64,000 nt of DNA from Sphingomonas sp. LHG3406-1 (GTDB taxonomy: Bacteria > Pseudomonadota > Alphaproteobacteria > Sphingomonadales > Sphingomonadaceae), in assembly GCF_029637485.1 (NCBI RefSeq), contig NZ_CP069128.1:2512001-2576000 (forward strand), given 5' to 3'. Shown one piece after another: positions 1 to 64,000 of this stretch (position 1 is the first letter of the stretch; every line of letters begins with the position of its first letter). The position numbers were made by a program, and so were the translations under genes. The notes below the pieces were generated by a model that was given only the letters and a program-made list of their open reading frames with translations, was not told where the DNA came from and did not search any database.

Positions 1-21
1 GCAAGTCTGGAGCGAGCATCG

Positions 22-879
22 GTGACTCCGGAAGATCTCACGATCACGCCGCGCGACCGCCGTTTCGGCCGCGACGAGCAGACGCCGCGCTGGTGGCTCA
101 ACAACTCTCCCTATGAAACCGCGCTCTACAATGCGCTGTCGGCCACCTTCCCCAAGGGCGAGGCCTATTTCATCGAGAGCATCCGTGCGTTCCGCGATGC
201 TGCGGACGAGAAATTGACGGGCGAGATCCGCGCCTTCACCACGCAGGAAGTGATCCACAGCCGCGAGCATCTCGCCTTCAACCGCCGCGCGGTCGAAGCG
301 GGCTACGACCTCGCGCCGCTCGAGAAGACGGTCGACGAGAGCCTCGCCCTGCTGAAGGGGCGGCCGCCCATTCTCGACCTCGCCGCGACCATGGCGCTGG
401 AGCATTTCACCGCGATCATCGCGCACGAGATGCTCGCCAATCCGCGCCATCTCGTCAACGCCGATCCCGCGACTGCCGACCTGTGGCGCTGGCATGCGGT
501 CGAGGAGATCGAGCACAAGGGCGTCGCCTATGACACCTGGCTCGCGGCGACCAGGGACTGGACCCGCTTCAAGCGCTGGAAGGTGAAGAGCATCCTGATG
601 CTGCTCGTCACCCGCAATTTCGTCCAGCACCGCACCCAAGGCGTGCTCGAACTGCTCCGCCAGGACGGCATCACGGGCCTTCGCGCCTGGGCCGGCGCCC
701 TGTGGGTGATGTGGGGCCGGCCCGGCATCTTCCGCAAGGTCGGCGCCGCCTGGCTGAGCTACTTCCTGCCCCGCTTTCACCCGTGGAACGAGGATGACCG
801 CGCCCTCATCCGCGGCTGGGACGCGACCTACGACTATCGCCAGGAGCCGCCTGCGCGGCGGGTGCGCAAGGCGGCCTGA
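22..879 (+). CDS. Predicted metal-dependent hydrolase (PF10118 family)
   Basis: 285 aa, GTG start with a GGAG about 10 bases upstream. The protein matches the alphaproteobacterial 'predicted metal-dependent hydrolase' family: an all-helical protein with repeated acidic/His pairs such as HSREH, LEHFT and EEIEHKGVAYD, which resemble a ferritin-like di-metal site. The substrate is unknown for the family. The C-terminus is basic and the stop lies 6 bases before the convergent GNAT gene. The true start could lie outside the left edge, but family length (about 280-300 aa) fits this one. The family assignment rests on remembered motifs, not a search. Confidence 0.75.
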   Translation: MTPEDLTITPRDRRFGRDEQTPRWWLNNSPYETALYNALSATFPKGEAYFIESIRAFRDAADEKLTGEIRAFTTQEVIHSREHLAFNRRAVEAGYDLAPLEKTVDESLALLKGRPPILDLAATMALEHFTAIIAHEMLANPRHLVNADPATADLWRWHAVEEIEHKGVAYDTWLAATRDWTRFKRWKVKSILMLLVTRNFVQHRTQGVLELLRQDGITGLRAWAGALWVMWGRPGIFRKVGAAWLSYFLPRFHPWNEDDRALIRGWDATYDYRQEPPARRVRKAA

Positions 880-885
880 GGAGGC

Positions 886-1422
886 TCAGGCCGCCAGCGC
901 TTCCTCCGCGCAGCCGAGGTCGAGCGTGAACAGCTTGCACAGCTGCGCGCCGCCCCGGGCGCAGCTGTAGCGCGGCGCGGTCCGTCCGGTCGCCTTGAAG
1001 CCGAGCTTCTCCAGCACCCGCCCGCTCGCCGGATTGTCGATGAAGTGCCCGGCCTCGACCCGGCATAGCCCGATGGTGCGGGCGATCTCGATCAGCTGGC
1101 GACCGGCCTCTTCGGCATAGCCGTTGCCCCAGTGGGCACGGGCGATCCAGTAGCCGATCTCGACCCCACCCGACGGGGTCCGGCTGAAGCCCGCGCCGCC
1201 GACCAGCTCCGGCGCCCCGTCGGTGCGGCGGAAGAGCAGGAAGGTCGGCAGCACCGGATCCTGCGGCTTGTCGAGGAAGGTCTTCGCCTCGTTGACCCCA
1301 TAGGGCCAGGGCGCGGTGGCGAGATTGCGCACGATCGCCTCGTCGGCAATGGCGCGGGCAAGCGCCGGCGCATCCTCGGCCCAGCCGGGTCTCAGCAGCA
1401 GTCTCTCGGTACGAGCAAACAT
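886..1422 (-). CDS. GNAT family N-acetyltransferase (RimJ/RimL type)
   Basis: 178 aa. It begins with the typical RimJ-like TERLLLRP strand, followed by IGYWIARAHWGNGYAEEA, the acetyl-CoA binding loop (variant of Q/RxxGxG/A) around residues 90-108, and the FIDNPASGRVLEKLGFKATG signature at about 128-147. The family transfers acetyl from acetyl-CoA to an amine, often a protein N-terminus or small molecule; the acceptor cannot be told here. A GAGAGG lies upstream of the ATG. It is convergent with the preceding hydrolase and reads away from the rplU-rpmA terminator, so it is probably monocistronic. Confidence 0.85.
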   Translation of the reverse strand: MFARTERLLLRPGWAEDAPALARAIADEAIVRNLATAPWPYGVNEAKTFLDKPQDPVLPTFLLFRRTDGAPELVGGAGFSRTPSGGVEIGYWIARAHWGNGYAEEAGRQLIEIARTIGLCRVEAGHFIDNPASGRVLEKLGFKATGRTAPRYSCARGGAQLCKLFTLDLGCAEEALAA

Positions 1423-1478
1423 CTTGGACCTCTCTTCCCCGCGGCCCCGCTACCGGGACCAAGTGACAGTTTCGGGAG

Positions 1479-1519
1479 AAGAAAAAGAAAGGGAGAAGAG
1501 GGGGCTTCCCTCTTCTCCC
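1479..1519 (-). terminator. Rho-independent terminator of rplU-rpmA
   Basis: A perfect 12-bp stem (GGGAGAAGAGGG at 1491-1502 against CCCTCTTCTCCC at 1508-1519, 5-base loop) is followed on the minus strand by a U-rich run from the A-rich stretch 1478-1490. It lies 70 bases past the rpmA stop, so it should end the ribosomal operon transcript. The stem is symmetric, but the plus side has no T run. Confidence 0.9.
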
Positions 1520-1588
1520 TTCCAGGTCCTCGGATGAGATCCTGTACCGGGCTGCCCCCTCCTGGGGCGGCCCGTCAGCTACCAACCC

Positions 1589-1870
1589 CTATTCGGCTGC
1601 TTCCGCCATCGCCGGCATAATTGCCTCTACGTGGACGTACTTGCGGCCTTGACGACCGTCGCGGAACGCGACTTTCCCGTCGGTAAGGGCGAACAGTGTG
1701 TGGTCCTTTCCAAGCCCGACGTTCGACCCCGGATAGACGCGGGTGCCGCGCTGGCGCACGATGATGTTGCCGGCGACGACAGCTTCGCCACCGAACTTCT
1801 TCACGCCAAGGCGCTTGCTCTCGGAATCGCGGCCGTTACGCGACGAGCCGCCTGCTTTCTTATGTGCCAT
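1589..1870 (-). CDS. rpmA: 50S ribosomal protein L27
   Basis: 93 aa. It starts [18 protein letters not shown], the conserved N-terminus of bL27 that reaches the peptidyl-transferase centre, and continues with [10 protein letters not shown] and [12 protein letters not shown]. The acidic C-terminus (AMAEAAE) is ordinary for the group. No Firmicute-type cleaved N-terminal extension is present. It follows rplU after a 5-base gap, the usual order, and is followed by a clear terminator. Confidence 0.98.
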
Positions 1871-1875
1871 GGTTC

Positions 1876-2382
1876 TTAAGCCTTCGGAGTCTTCTTGGCC
1901 TTGCCCTTAGCAGGCGCAGCATCCTGAGTCGAGTTGGTCGCGTCCTGGGTCGCTTCGACGCCGGCGTCGGCCGGAACCACGCCCTCGTTCGAGGCGACCT
2001 GGCTCTCGTCGATCTCGGCCGGAGCCGGAGCCGCCTTGGCCTTCTTCGGTGCCGCCTTCTTGGATTCGCCACCCTGCGCCTGCTGGTCGCCGATCGACAC
2101 GATCTTCAGGATCGTGTGCTGCTGGCGGTGCCCCTTCTTGCGGCGGTAGTTGTGCCGGCGGCGCTTCTTGAAGACGATGACCTTCTCGCCCTTGGCCTGG
2201 GCGACGATCTCGGCGGCGATGGTCAGGCCGTCGGTACCCTTGAGGTCCGAGCCGTCGCCCGCGAGCAGGACGTCGGAGAGGGTGATGCTGTCACCGGCGT
2301 TGCCGTCCAGCTTCTCGACGACGATCTTGTCACCCGGCGACACGCGATACTGCTTGCCGCCGGTGCGGACGATAGCGAACAT
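1876..2382 (-). CDS. rplU: 50S ribosomal protein L21 with long C-terminal tail
   Basis: 168 aa. Residues 1-103 are a standard bL21 ([18 protein letters not shown] at the start, then [18 protein letters not shown], the rRNA-binding basic loop). Residues from about 104 on form a low-complexity tail rich in Ala, Lys and acidic residues, which makes the protein roughly 65 aa longer than the E. coli form. An AGAAGAGG ribosome site precedes the ATG. It is the first gene of rplU-rpmA. Tails like this occur in sphingomonad L21; their role is unknown. Confidence 0.97.
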
Positions 2383-2472
2383 GGGCCTCTTCTCTTTTCT
2401 TATGCTCTGTTAAAGCGTGGATTTCGTCACCCATGCGGCAGCGTGGCGCCGGCCCGCGCGGGAAAGCGTGCC

Positions 2473-2501
2473 CCCTAGGTGAGGAGGGCCGCCCCTGTCA
2501 A
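2473..2501 (-). promoter_or_regulatory. Candidate sigma-70-type promoter of rplU-rpmA
   Basis: On the minus strand a perfect TTGACA (2496-2501) is followed after 17 bases by CTAGGG (2473-2478), about 90 bases upstream of the rplU ATG. The -35 is consensus and the -10 is weak, as is common in GC-rich alphaproteobacteria. The placement between the lrp stop and rplU supports it. Confidence 0.55.
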
Positions 2502-2517
2502 CCAATCAGCCGCCTCA

Positions 2518-2973
2518 TCAGACCGGATAGGCGGTCGAACTCTTGCACCGTTCCATCGCGAACTTGCTGGTCACGTTCTTGAGCGGACCGGCGGCGATCA
2601 GCTGCTTATAGAAGGTGTCGAAATGCGCCATGTCGCGGACGGCGACGCGGAGCCAATAGTCGGTCTCGCCGGCCATCCGCACCACCTCCAGCACTTCGGG
2701 CAGGACCGAGACGCCGGCCAGAAACTTCTCCTGCCACTCCGGGCTGTGGTCGCGCGCCTCCACCTCGATGAAGACGATCAGGCCAAGTCCGAGCGCCTGC
2801 GGATCGACCAGCGCCACCGTCCGCTCGATCACGCCCGCCCCCCGCAGCTTCTGGATTCGGCGCCAGCAGGGAGTGGGGGACAGGCCGACCCGGCCGCCGA
2901 TCTCAGCGACCGGCAGAGTCGCATCCTGCTGCAGGATCGCGAGGATCCGTCGATCAGTCTCATCCATTTTCAT
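2518..2973 (-). CDS. Lrp/AsnC family transcriptional regulator
   Basis: 151 aa from the ATG at 2973 (MKMDETDRRIL). Reading can be extended in frame to a GTG at 3042, but that extension has no family similarity and its AGGAGG abuts the GTG, so I prefer 2973 (or the ATG at 2967). An N-terminal helix-turn-helix spans roughly residues 5-50 (VAEIGGRVGLSPTPCWRRI), followed by the RAM/AsnC ligand-binding domain (VRMAGETDYWLRVAVRD). Lrp-family proteins bind amino acids and often control amino-acid genes. No target is obvious: the gene is flanked downstream by rplU and upstream by a gene-poor stretch. Confidence 0.9.
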   Translation of the reverse strand: MKMDETDRRILAILQQDATLPVAEIGGRVGLSPTPCWRRIQKLRGAGVIERTVALVDPQALGLGLIVFIEVEARDHSPEWQEKFLAGVSVLPEVLEVVRMAGETDYWLRVAVRDMAHFDTFYKQLIAAGPLKNVTSKFAMERCKSSTAYPV

Positions 2974-3370
2974 GACGAAGCCAATTTGAGCACGATTTTG
3001 CCGGAAGGCAAGGAGTGCTGCACCCTGCTTGTTATTTGGCACCTCCTCTTGCCCCCGGTGTCACGTAGAGGCAATTTGACGATGTTCCGGGCGGGATGGT
3101 CTTGATCAGAGCACGCAAGATTATTCCAACTTCGGGATGGCCGGCAGCCGTGGCGCCCATTCGTGTCAGGCTGCCGGCCTTCTTTTCGCTTCCACGAACG
3201 ACGGTCGTCCGGTGGCCCCTCCCGCCGGGCGGCTTCGTGGCGGGAGTGTCACCGGGGGTTCGGCAGCAGTTGCGGCATGGTGACGGCATCGGCGCATAGC
3301 TCCGCCGAAAGTCCGGGCATCCTCCCGTCGCTGCTGCCAATGCTGATGTCACCGAAGCTGGGGGAGGCGG
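2974..3370. other. Gene-poor stretch upstream of lrp, with a hairpin terminator
   Basis: No convincing ORF is seen on either strand. The stretch holds the presumed lrp promoter, an orphan plus-strand terminator-like hairpin (listed separately) and GC-rich sequence leading to the ribosome site of the decayed TonB receptor at 3371. It may contain a small RNA or debris from rearrangement. Confidence 0.5.
3139..3187 (+). terminator. Orphan rho-independent terminator-like hairpin
   Basis: GGCCGGCAGCC (3139-3149) and GGCTGCCGGCC (3169-3179) form a perfect 11-bp stem with a 19-base loop, followed by TTCTTTTC. It points along the plus strand, where no annotated gene lies upstream; lrp is transcribed the other way. 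It could end a small RNA that starts near the lrp promoter, or be left from a lost gene. Confidence 0.6.
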
Positions 3371-3722
3371 ATGCCGGGGCGTCCGAAGCAACAGGGATCA
3401 TCTGCCCTTACCAGCCATATTCCGGTGCCCCTGCTCACGATAAGCCCGCTTGCGTTCATCGCCGCGACGCCTGTTAGGGCCAGGAAGCACCGCCGCCGCC
3501 AGCGGGAAGCGAGTCCGGCACGAAAGCCGAGGTTCCGCCCGACCATACCATCGTCGTTACCGGCACCCGCCGCACCGATCGCACGGTCGCGGGTTCGCCG
3601 GCCGCCGTGGACATCATCCCCATGGACCAGCTGAGTTCGTCGGGCCTTGGGGAGACCAGCAAGGTCCTCAACAACCTCGTCGTCAGCTTCAACGATCCGA
3701 GACCGTCCATCGCCGCACTCAT
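3371..3722 (+). pseudogene. Decayed TonB-dependent receptor, N-terminal fragment
   Basis: An ATG at 3371 sits behind a GGGGAGG site and opens a signal-peptide-like stretch (PVPLLTISPLAFIAATPVRA). The frame then shifts near 3477: in the next frame a TAG at 3475 is followed by QEAPPPPAGS, DHTIVVTGTRR (a TonB box), and a plug-domain start including SPAAVDIIPMDQL and VVSFNDPRPSIA. Similarity stops at about 3720, so roughly 700 residues of plug and barrel are missing and the sequence runs into the hspQ 3' end. A one-base frameshift plus a 3' deletion explains this. Family assignment of the plug is strong; function is lost. Confidence 0.8.
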
Positions 3723-3767
3723 TGCACAGGTAGAAGCTGGCAGCCCGCGTTCCGGGCGAGACCGCCC

Positions 3768-4142
3768 TCAGTGGCGATGCTGCGGGCGGAGCTTGTAGCG
3801 GCCGGGCTCGAACGCCTCGAACAGATTGGCAATGGCCGGATGATCGACCGGCTCGTCATCCTCGTCAGGAACCAGGTTCTGCTGCGAGACATAGGCGACG
3901 TAGCTGCCTTCGCCATTTTCGGCGAGCAGATGGTAGAAGGGCTGTTCCTTCGAAGGCCTGATCTCCATCGGGATGGCCTGATACCATTCCTCGCTGTTGG
4001 CGAAGACCGGATCCACGTCGAAGATCACGCCGCGGAAGTCGAGCAACCGATGCCGCACCACTTCGCCAATGCCGAAGCGGGCACGCGCCACGGGCGAGGC
4101 CTGAACTTCATTCATGGAGTTGGAACGATCGGTAAGCGGCAT
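3768..4142 (-). CDS. hspQ: Heat shock protein HspQ (YccV-like, hemimethylated DNA-binding family)
   Basis: 124 aa. It matches the HspQ/YccV small beta-barrel: ARFGIGEVVRHRLLDFRGVIFDVDP, then EEWYQAIPMEIRPSKEQPFYH and AYVSQQNLVPDEDDEPVDHP. In enterobacteria HspQ is a specificity factor for Lon protease and was first described as binding hemimethylated DNA. An internal ATG at residue 10 (MNEVQ) is an alternative start. It lies 49 bases after the SDR gene on the same strand. A CTTG-containing heat-shock promoter in that gap is possible but not convincing. Confidence 0.9.
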   Translation of the reverse strand: MPLTDRSNSMNEVQASPVARARFGIGEVVRHRLLDFRGVIFDVDPVFANSEEWYQAIPMEIRPSKEQPFYHLLAENGEGSYVAYVSQQNLVPDEDDEPVDHPAIANLFEAFEPGRYKLRPQHRH

Positions 4143-4191
4143 GGCTGCAACTTAAGTGATTGCCATGCATCCGCAAGTGGCAGGCCGTGCG

Positions 4192-4866
4192 TCAGAAGGG
4201 GACGCTGTCGCCTTTCCAGTCGAAGAAGCCGCCGCTGTCTGCCGGCGAAAGCCCATCCAGCACGGCAAGCAGCCGCTCGGCGGATTGAGCGGCGGTGAAC
4301 AGCTTTCCCGGTGCCACGCCCGCCTGGAACGGCCGGCTCATCGCGGTGTCGACCGTGCCGGGGTGAAGCGCGACCAATACGGCATCGGGACGGGTTCGGC
4401 CCAGCTCGATTGCCGCTGTGCGCACCAACTGGTTGAGCGCCGCCTTGCTTGCCCGGTAGCCATACCAGCCACCCAGGCGATTGTCGGCAATGCTTCCCAC
4501 CCGCGCCGAGAGGAAGGCTGCCACGCTGCGGCCGTTCCGGCTAAGCAGGGGCGCGAAGTGACGCAGGACCAGGGCCGGCCCGATCGCATTGACGAGGAAG
4601 GCACGCTGCAGTCGCTCGGGATCGAGCTCCCTCATCGACCGCTCGGGCTTCATCGCACCCTCATGAAGAATGCCGGTGGCGACGATCAGCCGATCGATGG
4701 TCGCGAAGGGCAGGCTTGCGGCGGCGGCGGCGATCGACGCCTCGTCCGCGTAGTCCAAACCATTGTCGCGGCGCGACAGGCGGTGGACGGTCTCTCCGGC
4801 CGCTTCGAGTCGCTCCGCAACGGCAGCGCCGATTCCTCCTGATGCTCCGATGACGATGCTGTTCAT
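4192..4866 (-). CDS. Short-chain dehydrogenase/reductase (C-factor-like)
   Basis: 224 aa from ATG 4866 (MNSIVIGASGGIGAAVAE), preceded by GAAGG; the frame is open further upstream without family similarity. The Rossmann glycine motif is GASGGIG at residues 7-13 and the catalytic YxxxK is YRASK, with the Ser in FLSARVGS before it. It resembles CsgA/C-factor-type SDRs, NAD(P)-dependent oxidoreductases of uncertain substrate. It is likely co-transcribed with hspQ. Confidence 0.87.
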   Translation of the reverse strand: MNSIVIGASGGIGAAVAERLEAAGETVHRLSRRDNGLDYADEASIAAAAASLPFATIDRLIVATGILHEGAMKPERSMRELDPERLQRAFLVNAIGPALVLRHFAPLLSRNGRSVAAFLSARVGSIADNRLGGWYGYRASKAALNQLVRTAAIELGRTRPDAVLVALHPGTVDTAMSRPFQAGVAPGKLFTAAQSAERLLAVLDGLSPADSGGFFDWKGDSVPF

Positions 4867-5005
4867 GGGGTCGCCTTCAAGCCTGTTCGCGCGTCGCCGC
4901 CAAGCTGGGCGAGGGACCAATATCCGCTAGGCAAGGCCGAATGGCGCTGCTAGGGACCCGCCGCGACCCCCCGGCCCTCCCGCCGGTGCCCAAGGTCTCT
5001 CGCGC

Positions 5006-5095
<90 letters not shown>

Positions 5096-5362
5096 TTTTC
5101 CGGATCTGCGCGCCGACCGGCATATCGCAGGCGCGGATGCCGGTCTAAGGTCGTCCACGGACAGGTCGGGGTTTTCCAGCATCATCCGCTCGATCGAGCG
5201 GTCGCTCAAAGAGCTGACCGACTGGCTGATCTGCACCGCCACGACGGACAAGATGACGAGATCGTCATGAGCGAGAGGCTGTCGCCCACGCGGTCGAAGC
5301 CCCGTCCGCACTCTCCGGCCCCTGATCCCAAGGCGACGCGGTCGTCGCGATATCAAGAGCTG
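5096..5362. other. Intergenic stretch between tRNA-Ser and phytate operon
   Basis: No gene I can support. On the minus strand between roughly 5145 and 5290 there is a protein-like reading (ISQSVSSLSDRSIERMML), but it has no plausible start context or recognised family. It could be debris beside a tRNA, a frequent integration site. The right end carries the Pho-box-like repeats listed next. Confidence 0.45.
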
Positions 5363-5413
5363 CAGTCACGCACCTGTCGCCTGACGGACAAGCAACTGTC
5401 GGAAACGAGTCAC
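5363..5413 (+). promoter_or_regulatory. Candidate tandem Pho boxes (PhoB binding)
   Basis: Heptamers resembling the PhoB half-site CTGTCAT recur on an 11-bp grid: CAGTCAC at 5363, CTGTCGC at 5374, CTGTCGG at 5396 and GAGTCAC at 5407; the 5385 slot is poor. The pair at 5396-5413 matches 13 of 18 positions of the CTGTCATAWAWCTGTCAY consensus. The site is 60-110 bases upstream of a TonB receptor-phytase-phosphatase operon, which fits phosphate-starvation control. This is inference from pattern and context. Confidence 0.5.
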
Positions 5414-5472
5414 GGCGGTGTCTCTGGTGCGAACTAGCGCCCCCTTCACAACGTTGACGGGGGGTCACTGAA

Positions 5473-7848
5473 ATGAACGTCGTTCGCACCGGCGCTTTTG
5501 CCGGCGTATCGCTGCTTTCGCTGTGCGCTGTTCCGGCGTTTGCCCAGACTGCGGCGCCTGCCGTCGACACCGTCCAGACGACGAGCGATGGCGGGTCGAC
5601 CGAGGACGATGAGAAGCGCACCGCGCAGGAAATCGTCGTTCAGGCGAACATCGGCTATCGCAACCGTTCGGAGACGCCCGAGCCCGTGCTGGTGTACGAC
5701 ACCGATTATTTCCAGCGCTTCGAGCCGCTCACCATCGGCGATGCGCTGAAGCGCGTGCCGAGCGTCACCTTCCTGTCCGACGTCATCGAGAGTGACGGCG
5801 CCCGCCTGCGCGGCCTCGACCCGGGCTACACCCAGATCCTGATCAACGGCGAGCGGGTTCCAGGCGCCAATGTCGACCGTAGCTTCTTTCTCGACCGCAT
5901 TCCGGCCGAACTGGTCGACCGAGTCGAGATCGTCCGCTCCAATTCCGCCCGCCGCACTGCCGATGCGGTCGCCGGCACGCTCAACATCGTCCTTCGCGAC
6001 GCCTTCAAGTTCGACGGCGGTTATGCGCGGGTCGGCGGTCTGCTGTTCGACGATGGCAAGGTGAAGCCCAATGTCGGCGCGGTGTTCGGCGGCCAGCTCG
6101 GCCCCGGCCGGCTGCTGGTCGGCGGCAACATCCAGGGCCGCTACAATCCCAAGCTCAAGTCCAGCCTGCGCTTCGGGGATTCGCCCGAGAACAATCCCGC
6201 CTACCGCACCGAGGATTTCGACAATCGCGAGGATCAGACCGACACCCGCGACGGCACCGACTATAACGTCAACGCCTCCTACGGCATCGACCTTGGCACC
6301 ACGCGGCTCGAACTGAGCGGCTTCTACGTCCACACCGACCGCACCGAGGACGAGCGCAGCTACGAATATGATGATCCCATCGCCGAAACTGGTCCGGTCC
6401 GCGCGCCGACCAACGGCAATCTCCTGACCGACAATGCCAATGTGAACCGCATCGACCAGGACAGCTATTCACTCGCCGCCAAGCTCGGCCAGGACTGGAG
6501 CGCCGGCACCACCACCGCCCGCTTCGGCACCGCGCGCTTCCGGCAGGACAGCATCGAGACCGAGTTCGAGGTGGATTTCGACCGGTCGACCCCGCGCTTC
6601 ACCGGCGACCTGACGCTCACCGACATCGATGACCGGGAATATAGCCTCGGCCTCGACCACAAGGTGCCGCTCGGGTCGGGCGCTGCCTTCCTGTTCGGCG
6701 GCTATCTCCAGGACAAGCGCCGCGACACGGACATCGCGACGGACCGCAACCGCTTCAACCTGACCGCCGGCGACCGCAACTATGACCAGTTCTCGCGCAA
6801 CCCGACCGGGCTTCAGACCCCGTTCGACCCGGTTGTGGGGATTGTTGGGGGGGTCAATCGTATCGAGGAAGATCGTCGAGATCTGTTCGCGCTGGTGGAG
6901 GGCAAGGGCGGCGGACTGCGTTGGGAAGCGGGTGTCCGCTACGAGCACACCAAGGTCCGGGTCGACGATCTGCTCGAGGACGTGCAGTCCAGCACCGATT
7001 ATGGCCTTCTGCTGCCGTCCGCGTCGATCAAGGCCGACCTGACCGCGCGCGACCGGCTCACGGCGTCCGTCGCAAGGACCAATCGCCGCCCGCGCCTCGA
7101 CTATCTCTCGCCGGCCACGCTCGAGGAGGAGCTTGGCGACAACGACCTGCGCGGCAATCCTCGCCTCAAGCCGGAGACCGCCTGGGGCATCGATGTCGGC
7201 TATGAGCGGCGGATCGGCCGGACGGGCGTCGCCGGGGTCAATGTCTTCTACCGCAAGGTGAAGGACCTGGTGGAGATCGCCAATACCGGCGAACTCCGGA
7301 TCGAGGACGAAGGCACGGAGGACGAGGAGAGCTTCCTCATCTTCCAGCCGCGCAATACCGGCGACGGCAAGGCCTGGGGCATCGAGTTCGACCTGTCGGC
7401 CAGCCTCGGCTTCATCGGCCTGCCGGACACCGGCGTGTTCGGCAACCTGTCGCTGCTCGACAGTTCGATCCGCGACTTCGCCGGAAAGCGCCGCTTCAAC
7501 GACCAGTCCAAGTACGTGTACAACTTCGGCTTCATCCAGAACCTGCGCAGCTGGGACGCGGCGTTCGGCGCCACCTACCGCAAGCAGGGCCGGGCCTTCG
7601 GACGGGTGGTGGCCGAGGAAGTTCGCACCACCTATGGCGCCGACCTCGAAGTCTTCGTGGAGAAGCGCCTGTTCAACAAGCTGACCATCCGCGCGGTCGG
7701 CTCCAACCTCCTCAACGGCAAGAAGAAGGAGGTCTTCAACAAGTTCGCCACCATCGACGAGCAGCTTGACCGCGAGTTCGACGAATATGAGCTCGAGGTC
7801 GAGGAAGCGGGGCCGGTGTTCCAGATCGCCGCGCGGTACGCCTTCTGA
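5473..7848 (+). CDS. TonB-dependent outer-membrane receptor, phytate/organophosphate-linked
   Basis: 791 aa. Signal peptide of about 25 residues ending AVPAFAQ, TonB-box-like QEIVVQA at about 52, plug domain roughly 65-175 (IGDALKRVPSVTFLSD, RLRGLDPGYTQILINGERVPG, VDRVEIVRS), then a beta-barrel of about 600 residues ending in the outer-membrane signature FQIAARYAF. It would import a substrate across the outer membrane using TonB energy. The phytase gene overlaps its stop by one base, so the likely cargo is phytate, inositol phosphates or another phosphoester. An ACGGGGGG precedes the ATG. Confidence 0.92.
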   Translation: MNVVRTGAFAGVSLLSLCAVPAFAQTAAPAVDTVQTTSDGGSTEDDEKRTAQEIVVQANIGYRNRSETPEPVLVYDTDYFQRFEPLTIGDALKRVPSVTFLSDVIESDGARLRGLDPGYTQILINGERVPGANVDRSFFLDRIPAELVDRVEIVRSNSARRTADAVAGTLNIVLRDAFKFDGGYARVGGLLFDDGKVKPNVGAVFGGQLGPGRLLVGGNIQGRYNPKLKSSLRFGDSPENNPAYRTEDFDNREDQTDTRDGTDYNVNASYGIDLGTTRLELSGFYVHTDRTEDERSYEYDDPIAETGPVRAPTNGNLLTDNANVNRIDQDSYSLAAKLGQDWSAGTTTARFGTARFRQDSIETEFEVDFDRSTPRFTGDLTLTDIDDREYSLGLDHKVPLGSGAAFLFGGYLQDKRRDTDIATDRNRFNLTAGDRNYDQFSRNPTGLQTPFDPVVGIVGGVNRIEEDRRDLFALVEGKGGGLRWEAGVRYEHTKVRVDDLLEDVQSSTDYGLLLPSASIKADLTARDRLTASVARTNRRPRLDYLSPATLEEELGDNDLRGNPRLKPETAWGIDVGYERRIGRTGVAGVNVFYRKVKDLVEIANTGELRIEDEGTEDEESFLIFQPRNTGDGKAWGIEFDLSASLGFIGLPDTGVFGNLSLLDSSIRDFAGKRRFNDQSKYVYNFGFIQNLRSWDAAFGATYRKQGRAFGRVVAEEVRTTYGADLEVFVEKRLFNKLTIRAVGSNLLNGKKKEVFNKFATIDEQLDREFDEYELEVEEAGPVFQIAARYAF

Positions 7849-8888
7849 TGCGCGCGGTCCTCAGCCTGTCGGCCCTGCTTCTCGCGGGCTGCGCGACTCC
7901 GAGCCAGCCCGTCGCGGACCTACCGGTGACGACGGCGACCGTCACCGCCCGGGGCGAAACCGTCCCGGTCGGCACCGCCAACGCCGACGCGGCCGACGAC
8001 CCGGCCATCTGGCGCAACGTCCGGCGGCCGGCAGACAGCCTGATCGTCGCCACCGACAAGAAGGCCGGCCTCTACGTCTATGGGCTCGACGGGCGCGTGC
8101 GCTCCTTCGTGCAGGCCGGCCAGGTCAACAATGTCGACCTCCTCGACCTCGGCGTCGGGGGCGTCCTGGTGGTGGCGAGCGACCGCAACGACCTCGCCAA
8201 TGCGAAGCTCCAGCTCTACCGGCTCGACAGCGCGGCAGCCCGCCTGGTCCCGCTCGGTTCCGCGCCCGGCGGCGAGGGCGAGGCCTATGGCGTCTGCCTG
8301 TGGCGCTCGGGCAGAGAGGTCCATGCCTTTTCCGTGCTGAAGCAGGGCGGGGTGCACCAGGTCCGGCTCGATCCGGTGCGCGGGACCGGGACCATCGTCC
8401 GTTCCCTCAAGCTCGCCACCCAGCCCGAGGGCTGCGTCGTCGATCGCCGCTCGGCGACCCTCTATGTCGGCGAGGAAGCGGCCGGCATCTGGCGCTTCGA
8501 CGCCCGCGCGAGCGGCCCGACCGACGGCACGCTCGTCGCCCGCGTCGATTCCCAGCGGCTGTTCGCCGATGTCGAGGGCCTGGCGCTCGCACCGCGCGGC
8601 CGCTCGGGCGGCTATCTCGTGGCGTCGAGCCAGGGCGACAATGCCTATGCCGTCTTCGCGCTTCCCGACATGCGCTTCGTCGGCCGCTTCCGCATCGGCC
8701 CGGGCCGCTTCGACGGCACGGAGGAGACCGATGGCATCGACCTTGCGCTCGGCAACTTCGGCGCCGACTATCCGGGCGGATTGCTGGTGGTGCAGGACGG
8801 GCTGAAGCAGCCGGCCGAAGGCGGCGAGCGGCAGAATTTCAAGCTCGTCGCCTGGGCCGACGTCCAGCGGGTGCTGGGTCTTCGCTGA
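7848..8888 (+). CDS. Beta-propeller phytase, lipoprotein
   Basis: 346 aa. A lipoprotein signal (LLLAGC, Cys at 15) anchors it in the envelope. The sequence matches the six-bladed BPP family: DAADDPAIWRNVRRPADSLIVATDKKAGLYVYGLDG, DLLDLGVGGVLVVASDRND, GEGEAYGVCLW, QPEGCVVD, LYVGEEAAGIWRF, DVEGLAL, GYLVASSQGDNAYAVF, TDGIDLA. These supply the acidic residues that bind Ca2+ and the phosphate groups of phytate. It should release phosphate from phytate in the periplasm or at the outer membrane. Its ATG overlaps the receptor stop (TGATG), so the genes are translationally coupled. Confidence 0.92.
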   Translation: MRAVLSLSALLLAGCATPSQPVADLPVTTATVTARGETVPVGTANADAADDPAIWRNVRRPADSLIVATDKKAGLYVYGLDGRVRSFVQAGQVNNVDLLDLGVGGVLVVASDRNDLANAKLQLYRLDSAAARLVPLGSAPGGEGEAYGVCLWRSGREVHAFSVLKQGGVHQVRLDPVRGTGTIVRSLKLATQPEGCVVDRRSATLYVGEEAAGIWRFDARASGPTDGTLVARVDSQRLFADVEGLALAPRGRSGGYLVASSQGDNAYAVFALPDMRFVGRFRIGPGRFDGTEETDGIDLALGNFGADYPGGLLVVQDGLKQPAEGGERQNFKLVAWADVQRVLGLR

Positions 8889-8905
8889 AGCGGGAAGGAA
8901 GTGCG

Positions 8906-10267
8906 TTGCTGATCGACCGCAGGGGTTTTGCCGGGGCAGCGGCTGCCGGTCTCGCCTTCGGCGCATTGCCGGCCAGGGCCAGCCTGCTGCGGCAGGAGCA
9001 GCCCCAGGCCACCTATCGCAACGAAGCGCCGGGGTTCGGCCCGCTCGTGGCCGATCCCCTCGGCTATTTCGACCTGCCGTCCGGCTTCACCTATGCCGTC
9101 CTCAGCCAGGCCGGCGAGGCGATGGACGACGGCTTCATCGCTCCCGACAATTTCGACGGCATGGCCTGCTTTCCGGCCGGCACCGGCAGGGTCGCGCTGG
9201 TCCGCAATCATGAACTGAAGGCCGGTGCCCATGCCGCCGGCCCGGCCGGCACCAGCGACCGCCTCCACCGCCGCCTCGCCGCCTCGCCCCACTTCGGCAA
9301 GGGGCCGGACGGCCGGGTCCTGCCCGGCGGCACCAGCACGCTCGTCGTCGACCTCAAGAGCCGCCGCAGGACCCGCCAGTGGCTGAGCCTCGCCGGAACG
9401 GCAGTGAACTGCGCCGGCGGAGCAACGCCATGGGGTAGCTGGCTGTCCTGCGAGGAGACCACCATCGCCGCGCCCGAGGTCGAGCAATCGCACGGCTGGG
9501 TGTTCGAAGTGCCCGCCGCCCACCGCGGCCTGGTCGAGCCGGTGCGGCTGACGGCGATGGGCCGCTTCCGCCACGAAGCGGCCGCCGTCGATTCGGCGAC
9601 CGGCATCGTCTATCTTACCGAGGACAAGGACGACGGCCTTTTCTACCGCTTCATCCCCGCCAAGAAGGGGCGGCTGGCGGAGGGTGGACGGCTGCAGGCG
9701 CTCGCCATCGCCGACCTGCCGGGCGCCGACACCCGCAACTGGAGCGAGCAGCGGATGACGGTCGGCCAGCCGCTCGCGGTCCGCTGGATCGACCTTGCCC
9801 ACACCCACAGCCCCGATGACGACCTTCGCCAGCGCGGCCGTGCCGCCGGCGCCGCCATCTTCGCCCGCGGCGAAGGCGTGGAGTTCGGCAAGGGCGAGCT
9901 CTATTTCACCTGCACGTCGGGCGGCGCGAAGCGCCACGGCCAGATCATGCGCTACCGGCCCGGGCCGCAGGAGCGGCTCGACCTGTTCGTCGAAAGCGGT
10001 GACGCCGACGTCTTCGACTATGGCGACAACCTCACCATCGCGCCGTGGGGCGACCTGATCGTCTGCGAGGACCGCACCGACGGCAAGACCAACCACCTGC
10101 GCGGGGTCGCGCCGGACGGGCGCATCTACACCTTCGCCCGGCTCCATGCCGACACCGAATTGGCCGGCGTCTGCTTCTCGCCCGACGGAAGCACCATGTT
10201 CGTCAACGCCTACCGCCCCGGCAGGACGCTCGCCATCACCGGCGACTGGGCCCGCGCGCTCGCCTGA
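8906..10267 (+). CDS. PhoX-like alkaline phosphatase (DUF839), Tat-exported
   Basis: 453 aa from a TTG at 8906, chosen because GGAAGGAAG lies 5-10 bases upstream and because it puts the twin-arginine motif DRRGFAG at residues 4-10, followed by a hydrophobic stretch ending LPARA. The body matches the PhoX/DUF839 family: DPLGYFDLPSGFTYAVLSQ, ALVRNHEL, GGTSTLVVD, NCAGGATPWGSWLSCEET, GWVFEVPA, YLTEDKDDGLFYRF, LYFTCTSGGA, FDYGDNLTIAPWGDLIVCED. PhoX enzymes are Tat-secreted, Ca/Fe-dependent phosphomonoesterases induced by phosphate starvation. It begins 17 bases after the phytase stop and completes the phosphate-scavenging operon. Confidence 0.88.
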   Translation: MLIDRRGFAGAAAAGLAFGALPARASLLRQEQPQATYRNEAPGFGPLVADPLGYFDLPSGFTYAVLSQAGEAMDDGFIAPDNFDGMACFPAGTGRVALVRNHELKAGAHAAGPAGTSDRLHRRLAASPHFGKGPDGRVLPGGTSTLVVDLKSRRRTRQWLSLAGTAVNCAGGATPWGSWLSCEETTIAAPEVEQSHGWVFEVPAAHRGLVEPVRLTAMGRFRHEAAAVDSATGIVYLTEDKDDGLFYRFIPAKKGRLAEGGRLQALAIADLPGADTRNWSEQRMTVGQPLAVRWIDLAHTHSPDDDLRQRGRAAGAAIFARGEGVEFGKGELYFTCTSGGAKRHGQIMRYRPGPQERLDLFVESGDADVFDYGDNLTIAPWGDLIVCEDRTDGKTNHLRGVAPDGRIYTFARLHADTELAGVCFSPDGSTMFVNAYRPGRTLAITGDWARALA

Positions 10268-10279
10268 TCCGGTGCCGCT

Positions 10280-10873
10280 CTAGGCGGCCGTGCCGGACAG
10301 GTCCGGCCAGCGGTCGAGGTCCTCGGGGCGATCGCAGTCGGCGAGCAGGGGGAGGAGGGCAGGATCGATCCCGCGCCCGCGCAGCCGCTCGAGGGTGAGG
10401 GCGAACACCTGGTCGCTGCTCCACGGCATGTCCGCGAAGAGATAGTCGCTGGGCTGGCGGAGGCCGAGCGCCCAATAGCCGCCATCCTCGGCCGGCCCGA
10501 GCACGGCAGGGCTGGTCCGCATTCGCGCCGCCGCTTCGACCAGGTGGCCGGCGGTGAGGTCCGGAAGGTCGGACCCGATGAACAGCGCGGGCGCCGGATT
10601 TGCCGCTCGCCGGAGCCGCTCGCCAAGGTCGCCCTCGCCCTGGTCGGCCAGCAGCAGATCGTCGCCGAGCCAGGCGGCGAAGTGGGCCCGGGTGGCACCG
10701 GTGGTGCGAACCTCGACCGTCAGCCCCGACGCCCGCGCCGCTTCGAGGGTCCGCTCGGTCAGCCGCCGATGCAGCGCCGCCGCGCCTTCCGCGCCAAGCG
10801 CGGGAATGAGGCGCGTCTTGGCTTTTCCAGGCTCGGGATAGCGCGTGAAGATCACCAGTCGGACAGGGCTCAT
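10280..10873 (-). CDS. GT-A fold glycosyltransferase, DUF2064/TIGR04282 (transferase 1, rSAM/selenodomain-associated)
   Basis: 197 aa from ATG 10873 (MSPVRLVIFTRYPEPGKAKTR); the frame is open for another 900 bases upstream but only as an antisense shadow. The N-terminus carries the nucleotide-sugar binding G-x-x-K-T-R-L motif, and FIGSDLPDLTAGHL and LGPAEDGGYWALGL are diagnostic of this family. Family members sit near radical SAM genes and a second transferase (TIGR04283), and one such pair is annotated in arsenosugar synthesis. Here the TIGR04283 partner and a radical SAM gene lie 3-5 kb away in another operon. Confidence 0.85.
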   Translation of the reverse strand: MSPVRLVIFTRYPEPGKAKTRLIPALGAEGAAALHRRLTERTLEAARASGLTVEVRTTGATRAHFAAWLGDDLLLADQGEGDLGERLRRAANPAPALFIGSDLPDLTAGHLVEAAARMRTSPAVLGPAEDGGYWALGLRQPSDYLFADMPWSSDQVFALTLERLRGRGIDPALLPLLADCDRPEDLDRWPDLSGTAA

Positions 10874-10945
10874 CGGCCTGCTGCTAGTGCAACCGCGACC
10901 AACGGGCGAATGAAACTTGCCCCGAAAGCTGCCATTAGGGGCGCG

Positions 10946-11764
10946 ATGAGCTTTCCCTGGCATCTGGAACCCTGGATCCGCTTCGGTGCCTTTGCCGGTG
11001 TCCTGCTGCTTCTCGCCGGGATCGAGCTGCTGGCACCGCGCCGGCGACCGTCCGCCGGCCGGCGGCAGCGCTGGCCCGGAAACCTCGGGCTGGTAGCGCT
11101 CGACACTTTGCTGGTCCGCTTCCTTTTCCCCGTCGCCGCGGTCGGTGCGGCGCTGGTCGCACAGGAGCGCGGCTGGGGGCTGTTCAGCCTCACCGCGCTT
11201 CCGTTCTGGCTGGAGATCGCGCTTGCCGTGGTGCTGCTCGACCTCATCATCTACGGCCAGCATGTGCTGTTCCACGCCGCGCCCTGGCTGTGGCGGGTGC
11301 ACCGGGTGCATCATGCCGACCTCGAGTTCGACGTCACCACCGGCCTTCGCTTCCATCCGGTCGAGATCCTGCTGTCGATGGCGATCAAGGTCGCCGCGGT
11401 GATGGCGCTGGGCGCCGCCGCCCTCGCCGTGCTGATCTTCGAGGTGCTGCTCAACGCCACCGCCATGTGGAGCCATTCGAACATACGCCTGCCGGGCAGG
11501 GTCGATCGGCTGGTCCGCCACCTGCTGGTGACGCCCGACATGCACCGGACCCACCATTCGGTCGTGCCCCGCGAGACCCACAGCAATTTCGGCTTCAACC
11601 TTGCGTTCTGGGACCGTCTCTTCGGCACCTATCGCGAGCGGCCGGAGGCAGGCCATGAAGGGATGACGATCGGCATTCCGGACTATGGTTCGGCCGGGCA
11701 GCTTCGCCTCGACCGCATGCTGCTGATGCCGTTCCGGCAACCGCCTGAGGAGAAGGAGACGTGA
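10946..11764 (+). CDS. Sterol desaturase / fatty acid hydroxylase family protein
   Basis: 272 aa from ATG 10946 (AGGGG upstream); an in-frame ATG at 10910 is less likely. It is a di-iron membrane enzyme with the eight-His signature: QHVLFH, HRVHHAD, and later HRTHHSVVPRETHSN. Hydrophobic segments occur near residues 10-30, 55-75, 85-105 and 145-170. Family members hydroxylate or desaturate lipids; the substrate (hopanoid, carotenoid or fatty acyl) is not evident. Its TGA overlaps the next gene's ATG. Confidence 0.88.
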   Translation: MSFPWHLEPWIRFGAFAGVLLLLAGIELLAPRRRPSAGRRQRWPGNLGLVALDTLLVRFLFPVAAVGAALVAQERGWGLFSLTALPFWLEIALAVVLLDLIIYGQHVLFHAAPWLWRVHRVHHADLEFDVTTGLRFHPVEILLSMAIKVAAVMALGAAALAVLIFEVLLNATAMWSHSNIRLPGRVDRLVRHLLVTPDMHRTHHSVVPRETHSNFGFNLAFWDRLFGTYRERPEAGHEGMTIGIPDYGSAGQLRLDRMLLMPFRQPPEEKET

Positions 11765-12555
11765 TGAGCGAGGGAGATGGCAAGGGAAGGTGGGGCGCAC
11801 GCCTGTCGCTGGCGGCCCTGCTGCTCAGCCTCGGCGGCATCGGCGCGGCGCTGGTCGCGGCGATCGGCACCGGCACCGCGACCTGGGGCTTCGCCGTCGG
11901 TCTGCGGCTGCTCGGCTATGCCTTCTTCGCGGCCATCGCCGGCGGCGTGCTGGCCATCGTGGCGTGGTTCCTGCTTCGGCGGAGCGGGCGCAAGGCGGGG
12001 TGGCGGATTGCGGTGGCGCTCTTGTCCGCGCTCCTGTTCACCGGCTACCTCGGAAGCATGATCCTGACCGCCCGAAGCGTTCCGGCGATCCACGATGCGG
12101 CGACCGACCTCGACGATCTGCCACAGTTCCGGACGCTGGCCTTGCGCGCCGACAATCTCGAGCGCGTGCCCGACCAGGGCAAGCCCGAGCTCAAGGCGCT
12201 GAGCCCGGAGGAACGGTGGAAGGCGCTCCACCGCCAGGCCTATGGCGATCTCCAGCCGCTGCGCCTGGCGGTCGCTCCCGCCGACGCGCTGCGCGAGGCA
12301 CAGGCGCTGGCCGAGCAGAAGGGCTGGGCGGTCGCGGCCTATGATCCCGCCGCCGGCACGCTCGAGGCGACGGCGACGACGCTCTTCTTCCGCTTCAAGG
12401 ACGATGTGGTGGTCCGGGTCCGCCCCGATCCCGGCCAGGCCGGCGGCTCGATCGTCGACATGCGCTCGGTCAGCCGGGTCGGCCTCAGCGATCTCGGCGT
12501 CAATGCTCGGCGCATCCGCTCCTTCCTCAACGATCTCAAGGCCGCCGCCGAATGA
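11764..12555 (+). CDS. DUF1499 family membrane protein
   Basis: 263 aa from the ATG that overlaps the previous TGA; a GTG one codon earlier is an alternative. Three hydrophobic segments lie in the first 100 residues (ALLLSLGGIGAALVAAIG, LLGYAFFAAIAGGVLAIVAWFLL, VALLSALLFTGYLGSMI). A soluble DUF1499 domain follows from about 110, containing FRFKDDVVVRVRP and the characteristic DMRSVSRVGLSDLGVNARRIRSFL. Function is unknown. It overlaps mtnP by four bases. Confidence 0.85.
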   Translation: MSEGDGKGRWGARLSLAALLLSLGGIGAALVAAIGTGTATWGFAVGLRLLGYAFFAAIAGGVLAIVAWFLLRRSGRKAGWRIAVALLSALLFTGYLGSMILTARSVPAIHDAATDLDDLPQFRTLALRADNLERVPDQGKPELKALSPEERWKALHRQAYGDLQPLRLAVAPADALREAQALAEQKGWAVAAYDPAAGTLEATATTLFFRFKDDVVVRVRPDPGQAGGSIVDMRSVSRVGLSDLGVNARRIRSFLNDLKAAAE

Positions 12556-13427
12556 GCGAGTGGACGATCGGAATCGTCGGCGGATCGGGCATCTATGCCA
12601 TCGACGCGCTGGAAGACGCCGCCTGGGTCGATGTCGACACACCGTGGGGACGGCCGTCAGACCAGCTGCTGACGGGGCGCATCGGACCGGTGCGCTTCGT
12701 CTTCCTGCCCCGCCACGGACGCGGCCACCGGATCCCGCCGGGCGACGTCAACGCCCGCGCCAACATCTTCGCGCTGAAGGCGGCCGGCTGCACCGACGTC
12801 GTTGCCATCTCGGCCGTCGGCTCGCTCAGGGAGGAACTGCCGCCGGGCCAGTTCGTGGTGGTCGACCAGTTCATCGACCGCACCGTGGCCCGCCCGTCGA
12901 GCTTCTTCGGGCCTGGCCTCGTCGCCCACGTGTCGATGGCCGACCCGACCTGCGCGCGCCTTGCCGGGCTGTGCGCCGACGCCGCCACCGCGGCCGGCGC
13001 CAAGATCACGCGCGGCGGCACCTATCTCGCGATGGAAGGCCCGCAATTCTCCTCGCGCGCCGAAAGCCTGCTCTACCGCCAGTGGGGCTGCGACGTGATC
13101 GGCATGACCGCCATGCCCGAAGCCCGGCTCGCCCGCGAGGCGGAGCTGCCCTACGCGCTGGTCGGCATGGTCACCGATTATGACTGCTGGCGGGGAGAGG
13201 GCGAGAAGGTCGAGGTGGCGGCGGTGATCGCGCAGCTCGGCGCCAATGCCGACCTCGGCCGGCGGCTGGTGATCGAACTCGCCCGCTCGCTCCCCGCCGA
13301 ACGCATCCCTTCGCCAGTCGATACGGTCCTCGACTTCGCGCTGATCACCGCGCCGGACGCCCGCGATCCCGCACTCCTCGAAAAGCTCGACGCGATCCTC
13401 GCCCGGACCCTCGCCCGTCAGCCGTAG
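12552..13427 (+). CDS. mtnP: S-methyl-5'-thioadenosine phosphorylase
   Basis: 291 aa, ATG overlapping the DUF1499 stop (ATGA). It matches the MTAP/PNP family: IGIVGGSGIYAID, the phosphate-binding PRHGRGHRIPPGDVNARANI, ISAVGSLREELPPGQFVVVDQFIDRT, YLAMEGPQFSSRAES and DVIGMTAMPEARLAREAE. It cleaves methylthioadenosine with phosphate to adenine and methylthioribose-1-phosphate, recycling the by-product of polyamine synthesis. Its stop overlaps the convergent glycosyltransferase by 10 bases. Confidence 0.94.
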   Translation: MSEWTIGIVGGSGIYAIDALEDAAWVDVDTPWGRPSDQLLTGRIGPVRFVFLPRHGRGHRIPPGDVNARANIFALKAAGCTDVVAISAVGSLREELPPGQFVVVDQFIDRTVARPSSFFGPGLVAHVSMADPTCARLAGLCADAATAAGAKITRGGTYLAMEGPQFSSRAESLLYRQWGCDVIGMTAMPEARLAREAELPYALVGMVTDYDCWRGEGEKVEVAAVIAQLGANADLGRRLVIELARSLPAERIPSPVDTVLDFALITAPDARDPALLEKLDAILARTLARQP

Positions 13428-14077
13428 TGGCGCGCGATCCGTTCGGGGCTGGCCCCGAGCGTGTAGAGCGCAAGGCAGGACAGGTTGCGCGCCGAGCGCC
13501 GCCACCAGCCGTCCCGCCGCCACCGTTCGGCCGAGGTGACCGCCGCGACGTCGATCTGCCGGATCCGCCTGCGCCCAAGTCGGCGGACGAGGTCGACATC
13601 CTCCATCAGCGGCAGCGAGCGGAAACCCCCGACCGCCTCGTACAATCGCCGCGAGACGAGCAGCCCCTGGTCGCCATAAGGGAGGGCGAGCGCGCCGACC
13701 CGAAGCCCGACGCCAAGCTCGATCAGCCGCGCCTGCCAGGCTGCATCATCGAGACGGAAGGAGAAAAAGGCTGCCTGTCCGGGCCGCTGGTCCATATGCG
13801 CCTGCGCCGCCGCCAGCCATTCCGGGCCAAGCAACGTGTCCGCATGGAGGAACAGCAGCCACGCGCCCCGTGCGGCTTCGGCGCCGGCCGCAAGCTGCCC
13901 GCCGCGCCCGCGGGCCGTCTCGATCACCCGCGCGCCACGCGCTGCCGCCAGCGCGCTGGTCCCGTCCTTCGACCCGCCATCGACCACGACCAGCTCGTCG
14001 GCGCCTGCCAGCCGATCGAGGCAGGCGGGCAGCGTCGCCGCCGCGTCGAGCGTCGGGATGATCACCGACAGCCGCAC
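13418..14077 (-). CDS. Family 2 glycosyltransferase, TIGR04283 (transferase 2, rSAM/selenodomain-associated)
   Basis: 219 aa from GTG 14077 (VRLSVIIPTLDAAATLPACL), with GGGAG upstream and only 14 bases after the radical SAM stop. GT2 motifs are ELVVVDGGSKDGT (nucleotide binding), WLLFLHADTLLGPEW (the DxD equivalent HAD) and GDQGLLVSRRLYEAVGGF, with EDVDLVRRLGRRR as the catalytic acidic region. The family is often neighbour to TIGR04282 and a radical SAM protein. The acceptor is unknown. Confidence 0.86.
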   Translation of the reverse strand: MRLSVIIPTLDAAATLPACLDRLAGADELVVVDGGSKDGTSALAAARGARVIETARGRGGQLAAGAEAARGAWLLFLHADTLLGPEWLAAAQAHMDQRPGQAAFFSFRLDDAAWQARLIELGVGLRVGALALPYGDQGLLVSRRLYEAVGGFRSLPLMEDVDLVRRLGRRRIRQIDVAAVTSAERWRRDGWWRRSARNLSCLALYTLGASPERIARHYG

Positions 14078-14091
14078 GGCGCCCGCTCCCT

Positions 14092-15042
14092 TCAGGCCGA
14101 GCAGCTCGCGCCGCCGAGCACGCAGAAGCGCGCGCAATGGGGATGGTTGAGCGCCACCGGCCGGCTCGCCTCGACCAGGGTCTCGCCCATGGTGAATCGC
14201 GGATCATAGGGGATGAGCGTGCAGGCGGCGACCACCGGCCGCGATTCGCCCTTGCGCTTCACCACCATGCGGCTCGACGCGCACATGATCACGTCCGGGG
14301 ACTTGCCGAGGATGCCCCAGCAGGCGTCGGTGATCTCCGGCACGTCCGCCGTCGCATCCATCTCCGGGAACAGCACCAGCGCGCCCGGGTCGGCGGCGTC
14401 GACCTTCAGCCCCTCCTCGGCGAAGAGCGCTGCATAGCCGGCCCGCGCGTCACCCTGACTTTCGCCCGGCAGCTGCCGTCCGGCGATCGCCAGCCGGAAG
14501 CCATGGTCGGACAGCCAGCGGCAGCCGGCGATGGCCTTGTCCCACGTGCCCTCGCCGCGCTCCGCCTCATGGACCGCGCGACGGTAGTGATCGAGGCTGA
14601 CCCGCATGGTCAGCCGCTCGCTGCGCAAGGCTTCCAACCGCTCCTCGAAGCGCCGCATCGGCCGCATGGCATTGGTCAGCACCAGCACGTCGAATCCGCG
14701 GAAGAGCGCCGCCTCCAGAATCCCGATCATGTCCGGGTTCATGAAGGGCTCGCCGCCGGTGAAGCCGATCTCCCGGACGCCGAGCGCCTGCGCCTCGTCG
14801 AGATAGGCCTCGGTCTCGGCCAGGCTGATGTACACCAGCGCGTCGTTACGCGGGCTGCTTTCGATGTAGCAGGTCTTGCAGGCGAGGTTGCAGAGCGTGC
14901 CGGTGTTGATCCACAGCGTCTCGAACCGCCGCATCGCCACCATCGCCCGCGGCTCGCCGGCGGCGGTCACCAAAGGATCGCGGAACTTGGCCGGGTCGAG
15001 CGCGCGCGCGCTGGACAGGGCGAAGGGGCTGAGGTCGTTCAC
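14092..15042 (-). CDS. Radical SAM protein with C-terminal Cys cluster
   Basis: 316 aa. The [4Fe-4S]/SAM motif is CNLACKTCY (Cx3Cx2C) at residues about 53-61, followed by the GGEPF motif (GFTGGEPFMNPDM). The C-terminus has further Cys residues (CTLIPYD, HPHCARFCVLGGASCSA), which could bind an auxiliary cluster in a SPASM-like way. It lies between msrA and a TIGR04283 glycosyltransferase in one tightly packed operon. It does not look like ArsS, which carries a C-terminal selenodomain, so an arsenosugar role is not supported. The reaction is unknown. Confidence 0.85.
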   Translation of the reverse strand: MNDLSPFALSSARALDPAKFRDPLVTAAGEPRAMVAMRRFETLWINTGTLCNLACKTCYIESSPRNDALVYISLAETEAYLDEAQALGVREIGFTGGEPFMNPDMIGILEAALFRGFDVLVLTNAMRPMRRFEERLEALRSERLTMRVSLDHYRRAVHEAERGEGTWDKAIAGCRWLSDHGFRLAIAGRQLPGESQGDARAGYAALFAEEGLKVDAADPGALVLFPEMDATADVPEITDACWGILGKSPDVIMCASSRMVVKRKGESRPVVAACTLIPYDPRFTMGETLVEASRPVALNHPHCARFCVLGGASCSA

Positions 15043-15052
15043 GCAGCCACGT

Positions 15053-15661
15053 TTACTTGCCGCCCCACACTTCGGCCAGCCGCGCGTCGCGCCCGCAGCG
15101 CGAGCGGTAGAAGCGGTAGCGGATCGGGTTCTTCTTGTAATAGTCCTGGTGATAGTCCTCGGCCGGCGTGAAGGTCGCGGCGGGAAGGACCAGCGTCGCC
15201 ACCGGCTTCTTCAGGACTTGCTGCGTGCGCGCGTTCATCGCCTCGGCGACCCGGCGCTGCTCGGCATTCGCCACGAAGAAGGCCGCCCGATACTGGTAGC
15301 CGCGATCGCAGAAGCTGCCGCCGGCATCGAGCGGGTCGATCGTCCGCATGAAACGTGCTGCCAGCTGTGCATAGCTGACCCTGGCCGGGTCGTAGGTCAC
15401 CCGAACCGCCTCGATGTGCCCCGTGCCGCCGGCCGACACCTGCTCGTAGGTCGGATTGGCGGTGCGCCCGCCGGTATAGCCCGACACGGTCGCGATCACG
15501 CCCGGCATCTTGTCGAAGTCGCTTTCGGTGCACCAGAAGCAGCCGCCCGCGAACACCGCCGTCGCTCGCTGGCCGCCGCCTGGAGCGGTTGAGGCGGGGG
15601 AGGGATCGCTGCCGCAGGCGGTCAGTGCCCCGAGCAGGCCAAGGACCGCGAGGCGGCCCAT
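15053..15661 (-). CDS. msrA: Peptide-methionine (S)-S-oxide reductase MsrA, lipoprotein
   Basis: 202 aa from ATG 15661, 13 bases after the msrB stop; an ATG at 15685 would overlap msrB and spoil the signal peptide. The lipoprotein signal is LLGALTAC. The catalytic motif GGCFWCTESDF and SGYTGG, HIEAVRVTYDP and YHQDYYKKNP are all MsrA signatures. It repairs methionine-S-sulfoxide, here in the envelope. Coupled export of MsrA and MsrB suggests protection of periplasmic proteins against oxidants. Confidence 0.93.
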   Translation of the reverse strand: MGRLAVLGLLGALTACGSDPSPASTAPGGGQRATAVFAGGCFWCTESDFDKMPGVIATVSGYTGGRTANPTYEQVSAGGTGHIEAVRVTYDPARVSYAQLAARFMRTIDPLDAGGSFCDRGYQYRAAFFVANAEQRRVAEAMNARTQQVLKKPVATLVLPAATFTPAEDYHQDYYKKNPIRYRFYRSRCGRDARLAEVWGGK

Positions 15662-15674
15662 CACGCCCACGCCC

Positions 15675-16160
15675 TCAGGCCGCACGGAAGGTCATTGCCG
15701 CGCCGTTCATGCAATAGCGCTTGCCGGTCGGCGCCGGCCCGTCGTCGAACACATGGCCGAGATGCCCACCGCAGCGGCGGCAATGGACTTCGGTGCGCTG
15801 GAACGGGCCGAACCCGTCGGGCCGCGTCCGCACCGCATTGGCGATCGGCGCATAGAAGCTCGGCCAGCCGGTGCCGCTCTCATATTTGGTGTCCGAGCGG
15901 TAGAGTGGCAGGGCGCAACCGGCGCAGGCATAGATGCCGCGCCTCTTCTCGTCGTTGAGCGGGCTCGAGCGCGGCCGCTCGGTCTTCTCCTCGCGCAGCA
16001 CGGCGAAGGCGGCCGGCGACAGCATCCGCCGCCACTCTTCCTTCGACCGGGTGATCTCGAAGCTTTCCTTCGCCGCCGACGAGCCGCAGCCGGCCAACAG
16101 CCCGCCCAGCGCCGTCAGCGATCCGCCAAGAAACCCGCGCTTCGTCATGTTCGTATCCAT
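15675..16160 (-). CDS. msrB: Peptide-methionine (R)-S-oxide reductase MsrB, exported
   Basis: 161 aa from ATG 16160; the frame is open to 16280 but family similarity and the signal begin here. Residues 6-30 carry a Tat-like KRGFLGGSL followed by the lipobox LLAGC. Zinc ligands are CAGC and CRRC, and the catalytic Cys is in RYCMNG. ESGTGWPSFYAPI is the family signature. It reduces methionine-R-sulfoxide and heads the msrB-msrA-radical SAM-glycosyltransferase operon. Confidence 0.92.
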   Translation of the reverse strand: MDTNMTKRGFLGGSLTALGGLLAGCGSSAAKESFEITRSKEEWRRMLSPAAFAVLREEKTERPRSSPLNDEKRRGIYACAGCALPLYRSDTKYESGTGWPSFYAPIANAVRTRPDGFGPFQRTEVHCRRCGGHLGHVFDDGPAPTGKRYCMNGAAMTFRAA

Positions 16161-16320
16161 GCTGCCCTTCAGCCTTGCTTGACCCGGCGTCGCTTCGATG
16201 CCCAACGCTTTCGGGTAGAGCGCGGCGCAAGCTACAGGTCGCCGAGCCCGGAAGATGGGGAGCAATGGTGCCGATGCCAAGCCACATGCCGAGCGGTTGC
16301 CCTCACCGGAGCAGCGCCGA

Positions 16321-18480
16321 ATGAGCCGCGCGCTTGCCGGAAGGCTCGGCCTGCTCGCCCTGCTGGCCGCCGGGATCGCCGCCTTTTTCCTGCTCGACCT
16401 CGGCTCCTATCTGACGCTCGACGCGCTGAAGGCGCAGCAGGCCGGGCTGGCGACCCTGCTCGCCGAGCGCCCCGTGCTGGTGATCGGCGGCTTCTTCCTG
16501 CTCTACGTCGCGGCGACCGCCTTGTCGCTGCCGGGAGCGGTGATCCTGACCCTTGCGGCGGGCGCCATCTTCGGCCTCTGGCTCGGGACCCTGATCGTCT
16601 CCTTCGCTTCGGCGATCGGCGCCAGCTTTGCCTTTCTCTCGTCGCGCTACGTGCTGCGCGACTGGGTGAGGAGCCGCTTCGGCAAGCGCGTCGCCGCGAT
16701 CGACCGCGGGATCGTCGAGGACGGCGCCTTCTACCTCCTCACCCTGCGGCTGATCCCCGCCTTTCCCTTTTTCCTGATCAACCTGGCGATGGGCCTCACC
16801 GCCATGCGCCTGCCGGTCTTCACCCTCGTCAGCCAGATCGGCATGCTCCCGGGCACTTTCGTCTACGTCAATGCCGGCACCCAGCTGGCGGCGATCGAGC
16901 GCACCTCCGACGTCCTCTCGCCCGCGCTGATCGGGTCGCTGGTCCTGCTCGGGATCTTCCCGCTCGTCGCCAAATGGCTGCTCGGCCTGCTCAAGCGCCG
17001 CCGCCTTTATCGCGGGTGGACGCGGCCCAAGCGGTTCGACCGCAACCTGGTCGTCATCGGCGCGGGCGCCGGCGGTCTCGTCACCGCCTATATCGCGGCG
17101 ACGGTGCGGGCCAAGGTGACCCTCATTGAAGCGCACAAGATGGGCGGCGACTGCCTCAACACCGGCTGCGTGCCGTCCAAGGCCCTCATCCGCAGCGCCC
17201 GCGCCGCCCACGACATGCGCAGGGCCGCCGAATTCGGGATCGCCCCGGTCGAGCCGCGGGTCGACTTTCCGGCGATCATGCAGCGCATCCGCGACGTCAT
17301 CACTACCATCGAGCCGGCCGACAGCGTCGAGCGCTACACCGGCCTCGGGGTCGACGTCCGCCTCGGCCATGCCACCATCGTCGATCCCTGGACGGTCGAG
17401 ATCGCCGAGACCGGGGGCGGCACGACCAGGCTCACCACCCGCGCGATCGTGATCGCCGCCGGCGGCGAACCGTTTCTGCCCGACATCCCCGGCCTGAGGG
17501 AAGCGGGCGCACTCACCAGCGACACCCTGTGGGAGGCGCTTGCCCGCCGCGGCACGCTGCCCGAGCGGATGGTGATCGTCGGCGGTGGTCCGATCGGGAC
17601 GGAGTTGGCGCAATCCTTCGCCCGCCTCGGCTCGGCCGTGACCCTGGTCGAGGCAGGGCCGCGCATCCTGCCCAAGGACGATGCCGACGCCGCCGACCTC
17701 ATCCTCGCCACCCTCCGCCAGGAAGGCGTCACCGTCCTCCTCGGCCACAAGGCGCTGCGCTGCGAGGGCAGAAGCCTCGTCGTCGCCAGCGACGCGGGCG
17801 AGACAATCCTGCCGTTCGACGAGATCATCGTCGCCGTCGGCCGCCGCGCCCGGCTCACCGGCTATGGCCTCGAAAGCCTCGGCATCGACACCGGCAAGCC
17901 GCTGGCGCTCAACGACAAGCTCCAGACCATCTTCCCCAACATCTATGCCGCCGGCGACGTCGCCGGTGCCTACCAGTTCACCCATTATGCGGCGCACCAG
18001 GCCTGGTATGCGGCAGTCAACGCCCTGTTCGGCACCTTCCGCAGCTTCAGCCTCGACAATCGCGTCATTCCGTGGACGACCTTCACCGAACCCGAGGTCG
18101 CGCATGTCGGCCACACCGAAGCGACCGCGCGCGAGGCTGGCGTCGCTTATGAGATCGTCCGCTACGACCTCGGCCACCTCGACCGCGCCGTCGCGGAAGG
18201 GGCCCGTTCGGGCTTCGTCAAGCTGCTCGTCCAGCCCGGCAAGGACCGCATCATTGGCGCGACCATCGTCGCTGCGGGCGCGGGCGAGATGCTGGCCGAA
18301 TATGTGCTGGCGATGAAGCAGGGCATCGGCCTCAACAAGGTCCTCGGCACCATCCACGCCTATCCGACCATGACCGAGGCCAACAAATATGCGGCCGGCG
18401 AGTGGAAGAAGGCGCACAAGCCCGAACGCCTGCTGGCCTGGGTCGAGCGCTTCCACGACTGGCGCCGCGGGGGCCGCTGA
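16321..18480 (+). CDS. VTT (DedA/TMEM64-like) membrane domain fused to pyridine nucleotide-disulfide oxidoreductase
   Basis: 719 aa from ATG 16321 (GGAG 9 bases upstream). Residues 1-225 form a multi-helix TVP38/TMEM64 (VTT) domain: LPGAVILTLAAGAIFGLWLG, then RLIPAFPFFLINLAMGLTAM and QIGMLPGTFVYVNAGT. From about 240 follows a full flavoprotein: NLVVIGAGAGGLVTAY, the redox pair GGDCLNTGCVPSK, a second Rossmann VIVGGGPIGTELAQSFARLG, NIYAAGDVAGAYQFTHYA, and a dimerisation domain with HAYPTMTEAN. In lipoamide dehydrogenases that last motif reads HAHPT; the His-to-Tyr change resembles mercuric-reductase-like enzymes. The fusion predicts a membrane-anchored thiol or metal reductase; its substrate is unknown. 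Confidence 0.9.
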   Translation: MSRALAGRLGLLALLAAGIAAFFLLDLGSYLTLDALKAQQAGLATLLAERPVLVIGGFFLLYVAATALSLPGAVILTLAAGAIFGLWLGTLIVSFASAIGASFAFLSSRYVLRDWVRSRFGKRVAAIDRGIVEDGAFYLLTLRLIPAFPFFLINLAMGLTAMRLPVFTLVSQIGMLPGTFVYVNAGTQLAAIERTSDVLSPALIGSLVLLGIFPLVAKWLLGLLKRRRLYRGWTRPKRFDRNLVVIGAGAGGLVTAYIAATVRAKVTLIEAHKMGGDCLNTGCVPSKALIRSARAAHDMRRAAEFGIAPVEPRVDFPAIMQRIRDVITTIEPADSVERYTGLGVDVRLGHATIVDPWTVEIAETGGGTTRLTTRAIVIAAGGEPFLPDIPGLREAGALTSDTLWEALARRGTLPERMVIVGGGPIGTELAQSFARLGSAVTLVEAGPRILPKDDADAADLILATLRQEGVTVLLGHKALRCEGRSLVVASDAGETILPFDEIIVAVGRRARLTGYGLESLGIDTGKPLALNDKLQTIFPNIYAAGDVAGAYQFTHYAAHQAWYAAVNALFGTFRSFSLDNRVIPWTTFTEPEVAHVGHTEATAREAGVAYEIVRYDLGHLDRAVAEGARSGFVKLLVQPGKDRIIGATIVAAGAGEMLAEYVLAMKQGIGLNKVLGTIHAYPTMTEANKYAAGEWKKAHKPERLLAWVERFHDWRRGGR

Positions 18481-18517
18481 AGCTGGGTCGGGCGGCCCGG
18501 CGAAGAGAAGTGGCTGG

Positions 18518-19129
18518 TCAGGCCGGGCGAAGGGCGGAGGCGCGGCGCGCGGCCTCGCCGATGGCGGCAAGGCTCATGCCCTTCTTCACCATCCAGCTCC
18601 CGCCGATGCAGGTGACCGCCGGCTCTGCCAGCCACTCGCGCGCGCTCGCCTCGGTGATCCCGCCGGTCGGGCAGAAGCGCACCGATCCGAACGGCGCCGC
18701 CAGCGAGCGGACGGCCGGCAGTCCGCCCGAAGCCTCGGCCGGAAAGAACTTGAATCGGTCCAGCCCCAGGTCCAGCCCGCGCATGATGTCGCCCGCCGTG
18801 GCGATGCCCGGCAGATAGGCGATCCCGCTCGCCTGCGCCGCCCTGGTCAGCGGCTCGGTCAGGCCCGGAGCGACGATGAATCGCGCGCCCGCTTCCTCGG
18901 CCTCGCCCAGCTGCCGCTCATTGAGCACCGTCCCGGCGCCGACGATCGCGCCCGGCACGCCGGCCATGGCCCGGATCGAGTCCAGCGCCTGGGGCGTGCG
19001 CAGGGTGAGCTCGAGCACCGGCAGCCCGGCCTCGACCAGGGTCTCGGCCAGCGCCACCGGATCATGCTCGCCGTCCAGCACCAGCACGGGAATGACCGGC
19101 GCCGCCTTCATCACCTCGTCAACGGTCAT
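18518..19129 (-). CDS. eda: 2-dehydro-3-deoxyphosphogluconate (KDPG) aldolase
   Basis: 203 aa from ATG 19129, which overlaps the glk stop (ATGA); the open frame continues upstream only as an overlap with glk. KDPG aldolase motifs: [13 protein letters not shown] (catalytic Glu), [33 protein letters not shown] (Schiff-base Lys) and [10 protein letters not shown]. It cleaves KDPG to pyruvate and glyceraldehyde-3-phosphate, the last step of the Entner-Doudoroff pathway, and is the last gene of the long maltodextrin operon. Confidence 0.95.
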
Positions 19130-20097
19130 GCGAACTTCCTCGCGAAGGCGGCGGCGGCCCCGAACAGGCCGGGCTGCGGGTGGGTGATGAGCTTGACCGG
19201 CAGCGCGTCCATCCGCCGCTCGAAGCGGCCCTTGGCGATGAAGCGGTCGCGGAAGCCCGAGCGGGGAAGGTGGTCCTTCAGCCGGAAGCCGAGCCCGCCG
19301 CCGATCGCCACCGCCGCCGCGCCCTGCGCCAGCGCGAGATCGCCCGCGACGGCGCCAAGCGACAGGCAGAAGCGGTCGAGCGCCGCCGCCGCCAGGCTGT
19401 CGCTCCCTTCCATCGCCGCGCTCCACAGCGCCTTTTCGTCATGGAAGGTCGCGGGCAGTCCCTCGATGCTGGCCAGCGCCTCGTAGATGTTCATCAGGCC
19501 GCGACCGGACAGCAGGCGCTCCACCGATACGCGGCGGAAGCTCCTGCGCAGTTCGACGAGGATGCGGTCCTCGAGCGAATCGAGCGGCGCGAAGTCGACG
19601 TGACCGCCCTCGGTCTCGATCACCTCCGGCCCGGACGCCGACAGCAACAGGCTGGCGACGCCGAGCCCGGTGCCGGGGCCGAGGATGGTGACGATCCCGC
19701 GGTCCGGCAACGGGACGTCTGGCCCGCACAGGTGAGTGTAGGCACTGCCGTCGAACGCGGCGACCGCATGGGCGACCGCGCCGAAGTCGTTCACCACCAC
19801 ATAGTCGCTCGCGCCGAGCTTTTCGGGGATGAGCGCCGGCCGGATCACCCACGGATTGTTGGTCAGCTTGAGCAATTCGCCCCCGACCGGTCCCGCGAAA
19901 CTGATCGCCAGGGCAGGGGGCAGCGGCTCGGCGGCGCGGCGCCCGAACTCCTCCCAGGCAAGCTGGAAACTGCCATGGTCGGCGGTCTTGAGCGTGACCG
20001 GTTCGCCAAGCTCGACGACGCGGGGGCCGTCGATGGTGGCGAGGGCGAAGCGGGCGTGGGTTCCGCCGACGTCGGCGGCGACGATGCGGCGGGTCAC
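19126..20097 (-). CDS. glk: Glucokinase
   Basis: 323 aa. ROK-independent glucokinase (PF02685) features: [12 protein letters not shown] (ATP phosphate loop), [27 protein letters not shown] (catalytic Asp), [10 protein letters not shown] and [11 protein letters not shown]. It phosphorylates glucose with ATP. It overlaps edd by four bases upstream and eda by four downstream. Glucose released by the amylases and glucosidases in the same operon is its obvious substrate. Confidence 0.95.
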
Positions 20098-21935
20098 GGT
20101 TCGACCCGGGCGTCGGTGAGGGATTGTTCGGCTTCCATCGCATGGAGCATGGCGGACGCGCCGCGCTCGGCATCGTCGGCGGTCCCGCGCATCAGCGCGA
20201 ACAGCTCGCGGCCGGTGCCGACCGGCGGCGGCGGCGCCTCGGCCGGCTCGCGCGCATCGAGATCGACGCCGACGGCCTCGAGCATTCCGTCTTCCGCCGA
20301 CAGGCGCACCAGGTCACCGTCGCGAAGCCGGCTGAGCGGCCCGTTCCCGAGCGCCTCGGGCGAGACGTGGATGGCCGCCGGCACCTTGCCGCTCGCGCCC
20401 GACATGCGCCCGTCGGTGACCAGCGCGACGCGGTGGCCGCGATCCTGCAGCACGCCCAGCGCCGGGGTCAGCTTGTGCAGTTCGGGCATGCCGTTGGCGC
20501 GCGGTCCCTGGAAGCGGACGACGACCACGACGTCGCGGTCGAGTTCGCCCTGCTTGAAGGCCTCCAGCACCTCGCCCTGGTCGGAGAAGAGGCGGGCGGG
20601 CGCCTCGATCGTCCAGCGGTCGGGGTCGACCGCGCTGGTCTTGAAGGTCGCTCGGCCAAGATTGCCCTTCACCAGCCGCATGCCGCCATCGGGCAGGAAG
20701 GGCGCGCTGACCGGGCGCAGCATCGTGTCGTTGCGGCTTTCGGTCACCTCGCGCCAGACGAGCTGGTCGCCGTCCATCTCCGGATGCGCGGTCCAGGCCG
20801 CGAAATCATCGGCGCCGGCGCTGAGAATGTCGGTGTGCAGCAGTCCGGCTCCCCCCAGTTCGCGCGCGATCCACGCGATTCCGCCCGCATAATGGAAATC
20901 GTTCACGTCGCCCGACCCGTTCGGATAGACCCGCGCCAGCAGCGGCACCGCCGCGGACAGCTCGTCGAAATCTTGCCAGTCGACAAGGATCCCGGCCGCC
21001 CGCGCGATCGCCGGAAGGTGGATGGCATGATTGGTCGATCCCCCGGTCGCCAGCAGCCCGATCAGCGCATTGACGATTGCCCGCTCGTCGACACAGTCGG
21101 CCAGCCGCCGCTGCTTTGTCGTTGCCAGCTCGGCCAGCCGGTGCACCGCCGCGCGGGTCAGCGCCTGGCGCAAGCCGGTCCCCGGCTGGACGAAGGCGCT
21201 GTTCGGCACGTGAAGCCCCATCAGCTCCATCATCATCTGGTTGGAATTGGCCGTCCCGTAGAAGGTGCAGGTGCCGGGGCTGTGATAGCTGGCGCTTTCC
21301 GACGCGAGCAGCTCGTCACGCCCGACCTTGCCTTCGGCATAAAGCTGGCGGATCCGCTGCTTCTCCTTGTTCGGCAGACCCGACGGCATCGGCCCGCCCG
21401 GCACCAGCAGCATCGGCAGGTGCCCGAAGCGAAGCGCGCCGATCAGCAGGCCAGGCACGATCTTGTCGCAGATGCCGAGCAGGGCAGCGCCCTCGAACAT
21501 GCCGTGGCTGAGCGCCACCGCCGTGCTCATCGCGATCACGTCGCGGCTGAACAGCGACAGGTCCATCCCGTCCTGCCCCTGGGTGACGCCGTCACACATG
21601 GCCGGCACTCCGCCCGCCACCTGTGCCGTCGCGCCGACCTCGCGGGCGAAGATCTTCATCTGCTCGGGGAAACGGGCATAAGGCTGATGCGCGGAGAGCA
21701 TGTCGTTGTAGGCGGTAACGATGCCGATGTTCGGCCCCGCGATGGTGCGGATGCGGTCCTTGTCTCCCTCCGCCGCGGCAAAGCCATGGGCGAAGTTGCC
21801 ACAGCTCATCCGCGGGCGGGATATGCCCTTCTCGGCCTGCGCGTCCATCAGGTCGAGATAGCGCCGCCGGGTCGGCCGAGACCGTTCGATGATGCGCGAG
21901 GTGACCCGTTCGATCCGAGGGTCCAGCCTAGTCAT
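20094..21935 (-). CDS. edd: Phosphogluconate dehydratase
   Basis: 613 aa, full family length. IlvD/Edd signatures: [48 protein letters not shown] with [28 protein letters not shown] (cluster Cys) and [20 protein letters not shown]. It dehydrates 6-phosphogluconate to KDPG with a [4Fe-4S] cluster. It overlaps zwf by eight bases. No separate 6-phosphogluconolactonase gene is seen in the operon. Confidence 0.96.
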
Positions 21936-23388
21936 TCCAGCTTCTCCCGTCGCGCTCGATCAGCGCGATGGCCGCGGAAGGACCCCAGGTGCCGGAAGCA
22001 TAGGGGCGAGGCTTGAGATTGGCCTGGCTCCAGGCGGCGCGGATCCCGTCGATCCACTGCCACTGGGCCTCCACCTCGTCGCGGCGCACGAACAAGGTGG
22101 GGTCGCCCTCGACGAGGTCAAGCAGCAGCCGCTCGTAGGCGATGCGGCGGCGGACGTCGGCAAAGGCGTCGGCCTGGTCGATGTCGAGCTCGACATTGCG
22201 CAGGCGGATCCCGCCGCGGTCGAGCCCCGGCTGCTTGGCCATCAGTTCGAGGCTGATATTCTCTGCGGGCTGGATGGCAATCACCAGCCGGTTCGGCGCC
22301 GACGTCGCGCCGCGACTGGCGAACATGGAATGCGGCACCGACTTGAACTGGATGGCGATCTCGGTCCGCCGCTCCGGCAGCCTCTTGCCCGTCCGCAGGT
22401 AGAATGGCACGCCCGCCCAGCGCCAGTTGTCGACATGCGCCTTCAGAGCGACGAACGTCTCGGTCGTGCTCTCCCGCCCGAGATCGTCCGAATAGCGTCC
22501 GACCGGCTTGCTCCCGACCGCTCCTGCCTCATATTGCCCGATGACGCTGTCCTCGGCCCGCATCGGCCGCAACGAGCGGAGCACCTTCACTTTCTCGTCG
22601 CGCACGGCGGTCGCATCGAAGTGCGACGGCGGCTCCATCGCGACCAGCGCGAGCAGCTGCAGCATGTGGTTCTGCACCATGTCGCGCAGCGCGCCCGCGC
22701 CGTCGTAATAATCGCCGCGGCCTTCGAGCCCGATCGTCTCCGACACGGTGATCTGGACATGGTCGATGTGGCTTCCGCTCCACACCGGCTCGAACAGCAG
22801 GTTGGCGAAGCGCAGCGCGAGGAGGTTCTGGACCGTCTCCTTGCCGAGGTAATGGTCGATCCGGAACGTCCGCTCTTCGGGAAAGGCGGAGGCAACCGCG
22901 TCGTTGATCTCGCTGCTCGACGCGAGGTCGGTGCCGAGCGGCTTTTCCAGCGCCAGCCGAACGTGGGGGCCGGCGAGGCCCACCGCCTCCAGATTGTCGA
23001 TCGTCGGCTTGAACAGCGACGGGGCGGTCGACAGGAAGATGGCGATCTCGCCGTCGGTGCCCACCGCCTCGGCGAGCCGCCGGTATCCTGCCGCATCCGT
23101 CGCATCGAGGGTCACGTAGCTGACCCGCTCGAGGAAGCGGTCGGCGGCGTCCGCTTCGAAGAAGGAGTCGGGCACATGGGCCTCGAGCGCCTCGCGGGCA
23201 TGGGCGCGGAAGCTGCCGTCGTCATGGGCGGAGCGGGCCGTCGCGACAATCTTCAAAGCTTCGGGCAGAAGCCGGTCGTGGGCGAGCGCGTAGAGCGACG
23301 GCAGCAGCATGCGCGCCGCCAGGTCGCCGGTGGCGCCGAACAGGATCAGGGTGGTGGCGCGAACGATCTTCTCGTGAGTGTCGGTCAT
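21928..23388 (-). CDS. zwf: Glucose-6-phosphate 1-dehydrogenase
   Basis: 486 aa. Rossmann start [20 protein letters not shown], active-site [13 protein letters not shown], and substrate-binding [12 protein letters not shown]. It oxidises glucose-6-phosphate to 6-phosphogluconolactone. Its ATG overlaps the halogenase-like gene's TGA by one base. Sitting just before edd-glk-eda, it starts the Entner-Doudoroff half of the operon; Zymomonas also clusters zwf, edd and glk. Confidence 0.96.
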
Positions 23389-24887
23389 CAGGCGGCCTTG
23401 GCGGCGGCAAGACGCGACAGCGCCTCGCCATGCGAGGGGAAGTTCAGCGCGCAGCCGCCGACGAAGCGCTCGACCGCAGCCAGATCGACCGGACCATGCG
23501 CCACGGGTGACAGGCGCGGTGGGAAGTTGCCGTAGCCGGCGAGCATGACGTTCCAGGACATGGGTGCGTAATAAGCAGCGATCTCCTGCCGATGCACCTC
23601 TTCTTCGATATCGGCCCCGGTGAACCAGGCGGTCATGATGCCCTTGAGGCTGTCGCTCAGGCGGTCGTGGGCGGCGGCATCGCGCCAGTAGGGCGTGTCG
23701 CGGCGGAGCGCGGTCCGGTAATGGCAGACGATATAGTCGCGGATGCCTTCGTAGCGCCGGGCGATGCTGCGGTTGAAGCCGTCGCGGTCGTCCCGTTCAT
23801 AAGCGTCGGTGAACCCCTGGACGGTCGCCAGCACGATGTGCAGCGCGGTCGCCTCCAGCGGCTCCAGAAACCCTTGCGCAAGGCCGATCGCCAGGCAGTT
23901 GCGGACCCAGCTGCGCTCGACCCGTCCGCAACGCATCGCCAGGTGGCGGACCTCCGCATCCTCATCGAGGCCGCAATGGCGGCGAAGCTCGGCCGCGGCG
24001 TCGTCAGGATCGATGTAGCGGCTTGAATAGACGTAACCGTTGCCCGCCCGGTTGGTCAGCGGAATGTGCCAGATCCAGCCGGCACTGGCGGCCGTCGCCC
24101 TGGTCATCGCCTGCGCGCCCGAAGCGGGCAGGGGGGTGGGCGCCACCACCGCGCGGTCGTTGAAGAGATTGTCGCCGAAGCCCCGGTGCGGCTCCTTCAG
24201 CGCCCCTTCGATCAGGCTTGCCCGAAAGCCGCTCGCATCCAGGTAGAGCTCGGCCGAGAAGCTGCGACCGTCGTCCGCCACCAGCGCGCCGATGTCGCCG
24301 GCTTCGGTCATGGTCACGTTGGCGATGGTCGCCGTCTCGTGCTTGACGCCGCGCGCCACCGCGAATTCGCGCAGGGTCGCCCCGACCAGATAGGCGTCGA
24401 AGTGATAGCCATAGCCGACCTCGAACGGGAAGTTGGCCGGCGCCAGCGGTGCCCGGCCTTCGCGCGCGATCCGGGTTGCAAGGAAGAAGGGATCCGGATG
24501 CGCCGGCACGTCCGCGCCCTTCCGACGCAGCGTGGCGGCCTGGAAGAAGGTCTGCTCGGTGAACGGGTCGACCGAGGTCGCGAACGGATGGAAGTAGCGC
24601 TCATGGCCCGGCCGGTCGGACCAGCCGACGAACTCGATGCCCGCCTTGTAGGTGGCGTTGCAGCGCGGCATCCACTCGTCCTCGGCGATCCCGAGCTCGT
24701 CGAAGAAGGCCTTCAACTGCGGGGTCGATCCCTCGCCGACGCCGATGATCCCGATGTCCTTGCTCTCGATCAGCGTCACGACCGTGCCGGACCCGCCCCA
24801 GCGCTTCTGCAGGATATTGGCCGCCATCCATCCGGCCGTTCCGCCGCCGAGGATGATCACCGATTGCGGCGGCGCCTTCAGGCTCAC
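23388..24887 (-). CDS. Tryptophan-halogenase-like flavoprotein (second copy)
   Basis: 499 aa from GTG 24887, whose GTGA overlaps the esterase stop. FAD-binding GGGTAGWMAA at residues 12-21, VGEGSTPQL, the halogenase Lys region NATYKAGIEFVGW, the diagnostic WxWxIP motif as GWIWHIPL, and FLEPLEATALHIV with the conserved Glu. All catalytic positions known from PrnA-type halogenases appear intact. In carbohydrate operons with TonB receptors such proteins are common, and whether they halogenate anything there is unknown. Sequence similarity to the other copy (31211-32731) is clear but divergent. Confidence 0.88.
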   Translation of the reverse strand: MSLKAPPQSVIILGGGTAGWMAANILQKRWGGSGTVVTLIESKDIGIIGVGEGSTPQLKAFFDELGIAEDEWMPRCNATYKAGIEFVGWSDRPGHERYFHPFATSVDPFTEQTFFQAATLRRKGADVPAHPDPFFLATRIAREGRAPLAPANFPFEVGYGYHFDAYLVGATLREFAVARGVKHETATIANVTMTEAGDIGALVADDGRSFSAELYLDASGFRASLIEGALKEPHRGFGDNLFNDRAVVAPTPLPASGAQAMTRATAASAGWIWHIPLTNRAGNGYVYSSRYIDPDDAAAELRRHCGLDEDAEVRHLAMRCGRVERSWVRNCLAIGLAQGFLEPLEATALHIVLATVQGFTDAYERDDRDGFNRSIARRYEGIRDYIVCHYRTALRRDTPYWRDAAAHDRLSDSLKGIMTAWFTGADIEEEVHRQEIAAYYAPMSWNVMLAGYGNFPPRLSPVAHGPVDLAAVERFVGGCALNFPSHGEALSRLAAAKAA

Positions 24888-25789
24888 TTCTTCCAGTCCG
24901 CCAGCAGCCAGCCGAGCACCTCCGGAAGCCGCGCCGCCCACGCATTCTCCTCGTGGGCCGTGCCCTTGTAGACGCGGCTCTCGAAGTCGGTGCCGCGCGT
25001 CCAGCCGGCCGCCGCGACGCCTTCGTCCAGCACCGCCTGATAGGGCGCGTAATTGGCGTCGAGCGTCTCGGTGCCATGGTCCATCCACAGCCTGCGCCCC
25101 TGCGGCGCGCCGAGACGGGTGGACAGGTAGCGGCGCCAGTCGCTCTTCACCCCTTCCGCCATCGCCGGCTGCTGGCCGAGCAGGCCGGGATCGATCAGCG
25201 GGCTGTGGGTCGACACGGCCGCCGCCTTGCCGAACACGTCGGCGCGCTCGGTCAGCGCGTAGAGGCTGATCAGCCCGCCCATGCTCGATCCTGCAACCGC
25301 CGTGTAGCGGGGCTGGCTGCGGGTGCGGTAACGCTTGTCGATCTCCGGCTTCAGCGTGCCCGCGAGGAAGGTCAGATAGTCGTCGCCGGCAAGCTTGCCC
25401 TTGGCGAAGCCTTCGATGCCCTGGCGGAAGGCCCCACTGACCACCCGCGTCGGGAAGTAGCGCAGGTAGCGCGTGGCGCCCGGATGATCGACCGCGACGA
25501 TCATGAACGGCGCCACCTTGCGGCTTTCGATCAGCTTCAGCGCCGCCTTGTCCGCCGCCCACACCTTGTTGAAGTTGGAGCGCTTGGGAAAGAAGACGTT
25601 CTGCCCGTCGTGCATGTACAGCACCGGATAGCGTCGCTTCGTGTCACGATCATATCCGGGCGGCAGCCACACCGTGACATGCACCTGGCCGATGTCGGCC
25701 GGCTGGTCGAACTCGACGAAGCGGCCCTGTGCCGACGCGGGTGCGGCGAGGGCGAACAGCAACGCCGCAATCGCGAGCAGCCAGCGCAT
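24884..25789 (-). CDS. Secreted alpha/beta-hydrolase esterase (PF00756, IroE/Fes-like)
   Basis: 301 aa with a signal peptide ending APASAQG. Esterase-D/enterochelin-esterase features: VTVWLPPGYDRDTKRRYPVLYMHDGQNVFF, the nucleophile elbow GSSMGGLISLYAL, and a C-terminal His in GTAHEENAW. Such enzymes hydrolyse siderophore esters or carbohydrate esters. Lying between GH97 and a halogenase-like gene in the maltodextrin operon, it more likely removes ester groups from imported glucans. Its start overlaps the GH97 stop (TAATG). Confidence 0.88.
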   Translation of the reverse strand: MRWLLAIAALLFALAAPASAQGRFVEFDQPADIGQVHVTVWLPPGYDRDTKRRYPVLYMHDGQNVFFPKRSNFNKVWAADKAALKLIESRKVAPFMIVAVDHPGATRYLRYFPTRVVSGAFRQGIEGFAKGKLAGDDYLTFLAGTLKPEIDKRYRTRSQPRYTAVAGSSMGGLISLYALTERADVFGKAAAVSTHSPLIDPGLLGQQPAMAEGVKSDWRRYLSTRLGAPQGRRLWMDHGTETLDANYAPYQAVLDEGVAAAGWTRGTDFESRVYKGTAHEENAWAARLPEVLGWLLADWKK

Positions 25790-27819
25790 TACCTTCCGAG
25801 CCTCACGAAGCGCACCGCGAAGCCGCCGCCCGGCGCCATGCGCAACGCCATGCGGTCGCCCGCGGTCACCGTCCGCTTCTCGATCGCGATCGCCCGCGGG
25901 TTGGTGCGGAAGTCCGCACCCTCACCGTCACGATAGATCTCCGCGCGATAGCGCCGCCCGGGCTCGAGGAAGGAGAGGGGGAGGTCGACATTGCGGGCTT
26001 CCTCGTCGGTGATCCCGCCCATGAACCAGGTCGATGCGCCACGCTCCCGCCGCGCGAACACCGCATGGTCGCCGACCGCGCCGTCCAGCATGCGCGTCTC
26101 GTCCCAGTCGACCGCCACGTCCTTGATGAACTGGAAGGCGGCCATGTTCGCTTCGTAATTCTCCGGCAGGTCAGCCGCCATCTGGATCGGCGAATAGATG
26201 GTCACGTAATACGCCAGCTGCCGCGCCAGCGTCGAGGGGATCGGCGTGTCGCCGCGGCCCTTCAGGCTGAGGATGCCCGGGGTGAAGTCCATCGGCCCGC
26301 CGAGCATTCGGGTGAACACCAGTGCGGTGTCATAGCTGGGCGGGTTCTTCGGCACTGCCCAGGCGTTATATTCCATGCCGCGCTGGCCCTCGCGGCTGAC
26401 CCAGTTGGGGTAGGTTCGGCGCAGCCCGGTGTCCTTGATCGGCTCGTGCGCATTGATGGCGATGCGCCGCTTTGCCGCCTCCTCCACCACCTTGAGGTGA
26501 TGGCGGCTCATGACCTGGCCCTCGTGCCATTCGAAGATCTTCCGGCCGTTGGCATCAAGCGCCTGCACGCCGCCGGCGTCGGACACATAACCGGTCTTGA
26601 TCGCCTCCATGTCGACGGCGCGGGCAAGGTCGAGCGCGGGCCCGAGCTGCCGCTCGTAATGGGCGATGTTGGCGCTCGTCTCATGGTGCCCGATCAGGTG
26701 CACGCCCTTGCGCTTGCCGTAGGCGGCGATGCCGCGGAGGTCGTAGTCGGGATAGGGCTCGGTGAAGCTGAAGGTGTCGCCGGTTGCGAACCAGTCGCCG
26801 TCCCAGCCCTTGTTCCAGCCCTCGACCAGCAAGCCGCGGAAGCCGTGCCTGGCGGCAAAGTCGATCATCCGCTTCGCATAGGCCGTGGTCGCGCCATGCT
26901 TCGGTCCCGATGCCCAGCTCTGCGTGTCGAGGTGCATGCCCCACCAGATGCCGACATATTTCTGCGGGCGCACCCAGCTGACGTCGCCGAGCTTGTTGGG
27001 CTCGTTCAGGTTCAGGAACACCGTGTTGGCATGGTAGAGCGAGGGCGCGTCCGGGGTGATCAGCACCACCCGCCACGGCGTCTCGAACGGCGTGTCGCGG
27101 ACCACCTTGGGGCCGCTCGACGAGGGCGTCAGCACCGCCTTCATGAGCCCGCCCTCGACGTGGGCGACGTTCATGCCCGAATAGTCGACCAGCGCCGCCT
27201 CGTGGATGGCGACGTGCAGTCCGTCGTCGCGCCGCATGGTGAAGGGCGTCTGGGCGGTGCCGACGCCGGTGATCGGCGTATCGTTGTAGAGATATTCCTC
27301 GCGGTTGCTCTCGAACGCCGGTGCCCACCAGGCGCGGCCGGACCCGAGCACGCGGAACTGGGTCAGCTCCTCGACGATATTGGCTGTCCTGAGGTTCGGC
27401 TGCTCCGGCAATTCGTAGCGGAAGGCGACCGCATTATCGAACAACCGGAAGCGAACGCGCAGGGTGCGCTTCAGCTTGTCGCGCTCCTGAAAGGTCAGTG
27501 CCAGCTCATTGTGGCGGTCGCGCACCGTGCGCCATTCGCCCCACGGCTGCTCCCACGTCGAGTCGCGGCTGCCCTTCTCCTGCCCCTTCAGCTCCATGTT
27601 GCGGAGCATCTGCGGCCCGTCGGTGAACAGGAAGCCGAGATGGCTTTCGCCGATCACCGGCGTCGACCCGCGCGCCACCGCATAGCCGATCCGGCCTTCG
27701 CCGTTGATCGTCACCGATAGCTGCAGCGTGCCGGAAGGAGATGCCGCGGTGGCGACGGGGGCCTGGGCCAGCGCGGGCGCGGCAAGGAACAGGGCGGTGA
27801 CGGCAAGAAGGAAGCGCAT
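25789..27819 (-). CDS. GH97 alpha-glucosidase (SusB-like), secreted
   Basis: 676 aa with signal peptide LAVTALFLAAPALAQA. It matches family GH97: N-terminal beta-domain (GTLQLSVTING), central TIM barrel with KYVGIWWGMHL, RGLLVEGWNKGWDGDW, HLIGHHETSANIAHYE and the region INAHEPIKDTGLRRTYPNW. The Glu residues around HEPIKDTG and MEYNAW fit the inverting, calcium-dependent (SusB-type) subgroup. It would split glucose from the non-reducing ends of maltodextrins in the periplasm. It follows the GH13 alpha-glucosidase after 4 bases. Confidence 0.9.
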   Translation of the reverse strand: MRFLLAVTALFLAAPALAQAPVATAASPSGTLQLSVTINGEGRIGYAVARGSTPVIGESHLGFLFTDGPQMLRNMELKGQEKGSRDSTWEQPWGEWRTVRDRHNELALTFQERDKLKRTLRVRFRLFDNAVAFRYELPEQPNLRTANIVEELTQFRVLGSGRAWWAPAFESNREEYLYNDTPITGVGTAQTPFTMRRDDGLHVAIHEAALVDYSGMNVAHVEGGLMKAVLTPSSSGPKVVRDTPFETPWRVVLITPDAPSLYHANTVFLNLNEPNKLGDVSWVRPQKYVGIWWGMHLDTQSWASGPKHGATTAYAKRMIDFAARHGFRGLLVEGWNKGWDGDWFATGDTFSFTEPYPDYDLRGIAAYGKRKGVHLIGHHETSANIAHYERQLGPALDLARAVDMEAIKTGYVSDAGGVQALDANGRKIFEWHEGQVMSRHHLKVVEEAAKRRIAINAHEPIKDTGLRRTYPNWVSREGQRGMEYNAWAVPKNPPSYDTALVFTRMLGGPMDFTPGILSLKGRGDTPIPSTLARQLAYYVTIYSPIQMAADLPENYEANMAAFQFIKDVAVDWDETRMLDGAVGDHAVFARRERGASTWFMGGITDEEARNVDLPLSFLEPGRRYRAEIYRDGEGADFRTNPRAIAIEKRTVTAGDRMALRMAPGGGFAVRFVRLGR

Positions 27820-27823
27820 CGGA

Positions 27824-29440
27824 TCAGAGTACCTCGATCACGGCAGCATAGGGACCGAGCGACTGCGGCCCTACCTCGCCGGTGGAAAAAAGCGGGTCGC
27901 TCAGCTGGCAGCCCTGGTGGGTCGGCGACAGGTTGAACTTGCAACGCAGCCGGGTTCCGTTGCGGACGCGGTCGAACACCAGCAGCTGCTCGCTCGCCTC
28001 GACGATCTCCAGGGCCCCCAGGCGCAGTTCCGGATGCTCGTTGCGGAGCCTGAGGACTCGGCGGGTGAAATGCAGCAGCGAATCGGGATCGGCCTCCTGG
28101 CGGTCGACGCTCATCGCCGCATGGTCGCCGCCGAACGGAAGCCACGGGCGGCCGCTGGTAAAGCCGTGCCCGGGCTCGCCCGATGCCCACGGCATCGGCG
28201 TGCGCACGCCGTCGCGGCTCAGCGTCTGCGGCCAGTTGGCGATCGCCTCGGGATCCTGCAGCAGCTCGAACGGCACCTCGACCTGGGTCAGGCCAAGCTC
28301 CTCGCCCTGGTAGAGGATGATCGACCCGCGCAGCGCCCCGAGCAGCAGCATCTTGGTGCGCGCGAACTGCGCGACATGCTCGGGCGCCACCCAGCGCGAC
28401 ACGGCGCGCGGTGCGTCATGGTTCTCGAACGCCCAGCTTGGCCAGCCCATGTCGGGCCGGTCAGGCCAGTGCCGGGCACTGTCGGCGACCAGCGCCGGGG
28501 TCAGTCGGTCGGCATAGAGGAAGTCGAAGCCGTAGGCGCTGTGGAGCCGGCCTGGCGCCGTATAGTCGCCCATTTCCCGCTGCGCCTGCTCGCCGCCCAC
28601 CTCGGCCAGTGCGAACGCCGCATTATGGCTGTCGCACAGCGCCCGCAATTTCTCGAGAAAGGGCAGGATCTCCGGCTGCGACTGGTTGTGATAATGGTGC
28701 TGGAAGTCGAACGGCCGGGTCCGCTGCCTGGGCCGCTCCACCGGCGGATTATCGGTCAGCGCCGGATCGTGCATCATGAAGTTGATGGCATCGAAGCGGA
28801 AGCCGTCAACACCCCGTTCCAACCAGAAGCGCACAATGTCGAGCAGCGCTTCCTGCACCGCCGGATGATGCCCGTTGAGCTGCGGCTGCTCCTTCAGGAA
28901 ATTGTGCATGAAATATTGTTCGCGCCGCGCGTCCCAGGTCCAGCTCGGACCGCCGAACACGGACTGCCAGTTGTTGGGCGGCGAGCCGTCGGGCTTGGGG
29001 TCGGCCCAGACGTACCAGTCGGCCTTGTCGCCGGTCCGGCCGGCGCGGCTTTCCTGGAACCAGGGATGCTGGTCGCTGGTGTGGGCGAAGACGAGGTCGA
29101 TCAGGACCTTGAGGCCGAGCTGGTGGGCGCGCGCCACTACCGCGTCGAAATCCTCGTTGGTGCCGAAGATGGGGTCGACCGAGCGATAATCGGCGACGTC
29201 ATAGCCGAAGTCGCGCATCGGCGAGGTGAAGAAGGGCGAGATCCACACCGCGTCGGTGCCGAGCCTCGCCACATGGTCGAGCCGTGCGGCAATGCCCTTG
29301 AGGTCGCCCACCCCGTCCCCATCGCTGTCGCAGAAGCTGCGCGGATAGATCTGGTAGATGGTCGCGCCGCGCCACCAGGGCTCGGCACGCGACGCGACGG
29401 CGGGGGTCAGCGCCTCAGCGTGCGGCGCGGCAGATGACAT
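27824..29440 (-). CDS. GH13 alpha-glucosidase / oligo-1,6-glucosidase type
   Basis: 538 aa from ATG 29440, which overlaps the alpha-amylase gene by 26 bases; the frame opens further upstream only inside that gene. GH13 motifs: ATIYQIYPRSFCDSDGDGVGDLKG, LIDLVFAHTSDQHPWF, the nucleophile in GVDGFRFDAINF, the acid/base Glu in FALAEVGGE, and FENHDAPR. No signal peptide is visible, so it probably acts in the cytoplasm on imported maltose or maltodextrins, unlike its secreted neighbours. Confidence 0.92.
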   Translation of the reverse strand: MSSAAPHAEALTPAVASRAEPWWRGATIYQIYPRSFCDSDGDGVGDLKGIAARLDHVARLGTDAVWISPFFTSPMRDFGYDVADYRSVDPIFGTNEDFDAVVARAHQLGLKVLIDLVFAHTSDQHPWFQESRAGRTGDKADWYVWADPKPDGSPPNNWQSVFGGPSWTWDARREQYFMHNFLKEQPQLNGHHPAVQEALLDIVRFWLERGVDGFRFDAINFMMHDPALTDNPPVERPRQRTRPFDFQHHYHNQSQPEILPFLEKLRALCDSHNAAFALAEVGGEQAQREMGDYTAPGRLHSAYGFDFLYADRLTPALVADSARHWPDRPDMGWPSWAFENHDAPRAVSRWVAPEHVAQFARTKMLLLGALRGSIILYQGEELGLTQVEVPFELLQDPEAIANWPQTLSRDGVRTPMPWASGEPGHGFTSGRPWLPFGGDHAAMSVDRQEADPDSLLHFTRRVLRLRNEHPELRLGALEIVEASEQLLVFDRVRNGTRLRCKFNLSPTHQGCQLSDPLFSTGEVGPQSLGPYAAVIEVL

Positions 29441-31214
29441 GACCGAACGCAGGCAAGGTGACGCGGACAGTTCCCGGGGCGACCGGGGCGGCGGGGCAGG
29501 CGCCCGACATCGAGGCAAGGCCGCTGATGTCGGCGGCGATGGCGATGTTGCGGGTGATCGGCTGGGCCGAGGTGTTGACGGCGATGATCACTTCCTCGTT
29601 CGGGGTGGAGCGGCTGAAGGCGAGCAGGCCGGGCGCATCCTCGGCGGCGAGCAGACGGCTGTCGCCGCGGCGCAGCGCCACGCTGTTCGTGCGGATCCGG
29701 GAAAGCTCCCCGATCAGCCGATACAGCGGGTGCGCGGTGTCGAAATTCTCCTGCGCATTGGTCCGCTCGGTGCCGAGCAGGTCGTTGTCGAGATAGACGG
29801 CGGTCCTGGATGGGAAGAGGGTCTCGCGCGAATCCTGGTCGCCGCCGTCGCCGACGAAGCCCTGCTCGTCGCCGTAGTAGACCGTCGGAACGCCGCGCCA
29901 GGTGAACATCAGCACATGGCCGAGCTTCACGCGCGCCAGCAGTTCGTCCGGGCTCGCCGCCTTGTTCCCCTCGCGCACATAATAAGCGAAGCGGCCCTGG
30001 TCGTGGTTGCCGAGGAAGGTCGGCAGCTGCTTCGCGGTCGCCTTGCCGCCGGCATAGAGCACGTCCTGGTTCAGGAATTCGCGCCAGATCTCGGTCGGCT
30101 GTCCGCTCGCCAGGCTGCGCAGCGCCGCCTGCTTGAAGGCGAAGTCGAGCACCGTCGGAAGCTTGTCCTCGACCGTATGCTTGGCGAGGAAACCGGGCGA
30201 GAAATCGTCGTTCGCGACCTCGCCGAAGATGTGGAAGTTCGGAATGCCGCGCGCCTTGGCCCGGGCAAGCATCGCCGGCACGAACTGCTGCCAGAATTCC
30301 GGGTTCACGTGCCGCGCCGTGTCGATGCGGAAGCCGTCGATCCCGAACCGGTCGATCCAGCTGCCGTAGACGTCGATCATGCCGGCGACGACCTTCGGAT
30401 GCTCGGTCATCAGATCGTCGAGGCCCACAAAATCGCCCATCGCGTTGGACTCGCCCCGGAACACCGTATCCCCGCGATTGTGGTAGAGCAGGGGATCGTT
30501 GAGCCAGGCCGGGACCTTGACGTTCTTCTCTCTGGAGTCGGTGTTCAGCGTGTAGGCGTAATTGGGGTCGGTCAGTCGGGCGAAATTCTCCGCCGTCCGC
30601 ACCGTCTCGCCCATGAAGCCCGGGTTGATCGGCGCACCGTTTAGCCCGCCGCGACGCTGATAGGGATAGTCGGCAATCGAGCGATACGGGCAGGCGTTCA
30701 TCGCCTCGCACTCGGCGAACTTGATGACGTCCGCCGTGTGATTGGTGATGATGTCCATGTAGACCTTCATGCCCCGCGCATGCGCCGCATCGACGAAGGC
30801 CTTGAAGTCGCCATTCTCGCCGAAATGCGGATCGACACGGGTGAAGTCGGTTACCCAATAGCCGTGATAGCCGGCGCTCTCCCCGCCCTTGGGTCCTTGC
30901 ACCGGCTTGTTCTTGAATATCGGCGCGAACCAGATGGCGGTGACGCCCATGCCCTGCAGATAGTCGAGCCGGCGAACGAGCCCCTTGAGGTCGCCGCCGT
31001 GGTAGAAGCCCTTGTGGGTGGGATCGAACCCGGTCTGCAAGGCCCCGCCCTTGAGCCCGCCGCGATCGTTCCTCGGGTCGCCATTGTCGAACCGGTCCGG
31101 GAGGAGGAAGTAGATCACCTCGTCTTCAGGCAGGCGGCTGCGGAAGTCGGCGGTGGGCGCGGCGGCTGGCTGCGCCGCGGTCATCACGAGAGCGGAGGCA
31201 AGGGCGAGGATCAA
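29415..31214 (-). CDS. Secreted alpha-amylase / neopullulanase-type GH13
   Basis: 599 aa. A short signal peptide (ALASALVMTAAQPAAA) precedes the catalytic barrel. GH13 motifs: VIYFLLPDRFDNGDP, MDIITNHTAD, nucleophile in GIDGFRIDTARHV, acid/base in FHIFGEVAND, FLGNHDQGRF and YYGDEQG. It should cut maltodextrins in the periplasm after import. Its ATG overlaps the stop of the halogenase-like gene by four bases. Confidence 0.93.
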   Translation of the reverse strand: MILALASALVMTAAQPAAAPTADFRSRLPEDEVIYFLLPDRFDNGDPRNDRGGLKGGALQTGFDPTHKGFYHGGDLKGLVRRLDYLQGMGVTAIWFAPIFKNKPVQGPKGGESAGYHGYWVTDFTRVDPHFGENGDFKAFVDAAHARGMKVYMDIITNHTADVIKFAECEAMNACPYRSIADYPYQRRGGLNGAPINPGFMGETVRTAENFARLTDPNYAYTLNTDSREKNVKVPAWLNDPLLYHNRGDTVFRGESNAMGDFVGLDDLMTEHPKVVAGMIDVYGSWIDRFGIDGFRIDTARHVNPEFWQQFVPAMLARAKARGIPNFHIFGEVANDDFSPGFLAKHTVEDKLPTVLDFAFKQAALRSLASGQPTEIWREFLNQDVLYAGGKATAKQLPTFLGNHDQGRFAYYVREGNKAASPDELLARVKLGHVLMFTWRGVPTVYYGDEQGFVGDGGDQDSRETLFPSRTAVYLDNDLLGTERTNAQENFDTAHPLYRLIGELSRIRTNSVALRRGDSRLLAAEDAPGLLAFSRSTPNEEVIIAVNTSAQPITRNIAIAADISGLASMSGACPAAPVAPGTVRVTLPAFGHVICRAAR

Positions 31215-32731
31215 GCGATGTCCTTCTGCAACTGAGGGGAGCCGAGGAGCGTGGCGACATAGTCGGCGTGCGCCGGCATCGATTGCGTCTTGCGCTGATA
31301 GGCGAGCGCAAGCGTTTTCATATAGTCTTCAAGCTCTTCGCGGGTGACGACATCCGCCAGCGGCGACCAGCTCCGGGGCTTCAGGCCCTGCCCGATCATG
31401 ACCTGGCCCCAGCCTTCTTCCGTAAACAGCTCGCCGTCTTCGCGGAAGATCGCGCCCGCTTCTTCGAACAGCGCCATCTTGGCCGCCAGCGTGTCGGGGA
31501 TGGGCATTGCGCGGCACTGGTCCCAGAAGGGCTCGCCGACCCGGCCATTGGCCTTGTAGTGGAGGATGAGGAAGTCGCGGATACGCTCCCATTCCGATGC
31601 GGTCATGCCGTTGAAGCTACTCCGCGCGCGGGCGAAATTGCGATCGCGGGGCAAGAAGCTCATCAGCCGCGCGATGCCCGACTGCACCAGGTGGATGCTG
31701 GTCGATTCCAGCGGCTCCATGAAGCCGGCGGCAAGCCCGAGCGCGACCACATTGCCGGCCCATGCCTCGCGCCGTCGCCCAGCGGTGAAGCGCAGCGGCC
31801 GTGGCTCGTCCAGCGCTTCCCCGTCGAGGTCGGCGAGCAGGATCGCCGCCGCCTCGTCATCGCTGATCGCGCTGCTGCAATAGACGTGGCCGTTCCCGGT
31901 GCGATGCTGGAGCGGGATACGCCACTGCCAACCCGCCTTGCGCGCAAGGGACTGGGTGTAGGGTCGGAAGGCGTGGCTTCGTTCGCACGGCACCGCCAGT
32001 GCCCGATCGTTCGGCAGCCAGTCGGACCAGTCGTCGAACCGAACACCGAGCGTCTGCCCGAGCAGCAGGCTGCGAAAGCCGGTGCAGTCGATGAAGAGAT
32101 CGGCCGCAATTCGGCGGTCGCCGTCGAGCTGCAGCGCGGCCACATCGCCGCTTTCCGGATCCTGCTCGACTCGCTCGATCCTGCCCTCGACCCGCGTGAC
32201 CCTGCGCTGCTCGGCATAGCGGCGCAGGAAGGCGGCGTAGAGCGAGGCGTCGAAATGATAGGCGTAGACGGGATCGGGAATAGCCGACGGTCGACCCGCC
32301 GGGCCTGCCATGCGCCGGGCGTAGGCAGCCACCGAGTTCAGCACATAATCGCCAAGCTCCCCCGCCAGCCCCTCGGCGCGCGCCCTCAGCCACAGCTGGC
32401 GGAACGGCATGAGCCCGCTGCCTCGGCCCACCGAACCGAAGGCGTGGATGTAGCTATGGTCGGGAGCGCGCCACCCGCCGAACTCGATGCCGAGCTTGAA
32501 CGTGCCCTGCGTGGCCGCAAGAAACTCGCGCTCGTCGATGCCGAGCGCCGCATTGTAGTTGTGGATCTGCGGGATGGTCGCTTCGCCCACCCCGACCGTG
32601 CCGATCACATCGGATTCGACCAGAGTGATGCGGCTGCCGTCCTCGAGAAATCGCGCGAGGGCGGCTGCAGCCATCCATCCGGCGGTTCCGCCGCCGGCGA
32701 CGACGATGTCGAGCCCGGATGTCATTGCCAT
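31211..32731 (-). CDS. Tryptophan-halogenase-like flavoprotein (first copy)
   Basis: 506 aa. FAD motif VAGGGTAGWMAAA, VGEATIPQIHNYN, the Lys region TQGTFKLGIEFGGW, the halogenase signature GWQWRIPL, and AAGFMEPLESTSIHLVQ. Catalytic Lys and Glu positions are kept. The gene lies directly after the TonB receptor, a position typical for these proteins in sphingomonad and Caulobacter sugar operons. The natural substrate is unknown. It is separated from the receptor by a perfect hairpin, listed below. Confidence 0.9.
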   Translation of the reverse strand: MAMTSGLDIVVAGGGTAGWMAAAALARFLEDGSRITLVESDVIGTVGVGEATIPQIHNYNAALGIDEREFLAATQGTFKLGIEFGGWRAPDHSYIHAFGSVGRGSGLMPFRQLWLRARAEGLAGELGDYVLNSVAAYARRMAGPAGRPSAIPDPVYAYHFDASLYAAFLRRYAEQRRVTRVEGRIERVEQDPESGDVAALQLDGDRRIAADLFIDCTGFRSLLLGQTLGVRFDDWSDWLPNDRALAVPCERSHAFRPYTQSLARKAGWQWRIPLQHRTGNGHVYCSSAISDDEAAAILLADLDGEALDEPRPLRFTAGRRREAWAGNVVALGLAAGFMEPLESTSIHLVQSGIARLMSFLPRDRNFARARSSFNGMTASEWERIRDFLILHYKANGRVGEPFWDQCRAMPIPDTLAAKMALFEEAGAIFREDGELFTEEGWGQVMIGQGLKPRSWSPLADVVTREELEDYMKTLALAYQRKTQSMPAHADYVATLLGSPQLQKDIA

Positions 32732-32746
32732 TCAACCTGCTCGAAC

Positions 32747-32775
32747 GGTGCCGCACCCACAACGGGTGCGGCACC
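32747..32775 (-). other. Intercistronic hairpin between TonB receptor and halogenase-like gene
   Basis: GGTGCCGCACCC (32747-32758) and GGGTGCGGCACC (32764-32775) form a perfect 12-bp stem with loop ACAAC. No U tract follows on the minus strand, so full termination is unlikely. It could stabilise the receptor mRNA or act as a partial terminator, giving more receptor than downstream enzymes. Confidence 0.6.
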
Positions 32776-32784
32776 TTCTGGACG

Positions 32785-35499
32785 CTAGCGGAACTTGTAC
32801 GTGAAGCCGGCCAGGAACCGTCGACCGTAGGTTGCGTAGCGCAGATACTGATCGTCCGACACGGCATTGGCCGGCAGCGTCCGCGACGCTTCGTCGGTCA
32901 GGTTCTGACCCTGCAGGTAGAGCGACAGACCCTCGAGCATCGTGCCTTTCTGGAAGTCGTAACCGACCTGCGCATCGTAGACGGTCTCGGCCTGGACGTC
33001 CTCGCGGGCGAGTTCGCCGTTGAAGGCCCGGAAATCACCGCGGAAGGCAGAACGATAGCGCATCGAACCGCGAAGGCTGAAGCCCGCCTTCTCGAAAAAG
33101 GCGGTGAGGCTGGCGACGTGTTTGGAATAGCCCGGGATCACGTCGATCTCATTGTTGAAGTTGCGGATCCTGGTCTCGGTGTAGCCATAGCCACCGGTCA
33201 GGCCGAAGCCGTCGAGCGCCGGCGTCAGCACGTCGAACGGAAGCGTGCCGGCAAGCTCGAGACCGCGGATGTACCCGCCCTTGGTGTTCACCTGCGCCGA
33301 CAGCAGGCCGATCGTTCCGTTCACCGGCGTGACCGCCGGAGCCGGGAACTGGCTGTAGTCGAACTCGGTGGTGCCGCCGGCGATGTAGCGCAGCATCTTC
33401 TTGTGGAAGAGCTGGATGGCGACGTAGCCCTTCGAGCCGAAATACTTCTCGATGTTGAGGTCGAACGCCAGCGCCTTGTGCGGCTTCAGATAAGGGTTGC
33501 CGCCGCTGCCGCTGATGATGCCGAGCGTGGTGTCGGTACCGTAATTGATGACCGTGTTCAGATCCGGCATGCGCGGACGCATGATCTGAATCGAGCTCGC
33601 GCCGCGCACGACGATGTCGTTGGGCAGGCGCGCCGACACGTTCAGGCTCGGCAGATAGTCCCAGTAGCTCGTCTTTGCGGTGACCCGCGTACGAACGCCG
33701 CCCGGGAAGGTGTCGCCGGTCGAGCTCTGCTCTGCCCGGACGGCCTGGAAGCCGACGTTTCCGGTCACTTCCGCCGCGCCGACATCCTGGCTGAAGGTGG
33801 CCATGATGTAGGGCTGGAACAGCTTCTCGGTGATCGAATAGCCCTTGTCCTGGCCGAAGCTGTTCGGAACGCGGGAGAGGATGTTGGCGTCGACCAGCTT
33901 GCGCGGATCGAAGGTGAGGATCGGACCGATGCCGCGACCGACCACCGTCGGATCGAGCAGCAGGTTGCTCGGCACCGCGATCTGCAGCGCGCCGCCGGCC
34001 GGGACGAGATAGGCCTCGACCGCCGAAAGCTCCTTGCTGCGGTCGGTGTAGCCGGCGCCGACCTTGACGCTGTCGATGAAGCCATCGAACTCGCGCTCGA
34101 TCTCCGCCTTGTACTGGGCGAGGTCGTCGCGCGTGTCGCGGACGTTGTCGTAGCCGGCCTGGATGATCGCGCCGCCCCAGCCCTGCGTATCGGTCAGGAA
34201 GATCTGCGCCGGGTTCGAATAATCGAGGCTGTTGGTGAAGGTCGGTCCCTTCGGCCCCATGGTGAAGCCGATGTTGGTCGACGCGCCCGAGCGGGCATAG
34301 CCGGTGCCGGCGGTCGCCTGAAGATTCTGGTCGACGCGGTCGGTGCGCGACCAGGCCACGTCGAGGAAGGCCTTCCAGCCGTTGCCATTGTTCCAGGCGA
34401 GGTTGCCGCCGATCGAGTAAAGGTCGGCCTCGCGGTCGTTGGTGTCGTTGCGCGCGATGCCGTAGACGCCGTTCAGCGTGCCGCTGGTGATCAGCCCGCC
34501 TTCGGACTGGGCGTTGGTGAGCGTCGAATTGCCCCAGTCGGGGAAGGCCGGGAATTCGAACCAGCGGGAATCGAACCGGTCCTTGAAGTTCGAATAGAAG
34601 GCGTCGACCGTTGCGGTGATCGTGTCGTTGACCTTCGCCTGCAGCGTTCCGTTGAGGCCGAAGCGCTTCAGCTGGCTCGAATTGTTGTAGGTCTTGGAGC
34701 CGGTGAAGATCAGCTGGCCCGGATTGGACGCCGGCGATTCATAGCCCCACGCCGCCCACTCGCGCGAATGATAGGGCTCGTCCGTGTAGGACGCCGACAG
34801 CGCGACGCCGATGCGGTCGTCCGCGAACTGGTCGACGAACGTGCCGTAGAAGCGATAGCCCATGTCGCTTGTGTCGGGGTTGAGCTTCTCGTCGGTGTAG
34901 GTGCCGCGAGCGCCGACCGCGAGCACGCGGCGCTTGGCGTCGAGCGGGCGGATGGTGCGCAGGTCGATGGTGCCGACCAGGCCCTGGCTGATGAGGTTCG
35001 CGGCCGAGGTCTTGTAGACCACGACCTGGTTCAGGATCTCCGACGGGAACTGGTCGAACTCGACCGCGCGGCTGTCATTGGTGGTGGTCTGCTCGCGCCC
35101 GTTCAGGGTGGTGACCGAGAAATCCGGGCCGAAGCCGCGGATGGAGATGATGTTGGCGCGGCCCTGGGCGCGCTGCGCCGAGAGGCCGGGAAGGCGGGCG
35201 ATGGATTCGCCGATGCCGTTGTCGGGAAGCTTGCCGATGTCTTCGGCGCTGACCGCCTCGACCACCTGCTCCTGGCGCTTCTTGGTGTTGATGGCGCTCT
35301 CGAGCGCGCGGCGGAAGCCGGTGACGACGATGGCCTCGCCTTCAGCCTCGGTGATAGGCTCGGCGGCGGCCTCGTCGGCCGCCGTCGGCTCCTCGGCGGG
35401 CGCAGTCTGCGCAGCGGCCGGAGTCGCAACCAGGGCCAGGCCGATCGCCAGCGGGCTCGCGGCAAGCGCAAGTCGGCTCGTGAAGTTCGAAACGTTCAT
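32785..35499 (-). CDS. TonB-dependent receptor, maltodextrin-type (Caulobacter MalA-like)
   Basis: 904 aa from ATG 35499 (GGAGGG 11 bases upstream). Signal peptide to about residue 31 (TPAAAQ), TonB box EAIVVTGFRR, then the TonB-Xanth-Caul plug: VEAVSAEDIGKLPDNGIGES, IARLPGLSAQRAQGRANI, ISIRGFGPDFSVTTLNGRE. The barrel ends FLAGFTYKFR. Position at the head of an amylase/glucosidase operon, divergent from a LacI regulator, argues for uptake of maltose and maltodextrins, as for MalA in Caulobacter. Substrate is inferred from context. Confidence 0.93.
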   Translation of the reverse strand: MNVSNFTSRLALAASPLAIGLALVATPAAAQTAPAEEPTAADEAAAEPITEAEGEAIVVTGFRRALESAINTKKRQEQVVEAVSAEDIGKLPDNGIGESIARLPGLSAQRAQGRANIISIRGFGPDFSVTTLNGREQTTTNDSRAVEFDQFPSEILNQVVVYKTSAANLISQGLVGTIDLRTIRPLDAKRRVLAVGARGTYTDEKLNPDTSDMGYRFYGTFVDQFADDRIGVALSASYTDEPYHSREWAAWGYESPASNPGQLIFTGSKTYNNSSQLKRFGLNGTLQAKVNDTITATVDAFYSNFKDRFDSRWFEFPAFPDWGNSTLTNAQSEGGLITSGTLNGVYGIARNDTNDREADLYSIGGNLAWNNGNGWKAFLDVAWSRTDRVDQNLQATAGTGYARSGASTNIGFTMGPKGPTFTNSLDYSNPAQIFLTDTQGWGGAIIQAGYDNVRDTRDDLAQYKAEIEREFDGFIDSVKVGAGYTDRSKELSAVEAYLVPAGGALQIAVPSNLLLDPTVVGRGIGPILTFDPRKLVDANILSRVPNSFGQDKGYSITEKLFQPYIMATFSQDVGAAEVTGNVGFQAVRAEQSSTGDTFPGGVRTRVTAKTSYWDYLPSLNVSARLPNDIVVRGASSIQIMRPRMPDLNTVINYGTDTTLGIISGSGGNPYLKPHKALAFDLNIEKYFGSKGYVAIQLFHKKMLRYIAGGTTEFDYSQFPAPAVTPVNGTIGLLSAQVNTKGGYIRGLELAGTLPFDVLTPALDGFGLTGGYGYTETRIRNFNNEIDVIPGYSKHVASLTAFFEKAGFSLRGSMRYRSAFRGDFRAFNGELAREDVQAETVYDAQVGYDFQKGTMLEGLSLYLQGQNLTDEASRTLPANAVSDDQYLRYATYGRRFLAGFTYKFR

Positions 35500-35612
35500 T
35501 GTGTGTGTCACCCTCCTCGGACCGGCGCGGCGCCAACGGGCGCGGTGCACCAATGTCACGCAACCGAAACCTATCAGCGATTGGCGGCAGGAACAGGCGA
35601 AAGGGCAGCTAT

Positions 35613-35624
35613 ACATACGTATTC
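35613..35624. promoter_or_regulatory. Candidate LacI-family operator, receptor/lacI intergenic
   Basis: ACATACGTATTC contains the perfect 8-bp palindrome ATACGTAT with the CG centre typical of LacI-family operators. It lies in the 147-bp gap between the divergent receptor operon and the LacI gene. A near copy (GAATACCTATTC) lies in the intergenic region of the two sugar transporters. Confidence 0.45.
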
Positions 35625-35646
35625 AGGTCGTTACACTGTGACATGG

Positions 35647-36672
35647 ATGACGCAGCGGCGACCGACATCGTTCGATATTGCGGCCTTGGCGGGGGTCAGC
35701 CAGCCCACCGTCAGCCGTGCTCTTTCGGGTAATCCCGCGGTCAGCGCGGAAACGCGCGCGCGCGTCCTCGCCGCCGCCGAACAGCTTCACTACAAGGTCG
35801 ACAAGAATGCCAGCGGCCTCCGCCGCCAGCAGAGCCGCACGCTCGCCTTGCTCTTCTTCGAGGATCCGACGCCCGACGAGACGCTGATCAATCCCTTCTA
35901 CCTGTCGATGCTGGGATCGATGGTGCGCGCCTGCGCTTCCCATGGCTACGACCTGCTGATCAGCTTCCAGCAGCTTTCCGACGACTGGCACGTCGATTAT
36001 GAAGACAGCCGCAAGGCCGACGGCATCATCCTGCTCGGCTACGGCGATTATCTCCAGTACCGCCCGCGGCTCGAGCAGCTGGTCAGGCGCGGCGCCCATT
36101 TCGTCTGCTGGGGCAATCCGCGCGCGGGCGAGTTCGGCGCCATCGTCGGCTCCGACAATGAAGCGGGCGGCCACGAGGCGACGCGCCACCTGCTTGGTCT
36201 CGGCCGCCGCCGGATCGGCTTCGTCGGCACCGTCAGCGAAGCCTATCCTGAATTCCTCGACCGCTATCGTGGTTACGTGCGCGCCCACGACGACGCCAGC
36301 ATGAGCGTGTTCGACGGCCTGCGTGTCGAAGCCGGGCCGAGCGAGGCGGAGGGGCGCGCGGCCGTCGCGGAGCTGGAGCGACGCCGGGCCGACTACGACG
36401 CCCTGTTCGCCGCGTCCGACCTTGCCGCCATCGGCGCGATGAAGGCGCTCCAGGAGCGCGGCCGGCGCGTGCCGCAAGATGTCGCCGTGGTCGGCTTCGA
36501 CGACCTCGCCGCGGCCGGCTACGCGACCCCGCCGCTCACCACCGTCGCGCAGGACGCGCGCCTCGCCGGCACCGCGCTGGTCGAGGCGCTGATCGACCGC
36601 ATCGAGGGCCGCGAGAGCGAGTCCAAGCTGCTCCCCGTCACCCTCAAGGTGCGCGGCTCAAGCCTCGTCTGA
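35647..36672 (+). CDS. LacI family transcriptional regulator
   Basis: 341 aa from ATG 35647; a GTG three codons upstream is an alternative. Helix-turn-helix FDIAALAGVSQPTVSRALSGNP and hinge helix region KVDKNASGLRRQQS, followed by a periplasmic-binding-protein-like domain (LALLFFEDPTPDETLINPFYLSMLGSM, ADGIILLGYG, VVGFDDLAAAGYATPPLTTV). It lies between the divergent maltodextrin operon and the GluP-like transporter and is the natural candidate repressor for both. The effector is probably maltose, glucose or a derivative. Confidence 0.93.
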   Translation: MTQRRPTSFDIAALAGVSQPTVSRALSGNPAVSAETRARVLAAAEQLHYKVDKNASGLRRQQSRTLALLFFEDPTPDETLINPFYLSMLGSMVRACASHGYDLLISFQQLSDDWHVDYEDSRKADGIILLGYGDYLQYRPRLEQLVRRGAHFVCWGNPRAGEFGAIVGSDNEAGGHEATRHLLGLGRRRIGFVGTVSEAYPEFLDRYRGYVRAHDDASMSVFDGLRVEAGPSEAEGRAAVAELERRRADYDALFAASDLAAIGAMKALQERGRRVPQDVAVVGFDDLAAAGYATPPLTTVAQDARLAGTALVEALIDRIEGRESESKLLPVTLKVRGSSLV

Positions 36673-36673
36673 C

Positions 36674-36692
36674 GCGCCCGACAAGCGGGCGC
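36674..36692. terminator. Short hairpin between convergent lacI and MFS genes
   Basis: GCGCCCG (36674-36680) and CGGGCGC (36686-36692) pair perfectly around ACAAG, directly after the lacI stop and before the convergent transporter stop. It lacks a T run, so termination is only suggested. Confidence 0.4.
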
Positions 36693-36703
36693 TGAAGCCT
36701 GGT

Positions 36704-37987
36704 CTAGCTGGCCGCCGGCCGCCGCGCGTAGAGGCCGTAGGCGGCGATCACCGCATAGCAGGCGGCGGGAAGCAGCAGCGCGATGCCGAGGCTCTTGCTC
36801 GCGTCGGCCAGCACGCCGGTAAGCAACGGGATCACCGCCCCGCCGAAGATGGCGATGTTGATGATCCCCGACCCGTCCGCCGCCCGCGCGCCCAGCTTCT
36901 CGCAGGCGAGGCTGAAGATGGTCGGGAACATGATCGAGTTCATCAGGCCGATGGCGAGCAGGCTGTAGCCCGACAGGCTGCCGGTGGTGCTGATCGACAG
37001 GAGGATGAGCGCGATCGCGCCGACCGCGACCCCGGCCAGGATCTTGCCCGGGCTCATGATGCGAAGGAACCAGCTGCCGATGAACCGTCCGACCATCGCG
37101 CCGCCCCAATAAAGGGCAATCAGCGGACCGGCAGCGCCTTCGCTCAGGCCCATGACATGGCGCTGGCCGAGATAGTTGACGATCAGCGACCCGATCGCGA
37201 CCTCGGCGCCGACGTAGAGGAAGATGCAGGCCGCGCCCCAGCCGAAGCGGGTGCGCTTCAGCAGCGAGAAGCCGGCGAAGGGCGAGCTCTTCTCATGCTG
37301 CTCGCCGGGCAGGCGGTTGCGGAACAGGAAGACGGCGCCAGCGATGACGGCAAGCGCGGCGGCAAGGCCGAGGTAGGTGCTGACGATCGCCTGCGTCTCG
37401 GCGGTGCGATATTCCTCCAGCGCGGCGCCCGAGAAGTCGGACGCGCTGACGCCCGCAAGGCCGCCGAGGATCAGCGCCGAGCCGACCAGCGGGAAGACGG
37501 TCGTGCCGAGGCTGTTGAAGGCCTGCGCGAAGGTCAGCCGGCTGTGCACGGTCTGTGCCTTGCCCAGCAGGCTGATCAGCGGATTGGCGACCACCTGGAC
37601 GATGACCACGCCGCTGGCGAGGATGAACAAGGCGAACAGGAACAGCCCGTAGGTGGCCGTCCGCGACGCCGGGATGAACAGCAGGCAGCCGACCATCATG
37701 ATCAGCAATCCCGCCATCGCCCCGCGCATGTAGCCGATCCGTTTGACCAGCTGCGCGCCCGGAATGCCGATCACCAGATAGGCGGTGAAGAAGCAGAACT
37801 GCACCAGCATCGCCTGCGTGTAGTTGAGCGTGAACAGCTCTTTCAGCTTGGGCAGGATGACGTCGTTGAGGCTGGTGATGCCGCCGAAGATGAAGAATAG
37901 CGCGAACACGAAATAGCGCAGCTCGGGCGCGTCGACCCCATCCTGTTCGGCGCCGTCGGTCGAAACGCTCGGTGCGGCTACGGCCAT
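36704..37987 (-). CDS. MFS sugar transporter, GluP/FucP-like (glucose/galactose/fucose)
   Basis: 427 aa from ATG 37987 (AAGGGG 10 bases upstream). Twelve hydrophobic segments are visible. The start (LRYFVFALFFIFGGITSLNDVILPKLKELF) and LVQFCFFTAYLVIGIPGAQLVKRIGY are characteristic of the fucose-permease-like proton symporters such as Brucella GluP, as is VVANPLISLLG. It likely carries glucose or a related hexose into the cytoplasm for glucokinase. It is divergent from the MalY-like transporter. Confidence 0.9.
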   Translation of the reverse strand: MAVAAPSVSTDGAEQDGVDAPELRYFVFALFFIFGGITSLNDVILPKLKELFTLNYTQAMLVQFCFFTAYLVIGIPGAQLVKRIGYMRGAMAGLLIMMVGCLLFIPASRTATYGLFLFALFILASGVVIVQVVANPLISLLGKAQTVHSRLTFAQAFNSLGTTVFPLVGSALILGGLAGVSASDFSGAALEEYRTAETQAIVSTYLGLAAALAVIAGAVFLFRNRLPGEQHEKSSPFAGFSLLKRTRFGWGAACIFLYVGAEVAIGSLIVNYLGQRHVMGLSEGAAGPLIALYWGGAMVGRFIGSWFLRIMSPGKILAGVAVGAIALILLSISTTGSLSGYSLLAIGLMNSIMFPTIFSLACEKLGARAADGSGIINIAIFGGAVIPLLTGVLADASKSLGIALLLPAACYAVIAAYGLYARRPAAS

Positions 37988-38048
37988 GTTCTGTTTCCCC
38001 TTGTGAACCTGCCAGGGTTTGGTCCTATCGCCGGCGCCTGTCACCTGT

Positions 38049-38060
38049 GAATACCTATTC
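38049..38060. promoter_or_regulatory. Candidate LacI-family operator, transporter intergenic
   Basis: GAATACCTATTC is a palindrome with perfect 5-bp arms (GAATA/TATTC). It shares ATAC-S-TATTC with the site at 35613-35624 and lies in the 141-bp gap between two divergent sugar transporters. A common repressor could use both sites. Confidence 0.45.
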
Positions 38061-38128
38061 TGCTGCAATGCACAAAGGATTGGCACCCTTCGGCTTTCCT
38101 GCTTTGTCTGAACGCCAGGAGGATTTGC

Positions 38129-39634
38129 ATGGATCAGGTGACGGGTCGGCTGGAAAAGCCGCGGCAAAGCTGGGCGGGGCTATGGAACATCTCGTTCGGC
38201 TTCTTCGGCATCCAGATCGGCTTCGCGCTTCAGAATGCGAATATGAGCCGGGTCTTCCAGTCGCTGGGCGCAAGCCTCGACGACCTGCCCGCCCTGTGGG
38301 TCGCGGCGCCGCTGACCGGGCTGCTGGTCCAGCCGATCATCGGCTTCATGAGCGATCGTACCTGGCTCGGCCGGTTCGGCCGTCGTCGGCCTTATTTCGT
38401 GGCGGGCGCGCTGCTTGCCGCCCTGTCGCTGCTGCTGATGCCGCTTGCGCCCGTGCTGCTCGCCGCCGCGGCGCTGCTGTGGATGCTCGACGCCAGCCTC
38501 AACATCTCGATGGAGCCCTTCCGCGCCTTTGTCGGCGACCAGCTCCGCCGCGACCAGCATACCGCGGGCTATGCGGTGCAGACCGCCTTTATCGGCGCGG
38601 GCGCGGTGATCGGCTCGATCTTCCCTTATCTCCTCGAACATTGGGGCGTCAGCAATGTCGCGGCGGCGGGCGCCATCCCCGACACGGTCCGCTGGAGTTT
38701 CTGGGCCGGCGGCGCGGCCCTGTTCCTGGCGGTGATGTGGACGGTCTTCACCACCCGCGAATATTCGCCAGACGAGATGCGCGGCTTCGGCGAAGAAGCG
38801 CCCATCGAAGGCGGTGACGCCATGCGCGCCCTTGCCTCCCGTAGCTGGCTCGCCGCCTTGTTCTGGTTCGACATCGGCGTGATCGTGGTCGCGGCCACCT
38901 GGTACTTCGGGCTCGAGAAGGAGGTCTATCTCCTCGGCGCCTTACTGATTGCCTATGGCCTCCTGTCGGTGTTCGTCGTGATGCGCGCCAAGGCCGGGCA
39001 GGGCGCGGGGATGCTCGGCAGCCTGGTCGGCGATTTCTCGGGCATGCCCCGGGTGATGAAGCAATTGGCGCTGGTCCAGTTCTTCAGCTGGTCGGCGCTG
39101 TTCATCATGTGGATCAACACGACGCCCGTGGTCGCGCTCAACTTCTTCGGTGCGAGCGATCCCGACAGCGCGCTCTATCAGGAGGCGGGCAATTGGGTCG
39201 GCGTGCTGTTCGCGGTCTACAACGGCGTCGCCGCCATCGCCGCCCTGCTGGTCCTGCCCGCGCTGGCCAAGCGGATCGGCAAGGCGAAGACCCACGCCTT
39301 GTGTCTCGCCGCGGGCGCGCTCGGCTATGCCAGCTTCTTCCTGCTGCGCGATCCGCAGCATCTGCTGCTGGCCGAAATCGGGGTGGGGATCGCCTGGGCC
39401 TCGATCCTCGCCATGCCCTACGCCATCCTCGCCAGCGCGTTGCCGCAGGCCAAGCTCGGAACCTACATGGGCCTGTTCAACATCTTCATCGTCGTGCCCC
39501 AGCTGCTGGTGGCGACGGTCATGGGCTCGATCATGAAGGCCTTCTTCCCCGGCCAGCCGATCTGGACGATGGCCTTCGCCGCCGGGGTGATGGCCCTTGC
39601 CGCGCTCGCGACGCTGCGGGTGCGGGAGGCCTGA
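38129..39634 (+). CDS. MFS disaccharide transporter, SLC45/Caulobacter MalY-like
   Basis: 501 aa with an AGGAGG 7 bases before the ATG. The N-terminus ([31 protein letters not shown]) and [26 protein letters not shown] are the SLC45/sucrose-maltose porter pattern; [12 protein letters not shown] and [13 protein letters not shown] follow. About 12 membrane segments. In Caulobacter the homologous MalY is the inner-membrane maltose carrier partnered with receptor MalA. Here it pairs with the receptor at 32785-35499 and the cytoplasmic GH13 glucosidase. Confidence 0.9.
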
Positions 39635-39657
39635 CGACCCTTGTAAAGGTGGATTTT

Positions 39658-39680
39658 GCATGGCTTGGTCAAAGCCATGC
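39658..39680. other. Perfect 9-bp inverted repeat upstream of MDR gene
   Basis: GCATGGCTT (39658-39666) and AAGCCATGC (39672-39680) pair around GGTCA, 24 bases after the MalY-like stop. It has no T tract on either side. It may be a weak terminator of the transporter gene or an operator for the dehydrogenase operon that starts at 39819. Confidence 0.5.
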
Positions 39681-39818
39681 CGGTCCGTCCACTTCGGCAG
39701 CTAAACGCCTCGGGCTGCGGTCGAAAAGCCGGAAGTGGACGACGTGGACGATATGCCTTTTTGTCGGGCAACCATCTTCATTCCTCCTCGTTGAGCGGGT
39801 GGAACGAAGGGGACCTTC

Positions 39819-40790
39819 TTGAACGCCACCACCACCATGCGCGCGGCCGTCCTGTCGGCGCCGCAGACCATCCGCGTCGACGATCTTCCGCTGCCCGAAC
39901 CCGGTCCCGGCCAGGTCCGAGTCAAGCTCGAAGGCTGCGGCGTCTGCGCCTCGAACCTCGGCCCGTGGAGCGGCCCCGAATGGCTGCAATATCCAGGCGA
40001 GCCGGGCGGCATGGGCCATGAGGGCTGGGGCGTGATCGAGGCGGTCGGCGACGGCGTCACCGATCTCGCCGTCGGCGACCGGGTCGCGGCGCTGAGCTAC
40101 AACAGCTACGCCAGCCACGACCTCGCCGATGCCGACAAGGTGCTGAAGCTTCCGCAAGCGCTCGCCGGCCAGCCCTTCCCCGGCGAACCGCTCGGCTGCG
40201 CCTTCAACATCTTCAAGCGCGCCGACATCCAGGCCGGGCAGACCGTCGCCATCCTCGGCATCGGTTTCCTCGGCGCGCTGCTGACGCGGCTCGCGACCGA
40301 TGCCGGCGCGCGCGTCATCGCCATCTCCCGCCGCGACTACAGCCTCGACGTCGCGCGCGAGTTCGGCGCCGCCGAGACCATCCCGATGACCGATCACACC
40401 ATGATCATCGAGCGGGTGAAGGAGCTGACCGACGGCAAGTTCTGCGAGCGCGTCATCGAGGCGGTCGGCAAGCAATGGCCGCTCGACCTCGCCGGCGAAC
40501 TCACCGCCGAGCGCGGCAAGCTGATCGTCGCCGGCTACCACCAGGACGGTCCGCGGCAGGTCAACATGTGGCTGTGGAACTGGCGCGGGATCGACGTCAT
40601 CAACGCCCACGAGCGCGATCCTCAGGTCTATATGGACGGCATCCGCGAGGCGATCGACGCCGTCGCCAGCGGCCGCCTCGATCCGAGCCCGCTCTACACC
40701 CATCGCTTCAAGCTCGACGAGCTCGCCCAGGCGCTCGACGCCACCCGCGATCGCCCAATGGGCTTCCTGAAGGCGATCATCGAACCGTGA
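39819..40790 (+). CDS. Medium-chain zinc-type dehydrogenase/reductase
   Basis: 323 aa from TTG 39819, chosen because GAAGGGGA lies 6 bases upstream; ATG 39837 has no ribosome site. Catalytic-domain motifs GCGVCASNLGPW and GGMGHEGWGVIEAVGDGV and the Rossmann VAILGIGFLGALLTRLA are present. The structural-zinc cysteine loop of alcohol dehydrogenases is missing, so it is a shorter polyol-dehydrogenase-like form. Its stop overlaps the next GTG, so it is coupled to the Gfo/Idh/MocA gene; a sugar or inositol substrate is plausible. Confidence 0.85.
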   Translation: MNATTTMRAAVLSAPQTIRVDDLPLPEPGPGQVRVKLEGCGVCASNLGPWSGPEWLQYPGEPGGMGHEGWGVIEAVGDGVTDLAVGDRVAALSYNSYASHDLADADKVLKLPQALAGQPFPGEPLGCAFNIFKRADIQAGQTVAILGIGFLGALLTRLATDAGARVIAISRRDYSLDVAREFGAAETIPMTDHTMIIERVKELTDGKFCERVIEAVGKQWPLDLAGELTAERGKLIVAGYHQDGPRQVNMWLWNWRGIDVINAHERDPQVYMDGIREAIDAVASGRLDPSPLYTHRFKLDELAQALDATRDRPMGFLKAIIEP

Positions 40791-41776
40791 GCGACAAGCC
40801 GCGTCTGGGCTTCCTCGGCACCGGCTGGATCGGCCGGCACCGGATGGAAGCGATGCTCGCCACCGGCCTCGTCGACGCCGGCGCCATCGTCGATCCGAGC
40901 GCCGAGATGCGCGCCGAGGCCGCCGCGCTGGCGCCCGACGCCGCCACCGTCGACACGATCGACGAGCTGCTCACCATGGACCTCGACGGGCTGGTGATCG
41001 CGACGCCCAGCGCGCAGCATGCCGAGCAGTCGGTGCGCGCGCTGGAGGCGGGGCTCGCCGTCTTCTGCCAGAAGCCGCTCGGCCGGACGGAAGCTGAGGC
41101 CCGTGCCGTTGTCGATGCCGCGCGGTCGGCCGACCGGCTGCTCGGCGTCGATCTCAGCTATCGCTTCACCCGCGGCATGGAGGCGATCCGCACCGCCATC
41201 CAGTCCGGCGAACTCGGACGCGTGTTCGCGGCTGACCTGACCTTCCACAATGCCTACGGCCCCGGAAAGCCGTGGTTCCTCGACCCGGCCCAGTCAGGGG
41301 GCGGCTGCGTGATCGACCTTGGCGTGCACCTCGTCGACCTCGCCTTGTGGGCGCTGGACTGGCCCGAGGTGGTGGCGGTCGAAAGCCATCTGCTCGCCGG
41401 CGGTGTGCCCCTCACAGATCCGGCGGCATGCTGCGAGGATTATGCCGTGGCGACGCTCCGGCTGGCGGGCGGAGCCATCGTCCGCCTCGCCTGCTCCTGG
41501 CACTTGCCGGCCGGGACAGAGGCGGTGATCGGGGCGGAATTCTATGGCGACGGCGGCGCCGCGGCGCTGCGCAATGTCGGCGGCTCCTTCTACGACCTTG
41601 CGGCAACCCGCATGGCGGGCACGCAGCGCTGGGAGCTGGCGCCGGTCGACAGCGACTGGGGTGGCCGCGCCGCCGCCGACTGGGCGCGGCGATTGGCCTC
41701 AGGCGAAGGCATCGACCCGGATGCCGAGCGACTGGTCGACGTCGCTCGCCTGCTCGACCGCATCTACCAGCGCTAG
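40787..41776 (+). CDS. Gfo/Idh/MocA family oxidoreductase
   Basis: 329 aa from GTG 40787, overlapping the previous TGA (GTGA). Rossmann motif LGFLGTGWIGRHRM, the family's EKP motif in variant form (FCQKPLGRTEAEA), and the active-site region CVIDLGVHLVDLALWAL with the conserved D-x3-H. It oxidises or reduces a sugar or inositol using NAD(P). With the MDR partner and ino1 12 kb away, an inositol or UDP-sugar role is possible. Its 3' end overlaps the convergent gene by 78 bases. Confidence 0.87.
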   Translation: MSDKPRLGFLGTGWIGRHRMEAMLATGLVDAGAIVDPSAEMRAEAAALAPDAATVDTIDELLTMDLDGLVIATPSAQHAEQSVRALEAGLAVFCQKPLGRTEAEARAVVDAARSADRLLGVDLSYRFTRGMEAIRTAIQSGELGRVFAADLTFHNAYGPGKPWFLDPAQSGGGCVIDLGVHLVDLALWALDWPEVVAVESHLLAGGVPLTDPAACCEDYAVATLRLAGGAIVRLACSWHLPAGTEAVIGAEFYGDGGAAALRNVGGSFYDLAATRMAGTQRWELAPVDSDWGGRAAADWARRLASGEGIDPDAERLVDVARLLDRIYQR

Positions 41777-43357
41777 GCGGTAGCGGGCGGTGGCGGCGGC
41801 GTGGCGAGGCGCTTCGTCCGCCGGGCTCATCTCCACCCCGAGGCCGTGCCTGCCGATGCGGAAGGCGCAATAGGCGATCCGGTAGAAGGCGGTCAGCGCC
41901 GGATCGACCCCGAGCGCGCGTTCGAGCCGGTCGACGTCGGCCGCCGGAAGGTCGAACTCGACCATCACTCCGGCCAGATCCCAGGCGAGGTCTTGCGCGC
42001 CGACGAGGTCGTGTCCGGCATGATGGTCCAGGGCGTCGGCCTTGAGCAGCTGCCCGCCGGGCAGGCGGAGCCATTCGTGCGCTTCCATCCGCCCGTCCGT
42101 CCGAACCCGCCGGACGAGCGGCTGCAGCGCGTCGACCTCCGGGCTCCAGCGGGCCAGTTCAGGCACGTTGCGGCGGACCATGGCGACCAGTTCGGCGAGG
42201 CTTGCGCCGGCGCCGTGCTCGACCGGCAGGAGCGAGCGGATGCGCAGATAGACGGTGAGCTCGTCGAGCGTCGGCCGTGCTGGCCGCGCGTCGGCGTGCC
42301 AGCGCAGCGCCAGCCAGCCATGGGTCATCCCGGCGACCTCGGGACCGAAACCTGCCTCGTGGAGCGTGCGGGCGAGGGCAAGCTTGCCATGCCCGTTCGG
42401 GCCGAGCCCGGCGAAGCGGAGCATCCACTCCTTACCCGCGGCCCGGACGAGGAACTTCATCCGCTCCCAGCCCGGCACCACCGCCGGCCACTCGCTTTCC
42501 GACGCGTTCCGCAACGGACGCCAGCCGCCTGCCGAAATGTCGGTCCAGCGCTCGATCGGGCCGAGGAGCTGCGCCGTCCAGCGGGTCAGGCGGTCGGGTC
42601 TGAGCACCGGCCGCTGCGCGGTCCGCCAGCGTTCGCGGTGCCGGGCGGAGGCCTGCATCCCGAGGTCGCCATGGTGGCCCGGCAGGAAGGCGATGCGCGC
42701 CGCCGGGACGCCGCGGGCCTCCAGCCAGTCGGCGACCGCGCCGAAGCTGCTGCCGGACAGACCCGGTCCTTCGTCCACGATGACGAAATGCGGATCGCCG
42801 TCGAGCAGCGATTGCTCCAATTCCGGCGCGATCGAGAGCGAGCGAGCGAACGGATCGCCGCCGGGCCTCAGCGTGACCGGCGTTTTGGCGCCGAGCGCCG
42901 CGGCGGCCACTGCCGCGAGGCCCGTCCCGATGCTGCGCAGGCCGATGATCCGCGGCTCGCCCGCCAACACCAGCTTGCGCGCGGCCAGGGCATAGGCCTC
43001 GGGATAGAGAGCGTAATGCGCATAGCCTTCGGCCTGCTTGACGGTGACGCTCGCCGGCAGCGGCAAAAGCGGGGGCAGGGGCGGGCAGATGCTGCCTTCA
43101 CAGTCCCGATCCCACGACCGCATCAGGGCCGCGCCGAGCGTGACCAGCGCCTGCAGAAGCGCTGCTTCCGCCGGTCGCTCGCGGTCCGCGCCAGACTTCG
43201 CGAAGTCCGCATCCGCGACGCCCTGCGCCAGTCCGGCGAGGGCGATGAAGCGGCTGCGCAGCTCGTCGTGGGTAAGGAACCGGCGCTCGTCGCGCTTCAG
43301 CGCCGCCAGCAGGGCGGCCGTGGCGACCTCCTCGCGGGCGTCGCCATAGACAAGCAT
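41699..43357 (-). CDS. Large protein with PRTase-like domain and kinase-like C-terminal half
   Basis: 552 aa. I do not recognise the whole protein. Residues about 105-240 look like a type I phosphoribosyltransferase core: PEAYALAARKLVL, RIIGLRSIGTGLAAVAAAALG, then HFVIVDEGPGLSGSSF (191-205), which resembles the PRPP-binding loop. Residues about 285-480 look like an aminoglycoside-phosphotransferase/choline-kinase fold: KEWMLRFAGLGPNG, then AGHDLVGAQDLAWDLAGVM. No signal or membrane segment. It begins one base before the UXS-like stop and ends the eight-gene glycosyl operon. Both domain calls are by eye and the reaction is unknown. Confidence 0.65.
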   Translation of the reverse strand: MLVYGDAREEVATAALLAALKRDERRFLTHDELRSRFIALAGLAQGVADADFAKSGADRERPAEAALLQALVTLGAALMRSWDRDCEGSICPPLPPLLPLPASVTVKQAEGYAHYALYPEAYALAARKLVLAGEPRIIGLRSIGTGLAAVAAAALGAKTPVTLRPGGDPFARSLSIAPELEQSLLDGDPHFVIVDEGPGLSGSSFGAVADWLEARGVPAARIAFLPGHHGDLGMQASARHRERWRTAQRPVLRPDRLTRWTAQLLGPIERWTDISAGGWRPLRNASESEWPAVVPGWERMKFLVRAAGKEWMLRFAGLGPNGHGKLALARTLHEAGFGPEVAGMTHGWLALRWHADARPARPTLDELTVYLRIRSLLPVEHGAGASLAELVAMVRRNVPELARWSPEVDALQPLVRRVRTDGRMEAHEWLRLPGGQLLKADALDHHAGHDLVGAQDLAWDLAGVMVEFDLPAADVDRLERALGVDPALTAFYRIAYCAFRIGRHGLGVEMSPADEAPRHAAATARYRLALVDAVEQASDVDQSLGIRVDAFA

Positions 43358-44389
43358 CTATTCGGCGGCGGCGAGGGGTAATGGTTGGGCCTGTCCCCCG
43401 CCGAAGTCGAAGGCCGGCCGCGCATCGCCGAGCTGTCCAGCGAAATAGGGGATGGTGGCCGCAAGCCCCTGTTCGAGCGACACCCTCGGGCTCCATTGCA
43501 GCAGACTGCCCGCAAGGCCGATGTCGGGCCGCCGCCGCCGCGGATCGTCGACGGGCAGGGGGCGATTGGTCACCGCACTGGTCGAGCCGGTCAGGCGAAG
43601 GACGCGCTCGACAAGGTCGGAGACGGTCAGCTCCTGCGGGTTGCCGATGTTGACCGGCCCCGGCTGCGGCCCGTCATAGGCCATCAGGCGGAGGATGCCT
43701 TCGACCAGATCGTCGACGTAGCAGAAGCTCCGCGTCTGGCTGCCGTCGCCATAGATGGTGACCGGCGTGCCGCTCAGCGCCTGGCAGATGACGTTGCTGA
43801 CGACGCGGCCGTCGTCCGGGTCCATGCGCGGGCCATAGGTGTTGAAGATGCGGACGACGCGCACGTCGACGCGGCCGGCACGGTCGAAATCGAAGGCCAG
43901 GGTTTCGGCCGCACGCTTGCCTTCGTCATAGCAGGCGCGTGGACCGGTGCAGCTGGTCCAGCCGCGATAATCCTCCCGCTGCGGATGCACTTCGGGATCG
44001 CCATAGACTTCGCTGGTCGAGGCCAGCAGGTAGCGCGCCCGCTGCCCTTCGGCGAAGCGCAGCAGGTTGCGGCTGCCGAGCACGTTGGTGAGCATCGTAT
44101 GCTCAGGGTCCGCCTGGTAGGCGGGCGGGGAAGCGGCGCAGGCGAGATTGAAGACGTGGGTGAAGCCGCGCCCATCAAGCGATTGGGGGAGCTGCTCGGT
44201 GACGTCGTGCTCGACGAAATCAAAGCCCTCACGCCCGCGCAGATGAGCGAGATTCTCCGCCCGTCCGGTCTGGAGATTGTCGAGCACGACGACATCGGCG
44301 CCGCGTTCGAGCAGCCGGTCGACGAGGTTGGATCCGATGAAGCCGGCGCCTCCGGCGACGAGGACGACGTCCTTCGGTCTGCTTGCCAT
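43358..44389 (-). CDS. NAD-dependent epimerase/decarboxylase, UDP-glucuronate decarboxylase-like (UXS)
   Basis: 343 aa from ATG 44389 (AAGGA 7 bases upstream; ATG 44395 is too close to it). Extended-SDR features: VVLVAGGAGFIGSNLVDRLL, VFNLACAASPPAYQADPEHTMLTN (typical of UXS), STSEVYGDPEVHPQREDYRG, ACYDEGKRAAETL (YxxxK), VRIFNTYGPRMDPDDGRVVSNV and GDGSQTRSFCYVDDLV. It would turn UDP-glucuronate into UDP-xylose, supplying a pentose donor to the neighbouring glycosyltransferases. Confidence 0.87.
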   Translation of the reverse strand: MASRPKDVVLVAGGAGFIGSNLVDRLLERGADVVVLDNLQTGRAENLAHLRGREGFDFVEHDVTEQLPQSLDGRGFTHVFNLACAASPPAYQADPEHTMLTNVLGSRNLLRFAEGQRARYLLASTSEVYGDPEVHPQREDYRGWTSCTGPRACYDEGKRAAETLAFDFDRAGRVDVRVVRIFNTYGPRMDPDDGRVVSNVICQALSGTPVTIYGDGSQTRSFCYVDDLVEGILRLMAYDGPQPGPVNIGNPQELTVSDLVERVLRLTGSTSAVTNRPLPVDDPRRRRPDIGLAGSLLQWSPRVSLEQGLAATIPYFAGQLGDARPAFDFGGGQAQPLPLAAAE

Positions 44390-44391
44390 CG

Positions 44392-45495
44392 TCATTCCTT
44401 CATTCCACGGGCGCCGGTCAGCGCGGCCATCGGCTTGGCCGCCATGGTCTCGGCAAGGTGCCGCTCGAGTTCGGCCGCGCGTACCGCTGCCGTATGCTCC
44501 CTGAGCGCCCGCTGCCGCGCCGCCTCGCCGATCGCCCGCGCCTGGGCGGGGTCGATGCCTTTCAGCGCCGCGATCACATCCTCGGTGGTGGAGGCGAGCA
44601 GGATCTCGCGGCCGGGCGCGAACAACTGGTCCAGGCCTTCCCACTTGTCCGAGATCACCGGGCAGGCACACATCGCGGCCTCGAACAGGCGGACGCTGGG
44701 GCTCCAGCCGGCAGCGATCATGTCGGCGCGGGTGACGTTCAGCGTGAAGCGCGAGGCCGCGTAGAAGGCCGGGTGGTCCGCAGGCGGCACATGCTCGATC
44801 CGCTCGACGTTCGCGGGCCAGTCGATGTCGGCGGGATATTGCGGACCGGCGACGCAGAAGCGACTGTCCGGCAGCGCTCGGGCGGCGGCGCAGAGCAGCT
44901 TGTCCACCGTCGGCTGGCGGTCCGCCGACCAGGTGCCGAGATAGGAGAGGTCCCAGCGCGTCGGCACGTCCAGCGGGCGATAGAGCTCCGGGTCGGCCTG
45001 GCAGTAGAGGGCGCGCGCCGCCGGGCTGCCAAGCTGCTCCTCGATGAAACGCAGGGTCGGGCCGCCGGTGAAGCTGAGATAGAGGTCGAAGCCGGGGATC
45101 AGCTCCGGGCTCAGATATTCGAAGTCGCCGCGCGCCAATTTGGCGAGGGTGACCGGCGTGTCGATGTCGTAGAAGGCGGTGGTGCCGCGCGCCGTACGCT
45201 GGACGAAGCGGCCGACCTCGACGCCCTCCGGCACATAGGAGCCGACGATCACCGCATCGGCCCGTGCGATCTCGCCCGCAAAGCGATCGAGGTCGGCGAG
45301 ATCGCTGTAATATTCGAGGCGGCACCAGTCCCGATCGGTCAGGTCGCGCTGGCTGGCATACCAGGGCACGTCGCGCTCGAGGAACAAGATGTCATGACCG
45401 CGCGCGGCGAATTCGGCGAGCAGGCCGCGGAAGGTGGTCGCATGGCCATTCCCCCAGGAGGAGGAGAGCGACAGGCCGAGGACGACCAGCTTCAT
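44392..45495 (-). CDS. CgeB-like glycosyltransferase (a)
   Basis: 367 aa from ATG 45495, overlapping the upstream stop (ATGA). Two-domain GT-B fold: N-terminal KLVVLGLSLSSSWGNGHATTFRGLLAEFAARGHDI, C-terminal SYLGTWSADRQPTVDKLL and SVRLFEAAMCACPVISDKWEGLDQLFAPGREI, the donor-binding Glyco_trans_1_2 (PF13524) region. Homologous to the next two genes but diverged. Donor and acceptor unknown. Confidence 0.85.
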   Translation of the reverse strand: MKLVVLGLSLSSSWGNGHATTFRGLLAEFAARGHDILFLERDVPWYASQRDLTDRDWCRLEYYSDLADLDRFAGEIARADAVIVGSYVPEGVEVGRFVQRTARGTTAFYDIDTPVTLAKLARGDFEYLSPELIPGFDLYLSFTGGPTLRFIEEQLGSPAARALYCQADPELYRPLDVPTRWDLSYLGTWSADRQPTVDKLLCAAARALPDSRFCVAGPQYPADIDWPANVERIEHVPPADHPAFYAASRFTLNVTRADMIAAGWSPSVRLFEAAMCACPVISDKWEGLDQLFAPGREILLASTTEDVIAALKGIDPAQARAIGEAARQRALREHTAAVRAAELERHLAETMAAKPMAALTGARGMKE

Positions 45496-46586
45496 GCGAG
45501 CGCCATCTCGCGCCTGGCGGCAACCGCCTGGCGGAGCACCCGGTCGGCTTCGACGCCGCGGTGCGCATAGGTATGTTCGGCGAGCACGCGGGCGAGCGCC
45601 GCCTTGCCGATCGCCTCGGCCCGACCGGGCGTCAACCGTGCAAGATGTTCGGCGACGTCCTGCCCGTCGCGGGCGACCAGCACCTCCGTATCGGGCTGGA
45701 GGAACTGCTCGATTCCTTCCCACGCGTCGGTGACCAGGCAGGCTGCGGCGCCGGCGGCTTCGAACACGCGGGTCGCGGGCGAGAAGCCGACATCGGCCAT
45801 GCTGTCGCGCGCCACGTTCAGCACGGCGGCCGGCGAGCAGTTGAAGGCATTATGGTCGGCCGTCCCGACATGCCCGACGGCGCGGACATTGGCCGGCATG
45901 CCCTTGCCCGTCCAGCCATTGCCGCCAAGGAGGAAGCTCCTGTCCGGGCTCAATTCGGCAGCGCGGAGGAAGAATTCCTCGACTCGCGCCTCGCGGTCGG
46001 GAAGGCGATTGGCGAGGAAGCCGAGGTCGGCCGCGAACCGGTCGTCACGCTCCACCGGATGATGCGTTGCAGGGTCGAGCGCATTGTAGATGGGGATGCA
46101 CTTCCTGGCGCCTATCGCCTCATAGGCGGCGATCACCGGCGGCCCGCCACCGTAGGTGAGCACGAGGTCGAACTCGCCGAGGCGGCGGCGAAGCGGATGG
46201 TCGGGAGCGGCGCGAAGCTCCTCCAGCGTGGCCGCCGCATCGACGTCCCAATAGACCTTGACCGCGTCTCGCCGCGCGCGGTCGAGCACGCCTTCGGCAA
46301 GCTCGTCGTCGAACACGCCGACGCCGCTCGCCTTGACCACGATATCGGCGGCCGCCGCTTCATCCAGCACGCGGGCGCAGGCGTCCGGCGTCGCTTCGTA
46401 AACGACCGACCTCGCATAGGAAGGCGGGTCGATGTCCCGGTGCTGCTGCCGCTCGAAGGCGTCCGGCTCGTAGAAGGTGATGGCGTGGCCGTGTCCGGCC
46501 AGTTCCTTGAGGATGCCGCGATAATAAGTGGCGGCCCCGTTCCAGTAGGCGCTGAGCAGCGAGGAGCCGTAGAAGGCGATGTTCAT
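45492..46586 (-). CDS. CgeB-like glycosyltransferase (b)
   Basis: 364 aa, coupled by four-base overlaps at both ends. GT-B with MNIAFYGSSLLSAYWNGAATYYRGILKELAGHGHAITF and the C-terminal donor region ADLGFLANRLPDREARVEEFF, ATRVFEAAGAAACLVTDAWEGIEQFL. It keeps the same N-terminal 'YWNGAATYYRG' pattern as its neighbours (WGNGHATTFRG, CWNHGNAHFLRG), so the three arose by duplication. Confidence 0.85.
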   Translation of the reverse strand: MNIAFYGSSLLSAYWNGAATYYRGILKELAGHGHAITFYEPDAFERQQHRDIDPPSYARSVVYEATPDACARVLDEAAAADIVVKASGVGVFDDELAEGVLDRARRDAVKVYWDVDAAATLEELRAAPDHPLRRRLGEFDLVLTYGGGPPVIAAYEAIGARKCIPIYNALDPATHHPVERDDRFAADLGFLANRLPDREARVEEFFLRAAELSPDRSFLLGGNGWTGKGMPANVRAVGHVGTADHNAFNCSPAAVLNVARDSMADVGFSPATRVFEAAGAAACLVTDAWEGIEQFLQPDTEVLVARDGQDVAEHLARLTPGRAEAIGKAALARVLAEHTYAHRGVEADRVLRQAVAARREMALA

Positions 46587-47689
46587 GCGTCGACCCTGTT
46601 GGTGATTGTCGCGACGATCCCGAGCAGCTCGTCGACCCGGTGGGCGCAGCTGTGGCGGGCGCGGATGGTGGCGAGGCCGTGGGCGGCGAGCCGCTCGCGC
46701 AAGGCGGGGTCGTCGCGGAGCGCGGTGAGATGGCGGGTCATCTCGGCACCGTCGCGGGCGACGAGAAAGTCTTCGCCGGCGGTGAACAAATGCTCGGCAT
46801 CGTCCCAGGGCGCGCTGACCAGCGGAATGCCGCAGGCAAGCGCTTCGAACACGCGGATGGTGGGAATGCCCGGCAGCGTCTCGCGGTAGAAGCGGCGAGG
46901 AACGTGGACGGTGGCGAGCGAGTGGGCGAGCAGCTCGGGCGCGCTGGCGTTCGGCGCCCAGCCGGCGAAGTCGACCCCGTATCGGGCAAGGGTCGCCAGC
47001 GCCTCGGCCGGATAGCGGACGCCATGGACGGTCAGCGGCAGCCCGGCGTCACGGGCAGGCCGGAACAGATATTCCTCGAGCTCGGTCGAGCGCTCGCCGT
47101 CGCCCCAGTTGCCGATCCAGACGAGGCCCTGCCGCTCCTGCTCGACGACGGGCGGGCGGAAGTGGCGGGTGTCCGCGGCTTCGTGCCAGGTCCACACCCG
47201 GCCGTCCCAGCCCCAGCGGCGGTAGACCTCCGACAGGGTCTCGCCGAACGCCAGCACGCCATCATAGCCGGTGAGATCATAGGCCCGCATGGCGTCGGGC
47301 TCGCTGACGGCGCGGTGATGCGTGTCGTGGAAGAGCAGGGTGAAGCGCCCGCCTGCCTTGCGGAGCGCACCCACGGCCGCGACCAGTGCGGGCTCGTTCC
47401 ACTCGTGCACGATGACGAGGTCCGCGTCGCCGACCAGTTCCTCGACGTCATTGCCCGGCGCATATTCGTGCGTGACGTCGGCAAGATCGGGATAGGCTGC
47501 GCGATAGGCAGCGAGCCCTTCATCGCCGGCGTCGGCGCGCAGATTGGCGAGGCTCCAGGCACCGCTCGGCTCCAGCGAGCGGACCTGGTGCCCGCGCGCC
47601 TTCAGCTCGCGCAGCACGCCGCGCAGGAAATGCGCGTTGCCGTGGTTCCAGCAGCTCAGCAGGGAATGGGTGAAGTAGACGATCCTCAC
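46583..47689 (-). CDS. CgeB-like glycosyltransferase (c)
   Basis: 368 aa from GTG 47689 (GGAGCGGG upstream), GTGA overlap with the preceding gene; the longer open frame is an overlap. N-terminal RIVYFTHSLLSCWNHGNAHFLRGVLRELKARGHQV and C-terminal GLVWIGNWGDGERSTELEEY, TIRVFEALACGIPLVSAPWDDAEHLF. Third tandem copy. Sequence divergence between copies suggests each adds a different residue. Confidence 0.85.
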   Translation of the reverse strand: MRIVYFTHSLLSCWNHGNAHFLRGVLRELKARGHQVRSLEPSGAWSLANLRADAGDEGLAAYRAAYPDLADVTHEYAPGNDVEELVGDADLVIVHEWNEPALVAAVGALRKAGGRFTLLFHDTHHRAVSEPDAMRAYDLTGYDGVLAFGETLSEVYRRWGWDGRVWTWHEAADTRHFRPPVVEQERQGLVWIGNWGDGERSTELEEYLFRPARDAGLPLTVHGVRYPAEALATLARYGVDFAGWAPNASAPELLAHSLATVHVPRRFYRETLPGIPTIRVFEALACGIPLVSAPWDDAEHLFTAGEDFLVARDGAEMTRHLTALRDDPALRERLAAHGLATIRARHSCAHRVDELLGIVATITNRVDA

Positions 47690-48795
47690 GCCGCGACCCG
47701 CTCCTGTTGCGGCTCGGCGAGGAGCTGGCGGTAGAGGCCGAGCATGGCTTCGGCCGTACGGTCGGGCGTGAAACGCGCGGCCCGCAATCGGGCGGCGTCG
47801 CCGAGGCGGGCGCGTTCTTCGGGAAGCGCGACTAGCCGGTCGACCGCCGCCGCGATGGCATGCTCGTCGAGGGGATCGACGAACAGCGCCGCGCCCTCCC
47901 AAAGCTCATGGAACACCGGGCAGTCGGCGAGCACGAGGGCGCAGCCGGCCTGTGCCGCCTCCAGCACCGCAAGCCCGAACGGCTCGTAGAGCGCTACCGA
48001 CACGAACAAGGGGCGTTTCAGCAGGAGTTCTCCGAGGTCCGCCGCGGGCAGGTTGCCAACTGCTCTCGCGTGGCTGAGACAAAGGCGGCTTCCGTCCGGT
48101 CCCTCGCTTGGCCCGGCGGCAAGGAAGGGAATGCCGGACAGCGCCGCAGCGCGATCGAAGGCAGCGACATTCTTGCCCGCGTCCCACAGCCGTCCGGCGG
48201 TCAGCGCGACGTCGAACGGCTGCCGTGCCGTATGCCCGACATTGGCAAGGCGCCCGTTGGCGACGGTCAGCGGCGGCTCGGGCAGGCGATAGGCCTTCTG
48301 CACGGCACGGGCGAAACTCTCGGACGGAGCGACCGACACGTCGCTGCGGCCAAGGCCCTCGCGAACGAGATTGCTCCGCCAGGCAAGGTCGTCGGGCAGC
48401 GCTTCACCGCCATGCACCGCTTCCCACCAGGTAGCGACGCAACTGTGGACCACGCTGATCGCCGGGACCGGATAGCAGACGGAGGCAAGCGCCGGCGTGT
48501 GCAGCTGGACGAGATCGGCCTGGCCCATCTCCGCCAGATGGGCGAGCACATGGCCGGCCTCGCGCACGTCGCGCTCGCTCGCCGCGGTCCAGTCGAGCGG
48601 CAGGCCGGTGTCGATGATCTGGAGGCCCGGCACGGCCGCCGCTTCGGTCAGCTGATCGGAGCTTGGCGACGGCCCCAGAACCGCCAGCAGCACCACCATG
48701 TCCTCGGCAGCGGCGAGGGAGCGAGCGAGGTCGATCGAGTAGGTCCATACCCCGCCGACGGCATCGGTGGAGAGCAGCAGCCGCCGCCGCTTCAT
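47686..48795 (-). CDS. GT4-type glycosyltransferase
   Basis: 369 aa. N-terminal LLLSTDAVGGVWTYSIDLARSLA is typical of GT4 enzymes, with VQLHTPALASVCYPVPAISVVHSCVATWW in the acceptor domain. The donor domain carries ALTAGRLWDAGKNVAAFDRAA and the E-x7-E-like VALYEPFGLAVLEAAQAGCALVLAD. It differs from the three CgeB-like copies. Four-base overlaps on both sides make it part of the same polycistronic unit. Confidence 0.87.
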   Translation of the reverse strand: MKRRRLLLSTDAVGGVWTYSIDLARSLAAAEDMVVLLAVLGPSPSSDQLTEAAAVPGLQIIDTGLPLDWTAASERDVREAGHVLAHLAEMGQADLVQLHTPALASVCYPVPAISVVHSCVATWWEAVHGGEALPDDLAWRSNLVREGLGRSDVSVAPSESFARAVQKAYRLPEPPLTVANGRLANVGHTARQPFDVALTAGRLWDAGKNVAAFDRAAALSGIPFLAAGPSEGPDGSRLCLSHARAVGNLPAADLGELLLKRPLFVSVALYEPFGLAVLEAAQAGCALVLADCPVFHELWEGAALFVDPLDEHAIAAAVDRLVALPEERARLGDAARLRAARFTPDRTAEAMLGLYRQLLAEPQQERVAA

Positions 48796-49871
48796 GCGGG
48801 GACCTTGAGCCTGATGGGATCGCGAACCAGGCCGCGCTCCGACGCGAGCCAGTCCGCCAGCGCCGTCACGCCCTCGCGCCAGCCACGCGCCCGGCCGAGG
48901 CCAAGTTCGGCGCGGATGGCCCGCGTGTCGGCGACGAAGTAGCGCTGGTCGCCTGCGCGCCAGTCGTCGTAACGGACGTCCGGCTCGCGCCCGGTCAGTT
49001 CGGCGATGTGGCGCATGAGCTGGCGCAGCGACACCGCATTGGCCGGCCCTCCACCCAAGTTGAAGGCGCGCCCGGCGACCCGGTCGATCTGCTTCCAGAC
49101 GGCCATGTAGGCGTCGACCGCGTCGCCGATATCGAGGATGTCGCGCACCTGGCAGCCGTCGCCATAGAGGGTGATCGGCTGGTCGTTGAGGGCACGGATG
49201 AGGAAATGGGCGACCCAGCCCTGGTCCTCGGTCCCCATCTGCCGCTGCCCGTAGATGCAGCTCATGCGGACTACCGCTGCGGGCAGTGCGAAGCTGCGCG
49301 CATAATCGAGCACATACTGGTCGGCGGCGCCCTTGGAGCAGCCGTAGGGCGTGTGGAAGTCAAGCGGCCGCGCCTCGCCGATGCCGTGGGCGCGGACCTC
49401 GGGATCGACCGGCTCGTAGCGATCCTCCTCGAGCTTGAACACGAGGTCGGCGAGGTCGCCGTACACCTTGTTGGTCGATGCGAAGACAACGGGGATGCGG
49501 CGGCCAGAAGTGCGCAGCGCGTCCAGCAGGTGAAGGGTGCCGCGCACGTTAATGTCGAAGTCTTCGCGCGGGGTGACGAGGCTGGTGGTGACCGCCACCT
49601 GCGCGGCCATGTGGAAGACGGCTTCGGCTTCCGTCGCGGCGGCCGCGACTGAGTCTTCGTCGCGTACATCGCCGAGGGTGAAGCTGATCCGCCGGCCGTG
49701 CTTCTGCTTCAGCCAGTCGAGGTTGCGTTCGACACCAGGCCGCGACAGCGCGTCGAAGACATGCACGTCGTGCCCCTCGGCGGCGAGCCGGTCGGCGATG
49801 TTGCTGCCGATGAAGCCAGCGCCGCCGGTTACCAGCACCGGCCGGCCCCTCAGGAGCGCCGGCCCGCTCAC
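48792..49871 (-). CDS. NAD-dependent epimerase, CDP-paratose/tyvelose-2-epimerase-like
   Basis: 359 aa. Extended SDR: PVLVTGGAGFIGSNIADRLAAEGHDV, VFHMAAQVAVTTSLVTPREDFDINVRGTLHLLDAL, VFASTNKVYGDLADL, HTPYGCSKGAADQYVLDYAR (YxxxK) and CIYGQRQMGTEDQGWVAHF. The STNKVYG and GTEDQGWVAHF elements match the CDP-tyvelose epimerase branch. It probably interconverts a nucleotide sugar used by the operon's transferases. Confidence 0.86.
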   Translation of the reverse strand: MSGPALLRGRPVLVTGGAGFIGSNIADRLAAEGHDVHVFDALSRPGVERNLDWLKQKHGRRISFTLGDVRDEDSVAAAATEAEAVFHMAAQVAVTTSLVTPREDFDINVRGTLHLLDALRTSGRRIPVVFASTNKVYGDLADLVFKLEEDRYEPVDPEVRAHGIGEARPLDFHTPYGCSKGAADQYVLDYARSFALPAAVVRMSCIYGQRQMGTEDQGWVAHFLIRALNDQPITLYGDGCQVRDILDIGDAVDAYMAVWKQIDRVAGRAFNLGGGPANAVSLRQLMRHIAELTGREPDVRYDDWRAGDQRYFVADTRAIRAELGLGRARGWREGVTALADWLASERGLVRDPIRLKVPA

Positions 49872-50983
49872 GCGACCAGCCCCCGCGCCTCAAGCTCCGC
49901 CTTGGCAGCGTCCACCCGATCCACCGCCGTCTGCCCGGCGACCCATTCGGCGAGTTCGGCGAGGCCTTCGCCGAAGTCCTTGGCGGCGCGGAAGCCGAGG
50001 CGGTCGGCGGCGAGCGTGCCGTCGCAGAAGCAGTGGCGGATGTCGCCGATGCGGCCCTTGCCGGCGATCTCGGGCTCGAGATCGTCCTTGCCGAGCGCCT
50101 TGGCGAGCGCCTGGCCGACTTCCCGCACCGAGCGGTCGTGGCCCGAGCCGATGTTGAACACGCCGCCGGCCGCCTGTGGCAGTTCCAGCGCGTCGGCGAA
50201 GGCGCGGGCGACGTCCGTCACATGGACGAAGTCGCGGCGCTGCTCGCCATCCTCGAAGATGACCGGCCGCTGGTCGTTCAGCAGCCGCGACGAGAAGATC
50301 GCCAGCACGCCGGTGTAGGGGTTGGAGAGCGCCTGGCCGGGCCCGTAGACGTTGAACAGGCGCAGGCAGACGCCTTCCATGCCGTAGGCGCCGGCGATGA
50401 TGAGGGTGGTGCGCTCCTGCACGTATTTGCCGAGCGCATAGATGGAGGCGAGGTCCGGGCGCTTCCATTCGGGCGTCGGCACCGGGGTCAGCGGCCGGCC
50501 CTGCTGGTCGAGCGGCTCCCAGCTCTGGCCCTGGCCGGCGCGGGCGCTGCGCTCGGCATCCTGCACGTGACGACCGTCGGCGTCGCGGTAGAGGCCTTCG
50601 CCATAGATGCTCATCGACGAGGCGGTGACGATCCGGCGCACCGGCTTCTCGATCAACTGCTCCATCAGCACCGCGGTGCCGAGGTCGTTGCCGCTGGTGT
50701 AGCGCTCGATCTCGTACATCGACTGGCCGACCCCGACTTCCGCGGCGAGGTTGATGACGCTGTCGGCGCCCGAGAGCGCCTTGCTGACAATGTCGCGGTT
50801 GCGGACGTCCCCGACCAGCAGCTCGACGTCGGCGGGCAGGAGCCTGGATCCGTCCACCTCGCCGTGGACCTGCTCGATCAGGCTGTCGAGGACGCGGACC
50901 TTGTGGCCGCGAGCGAGAAGTTCATTGCAGACCGAGCGGCCGATGAAGCCGGCCCCGCCGGTAACCAGGACAGTTTCGCCCAA
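49868..50983 (-). CDS. NAD-dependent nucleotide-sugar epimerase/dehydratase
   Basis: 371 aa, first gene of the eight-gene minus operon. Extended SDR: TVLVTGGAGFIGRSVCNELLARGHKV, VINLAAEVGVGQSMYEIERY, VTASSMSIYGEG, SIYALGKYVQERTTLI (YxxxK) and LRLFNVYGPGQALSNPY, with the late VFNIGSGHDRSV. An insertion of about 40 residues between the Ser and Tyr motifs is larger than usual. Likely a 4-epimerase or 4,6-dehydratase; the substrate is unknown. Confidence 0.86.
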   Translation of the reverse strand: MGETVLVTGGAGFIGRSVCNELLARGHKVRVLDSLIEQVHGEVDGSRLLPADVELLVGDVRNRDIVSKALSGADSVINLAAEVGVGQSMYEIERYTSGNDLGTAVLMEQLIEKPVRRIVTASSMSIYGEGLYRDADGRHVQDAERSARAGQGQSWEPLDQQGRPLTPVPTPEWKRPDLASIYALGKYVQERTTLIIAGAYGMEGVCLRLFNVYGPGQALSNPYTGVLAIFSSRLLNDQRPVIFEDGEQRRDFVHVTDVARAFADALELPQAAGGVFNIGSGHDRSVREVGQALAKALGKDDLEPEIAGKGRIGDIRHCFCDGTLAADRLGFRAAKDFGEGLAELAEWVAGQTAVDRVDAAKAELEARGLVA

Positions 50984-51139
50984 CGCGCGATCCTCGAGAC
51001 TTTCGGGAACGGCCCATTCCGGCCTTCCTTCCGGCTCCTCAATGAAGGATCATCTTGTTTGTTCCCGCCATTGCCAGCGAACTTTAGTTGTCTCGCAGTC
51101 GAAAGTAAGCCCACAACTTGCCGCCTTGTTGAAACGGTA

Positions 51140-51159
51140 GCGAAACTACTTTGTTTCGC
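51140..51159. promoter_or_regulatory. Inverted repeat in the divergent operon promoter region
   Basis: GCGAAAC (51140-51146) and GTTTCGC (51153-51159) form a perfect 7-bp repeat around TACTTT in the AT-richer 248-bp gap between the two glycoconjugate operons. The position suits a regulator that controls both directions. No regulator gene lies nearby. The rest of the gap holds no ORF. Confidence 0.45.
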
Positions 51160-51231
51160 CTGCGAATTAGGATCGTGAAAGGAACAAAGCTTCAGTGCCG
51201 CTGTTGAGCAGCCGTAACAAGAGGGGTTTTC

Positions 51232-51798
51232 GTGCCAATCGTCCATCTGCTTCGCCACGGCGCTCACGACGACTTGGGGCTTCGCCTCACTGGTCGTGCC
51301 CCTGATGGCGGGTTGAGCGCCCTCGGGCGCACGCAGGCGGTCGCGGCCGCGCGCAGGCTGCAGGCCGATCCCCCCGCTGCCGTCTATGCAAGCCCTCGCC
51401 GGCGCACGATGGAAACGGCCTCCATCGTCGCCGAGCATCTCGGCCTCGAGGTCATGGAGGCGCCCGCGCTCGACGAGATCGACTTCGGCGAATGGACCGG
51501 GCGGAGCTTCCTCCAGCTCCACGACGATCCGCGCTGGGCGGTCTGGAACAGCCGCCGGAGTGAGGCGCGCTGCCCGGGCGGGGAAACGATGGCCGAAGCT
51601 CAGGCGCGCGCGCTGGCCTTCGCCTTCGAAGTGGCGGCCACGCACGACGGGCCTGCCCTTCTTGTCACCCATTGCGACGTCATCCGCGCCCTCCATTGCT
51701 GGTCCGAGCGGCGCTCGCTCGACAGCATCCTCGATACGCAATGCGAGCCCGGCAGCCTGTCGGTCCTCGCCCTCGCCGCCGACAGGCAGGCGGCCTGA
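51232..51798 (+). CDS. Histidine phosphatase family protein (phosphoglycerate-mutase-like)
   Basis: 188 aa from GTG 51232. The RHG catalytic motif is HLLRHGAHDD at residues 5-14, with LSALGRTQAVAAARRL, VYASPRRRTMETA, the second acid in LDEIDFGEWTGRSF and the distal His in LLVTHCDVIRA. It removes phosphate from small phosphoesters. As first gene of the plus operon, followed by TGATG coupling to the methyltransferase, it may dephosphorylate a sugar or inositol phosphate intermediate. Confidence 0.9.
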   Translation: MPIVHLLRHGAHDDLGLRLTGRAPDGGLSALGRTQAVAAARRLQADPPAAVYASPRRRTMETASIVAEHLGLEVMEAPALDEIDFGEWTGRSFLQLHDDPRWAVWNSRRSEARCPGGETMAEAQARALAFAFEVAATHDGPALLVTHCDVIRALHCWSERRSLDSILDTQCEPGSLSVLALAADRQAA

Positions 51799-52577
51799 TG
51801 CTGGATGCAAAGGACCGGCCGCTGGTGAAGGCGGAGATCGAACGGCGGGTGGCGGAGCTCGGGCCGTGGTTCCACGACCTCGATCTTGCCGGCGTGCGCA
51901 CCGCGCCCGACCACTTCCTGTGGCGCTATCCCGAGAACAAGTTCAAGCGCTTCCGCCACGTCATTCCCGAGGACCTGACCGGCAAGAGCGTGCTCGACAT
52001 CGGCTGCAACGCCGGTTTCTACAGCTTCGAGATGAAGCGCCGCGGCGCGGAGCGTGTGCTCGGCATCGACCATGACGAGCGCTATCTCGAGCAGGCCCGC
52101 TACGCCGCCTCCGTGCTCGGCCTGCGCGACATCGAGTTCCGGCGCGCGGAAGTGTGGGACGTCGGTGCGCTCGGCGAGCGCTTCGACCTCGTCATCTTCA
52201 TGGGCGTGCTCTACCACCTGCGCCACCCGCTGCTGGCGCTCGACCTCATCCACGAGCATGTCGCCCGCGACCTGCTGCTGTTCCAGTCGCTGCAGGCGGG
52301 GGCCGAGGGCATGTTCGAGCCGGACGCCGACTACGACTTCTTCGACGGAAAGAAGGAGTTCGATCGGGCGGAGTGGCCCAAGCTCCATTTCGTCGAACAG
52401 CGCTACGCCAATGATCCCACCAACTGGTGGGTACCGAACGAGGCCGCCAGCGCCGGCATGCTCCGCGCCGCCGGCTTCGCCATCCTCGAGCATCCCGAGC
52501 CCGAAGTGTTTCTCTGCCGCCGCGGCGAAGGTCCGGCGAGCGGCGCCGTTTATCCCGCGAAAGGAAGTGCCGCTTGA
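51798..52577 (+). CDS. Class I SAM-dependent methyltransferase (TIGR04290/CmoB-like)
   Basis: 259 aa from ATG 51798 overlapping the previous TGA. N-terminal helical region with FHDLDLAGVRTAPDHFLWRYPENKFKRF, then the SAM-binding core GKSVLDIGCNAGFYSFEMKRRGAERVLGID, and LVIFMGVLYHLRHPLLALDLI. The N-terminal extension plus CmoB-like core matches the 'TIGR04290 methyltransferase' type as I remember it. It likely methylates a sugar or polyol of the pathway. The stop TTGA overlaps the next gene's start. Confidence 0.87.
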   Translation: MLDAKDRPLVKAEIERRVAELGPWFHDLDLAGVRTAPDHFLWRYPENKFKRFRHVIPEDLTGKSVLDIGCNAGFYSFEMKRRGAERVLGIDHDERYLEQARYAASVLGLRDIEFRRAEVWDVGALGERFDLVIFMGVLYHLRHPLLALDLIHEHVARDLLLFQSLQAGAEGMFEPDADYDFFDGKKEFDRAEWPKLHFVEQRYANDPTNWWVPNEAASAGMLRAAGFAILEHPEPEVFLCRRGEGPASGAVYPAKGSAA

Positions 52578-53503
52578 TCGAAGCCGCGATGATCTGGAAC
52601 GAGCCCAACAACAAGTCACATTGGGACCCGGTGATCGATCCCGACTGGTCGCGCTTCGCCGAGATGGGCAAGCTCGCCGCACGCGCCATCCGCGAGGTCA
52701 ATCCGGCAGTGAAGCGCGTGCTCGGCGGCATCTCGCCGATCGATCCCGCCTTCATCCAGCGGCTCGCCGGACATGGCCTGATCGACGAACTGGACGTCAT
52801 CGCCGTGCACGGCTTCCCGCTCGACTGGAACCTGTGGAACATCAACGAGTGGCCGCGCCGGATCGACGAGATCCAGGCGGTCGTCCCCGACCACGAACTC
52901 TGGGTAACCGAAGTCGGGGTGGGCTCGTTCGGCGCCGAGGAAGTGCAGGAGTTCGGCGTTCGTCGGACGGCCGAGTTGCTGCGCGGCAAGGTCGACCGAA
53001 TCTTCTGGTATTCGCTCTATGACCTGCCGCAGGCGTGGGAGGCGACCACCCGCCACCGTGAGGCCGAGGGTTCGTCCTACTACCGCCATTTTTACATGGG
53101 GCTGCTGAAGGAGGACGGGACTCCCAAGCTCGGCCTGAAGGCCTTCAAGGAACATGGCGCCGGACTCGGGCTGATGCAGTGGTTCCATTACGAGGATCAC
53201 CGGCTGCACGATGCCGTGGCGTGGCTGAAGCGCCTCGGCGTCACCAAGCTGCGCACCGGGCTGAGCTGGGCCGACCGCTTCCGGCCCAATGCGCTCGACT
53301 GGTTCGACCGGCAGATGGAGGCGCTGGCCGACTTCGACACGACCGTCACCTTCTGCTTCACGCCCGAGCATCTGGGGATCGAGCCCCACCACACCAGCCC
53401 GCCGCGCGATCCGCAGGGCTTTGCCGATTTCTGTGCCGAGATGATCGACCGCTACGCGCCCGCTTCGGCGAACGCCCGGCCGGCGCTGGCGGCCGCCGAG
53501 TAG
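52574..53503 (+). CDS. GH-A clan glycosidase (xylosidase-like), apparently circularly permuted
   Basis: 309 aa from TTG 52574 (AAGGAA 7 bases upstream, TTGA overlap); ATG 52589 is an alternative. The clan GH-A acid/base motif IWNEPNN is at residues 7-13, normally near residue 150, and the nucleophile motif WVTEVGVGS is at about 110-118. IFWYSLYD and FYMGLLKEDGTPKLGLKAF look like the usual end of the barrel (to about 192). After that, residues 200-297 read like the start of such a barrel: LHDAVAWLKRLGVTKLRTGLSWADR, DWFDRQMEAL, VTFCFTPEHLG. So strands 1-3 seem to follow strands 4-8. No signal peptide. Both catalytic Glu are present, but the substrate is unknown. Confidence 0.78.
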   Translation: MIEAAMIWNEPNNKSHWDPVIDPDWSRFAEMGKLAARAIREVNPAVKRVLGGISPIDPAFIQRLAGHGLIDELDVIAVHGFPLDWNLWNINEWPRRIDEIQAVVPDHELWVTEVGVGSFGAEEVQEFGVRRTAELLRGKVDRIFWYSLYDLPQAWEATTRHREAEGSSYYRHFYMGLLKEDGTPKLGLKAFKEHGAGLGLMQWFHYEDHRLHDAVAWLKRLGVTKLRTGLSWADRFRPNALDWFDRQMEALADFDTTVTFCFTPEHLGIEPHHTSPPRDPQGFADFCAEMIDRYAPASANARPALAAAE

Positions 53504-53516
53504 AAGGGAAGAGGCC

Positions 53517-54638
53517 ATGGAGCCGAACATCAACATCGCCATCGCCGGCATCGGCAACTGCGCCTCAAGCCTGGTCCAGGGCATCGCTTATTATCAGAAC
53601 GGCGGCTCCAACGAGCAGATCGGGCTGATGCACTGGGATCTCGGCGGCTACCGGCCCAAGCATCTCAAGGTCGTCGCGGCCTGGGACGTCGATAGCCGCA
53701 AGGTCGGCAAGGACGTCAACGAGGCGATCTTCTCCGCCCCCAACAACACGCAGGTCTTCTGCGACCACGTGCCGCCGACCGGTGCCCGGGTCCGCATGGG
53801 CAAGCGCCTCGACGGGGTCGCGCCGCACATGGCCGACTATCCGCCCGAGCGCAGCTTCATGCTGGCCGAGGATGCCGAGCCGAGCCGCGAGGACGTGGTC
53901 AAGGTGCTGCGCGACACGAACGCGCACGTGCTGATGAACTATCTTCCGGTCGGCAGCCAGGAAGCGACGGAATTCTACGCCGAATGCGCGCTCGAGGCGG
54001 GAGTCGCCTTCGTCAACTGCATCCCGGTGTTCATCGCGTCGGACGAGAATTGGGCGAAGCGCTTTCGCGATGCGAACGTCCCGATCATCGGCGACGACAT
54101 CAAGGCGCAGCTGGGCGCGACCATCGTCCACCGCGTGCTGACCGATCTGTTCGCCAAGCGCGGCGTGCGGCTCGACCGCACCTACCAGCTCAACACCGGC
54201 GGCAACACCGACTTCCTCAACATGCTCGAGCGCTCGCGCCTCAAGCACAAGAAGGAGTCCAAGACCGAGGCGGTGCAGGCGGTGGCCGAGCGGCGGCTGG
54301 AAGATGAGAATATCCACGTCGGGCCGTCGGACTATGTCGCCTGGCAGAAGGACAACAAGGTCTGCTTCCTGCGCATGGAAGGCCGGATGTTCGGCAACGT
54401 GCCGATGAACATCGAGCTTCGCCTGAGCGTCGAGGACAGCCCGAACAGCGCGGGCGTGGCGATCGACATGATCCGCTGCGCCAAGCTCGCGCTCGACCGC
54501 GGAGAGGGCGGGCCGATCGAGGCACCGGCGGCCTATTTCTGCAAGCATCCGCCGGTCCAGATGACCGACGATGAGGCCGACCTCGCGACGGAGGCGTTCA
54601 TCCGCGGTGAGCCCAAGCCAGGCAGACGAGTCCACTAG
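53517..54638 (+). CDS. ino1: myo-inositol-1-phosphate synthase
   Basis: 373 aa with GGGAAGAGG before the ATG. Actinobacterial/archaeal-length MIPS: INIAIAGIGNCASSLVQGI, NAHVLMNYLPVGSQEATEFYAECAL, FVNCIPVFIASDENWAKRF, IIGDDIKAQLGATIVHRVL, QLNTGGNTDFLNMLERSRL and VEDSPNSAGVAIDMIR. It converts glucose-6-phosphate to inositol-1-phosphate using NAD. Presence in the operon with methyl- and glycosyltransferases argues for an inositol core in the product. No phosphatidylinositol-type synthase is seen in the window. Confidence 0.95.
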   Translation: MEPNINIAIAGIGNCASSLVQGIAYYQNGGSNEQIGLMHWDLGGYRPKHLKVVAAWDVDSRKVGKDVNEAIFSAPNNTQVFCDHVPPTGARVRMGKRLDGVAPHMADYPPERSFMLAEDAEPSREDVVKVLRDTNAHVLMNYLPVGSQEATEFYAECALEAGVAFVNCIPVFIASDENWAKRFRDANVPIIGDDIKAQLGATIVHRVLTDLFAKRGVRLDRTYQLNTGGNTDFLNMLERSRLKHKKESKTEAVQAVAERRLEDENIHVGPSDYVAWQKDNKVCFLRMEGRMFGNVPMNIELRLSVEDSPNSAGVAIDMIRCAKLALDRGEGGPIEAPAAYFCKHPPVQMTDDEADLATEAFIRGEPKPGRRVH

Positions 54639-55161
54639 ACCCACGCCGACGGTCCGTCCGGAGGACGGGCTGGCCTCGGCGCTGACGCGCAACATCGCGG
54701 CCCTCGCCGAGCGGCGGCAGGCCGAGGAGGCGCGTGCCGGGACCGACCAGCGGGTCGCCCGCGCCATCACCCGCTTCGCCGGATCGATGGTGTTCGTCTG
54801 GCTTCACGTGACGCTGGTCGTCGGATGGATTGCGATCAACCTCGGCTGGACTCCGCTGAGGCCATTCGACCCGACCTTCGTCATCCTCGCGACCTTCGCC
54901 TCGGTCGAGGCGATCTTCATCTCGACCTTCATCCTCATCGCCCAGAACCGGGCGGCCGAGGTGGCCGACCGGCGGGCGAGCCTCGACCTTCAGATCAGCC
55001 TCCTGTCCGAGCATGAGGTGACCCAGCTGATCCGCCTCGTCACCCGGATCGCGGACCATCTCGGGATCGAGGAGGCGTCCGATCCCGAGCTTGCCGAACT
55101 GCAGCGGACGGTCGCTCCGGAAGCGGTGCTCGAGCGGATCGAGGAAGCGGAGGAGGAATAG
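54607..55161 (+). CDS. DUF1003 family membrane protein
   Basis: 184 aa from GTG 54607, overlapping ino1 by 32 bases; the start is uncertain. DUF1003 features: RITRFAGSMVF-like segment with VWLHVTLVVGWIAINLGW and DPTFVILATFASVEAIFISTFILIAQNR as two membrane helices, then a soluble helical tail (ADRRASLDLQISLLSEHEVTQ). Function unknown across the family. Last gene of the plus operon. Confidence 0.85.
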   Translation: MSPSQADESTRPTPTVRPEDGLASALTRNIAALAERRQAEEARAGTDQRVARAITRFAGSMVFVWLHVTLVVGWIAINLGWTPLRPFDPTFVILATFASVEAIFISTFILIAQNRAAEVADRRASLDLQISLLSEHEVTQLIRLVTRIADHLGIEEASDPELAELQRTVAPEAVLERIEEAEEE

Positions 55162-55362
55162 GGGGAAACGCAAAAAAGCATGGTCGTCCAGTTCATCCAG
55201 TTCCGCGCCTCGCCCGATTGTTCGTACGGCGAGGAGGGTTGCTCGGGGAAGTGGACGAGCATGGCCCTTCATAACCAAATAGGACGCTTTTGGCAAGTGT
55301 TCGCCGATAGCTGTTGGCACCGTGCGGCCGGCCGGGCGAGGTGTCGGCCCTCATGCGCGAAG

Positions 55363-55399
55363 TGGATTGCTTCGTCGCTGCGCACCTCGCAATGACGGG
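55363..55399. repeat. REP-like dispersed palindromic element
   Basis: The element pairs GATTGC with GCAATG around a GC-rich centre (CTTCGTCGCTGCGCACCTC) in the 240-bp gap before the HisN-like gene. Its minus-strand translation contains SRHCEVRSDEAIH, a string often seen in spurious proteins from alphaproteobacterial genomes, which marks it as one copy of a widespread short repeat. One copy seen in this window. The rest of the gap (55162-55401) shows nothing else. Confidence 0.7.
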
Positions 55400-55401
55400 A
55401 C

Positions 55402-56154
55402 ATGGAGCTGACGACCTTTCTTCGCCACCTGTCCGCCACTGCCCGTTCGGTCACCCTCGGTGCACCGGTGCCGGACGCCGACAACAAGGCGGGGGCGGGC
55501 GCCTATGATCCGGTCACCGAGATCGACCGGGCGGCCGAGCGGGCGCTCCGGACGGCGATCGAGGAAGCGTTTCCGCAGGACGGGATCGAGGGCGAGGAAT
55601 ATGGGCTGGTCCGGGCGGAGGCGCCGCGGCGCTGGCTGCTAGATCCGGTCGACGGCACGCGCGCGCTCATCTGCGGGCTGCCGAGCTGGACGACCCTGGT
55701 CGCGCTGGTCGAGGAGGGCGAGCCGACCGCCGGCTTCATCGATGCCCCGGCGCTCGGCGAACTGATGATCGGGCTTCCGGGCGCGACGATGCTCAACGAC
55801 AGGCCCGTGCGCGTGTCGGGCTGCGCGACGCTGGCCGACGCGCGCCTGTCGTCGACCGATCCCTATCTCTTCGCCGGCGCCGAGGCCGCGGCATTCGACC
55901 GGGTGCGCCGGGCCGTGCGGCTGACGCGCTTCGGCTATGACGCGCTCGCCTATGCACGGCTTGCCGCCGGCCACCTCGACCTCGTCGTCGAGAGCGGATT
56001 GCACCGCCACGACTGGGCGGCGCTTGTCCCCGTGGTGCGCGGCGCGGGCGGCATCATCGGCGACTGGGAGGGCGGCAGCGACTTCTCGCAAGGGCGCATC
56101 GTCGCCGCGGCCTCGACCGCGCTCTACGAACAAGCGGTCGCGCAACTGCGATAA
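55402..56154 (+). CDS. hisN: Inositol monophosphatase superfamily phosphatase, HisN-like
   Basis: 250 aa. Metal-site motifs: EGEEYG, LLDPVDGTRALICGLPSWTTLVAL and HDWAALVPVVRGAGG. The TRALICGLPSW version fits the histidinol-phosphatase (HisN, TIGR02067) branch better than classical inositol monophosphatases. It may therefore serve histidine synthesis, though the position after ino1 also allows dephosphorylation of inositol-1-phosphate. The 240-bp gap with a repeat in front means it is probably transcribed separately. Confidence 0.8.
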   Translation: MELTTFLRHLSATARSVTLGAPVPDADNKAGAGAYDPVTEIDRAAERALRTAIEEAFPQDGIEGEEYGLVRAEAPRRWLLDPVDGTRALICGLPSWTTLVALVEEGEPTAGFIDAPALGELMIGLPGATMLNDRPVRVSGCATLADARLSSTDPYLFAGAEAAAFDRVRRAVRLTRFGYDALAYARLAAGHLDLVVESGLHRHDWAALVPVVRGAGGIIGDWEGGSDFSQGRIVAAASTALYEQAVAQLR

Positions 56155-56228
56155 TCGCGGCGTTTCGCAAGCCCCGGTTCCGGCCGGCGTTCCACGGGAG
56201 CGCCGGGCGCAGGCAAGTTGCTGTTGCC

Positions 56229-57350
56229 GTGCGCCGATCCCCCGCTAAGCTGCCGGACGTGCCAGGTCTTCAGCTTCGCGGCGTATCCAAGTCATTCAAG
56301 GGGACGCATGTCCTCGATGCGGTCGACCTCGACGTCGCGCCGCGCGAGTTCATCGCCTTCCTCGGACCATCGGGATCGGGCAAGACCACGCTGCTGCGCA
56401 TCATCGCGGGGCTGGAGACGGCCGACGCGGGCGAAGTGATCCTCGAGGACCGACGCATCGAAAATCTGGCGCCGGGCGACCGCGACGTCGCCATGGTCTT
56501 CCAGTCCTACGCCCTCTATCCGCACATGAGCGTGCGGGAGAATATGGCGTTCGGGCTCCGCAACGCGAAGGTGCCGCAGGGCGAGATCGATGCGCTAATC
56601 GCGGACGCAGCCCGGGTGCTGGAGATCGAGCCGTTGCTCGACCGCAAGCCGGCGCAGTTGTCGGGCGGCCAGCGTCAGCGGGTCGCGATCGGGCGGGCGA
56701 TCGTCAAGAAGCCCAAGCTGTTCCTGCTCGACGAGCCGCTCTCCAACCTGGACGCGGCGCTGCGCCTGCGTACCCGGGTCGAGCTGGCCCAGTTGCGCAG
56801 CCGGGTGGATGCGGGCGTCATCATGGTCACGCACGACCAGGCCGAGGCGATGACGCTGGCCGACCGCATCGTCGTGTTCAACGACCGGCGCATCCAGCAG
56901 GTGGCGGCGCCGATGGACATCTACCTGCGGCCGGCGAACAGGTTCGTGGCGCAGTTCGTCGGCTCGCCGGCGATGACCATCCTGCCTGCACGCCTTGCCG
57001 ATGGCGGGGAGCATGCGGCGGTAACGCTGGGCGACGGCTCGCGCATCGAGACAAGGGTGCCGCGCGCCGACCTGCCGAACAGCGGCACGCTCGAAATCGG
57101 GCTTCGGCCCGAGCATGTGCGGGTGGCGCAGGGAGGTGCCGGATCGCTTGCCGCGGAGGTCGTGCTGGTCGAGCGGCTGGGCGAACGAAGCCTCGTCTAT
57201 GCCAAGCTGTCGGACGGGGCCGAGATCACCGCCGAAGACGCCGGGACGAGCAGCCTCAAGGCCGGTGACCGGGTCAGCCTCGAAGTGGACGGCGCGTCGG
57301 CCCATCTGTTCGGGCCCGACGGCACCGGATACCACCGGGCAGCGGCGTGA
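56229..57350 (+). CDS. Carbohydrate ABC transporter ATPase (MalK/UgpC-like)
   Basis: 373 aa from GTG 56229; GTG 56259 is possible. Walker A GPSGSGKTT, Q-loop VFQSYALYPHMSV, signature LSGGQRQRVAIGRAI, Walker B LFLLDEPLSNLD and MVTHDQAEAM. The C-terminal half is the regulatory/OB extension of CUT1-family sugar ATPases (EIGLRPEHVRV). It overlaps the first permease by four bases (GTGA). Confidence 0.93.
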   Translation: MRRSPAKLPDVPGLQLRGVSKSFKGTHVLDAVDLDVAPREFIAFLGPSGSGKTTLLRIIAGLETADAGEVILEDRRIENLAPGDRDVAMVFQSYALYPHMSVRENMAFGLRNAKVPQGEIDALIADAARVLEIEPLLDRKPAQLSGGQRQRVAIGRAIVKKPKLFLLDEPLSNLDAALRLRTRVELAQLRSRVDAGVIMVTHDQAEAMTLADRIVVFNDRRIQQVAAPMDIYLRPANRFVAQFVGSPAMTILPARLADGGEHAAVTLGDGSRIETRVPRADLPNSGTLEIGLRPEHVRVAQGGAGSLAAEVVLVERLGERSLVYAKLSDGAEITAEDAGTSSLKAGDRVSLEVDGASAHLFGPDGTGYHRAAA

Positions 57351-58234
57351 GCGCGGGAGCAGGAACCCGCCGCGACCCCGGCTACGCCTTCATCGCGCCC
57401 TTCCTCCTCGTCTATTGCCTGGTGCTGATCATGCCGGCGTTGCATGGCATCTGGCTATCGATGTACGTCGTCGATATCTGGGGCGACGGGCGGTTCGCGG
57501 GGCTTGCCAATTACGGCCGGCTGTTCGCCGATCCGGTGTTCGCACAGAGCCTGGTCAACACCCTCGTCGTGACTTTGATGGTGGTTCCGATCCTCACCGC
57601 CATCGCCCTCGCGCTGGCCCTCGCACTCAACCGGGCGGGCCGCGGCGCGGCGGTGCTGCGGGGGATCTTCTTCAGCTCGGCCGTGCTGTCGGTGACCATC
57701 GTCACCCTGATCTGGCGCTTCATCCTCGCGCCCGACGCCGGGCTGCTGGGCGAGGCGGCGCAGGCAATCGGGGCGGAGCCGCTGCCGTTCCTGTCCTCGC
57801 CGGGCCTGGCGCTGTGGGCGCTCGCCATCACCACCATATGGTGGTCGATCGGGCTTCCGATGCTGCTGTTCCTCGCCGGTCTGCAGCAGATACCGGGCGA
57901 CCTCTACGAAGCCGCCGCGCTCGACCGGGCGAGCCGCTGGCGGACCTTCACCTCCATCACCGTCCCGGCGCTGAAGCGCACGACCATCCTCGTCGTCATG
58001 CTGCAGACGGCGGCGCAGCTGCAATTGTTCGGCCAGTCGCAACTGCTCACCGCCGGCGGCCCGAGCGGGGCGTCGCGGACGGTTGTGCTGTTCATGAACG
58101 AGACCGCCTTCGGCCGCTGGGAACTGGGCTATGCGCAGGCGGCCGCGGAAGTTCTGTTCGTGATCATCCTGGCGGTGACGCTTACCCAATATTGGCTGAC
58201 CGGCCGGGCCGGAGAGGGCGAGCATGGCCGCTGA
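57347..58234 (+). CDS. Carbohydrate ABC transporter permease (MalF type)
   Basis: 295 aa, GTG start. About six membrane segments beginning YAFIAPFLLVYCLVLIMPALHGI. The EAA loop that contacts the ATPase is YEAAALDRASRWRTFTSITVPAL. Equivalent to UgpA/MalF-like subunits of CUT1 importers. Overlaps the next permease by 11 bases. Confidence 0.92.
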   Translation: MSAGAGTRRDPGYAFIAPFLLVYCLVLIMPALHGIWLSMYVVDIWGDGRFAGLANYGRLFADPVFAQSLVNTLVVTLMVVPILTAIALALALALNRAGRGAAVLRGIFFSSAVLSVTIVTLIWRFILAPDAGLLGEAAQAIGAEPLPFLSSPGLALWALAITTIWWSIGLPMLLFLAGLQQIPGDLYEAAALDRASRWRTFTSITVPALKRTTILVVMLQTAAQLQLFGQSQLLTAGGPSGASRTVVLFMNETAFGRWELGYAQAAAEVLFVIILAVTLTQYWLTGRAGEGEHGR

Positions 58235-59066
58235 CGCTGTCGCCGCAAGGACCCGCCTGCCGCTTGCCGCCGCAATCCTGCTGGCGATCGGCGCGGCGAT
58301 CATGCTGACACCCCTGCTGTGGACGCTGGCGCTGAGCTTCAAGGCCAATTCGGCGCTGATCGGCAACAGCGGTGCGGCGCTGGGCCCGCCGTGGACGCTG
58401 GAGAATTACGGCGCCATCCTCGGCAACGGCCAGACCATGCGCTGGCTGCTCAACAGCATGATCGTCTCCGCCGGCACCACGGTCGGCGTGCTGATCCTGA
58501 CCAGCCTCGCCGGCTATGGCTTCGCGCGGCTGGAGTTTGCCGGAAGGCGTTTCCTGTTCCTGTTCGTGCTGATGGGCCTTGCCATCCCCGGGCAGGCGGT
58601 GATCCTGTCGCAGCACCAATTGTTCGCCTGGGCCAACCTCCACAACAGCTATCCGGGGCTGATCCTGCCGGGGCTGACGACCAGCTTCGGGGTCTTCTTC
58701 ATGACCCAGTACATGCGGGCGATCCCGCGCGAACTGGACGAGGCGGCGCTGCTCGACGGGGCGAGCCACTGGCGCATCTTCACCCGCGTCATCCTGCCGC
58801 TGACGGTGCCGGCGCAGTCGACGCTGGCGGTGTTCACCTTCCTCGGGTCCTGGAACGATTACTGGTGGCCGCTGATCAGCGTGACCCGCAGCGAGATGTA
58901 CACGCTGACCGTCGGGCTGGCGGCGGCGCAGATGAACTATGCGCAGACGAGCGGCCTTGGCTATCTGATGGCGCAGGCGATGTTCGCCAGCCTTCCCATC
59001 TTCATCGTCTACCTCATCTTCCAGAAGCAGATCATCGCGGCGATGGCCGGGACGGCGCTGAAGTGA
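58224..59066 (+). CDS. Carbohydrate ABC transporter permease (MalG type)
   Basis: 280 aa. About six membrane segments (AAILLAIGAAIMLTPLLWTLALSF, VLILTSLAGYGFARLEFAG) and the EAA motif DEAALLDGASHWRIFTRVILPL. Partner of the preceding permease. Its TGA overlaps the GTG of the binding-protein gene. Confidence 0.92.
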   Translation: MAADAVAARTRLPLAAAILLAIGAAIMLTPLLWTLALSFKANSALIGNSGAALGPPWTLENYGAILGNGQTMRWLLNSMIVSAGTTVGVLILTSLAGYGFARLEFAGRRFLFLFVLMGLAIPGQAVILSQHQLFAWANLHNSYPGLILPGLTTSFGVFFMTQYMRAIPRELDEAALLDGASHWRIFTRVILPLTVPAQSTLAVFTFLGSWNDYWWPLISVTRSEMYTLTVGLAAAQMNYAQTSGLGYLMAQAMFASLPIFIVYLIFQKQIIAAMAGTALK

Positions 59067-60370
59067 GGCGGCGGGTGGCGCTCGCCGCGGCGCTGATGCT
59101 CGGCAGCTGTTCCGCCGACGAGCGGGGACAGGGGCTCTACATCCAGCGCTTCTTCGGCGAATGCACCAGCGACTATGGCACGGCGACCGATGTCGCGAGG
59201 GCCGAGGGCGAGTGCGGGATCGTCACGACGATGATCAACGCCTTCCGCGAGGCGCATCCGGACGCGCGGGTCAGCCAGAATGTGATCGCCTGGCCGGGCT
59301 ACAGCCAGCTGACGGCGCAGCTCGCCGCACGCCAGCCGCCGGACCTCGTCACCATGCACACCGGGGTCATTCCCGATTATGCCGGCAAGGGGCTGCTGGA
59401 GCCGGTCGAGCCCTATCTGGCGGCGGCGGGGCTGGCGCCCGGCATCTTCACGCCGGCGGCGCGGCAGGGGGTGACCTGGCAGGGCCGGATGTACGGGATG
59501 CCGTGGGACACGCATGGCGGGCTGTGGCACATCAACATGGACCTGTTCCGCAAGGCGGGGCTGGTCGGGGCGGACGGCAAGCCGATCCTTCCGCGCAGCC
59601 CCGAGGAGCTGCTCGCCCAGGGGCGGCAGTTCCGCGAGCGGACCGGCAAGCCCTATCTGATCCAGAGCCTGGTCGGCGATCCGGCGGGCGCGGCGCGGAT
59701 CCTCTATACCTACATGATGGCGCAGGGGGCGCCGATCTTCCCCGATCCCAAGCGCATCGAGCTGAACACGCCCGAAGGCCGCCGCGTCGCCGAGCTGTTC
59801 CGGCAGGTCACCCGCGAGGGCATCGGCACCAGCAACATGGACACGCCCGCCGCGATCGCCGCCTTCATGAGCGGCGAAGGCGGGGTCTATCCGACCGGGA
59901 CCTGGATGATCGGCCAGTTCGAGACGGAGGAGAAGACCGCCGGCCGTCCGCTTTACCGCAGCTATTCGGTCCAGCCGTTTCCGCAGCTCTATGCCAAGAA
60001 CCTGATGTTCGTGTCCGGGCACGCCTGGGTGGTGCCGAAGCGCGAGCGGACGGCGGCGGAGAAGAAGGCGTTGGTCGACTATTTCCGCTTCATGGCGGCG
60101 CGCAACGGCGACTGGGCGCGGACCGGGCACCTGCCGGCGGTGCAGGCGATGGTCGACGGCCCCGCTTTCCGCTCGCTCCCGCACCGCAGCGACATCGCCA
60201 TCGTCGCCACCATCGGGCGGGCGCTTCCGGACGGGGTGCTTCGGCAGAATGCGGTGGAAGGCCTGGTCGGCGAGGAGATGGCCGCGGCCATCACCGGCCA
60301 GAAACCCGTGCCCCAGGCGCTCTCGGACGCGGAGCGGCGCGTCAACGAGTTCATGGCCGAAGTGCAATAG
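59063..60370 (+). CDS. Extracellular solute-binding lipoprotein of carbohydrate ABC importer
   Basis: 435 aa from GTG 59063 (GTGA overlap). Lipobox LMLGSC near residue 15. Family 1 binding-protein features: VTTMINAFREAHPDARV, TAQLAARQPPDLVTMHTG, MYGMPWDTHGGLWHINMDLFRKAGL and AAFMSGEGGVYPTGTWMIGQF. In these importers the binding protein often comes first; here it is last. The sugar is unknown, but the next genes (TonB receptor, GH43) suggest an arabino- or xylo-oligosaccharide. Confidence 0.92.
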   Translation: MRRRVALAAALMLGSCSADERGQGLYIQRFFGECTSDYGTATDVARAEGECGIVTTMINAFREAHPDARVSQNVIAWPGYSQLTAQLAARQPPDLVTMHTGVIPDYAGKGLLEPVEPYLAAAGLAPGIFTPAARQGVTWQGRMYGMPWDTHGGLWHINMDLFRKAGLVGADGKPILPRSPEELLAQGRQFRERTGKPYLIQSLVGDPAGAARILYTYMMAQGAPIFPDPKRIELNTPEGRRVAELFRQVTREGIGTSNMDTPAAIAAFMSGEGGVYPTGTWMIGQFETEEKTAGRPLYRSYSVQPFPQLYAKNLMFVSGHAWVVPKRERTAAEKKALVDYFRFMAARNGDWARTGHLPAVQAMVDGPAFRSLPHRSDIAIVATIGRALPDGVLRQNAVEGLVGEEMAAAITGQKPVPQALSDAERRVNEFMAEVQ

Positions 60371-60396
60371 TCGCTTTTCAGCCACAGTCCGATTTC

Positions 60397-60406
60397 GTTA
60401 GCTAAC
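60397..60406. promoter_or_regulatory. Palindrome upstream of TonB receptor
   Basis: GTTAGCTAAC is a perfect 10-bp palindrome in the gap between the binding-protein stop and the receptor start (60513), extended imperfectly by TTC/CGAA. It could be an operator for the receptor promoter. No regulator gene is adjacent. Confidence 0.35.
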
Positions 60407-60512
60407 CGAAGTCATGTCGCATCATTGTAGGTGCAGGCGCAGCCAGTGTAGCATGAACGTAACAGGGGCGCGCGGGAACAGCCCAGCGCCACAGGAGGCC
60501 TGGGAGAATCAT

Positions 60513-63299
60513 ATGCGCATTCGGACAATCGCCCTTTGCACTGCGAGCTTTACGACGCTCGCTTTCGCAGCGCCGGCCGCGGCACAGCAGCAGACCCCGG
60601 TGGACCCGACGGTCGAGGCGCAGACCAACCCGGCCGAGGATGCCGGCTCGCCGCAGACCGACGATGCGGTGGCGGAAGACGGCGAGGCGATCGTCGTCAC
60701 CGGCCTTCGCCGCTCGCTGAGCTCGGCCCGCAACATCAAGCGCAACAGCGAGCAGCAGGTTGACGCGATCGTCGCCGAGGACATCGGCAAGCTGCCCGAC
60801 ATCGCCGTGTCCGAGACTGCCGCGCGCATTCCCGGCCTGCAGGTGATCCGCCGCGCCGGCGAAGCCGACACCGTGCTGGTCCGCGGCCTTCCGGATTTCG
60901 CCACCACCTACAACGGCCGCGAGATCTTCACGGCCGAAACCCGCGTCGTCGCGCTGCAGGATTTCCCGAGCGCCAACATCGCCGCGCTGGAGGTGTTCAA
61001 GACGTCGACCGCCGAACTGGTCGAGGCCGGTCTCGCCGGCGAGGTCAACGTCCGTTCGCGGCGTCCGTTCGATTTCTCGGGCCTCGAGATCGCCGGCTCG
61101 GCCTGGGCGCTCTACACCAAGCAGGCGGGCAAGTGGGCACCCAACGTCAACCTGCTCGCATCCAACCGCTGGGCGCTGAAGGACGGCGGTGAGTTCGGCC
61201 TGCTGCTCAACTACAGCCGCACCGAGCTGACCTATCTCGACAGCGAGCCGTCCAACACCGACTTCATCGCGCCGGGCGCGGGCGGCACGCGTTTCCCCGA
61301 CATCCAGCGCCTCTATTATCGCAGCGGCAACCGCGTCCGCCCGAGCATCAACGGCGCGCTGCAGTGGAAGATCACCCCGGACGTCCAGATCTACCTCGAA
61401 GGCCTGTGGCAGGGCTTCCGCAACGAGGTCAGCGATCGCCTGTGGGAGCAGCCGCTGTACGGCGGCACGCTCAGCAACGTGCAGGTCCGTCCGGGCACCG
61501 ACCTCATCTCCAGCGGGACGGTGACCAACCCTGGCGGCAACATCTTCAGCTTCCAGGGCGGCACCTACAACACCACCGACACCTACCAGTTCGCCGGTGG
61601 CGGCAGCATCGACCTCGGCCGCCTCAAGCTGTCGACCGACATCGCCCGCACCAAGTCGACCTTCCGCGGATCGACCGAGAGCCTCGACCTGGTCTTCCGT
61701 CCGAACGGCACGTTCGTGGTCGACTTCAACAATGAAGTGCCGGAGTTCAGCTATCCGGTCCTGACCGGCCGCGCCGACCGCAGCCGCTACATCTTCCAGG
61801 GCCTTTACGAGGAAAGCCAGAAGTCGAGCGGCGACGACTGGCAGCTTCGCCTCGACGCCGATTACGAGAGCGGCATTTCGTTCCTGCCGCGATTCCAGGC
61901 CGGCGTGCGCTACACCGACCGCAATGCCTTCCGCCGCTTCGGCAGCCGTTATGCCTTTCTCCTGCCGCTCAACATCGGCATCGGTTCGGTGCCGGTCGAA
62001 TATGAGTTCAATCGCGCGGGTTTCCGCGGCACGAACGTTCAGAACGGCTTCGGCAGCTGGCTGACCCCGACCTACGACAGCATTCGCGACAATCTCGAAG
62101 AGCTGCGCCAGTTCGTGATCAATCGCTGCCCGAGCATCCTTCCGACCGATCCGGGCAACGGCTGCCAGAACTTCACGCTCGGGACGGTCGCTGCCAATCC
62201 GCGCTCCATCTACAATGCGGACGAGAAGACGCTGGCCGGCTACGTGCAGGCCCATTACGCCATCGGTGACAGCATCGACGGCGTTATCGGCCTGCGCGCG
62301 GTCCGCACGGAGAGCAACGTCGCTGGCACAAGCAACGTCGCTGGCGTGTTCCGCCCGGTCGACGTCGGCAACAAATACACCGACTGGCTGCCAAACGCCT
62401 CGCTGCGCTGGAGGGCGATGGACGGGCTGCAGCTCCGCCTGTCGGCGACCCAGACCCGCACCAAGCCGACCTTCGCCGACCTCAACCCGTCGTCCGACGT
62501 CGGTGCGCCTTCCGGTCAGTGCAACGCGCAGGGGCAGTCGACCACGGCCGATCCGTTCGCCTGCATCCGCACTGGCGGCGGCGGCAATCCGTTCCTGGAG
62601 CCCTTCACCTCGAACAACTACGACGCCAGCCTCGAATATTATTTCGGGCGGACCGGCCTGATCGCCGGCGCGGTGTTCCGGCGTGACCTCAAGGGCTTTT
62701 TCCAGAACCAGACCATCCGCTACATCGATCCGAACCTCGGTGCCCTGTCGGTGACTGCGCCGGTCAACACCAATTCGGGTCGCATCGACGGCGCGGAAGT
62801 CCAGTTCTCGAGCTTCTTCGACTTCGGCTTCCTTCCGGCCTTCCTGCGCAACTTCGGCGCTCAGGCGAACCTCACCTACCTCGACACCGAGGTGACAGAT
62901 CCGAACCCGATCATCGGCGACCGCCAGATCACCGGCGTCTCCAAGTGGACCTACAACCTCGTCGGAATGTACGAGGGCGGCGGGTTCGCGGCGCGCGTCA
63001 GCTACAACAAGCGGGGCCGTTTCCTCGGCTTCATCGACGTGCGCGACGGTGCCAATCCGAACAGCTTCTTCGGCGACTATTACTATCAGTATGGCAAGCC
63101 GGCCGGTCGCCTCGACCTGTCGACCAGCTACACGTTCAACGACAAGGTCTCGATCTTCGCCGATTGGACCAACATCCTCGGCAACGCCTACAAGGAGTAT
63201 CTCAGCTCGGCCCGCAATGGCGCGGCCCGGTCGGACTACATCCGGTTCCAGCGCTTCGAGGAGACCACCTTCAGCTTCGGCGTCCGCGCCCGGCTGTAA
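60513..63299 (+). CDS. TonB-dependent receptor (TonB-Xanth-Caul type)
   Basis: 928 aa from ATG 60513 with GGGAGAAT upstream; the frame opens at 60414 without a signal. Signal peptide ends AAPAAAQ, TonB box EAIVVTGLRR, plug with VDAIVAEDIGKLPDIAVSET, AARIPGLQVIRRAGEADTVLVRGLPDF and TTYNGREIF. The barrel ends FSFGVRARL. The short plug loop lacks the usual 'NGREL' extended form, but all family parts are present. Probably imports a plant-polysaccharide fragment for the ABC importer and GH43 enzyme on either side. Confidence 0.92.
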   Translation: MRIRTIALCTASFTTLAFAAPAAAQQQTPVDPTVEAQTNPAEDAGSPQTDDAVAEDGEAIVVTGLRRSLSSARNIKRNSEQQVDAIVAEDIGKLPDIAVSETAARIPGLQVIRRAGEADTVLVRGLPDFATTYNGREIFTAETRVVALQDFPSANIAALEVFKTSTAELVEAGLAGEVNVRSRRPFDFSGLEIAGSAWALYTKQAGKWAPNVNLLASNRWALKDGGEFGLLLNYSRTELTYLDSEPSNTDFIAPGAGGTRFPDIQRLYYRSGNRVRPSINGALQWKITPDVQIYLEGLWQGFRNEVSDRLWEQPLYGGTLSNVQVRPGTDLISSGTVTNPGGNIFSFQGGTYNTTDTYQFAGGGSIDLGRLKLSTDIARTKSTFRGSTESLDLVFRPNGTFVVDFNNEVPEFSYPVLTGRADRSRYIFQGLYEESQKSSGDDWQLRLDADYESGISFLPRFQAGVRYTDRNAFRRFGSRYAFLLPLNIGIGSVPVEYEFNRAGFRGTNVQNGFGSWLTPTYDSIRDNLEELRQFVINRCPSILPTDPGNGCQNFTLGTVAANPRSIYNADEKTLAGYVQAHYAIGDSIDGVIGLRAVRTESNVAGTSNVAGVFRPVDVGNKYTDWLPNASLRWRAMDGLQLRLSATQTRTKPTFADLNPSSDVGAPSGQCNAQGQSTTADPFACIRTGGGGNPFLEPFTSNNYDASLEYYFGRTGLIAGAVFRRDLKGFFQNQTIRYIDPNLGALSVTAPVNTNSGRIDGAEVQFSSFFDFGFLPAFLRNFGAQANLTYLDTEVTDPNPIIGDRQITGVSKWTYNLVGMYEGGGFAARVSYNKRGRFLGFIDVRDGANPNSFFGDYYYQYGKPAGRLDLSTSYTFNDKVSIFADWTNILGNAYKEYLSSARNGAARSDYIRFQRFEETTFSFGVRARL

Positions 63300-63323
63300 A
63301 GCTTCCGGGCTGACCGAGCGGAA

Positions 63324-63360
63324 GGGGCTCGCCGCACTGCGCGGCGGGCCCCTTTCCTTT
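63324..63360 (+). terminator. Rho-independent terminator after TonB receptor
   Basis: GGGGCTCGCCGC (63324-63335) pairs with GCGGCGGGCCCC (63341-63352, one G-T wobble) around ACTGC, followed by TTTCCTTT. It lies 25 bases past the receptor stop and 6 before the convergent GH43 stop. Confidence 0.88.
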
Positions 63361-63365
63361 GGCGC

Positions 63366-64000
63366 CTAGCCCCGCTCGGCCATACCCTTCTCGACCCGCA
63401 GGCTCGGCGCGATGGCGGGGGCGCCATTCTCCCAGCCGAACGGCGCGACGTAGAGGAAGCGCTTGTTGTCGGACTTGCGGCAGCCGCGGGTGGTGGCCCA
63501 GCCGTGGAAGCTGATGAAGGTGCCGCCATTGGCGCGGAAGATCGACTGGTGGCCCGGGCCGGACAGGCAGCCAGCCTTGCCGGGGTCCGAGTAGCTGTAC
63601 AGGATCGGCTTCGGCCCGGCGTCCCTGCATGGCCCGAGCGGTCCCTCGCAGCGCGCCCAGTTCATCGCATAGGGGCTGAGGCGCTGGTCGGGGTTCCAGC
63701 CGTAATAGCCGCCCGAATAGATCATGGCATAGCCTTCGGGGACGCGGATCATGGTCGGCGCCTCGATCACCTTCTGCTCCCATTCGTCCTCGTCGGTGAG
63801 GCCGATGTCCTTGGGCGCGCCGGCGAGCTTCATCCCGTCGGGCGTGAGCTCCGCGCCCCACAGGCGGCTGCGCTTGCCGATGCGGTTCCCGTCGGCCTTC
63901 CAGTAGAGGTACAGCTTGCCACCTGCGTCGCGGAAGGGATTGGCGTCAATCGAGCCGCCGAGGTCGAACTGGCAGACCATCGGTTCGGCGCTGTTGTCGA
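63366..64000 (-). CDS. GH43 family glycosidase (arabinan/xylan-active), 5' end outside window
   Basis: At least 211 residues; the frame continues past the right edge (DNSAEP before the first in-window ATG at 63980). GH43 five-blade propeller features: DLGGSIDANPFRD (catalytic-site Asp), LYLYWKADGN, QKVIEAPTMIRV with the acid Glu, GYAMIYSGGYYGWN, and GPGHQSIFRANGGTF. GH43 enzymes cleave arabinose or xylose linkages with inversion. It is the 3' part of the gene; export cannot be judged. Confidence 0.88.
   Translation of the reverse strand, partial: DNSAEPMVCQFDLGGSIDANPFRDAGGKLYLYWKADGNRIGKRSRLWGAELTPDGMKLAGAPKDIGLTDEDEWEQKVIEAPTMIRVPEGYAMIYSGGYYGWNPDQRLSPYAMNWARCEGPLGPCRDAGPKPILYSYSDPGKAGCLSGPGHQSIFRANGGTFISFHGWATTRGCRKSDNKRFLYVAPFGWENGAPAIAPSLRVEKGMAERG

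Follow-up and report, generated by a model that had tools for sequence, protein, structure and literature searches.

Two divergent runs of genes in Sphingomonas sp. LHG3406-1 belong to a conserved cluster. With moderate probability, its product is a small oligosaccharide or glycoside that is methylated, is assembled in the cytoplasm, and belongs to the EcfG general stress response. The cluster lies in a 64,000-nt stretch of DNA (hereafter the window, meaning the whole stretch that was analyzed). Its gene families, their conservation, and a promoter motif were computed directly, as were a circular permutation of the cluster's glycosidase and the association of the permuted enzyme with an inositol-3-phosphate synthase gene (INO1). 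An original prediction for this DNA had proposed an undescribed inositol/pentose glycoconjugate pathway in two divergent operons. The swapped order of the glycosidase, the tie between INO1 and the permuted form, and the stress-promoter motif all go beyond it.

The claim that these genes form one conserved biosynthetic unit was put to a neighborhood comparison, run as a refutation test, and withstood it. A nine-gene set, comprising two epimerases, a GT4 glycosyltransferase, three CgeB-like transferases, a UXS-like enzyme, the TIGR04290 methyltransferase, and the glycosidase, is co-located in 13 of 13 distant loci, which were found via TIGR04290, and also occurs, less completely, in 80 named loci. 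This gene arrangement is far beyond chance. All six genus relatives that carry the kinase gene of the cluster retain the locus, with some members absent, and the kinase gene and TIGR04290 (above its cut-off) are found in the identical seven genomes among 61 related genomes. The cluster is mostly alphaproteobacterial and widely kept, with a shared core that spans Sphingomonas, Roseomonas, Brevundimonas, Bradyrhizobium, Microvirga, and others. Because this core is conserved across many genera, it must make something useful. So widely shared a cluster has been unstudied so far. The term "undescribed" was apt in part: a literature search found no paper naming TIGR04290 or TIGR04295, but both are already named by NCBIfam as hypothetical equivalogs. 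The search likewise found no paper with both inositol-3-phosphate synthase and CgeB, and PADLOC gave no defense-system match for the three proteins submitted.

The kinase gene occurs in 7 of 37 genomes of the genus and TIGR04290 in 14 of 289 genomes of the class. The glycosidase profile (E <= 1e-10) recovers 12 of these 289. All 12 also carry TIGR04290, and the 275 genomes that lack TIGR04290 gave no match. INO1 is present in eight of the 37 genus genomes, namely the seven with the cluster plus one other. The patchy occurrence of the kinase gene and TIGR04290 would suit a specialized secondary metabolite or signal glycoside that has an inositol or other cyclitol core and is no stress protectant. 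So would a B12-radical-SAM gene, which is found besides the methyltransferase in 27 of the 80 loci (one encodes TIGR04295, 682 bits). We regard this explanation as quite improbable, however, since an identical core recurs in many genera and a stress-promoter motif appears in several lineages.

Every gene that had been named on the two strands is present. The minus-strand run is led by epiA (49868..50983), a GalE-like NAD-dependent sugar epimerase of the SDR type (PF01370, 158 bits) whose PDB matches are generic epimerases. It is followed by epiB (48792..49871), a sugar epimerase for which the nearest solved SDR family is CDP-tyvelose 2-epimerase (261 bits versus 119 for the next family), a putative substrate assignment. 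Then come a GT4-family glycosyltransferase (47686..48795; PF00534, 51 bits; PF13439, 48 bits) and three CgeB-like glycosyltransferases, CgeB1 (46583..47689, with a GTG start), CgeB2 (45492..46586), and CgeB3 (44392..45495), each of which carries PF13524 as anticipated (125.7, 128, and 139 bits, respectively; cut-off 25 bits). The gene at 43358..44395, with its ATG start at 44395, encodes a UXS-like (UDP-glucuronate decarboxylase-like) enzyme. This assignment also held, in that the protein resembles human UXS1 (321 bits) far above any other solved family (153 bits for the next) and its translation contains the stretch CYDEGK, which we take to mark UXS. Of 74 selected loci with the permuted glycosidase, covered over no more than 10 kb to either side and some perhaps cut short, 39 contain a UXS-like gene, which counts somewhat against the proposed pathway. 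The minus-strand genes had been described as joined mostly by 4-base overlaps, and such overlaps are present at six of the seven junctions, from epiA to the UXS-like gene; the UXS-like and kinase genes abut.

The last gene of this run (41699..43357) encodes a two-part protein that had been labeled PRTase/kinase-like. The kinase part of the label stands: the C-terminal half has a choline/aminoglycoside-kinase fold, and the matches in a structure search were all kinases, covering residues 251-540. No support was found for the PRTase part, and the N-terminal half is unrecognized, with no Pfam or NCBIfam match and no solved relative.

The locus is larger than first given. A zinc alcohol-dehydrogenase family gene (39819..40790, plus strand) and an IolG-like GFO/IDH/MocA dehydrogenase gene (40787..41776, plus strand), the latter running into the 3' end of the minus-strand kinase gene, are accessory members that travel with the cluster in part of the loci (17 and 16 of the 80 named loci, respectively). 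Such dehydrogenases could be taken to signify catabolism of sugar and inositol, in which they would act with an importer and the glycosidase to break down an imported glycoside, and an ABC importer and carbohydrate-use genes do adjoin the locus. This reading is scarcely credible, because the UXS-like enzyme, INO1, and the four glycosyltransferases are biosynthetic and the dehydrogenases are missing from most loci.

The plus-strand run begins with a histidine phosphatase gene (51232..51798; PF00300, 144 bits), which overlaps by 1 base the gene for a SAM-dependent methyltransferase (51798..52577) that belongs to TIGR04290 (358.1 bits against a curated cut-off of 300). The methyltransferase gene in turn overlaps by 4 bases the glycosidase gene (52574..53503, with a TTG start), and the run continues with INO1 (53517..54638; PF01658, 123 bits, cut-off 27) and a gene for a DUF1003 membrane protein (54571..55161; PF06210, 93 bits). 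As listed, this last gene shares 68 bases with the end of INO1, so its true start may be later; the gene is not part of the core (11 of the 74 selected permuted loci). A peripheral gene (55402..56154, plus strand) encodes an inositol-monophosphatase-family, HisN-like phosphatase (PF00459, 145 bits; TIGR02067, 239 bits, below its cut-off of 275) and occurs in 5 of the 74. In some close relatives, the locus is also accompanied by a gene of the inositol-monophosphatase family and by an ABC importer for sugar.

Judged from its sequence, the glycosidase is a barrel like those of clan GH-A, but in circularly permuted form. The chain begins at the WNEPN strand and closes with strands 1-3, for a strand order of 4-8 and then 1-3. 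Its nearest solved relative is PslG, which we take to be a GH39 enzyme of clan GH-A. The two align as two swapped pieces on the native chain and as a single piece once the chain is rotated, and the Pfam Glyco_hydro_cc score is 19.5 for the native chain and 22.0 for the rotated one (cut-off 21). Glu10 (in WNEPN) and Glu113 (in TEVG) are invariant in nine sequences, and both align with PslG. As in clan GH-A, one predicted catalytic glutamate follows strand 4 and the other strand 7, but the clan's strand order of 1 to 8 along the chain is not found; with strands 4-8 preceding 1-3, the enzyme would therefore work like a GH-A member without being a regular one. Foldseek and VIA-align gave generic TIM barrels that do not show the permutation, because both programs align linearly. 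No circularly permuted GH-A enzyme was found in print, which is a weak negative from the literature. In sister loci, two of which were read through, an ordinary-order glycosidase is fused to the epiB epimerase. For the study of fold evolution, this epimerase-fused ordinary order and the stand-alone permuted enzyme, placed in sister versions of a pathway, constitute a clean natural experiment.

The supply of inositol follows the same division. INO1 accompanies the permuted glycosidase in 87 of 91 distinct loci and the ordinary-order enzyme in none of six, and it is absent genome-wide from seven ordinary-order genomes; one genome (G584) has the permuted enzyme with no INO1 found. Because INO1 is tied to the permuted glycosidase, inositol belongs to one of two cluster versions. 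The six ordinary-order loci lack the histidine phosphatase as well, and this enzyme is probably the partner of INO1; among 110 loci, both genes occur in 85, INO1 only in 8, the phosphatase only in 3, and neither in 14. The predicted inositol-containing product thus does not hold for every version of the cluster, and because ordinary-order versions do without INO1, inositol need not be the acceptor. A bolder proposal, which we hold tentatively and consider somewhat doubtful, is that perhaps several hundred Alphaproteobacteria make a new class of stress-induced methylated inositol-/xylose-containing oligosaccharide through two pathway versions, with the glycosidase acting as an epimerase-coupled intracellular transglycosidase or trimming enzyme. 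If this is true, one version would combine de novo inositol with a naturally permuted, catalytically intact GH-A-like glycosidase, and the other would have no inositol synthesis and would carry the ordinary glycosidase and a nucleotide-sugar 2-epimerase as one fusion protein.

Promoter motifs suggest that the general stress response probably activates the cluster. In the 300 nt upstream of the gene, a strict EcfG motif (GGAAC-N16/17-CGTT) is present for 25 of 71 INO1 genes and 7 of 56 epiA genes, for which 0.14 and 0.12, respectively, were expected from shuffles, and 11 of 14 other tested genes have none. The motif before the lead gene is lacking in 46 of the 71 INO1 loci. In the window, strict GGAAC-N15-18-CGTT gave 0 matches (1.29 expected by chance), and upstream of the lead gene only the relaxed form published for Sphingomonas is found. 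That form is GGAAC-N17-20-GTT for S. melonis, as given in the stress-regulon paper (PMC6599016), the main text of which contains neither "inositol" nor "CgeB". The window motif (GGAAC-N17-GTT; 51181..51205, plus strand) starts 51 nt before the phosphatase gene, is one of two matches in the 64 kb, and is kept in Sphingomonadaceae relatives while the spacer letters change; one locus from the same family (G191) lacks even the relaxed motif. The genome also encodes NepR, and an identical relaxed motif lies about 240 nt ahead of the NepR match. Two other sets of candidate sites were set aside. A scan with one mismatch in the -10 element gave 16 window sites, three of them between both operons, and is too loose alone, and strict matches upstream of CgeB1 in four loci share one offset (141) and were taken as a coding-sequence coincidence. 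The promoter-motif tie to the general stress response makes the role of the cluster testable.

From these genes we infer substrates, an order of steps, and a stress-dependent product, along with its export and its location in the cell. INO1 would convert glucose-6-phosphate to inositol-3-phosphate, and the histidine phosphatase would take the phosphate off before or after the GT4 enzyme adds the first sugar. In mycothiol synthesis, MshA carries out the corresponding sugar addition. The UXS-like enzyme would yield UDP-xylose, and epiA and epiB would remodel nucleotide sugars. Chain extension would fall to the three CgeB-like transferases, and the TIGR04290 enzyme would methylate the chain. Finally, the permuted glycosidase may trim or transfer a residue inside the cell.

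The product might instead be a surface glycan or glycolipid, forming a stress- or desiccation-related coat whose carrier, flippase, and export genes are located elsewhere in the genome. CgeB itself is familiar from the surface of Bacillus spores, and PslG comes from an exopolysaccharide locus. Several neighboring families, each named from one protein, also fit a coat: polysaccharide pyruvyl transferases (5 of 80 loci), which are common in surface-glycan loci, FrhB/FdhB-like proteins (6), an extra GT4 (12), GNAT acetyltransferases (10), and PIG-L deacetylases (5). We nonetheless consider a coat unlikely. The glycosidase begins at a catalytic strand and therefore has no room for a signal peptide, and no carrier transferase, polymerase, or exporter was recognized in 19 unnamed neighbor families (at least 5 of 80 loci), viewed through one protein each (13 judged by eye and ten scanned with Pfam, some both, with three of the ten giving no Pfam match). 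The original prediction was right that polymerase and flippase are missing, as neither was found among the scanned locus proteins, nor was a lipid-carrier transferase. Its statement that the product is not a capsule is less certain than worded, because a few relatives have a polysaccharide pyruvyl transferase adjoining the cluster.

The cluster resembles several known systems in part. Capsule and O-antigen loci of the Wzx/Wzy or ABC-exported type likewise combine nucleotide-sugar enzymes with several glycosyltransferases, but the window locus has no recognized initiating carrier transferase, flippase, polymerase, or exporter, and a Pfam scan of the locus proteins did not find the Wzy-type combination of carrier transferase, Wzx, and Wzy. 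The first steps of mycothiol synthesis are similar in that the model closest to the window INO1 is that of the mycothiol type (TIGR03450, 445 bits; inositol-3-phosphate synthase 1gr0, 412 bits) and that this INO1 shares its locus with a GT4 enzyme and a phosphatase, yet the window locus has four transferases instead of one. A mycothiol pathway was rejected on scores of 444.6 against a cut-off of 638 for INO1 and 26.6 against 462.5 for the GT4 enzyme as MshA, and no PIG-L protein, the family to which MshB belongs, is among the scanned window locus proteins. A PIG-L family protein adjoins 5 of the 80 loci (one family member identified), which speaks slightly for a mycothiol-like reading.

The window methyltransferase is a member, above the cut-off, of NCBIfam TIGR04290 (meth_Rta_06860), an entry that, like the one for TIGR04295, shows no function. 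In one relative (G131), TIGR04295 (B12_rSAM_oligo; 682 bits, cut-off 400) lies between epiB and the GT4 gene, whereas in the window those genes overlap by 4 bases with no radical-SAM gene there. PslG (PDB 4zn2/5bx9) shares with the window glycosidase the NEP and TE glutamates and an eight-strand barrel, but the window enzyme has its halves swapped, is about 300 residues long, and has no other domain. GH70 and GH13 enzymes are large and extracellular and belong to another family group, with another mechanism, than clan GH-A. Their barrels, as described in a published account (PMC11046441), are related by a natural circular permutation that starts at helix 3/strand 4. The window glycosidase is also naturally permuted and also starts at helix 3/strand 4, but unlike GH70 it is small, lacks a signal peptide, and resides inside a biosynthetic operon.

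Every gene named in the original prediction was found in the window, which belongs to a genome of 2.85 Mb in one contig. The minus-strand operon had been described as joined mostly by 4-base overlaps, and these were measured at five of its seven junctions; placing the start of the UXS-like gene at the ATG at 44395 gives a sixth, and the remaining junction abuts. A plus-strand two-gene unit (39819-41776) encoding an alcohol dehydrogenase (adh) and an IolG-like dehydrogenase overlaps the end of the opposing kinase gene and is a locus member in some genomes only. Upstream of the cluster, carbohydrate-use genes (23388-38167) encode two tryptophan-halogenase-family proteins, a GH97 enzyme, an alpha-amylase, a TonB-receptor plug protein and an MFS transporter, and a second MFS gene lies nearby (38129-39634). 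An ABC sugar importer adjoins the cluster at 56229-60370, a position kept in three relatives (G020, G009 and G008). Its binding protein is encoded by the reading frame of ORF 58319-60370 (Pfam match from residue 305 onward), not by ORF 59161-60405.

The gene families and their conservation can be read directly from the genomes compared. The kinase protein is present in 7/61 related genomes, and the methyltransferase family TIGR04290 exceeds its cut-off in the identical seven. The locus is kept in the six other kinase-bearing relatives, in some incompletely: the phosphatase was not seen in the G007 and G030 loci, where the kinase gene is relocated, the monophosphatase gene is missing from the G008 locus, and the G004 and G030 loci are bounded by the end of the stretch read or of the contig. 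In G007 (loci L017 and L018; G007:C1:1270000-1304000), the glycosidase, epiA and IolG genes each appear split in two, representing pseudogenes or sequencing errors.

More broadly, TIGR04290 exceeds its cut-off in 14 of 398 Pseudomonadota genomes, the window's own counted. In the 13 other loci (20-31 kb read around TIGR04290), which were selected via the methyltransferase and therefore show its companions, not pathway frequency, epiA, epiB, GT4, CgeB1-3, the UXS-like gene, the methyltransferase and the glycosidase each occur in 13/13, INO1 and the phosphatase in 11, the kinase in six, and adh with IolG in four. A named-genome scan with the methyltransferase yielded at least 540 relatives; by record title, the best 80 are mostly Alphaproteobacteria, with Ramlibacter and Acidobacteria also present. 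These best 80 loci, analysed over at most 10 kb per side and often less, contain the methyltransferase (80), glycosidase (75, of which 74 span the full permuted length and one is truncated by a contig end), INO1 (71), CgeB3 or a paralogue (71), phosphatase (68), epiA, epiB, GT4, CgeB1 and CgeB2 (59 each), a nucleotidyltransferase missing from the window (38), UXS-like gene (28), radical-SAM gene (27), kinase (19), adh (17) and IolG (16).

Some neighbors vary among these relatives. A sugar nucleotidyltransferase and an extra CgeB-like gene precede the methyltransferase in many loci (e.g., L053, 14219-15001). A PIG-L deacetylase (L144, 11620-12528) and a polysaccharide pyruvyl transferase (L081, 7887-8954) adjoin the cluster, and each family occurs in five of the best 80 loci. 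In four Acidobacteria/Ramlibacter loci (L117, L157, L126 and L132), a TIGR04290-type methyltransferase is accompanied by a CgeB-like gene and a nucleotidyltransferase, and INO1 and the glycosidase are both unseen in the stretch examined, which is just 4.3 kb for L117. The phosphopentomutase (deoB) family is found in 14 of the best 80 loci, including L100, L104, L106, L109 and L113. It never co-occurs with the kinase gene (19/80; probability of zero overlap 0.015, ignoring kinship and cut-off loci), and its occurrence may hint at a ribose step.

The glycosidase (52574-53503) has 309 residues, opens with a WNEPN strand (Glu10), carries TEVG (Glu113) one third along the chain, and has a C-terminal end that reads as strands 1-3. 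A nine-sequence profile aligned to PslG in two pieces of swapped order, totaling 30.7 bits (profile 201-297 to PslG 25-131, 8.0 bits; profile 3-154 to PslG 132-301, 21.9 bits). When the same nine sequences were rotated, PslG 26-301 aligned in a single piece at 44.8 bits. Two sister loci encode an ordinary-order homolog that shares one reading frame with epiB. Against these two homologs the native chain again gave swapped pieces (95.5 + 56.2 bits and 89.7 + 44.7 bits), and the rotated chain gave one piece each (141 and 126 bits). Structure prediction (pLDDT 77.5, pTM 0.82) yielded eight strands of at least three residues, the number required by the barrel.

At E <= 1e-10, the profile matched 12 of 289 class genomes, every one among the 14 with TIGR04290. 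Six matches were full length in one piece and six were ordinary-order, five of the latter via both pieces and G538 via one, with both recovered in a separate search. A quick tree of the methyltransferase (110 rows, 107 different) requires two changes between the permuted and ordinary states, versus a shuffled mean of 5.9, and a single origin is possible.

Rule-based sorting of 110 loci gave 94 permuted, six ordinary and 10 neither, the last including G325 (ordinary by separate alignment), G007 (a broken copy) and several cut-off contigs. INO1 occurs in 90/94 permuted versus 0/6 ordinary loci, or 87/91 versus 0/6 with three repeated contigs removed, and INO1 and the phosphatase occur together in 85 of the 110 loci, INO1 only in eight, the phosphatase only in three and neither in 14; all these counts ignore kinship. 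Seven ordinary-order genomes (G468, G483, G538, G596, G686, G374 and G325) lack an INO1 match genome-wide. In the class sample, INO1 was found in 5/6 genomes with the permuted form, the exception being G584, where the permuted glycosidase and TIGR04290 are present and INO1 was unmatched. Within the genus sample, INO1 is confined to 8/37 genomes, namely the seven cluster genomes and G017; the G017 copy and a second copy in G008 score lower. INO1 and the phosphatase thus appear to provide inositol specifically for one pathway version.

Regulation was approached through the promoter motif of the EcfG general stress response. The strict form (GGAAC-N16/17-CGTT), searched up to 300 nt upstream with the opposite strand and shuffling as controls, precedes 25/71 INO1 genes (opposite strand 3; shuffling 0.14) and 7/56 epiA genes (2; 0.12). 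Fourteen further genes gave zero save epiB (1/57), adh (1/17) and CgeB1 (4/59). Among the best 80 of at least 540 methyltransferase relatives, the 25 INO1 genes with the motif fall in loci titled Bradyrhizobium (11), loci titled Microvirga (5) and single or paired records (9). The 64-kb window has no strict motif. A relaxed form (GGAAC-N17-20-GTT), published for Sphingomonas melonis (PMC6599016), precedes INO1 in 36/71 cases (opposite strand 18; shuffling 0.98), epiA in 16/56 (9; 0.78), the phosphatase in 5/65 (0; 0.97) and the methyltransferase in 2/79 (1; 0.91).

Two relaxed sites occur in the 64 kb, one of them 51 nt ahead of the phosphatase gene; likely direct targets in S. melonis have the motif within 100 bp (PMC6599016). 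The main text of that paper contains neither "inositol" nor "CgeB," and the strain may be without the cluster. The relaxed motif is present in 13/14 Sphingomonadaceae stretches scanned (G191 is the sole miss), a count that includes redundancy (L082 duplicates G008, and L083 is identical in sequence) and short stretches of 704-2605 nt (G030, G007, L080 and L120) where chance matches are likelier. In five compact stretches (the window, G020, G009, G008 and G004) the motif reads GGAACAAAGCTT...CTGTT with varying intervening letters. As a local positive control, the genome encodes NepR, with a motif of the same type ~240 nt before the NepR match.

Substrates, step order, product and cellular place are inferred. 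The product is most likely a small methylated oligosaccharide or glycoside, built inside the cell under the control of the general stress response and containing inositol in one of the two versions. Because TIGR04290 and TIGR04295 both have names in NCBIfam, parts of this cluster were recognized earlier. As far as a limited literature search shows, the permuted order of the glycosidase, the ordinary-order homolog fused to epiB, the INO1 split and the stress-promoter link are new. Among known enzymes, those of family GH70 carry a permutation in almost the same register (PMC11046441).
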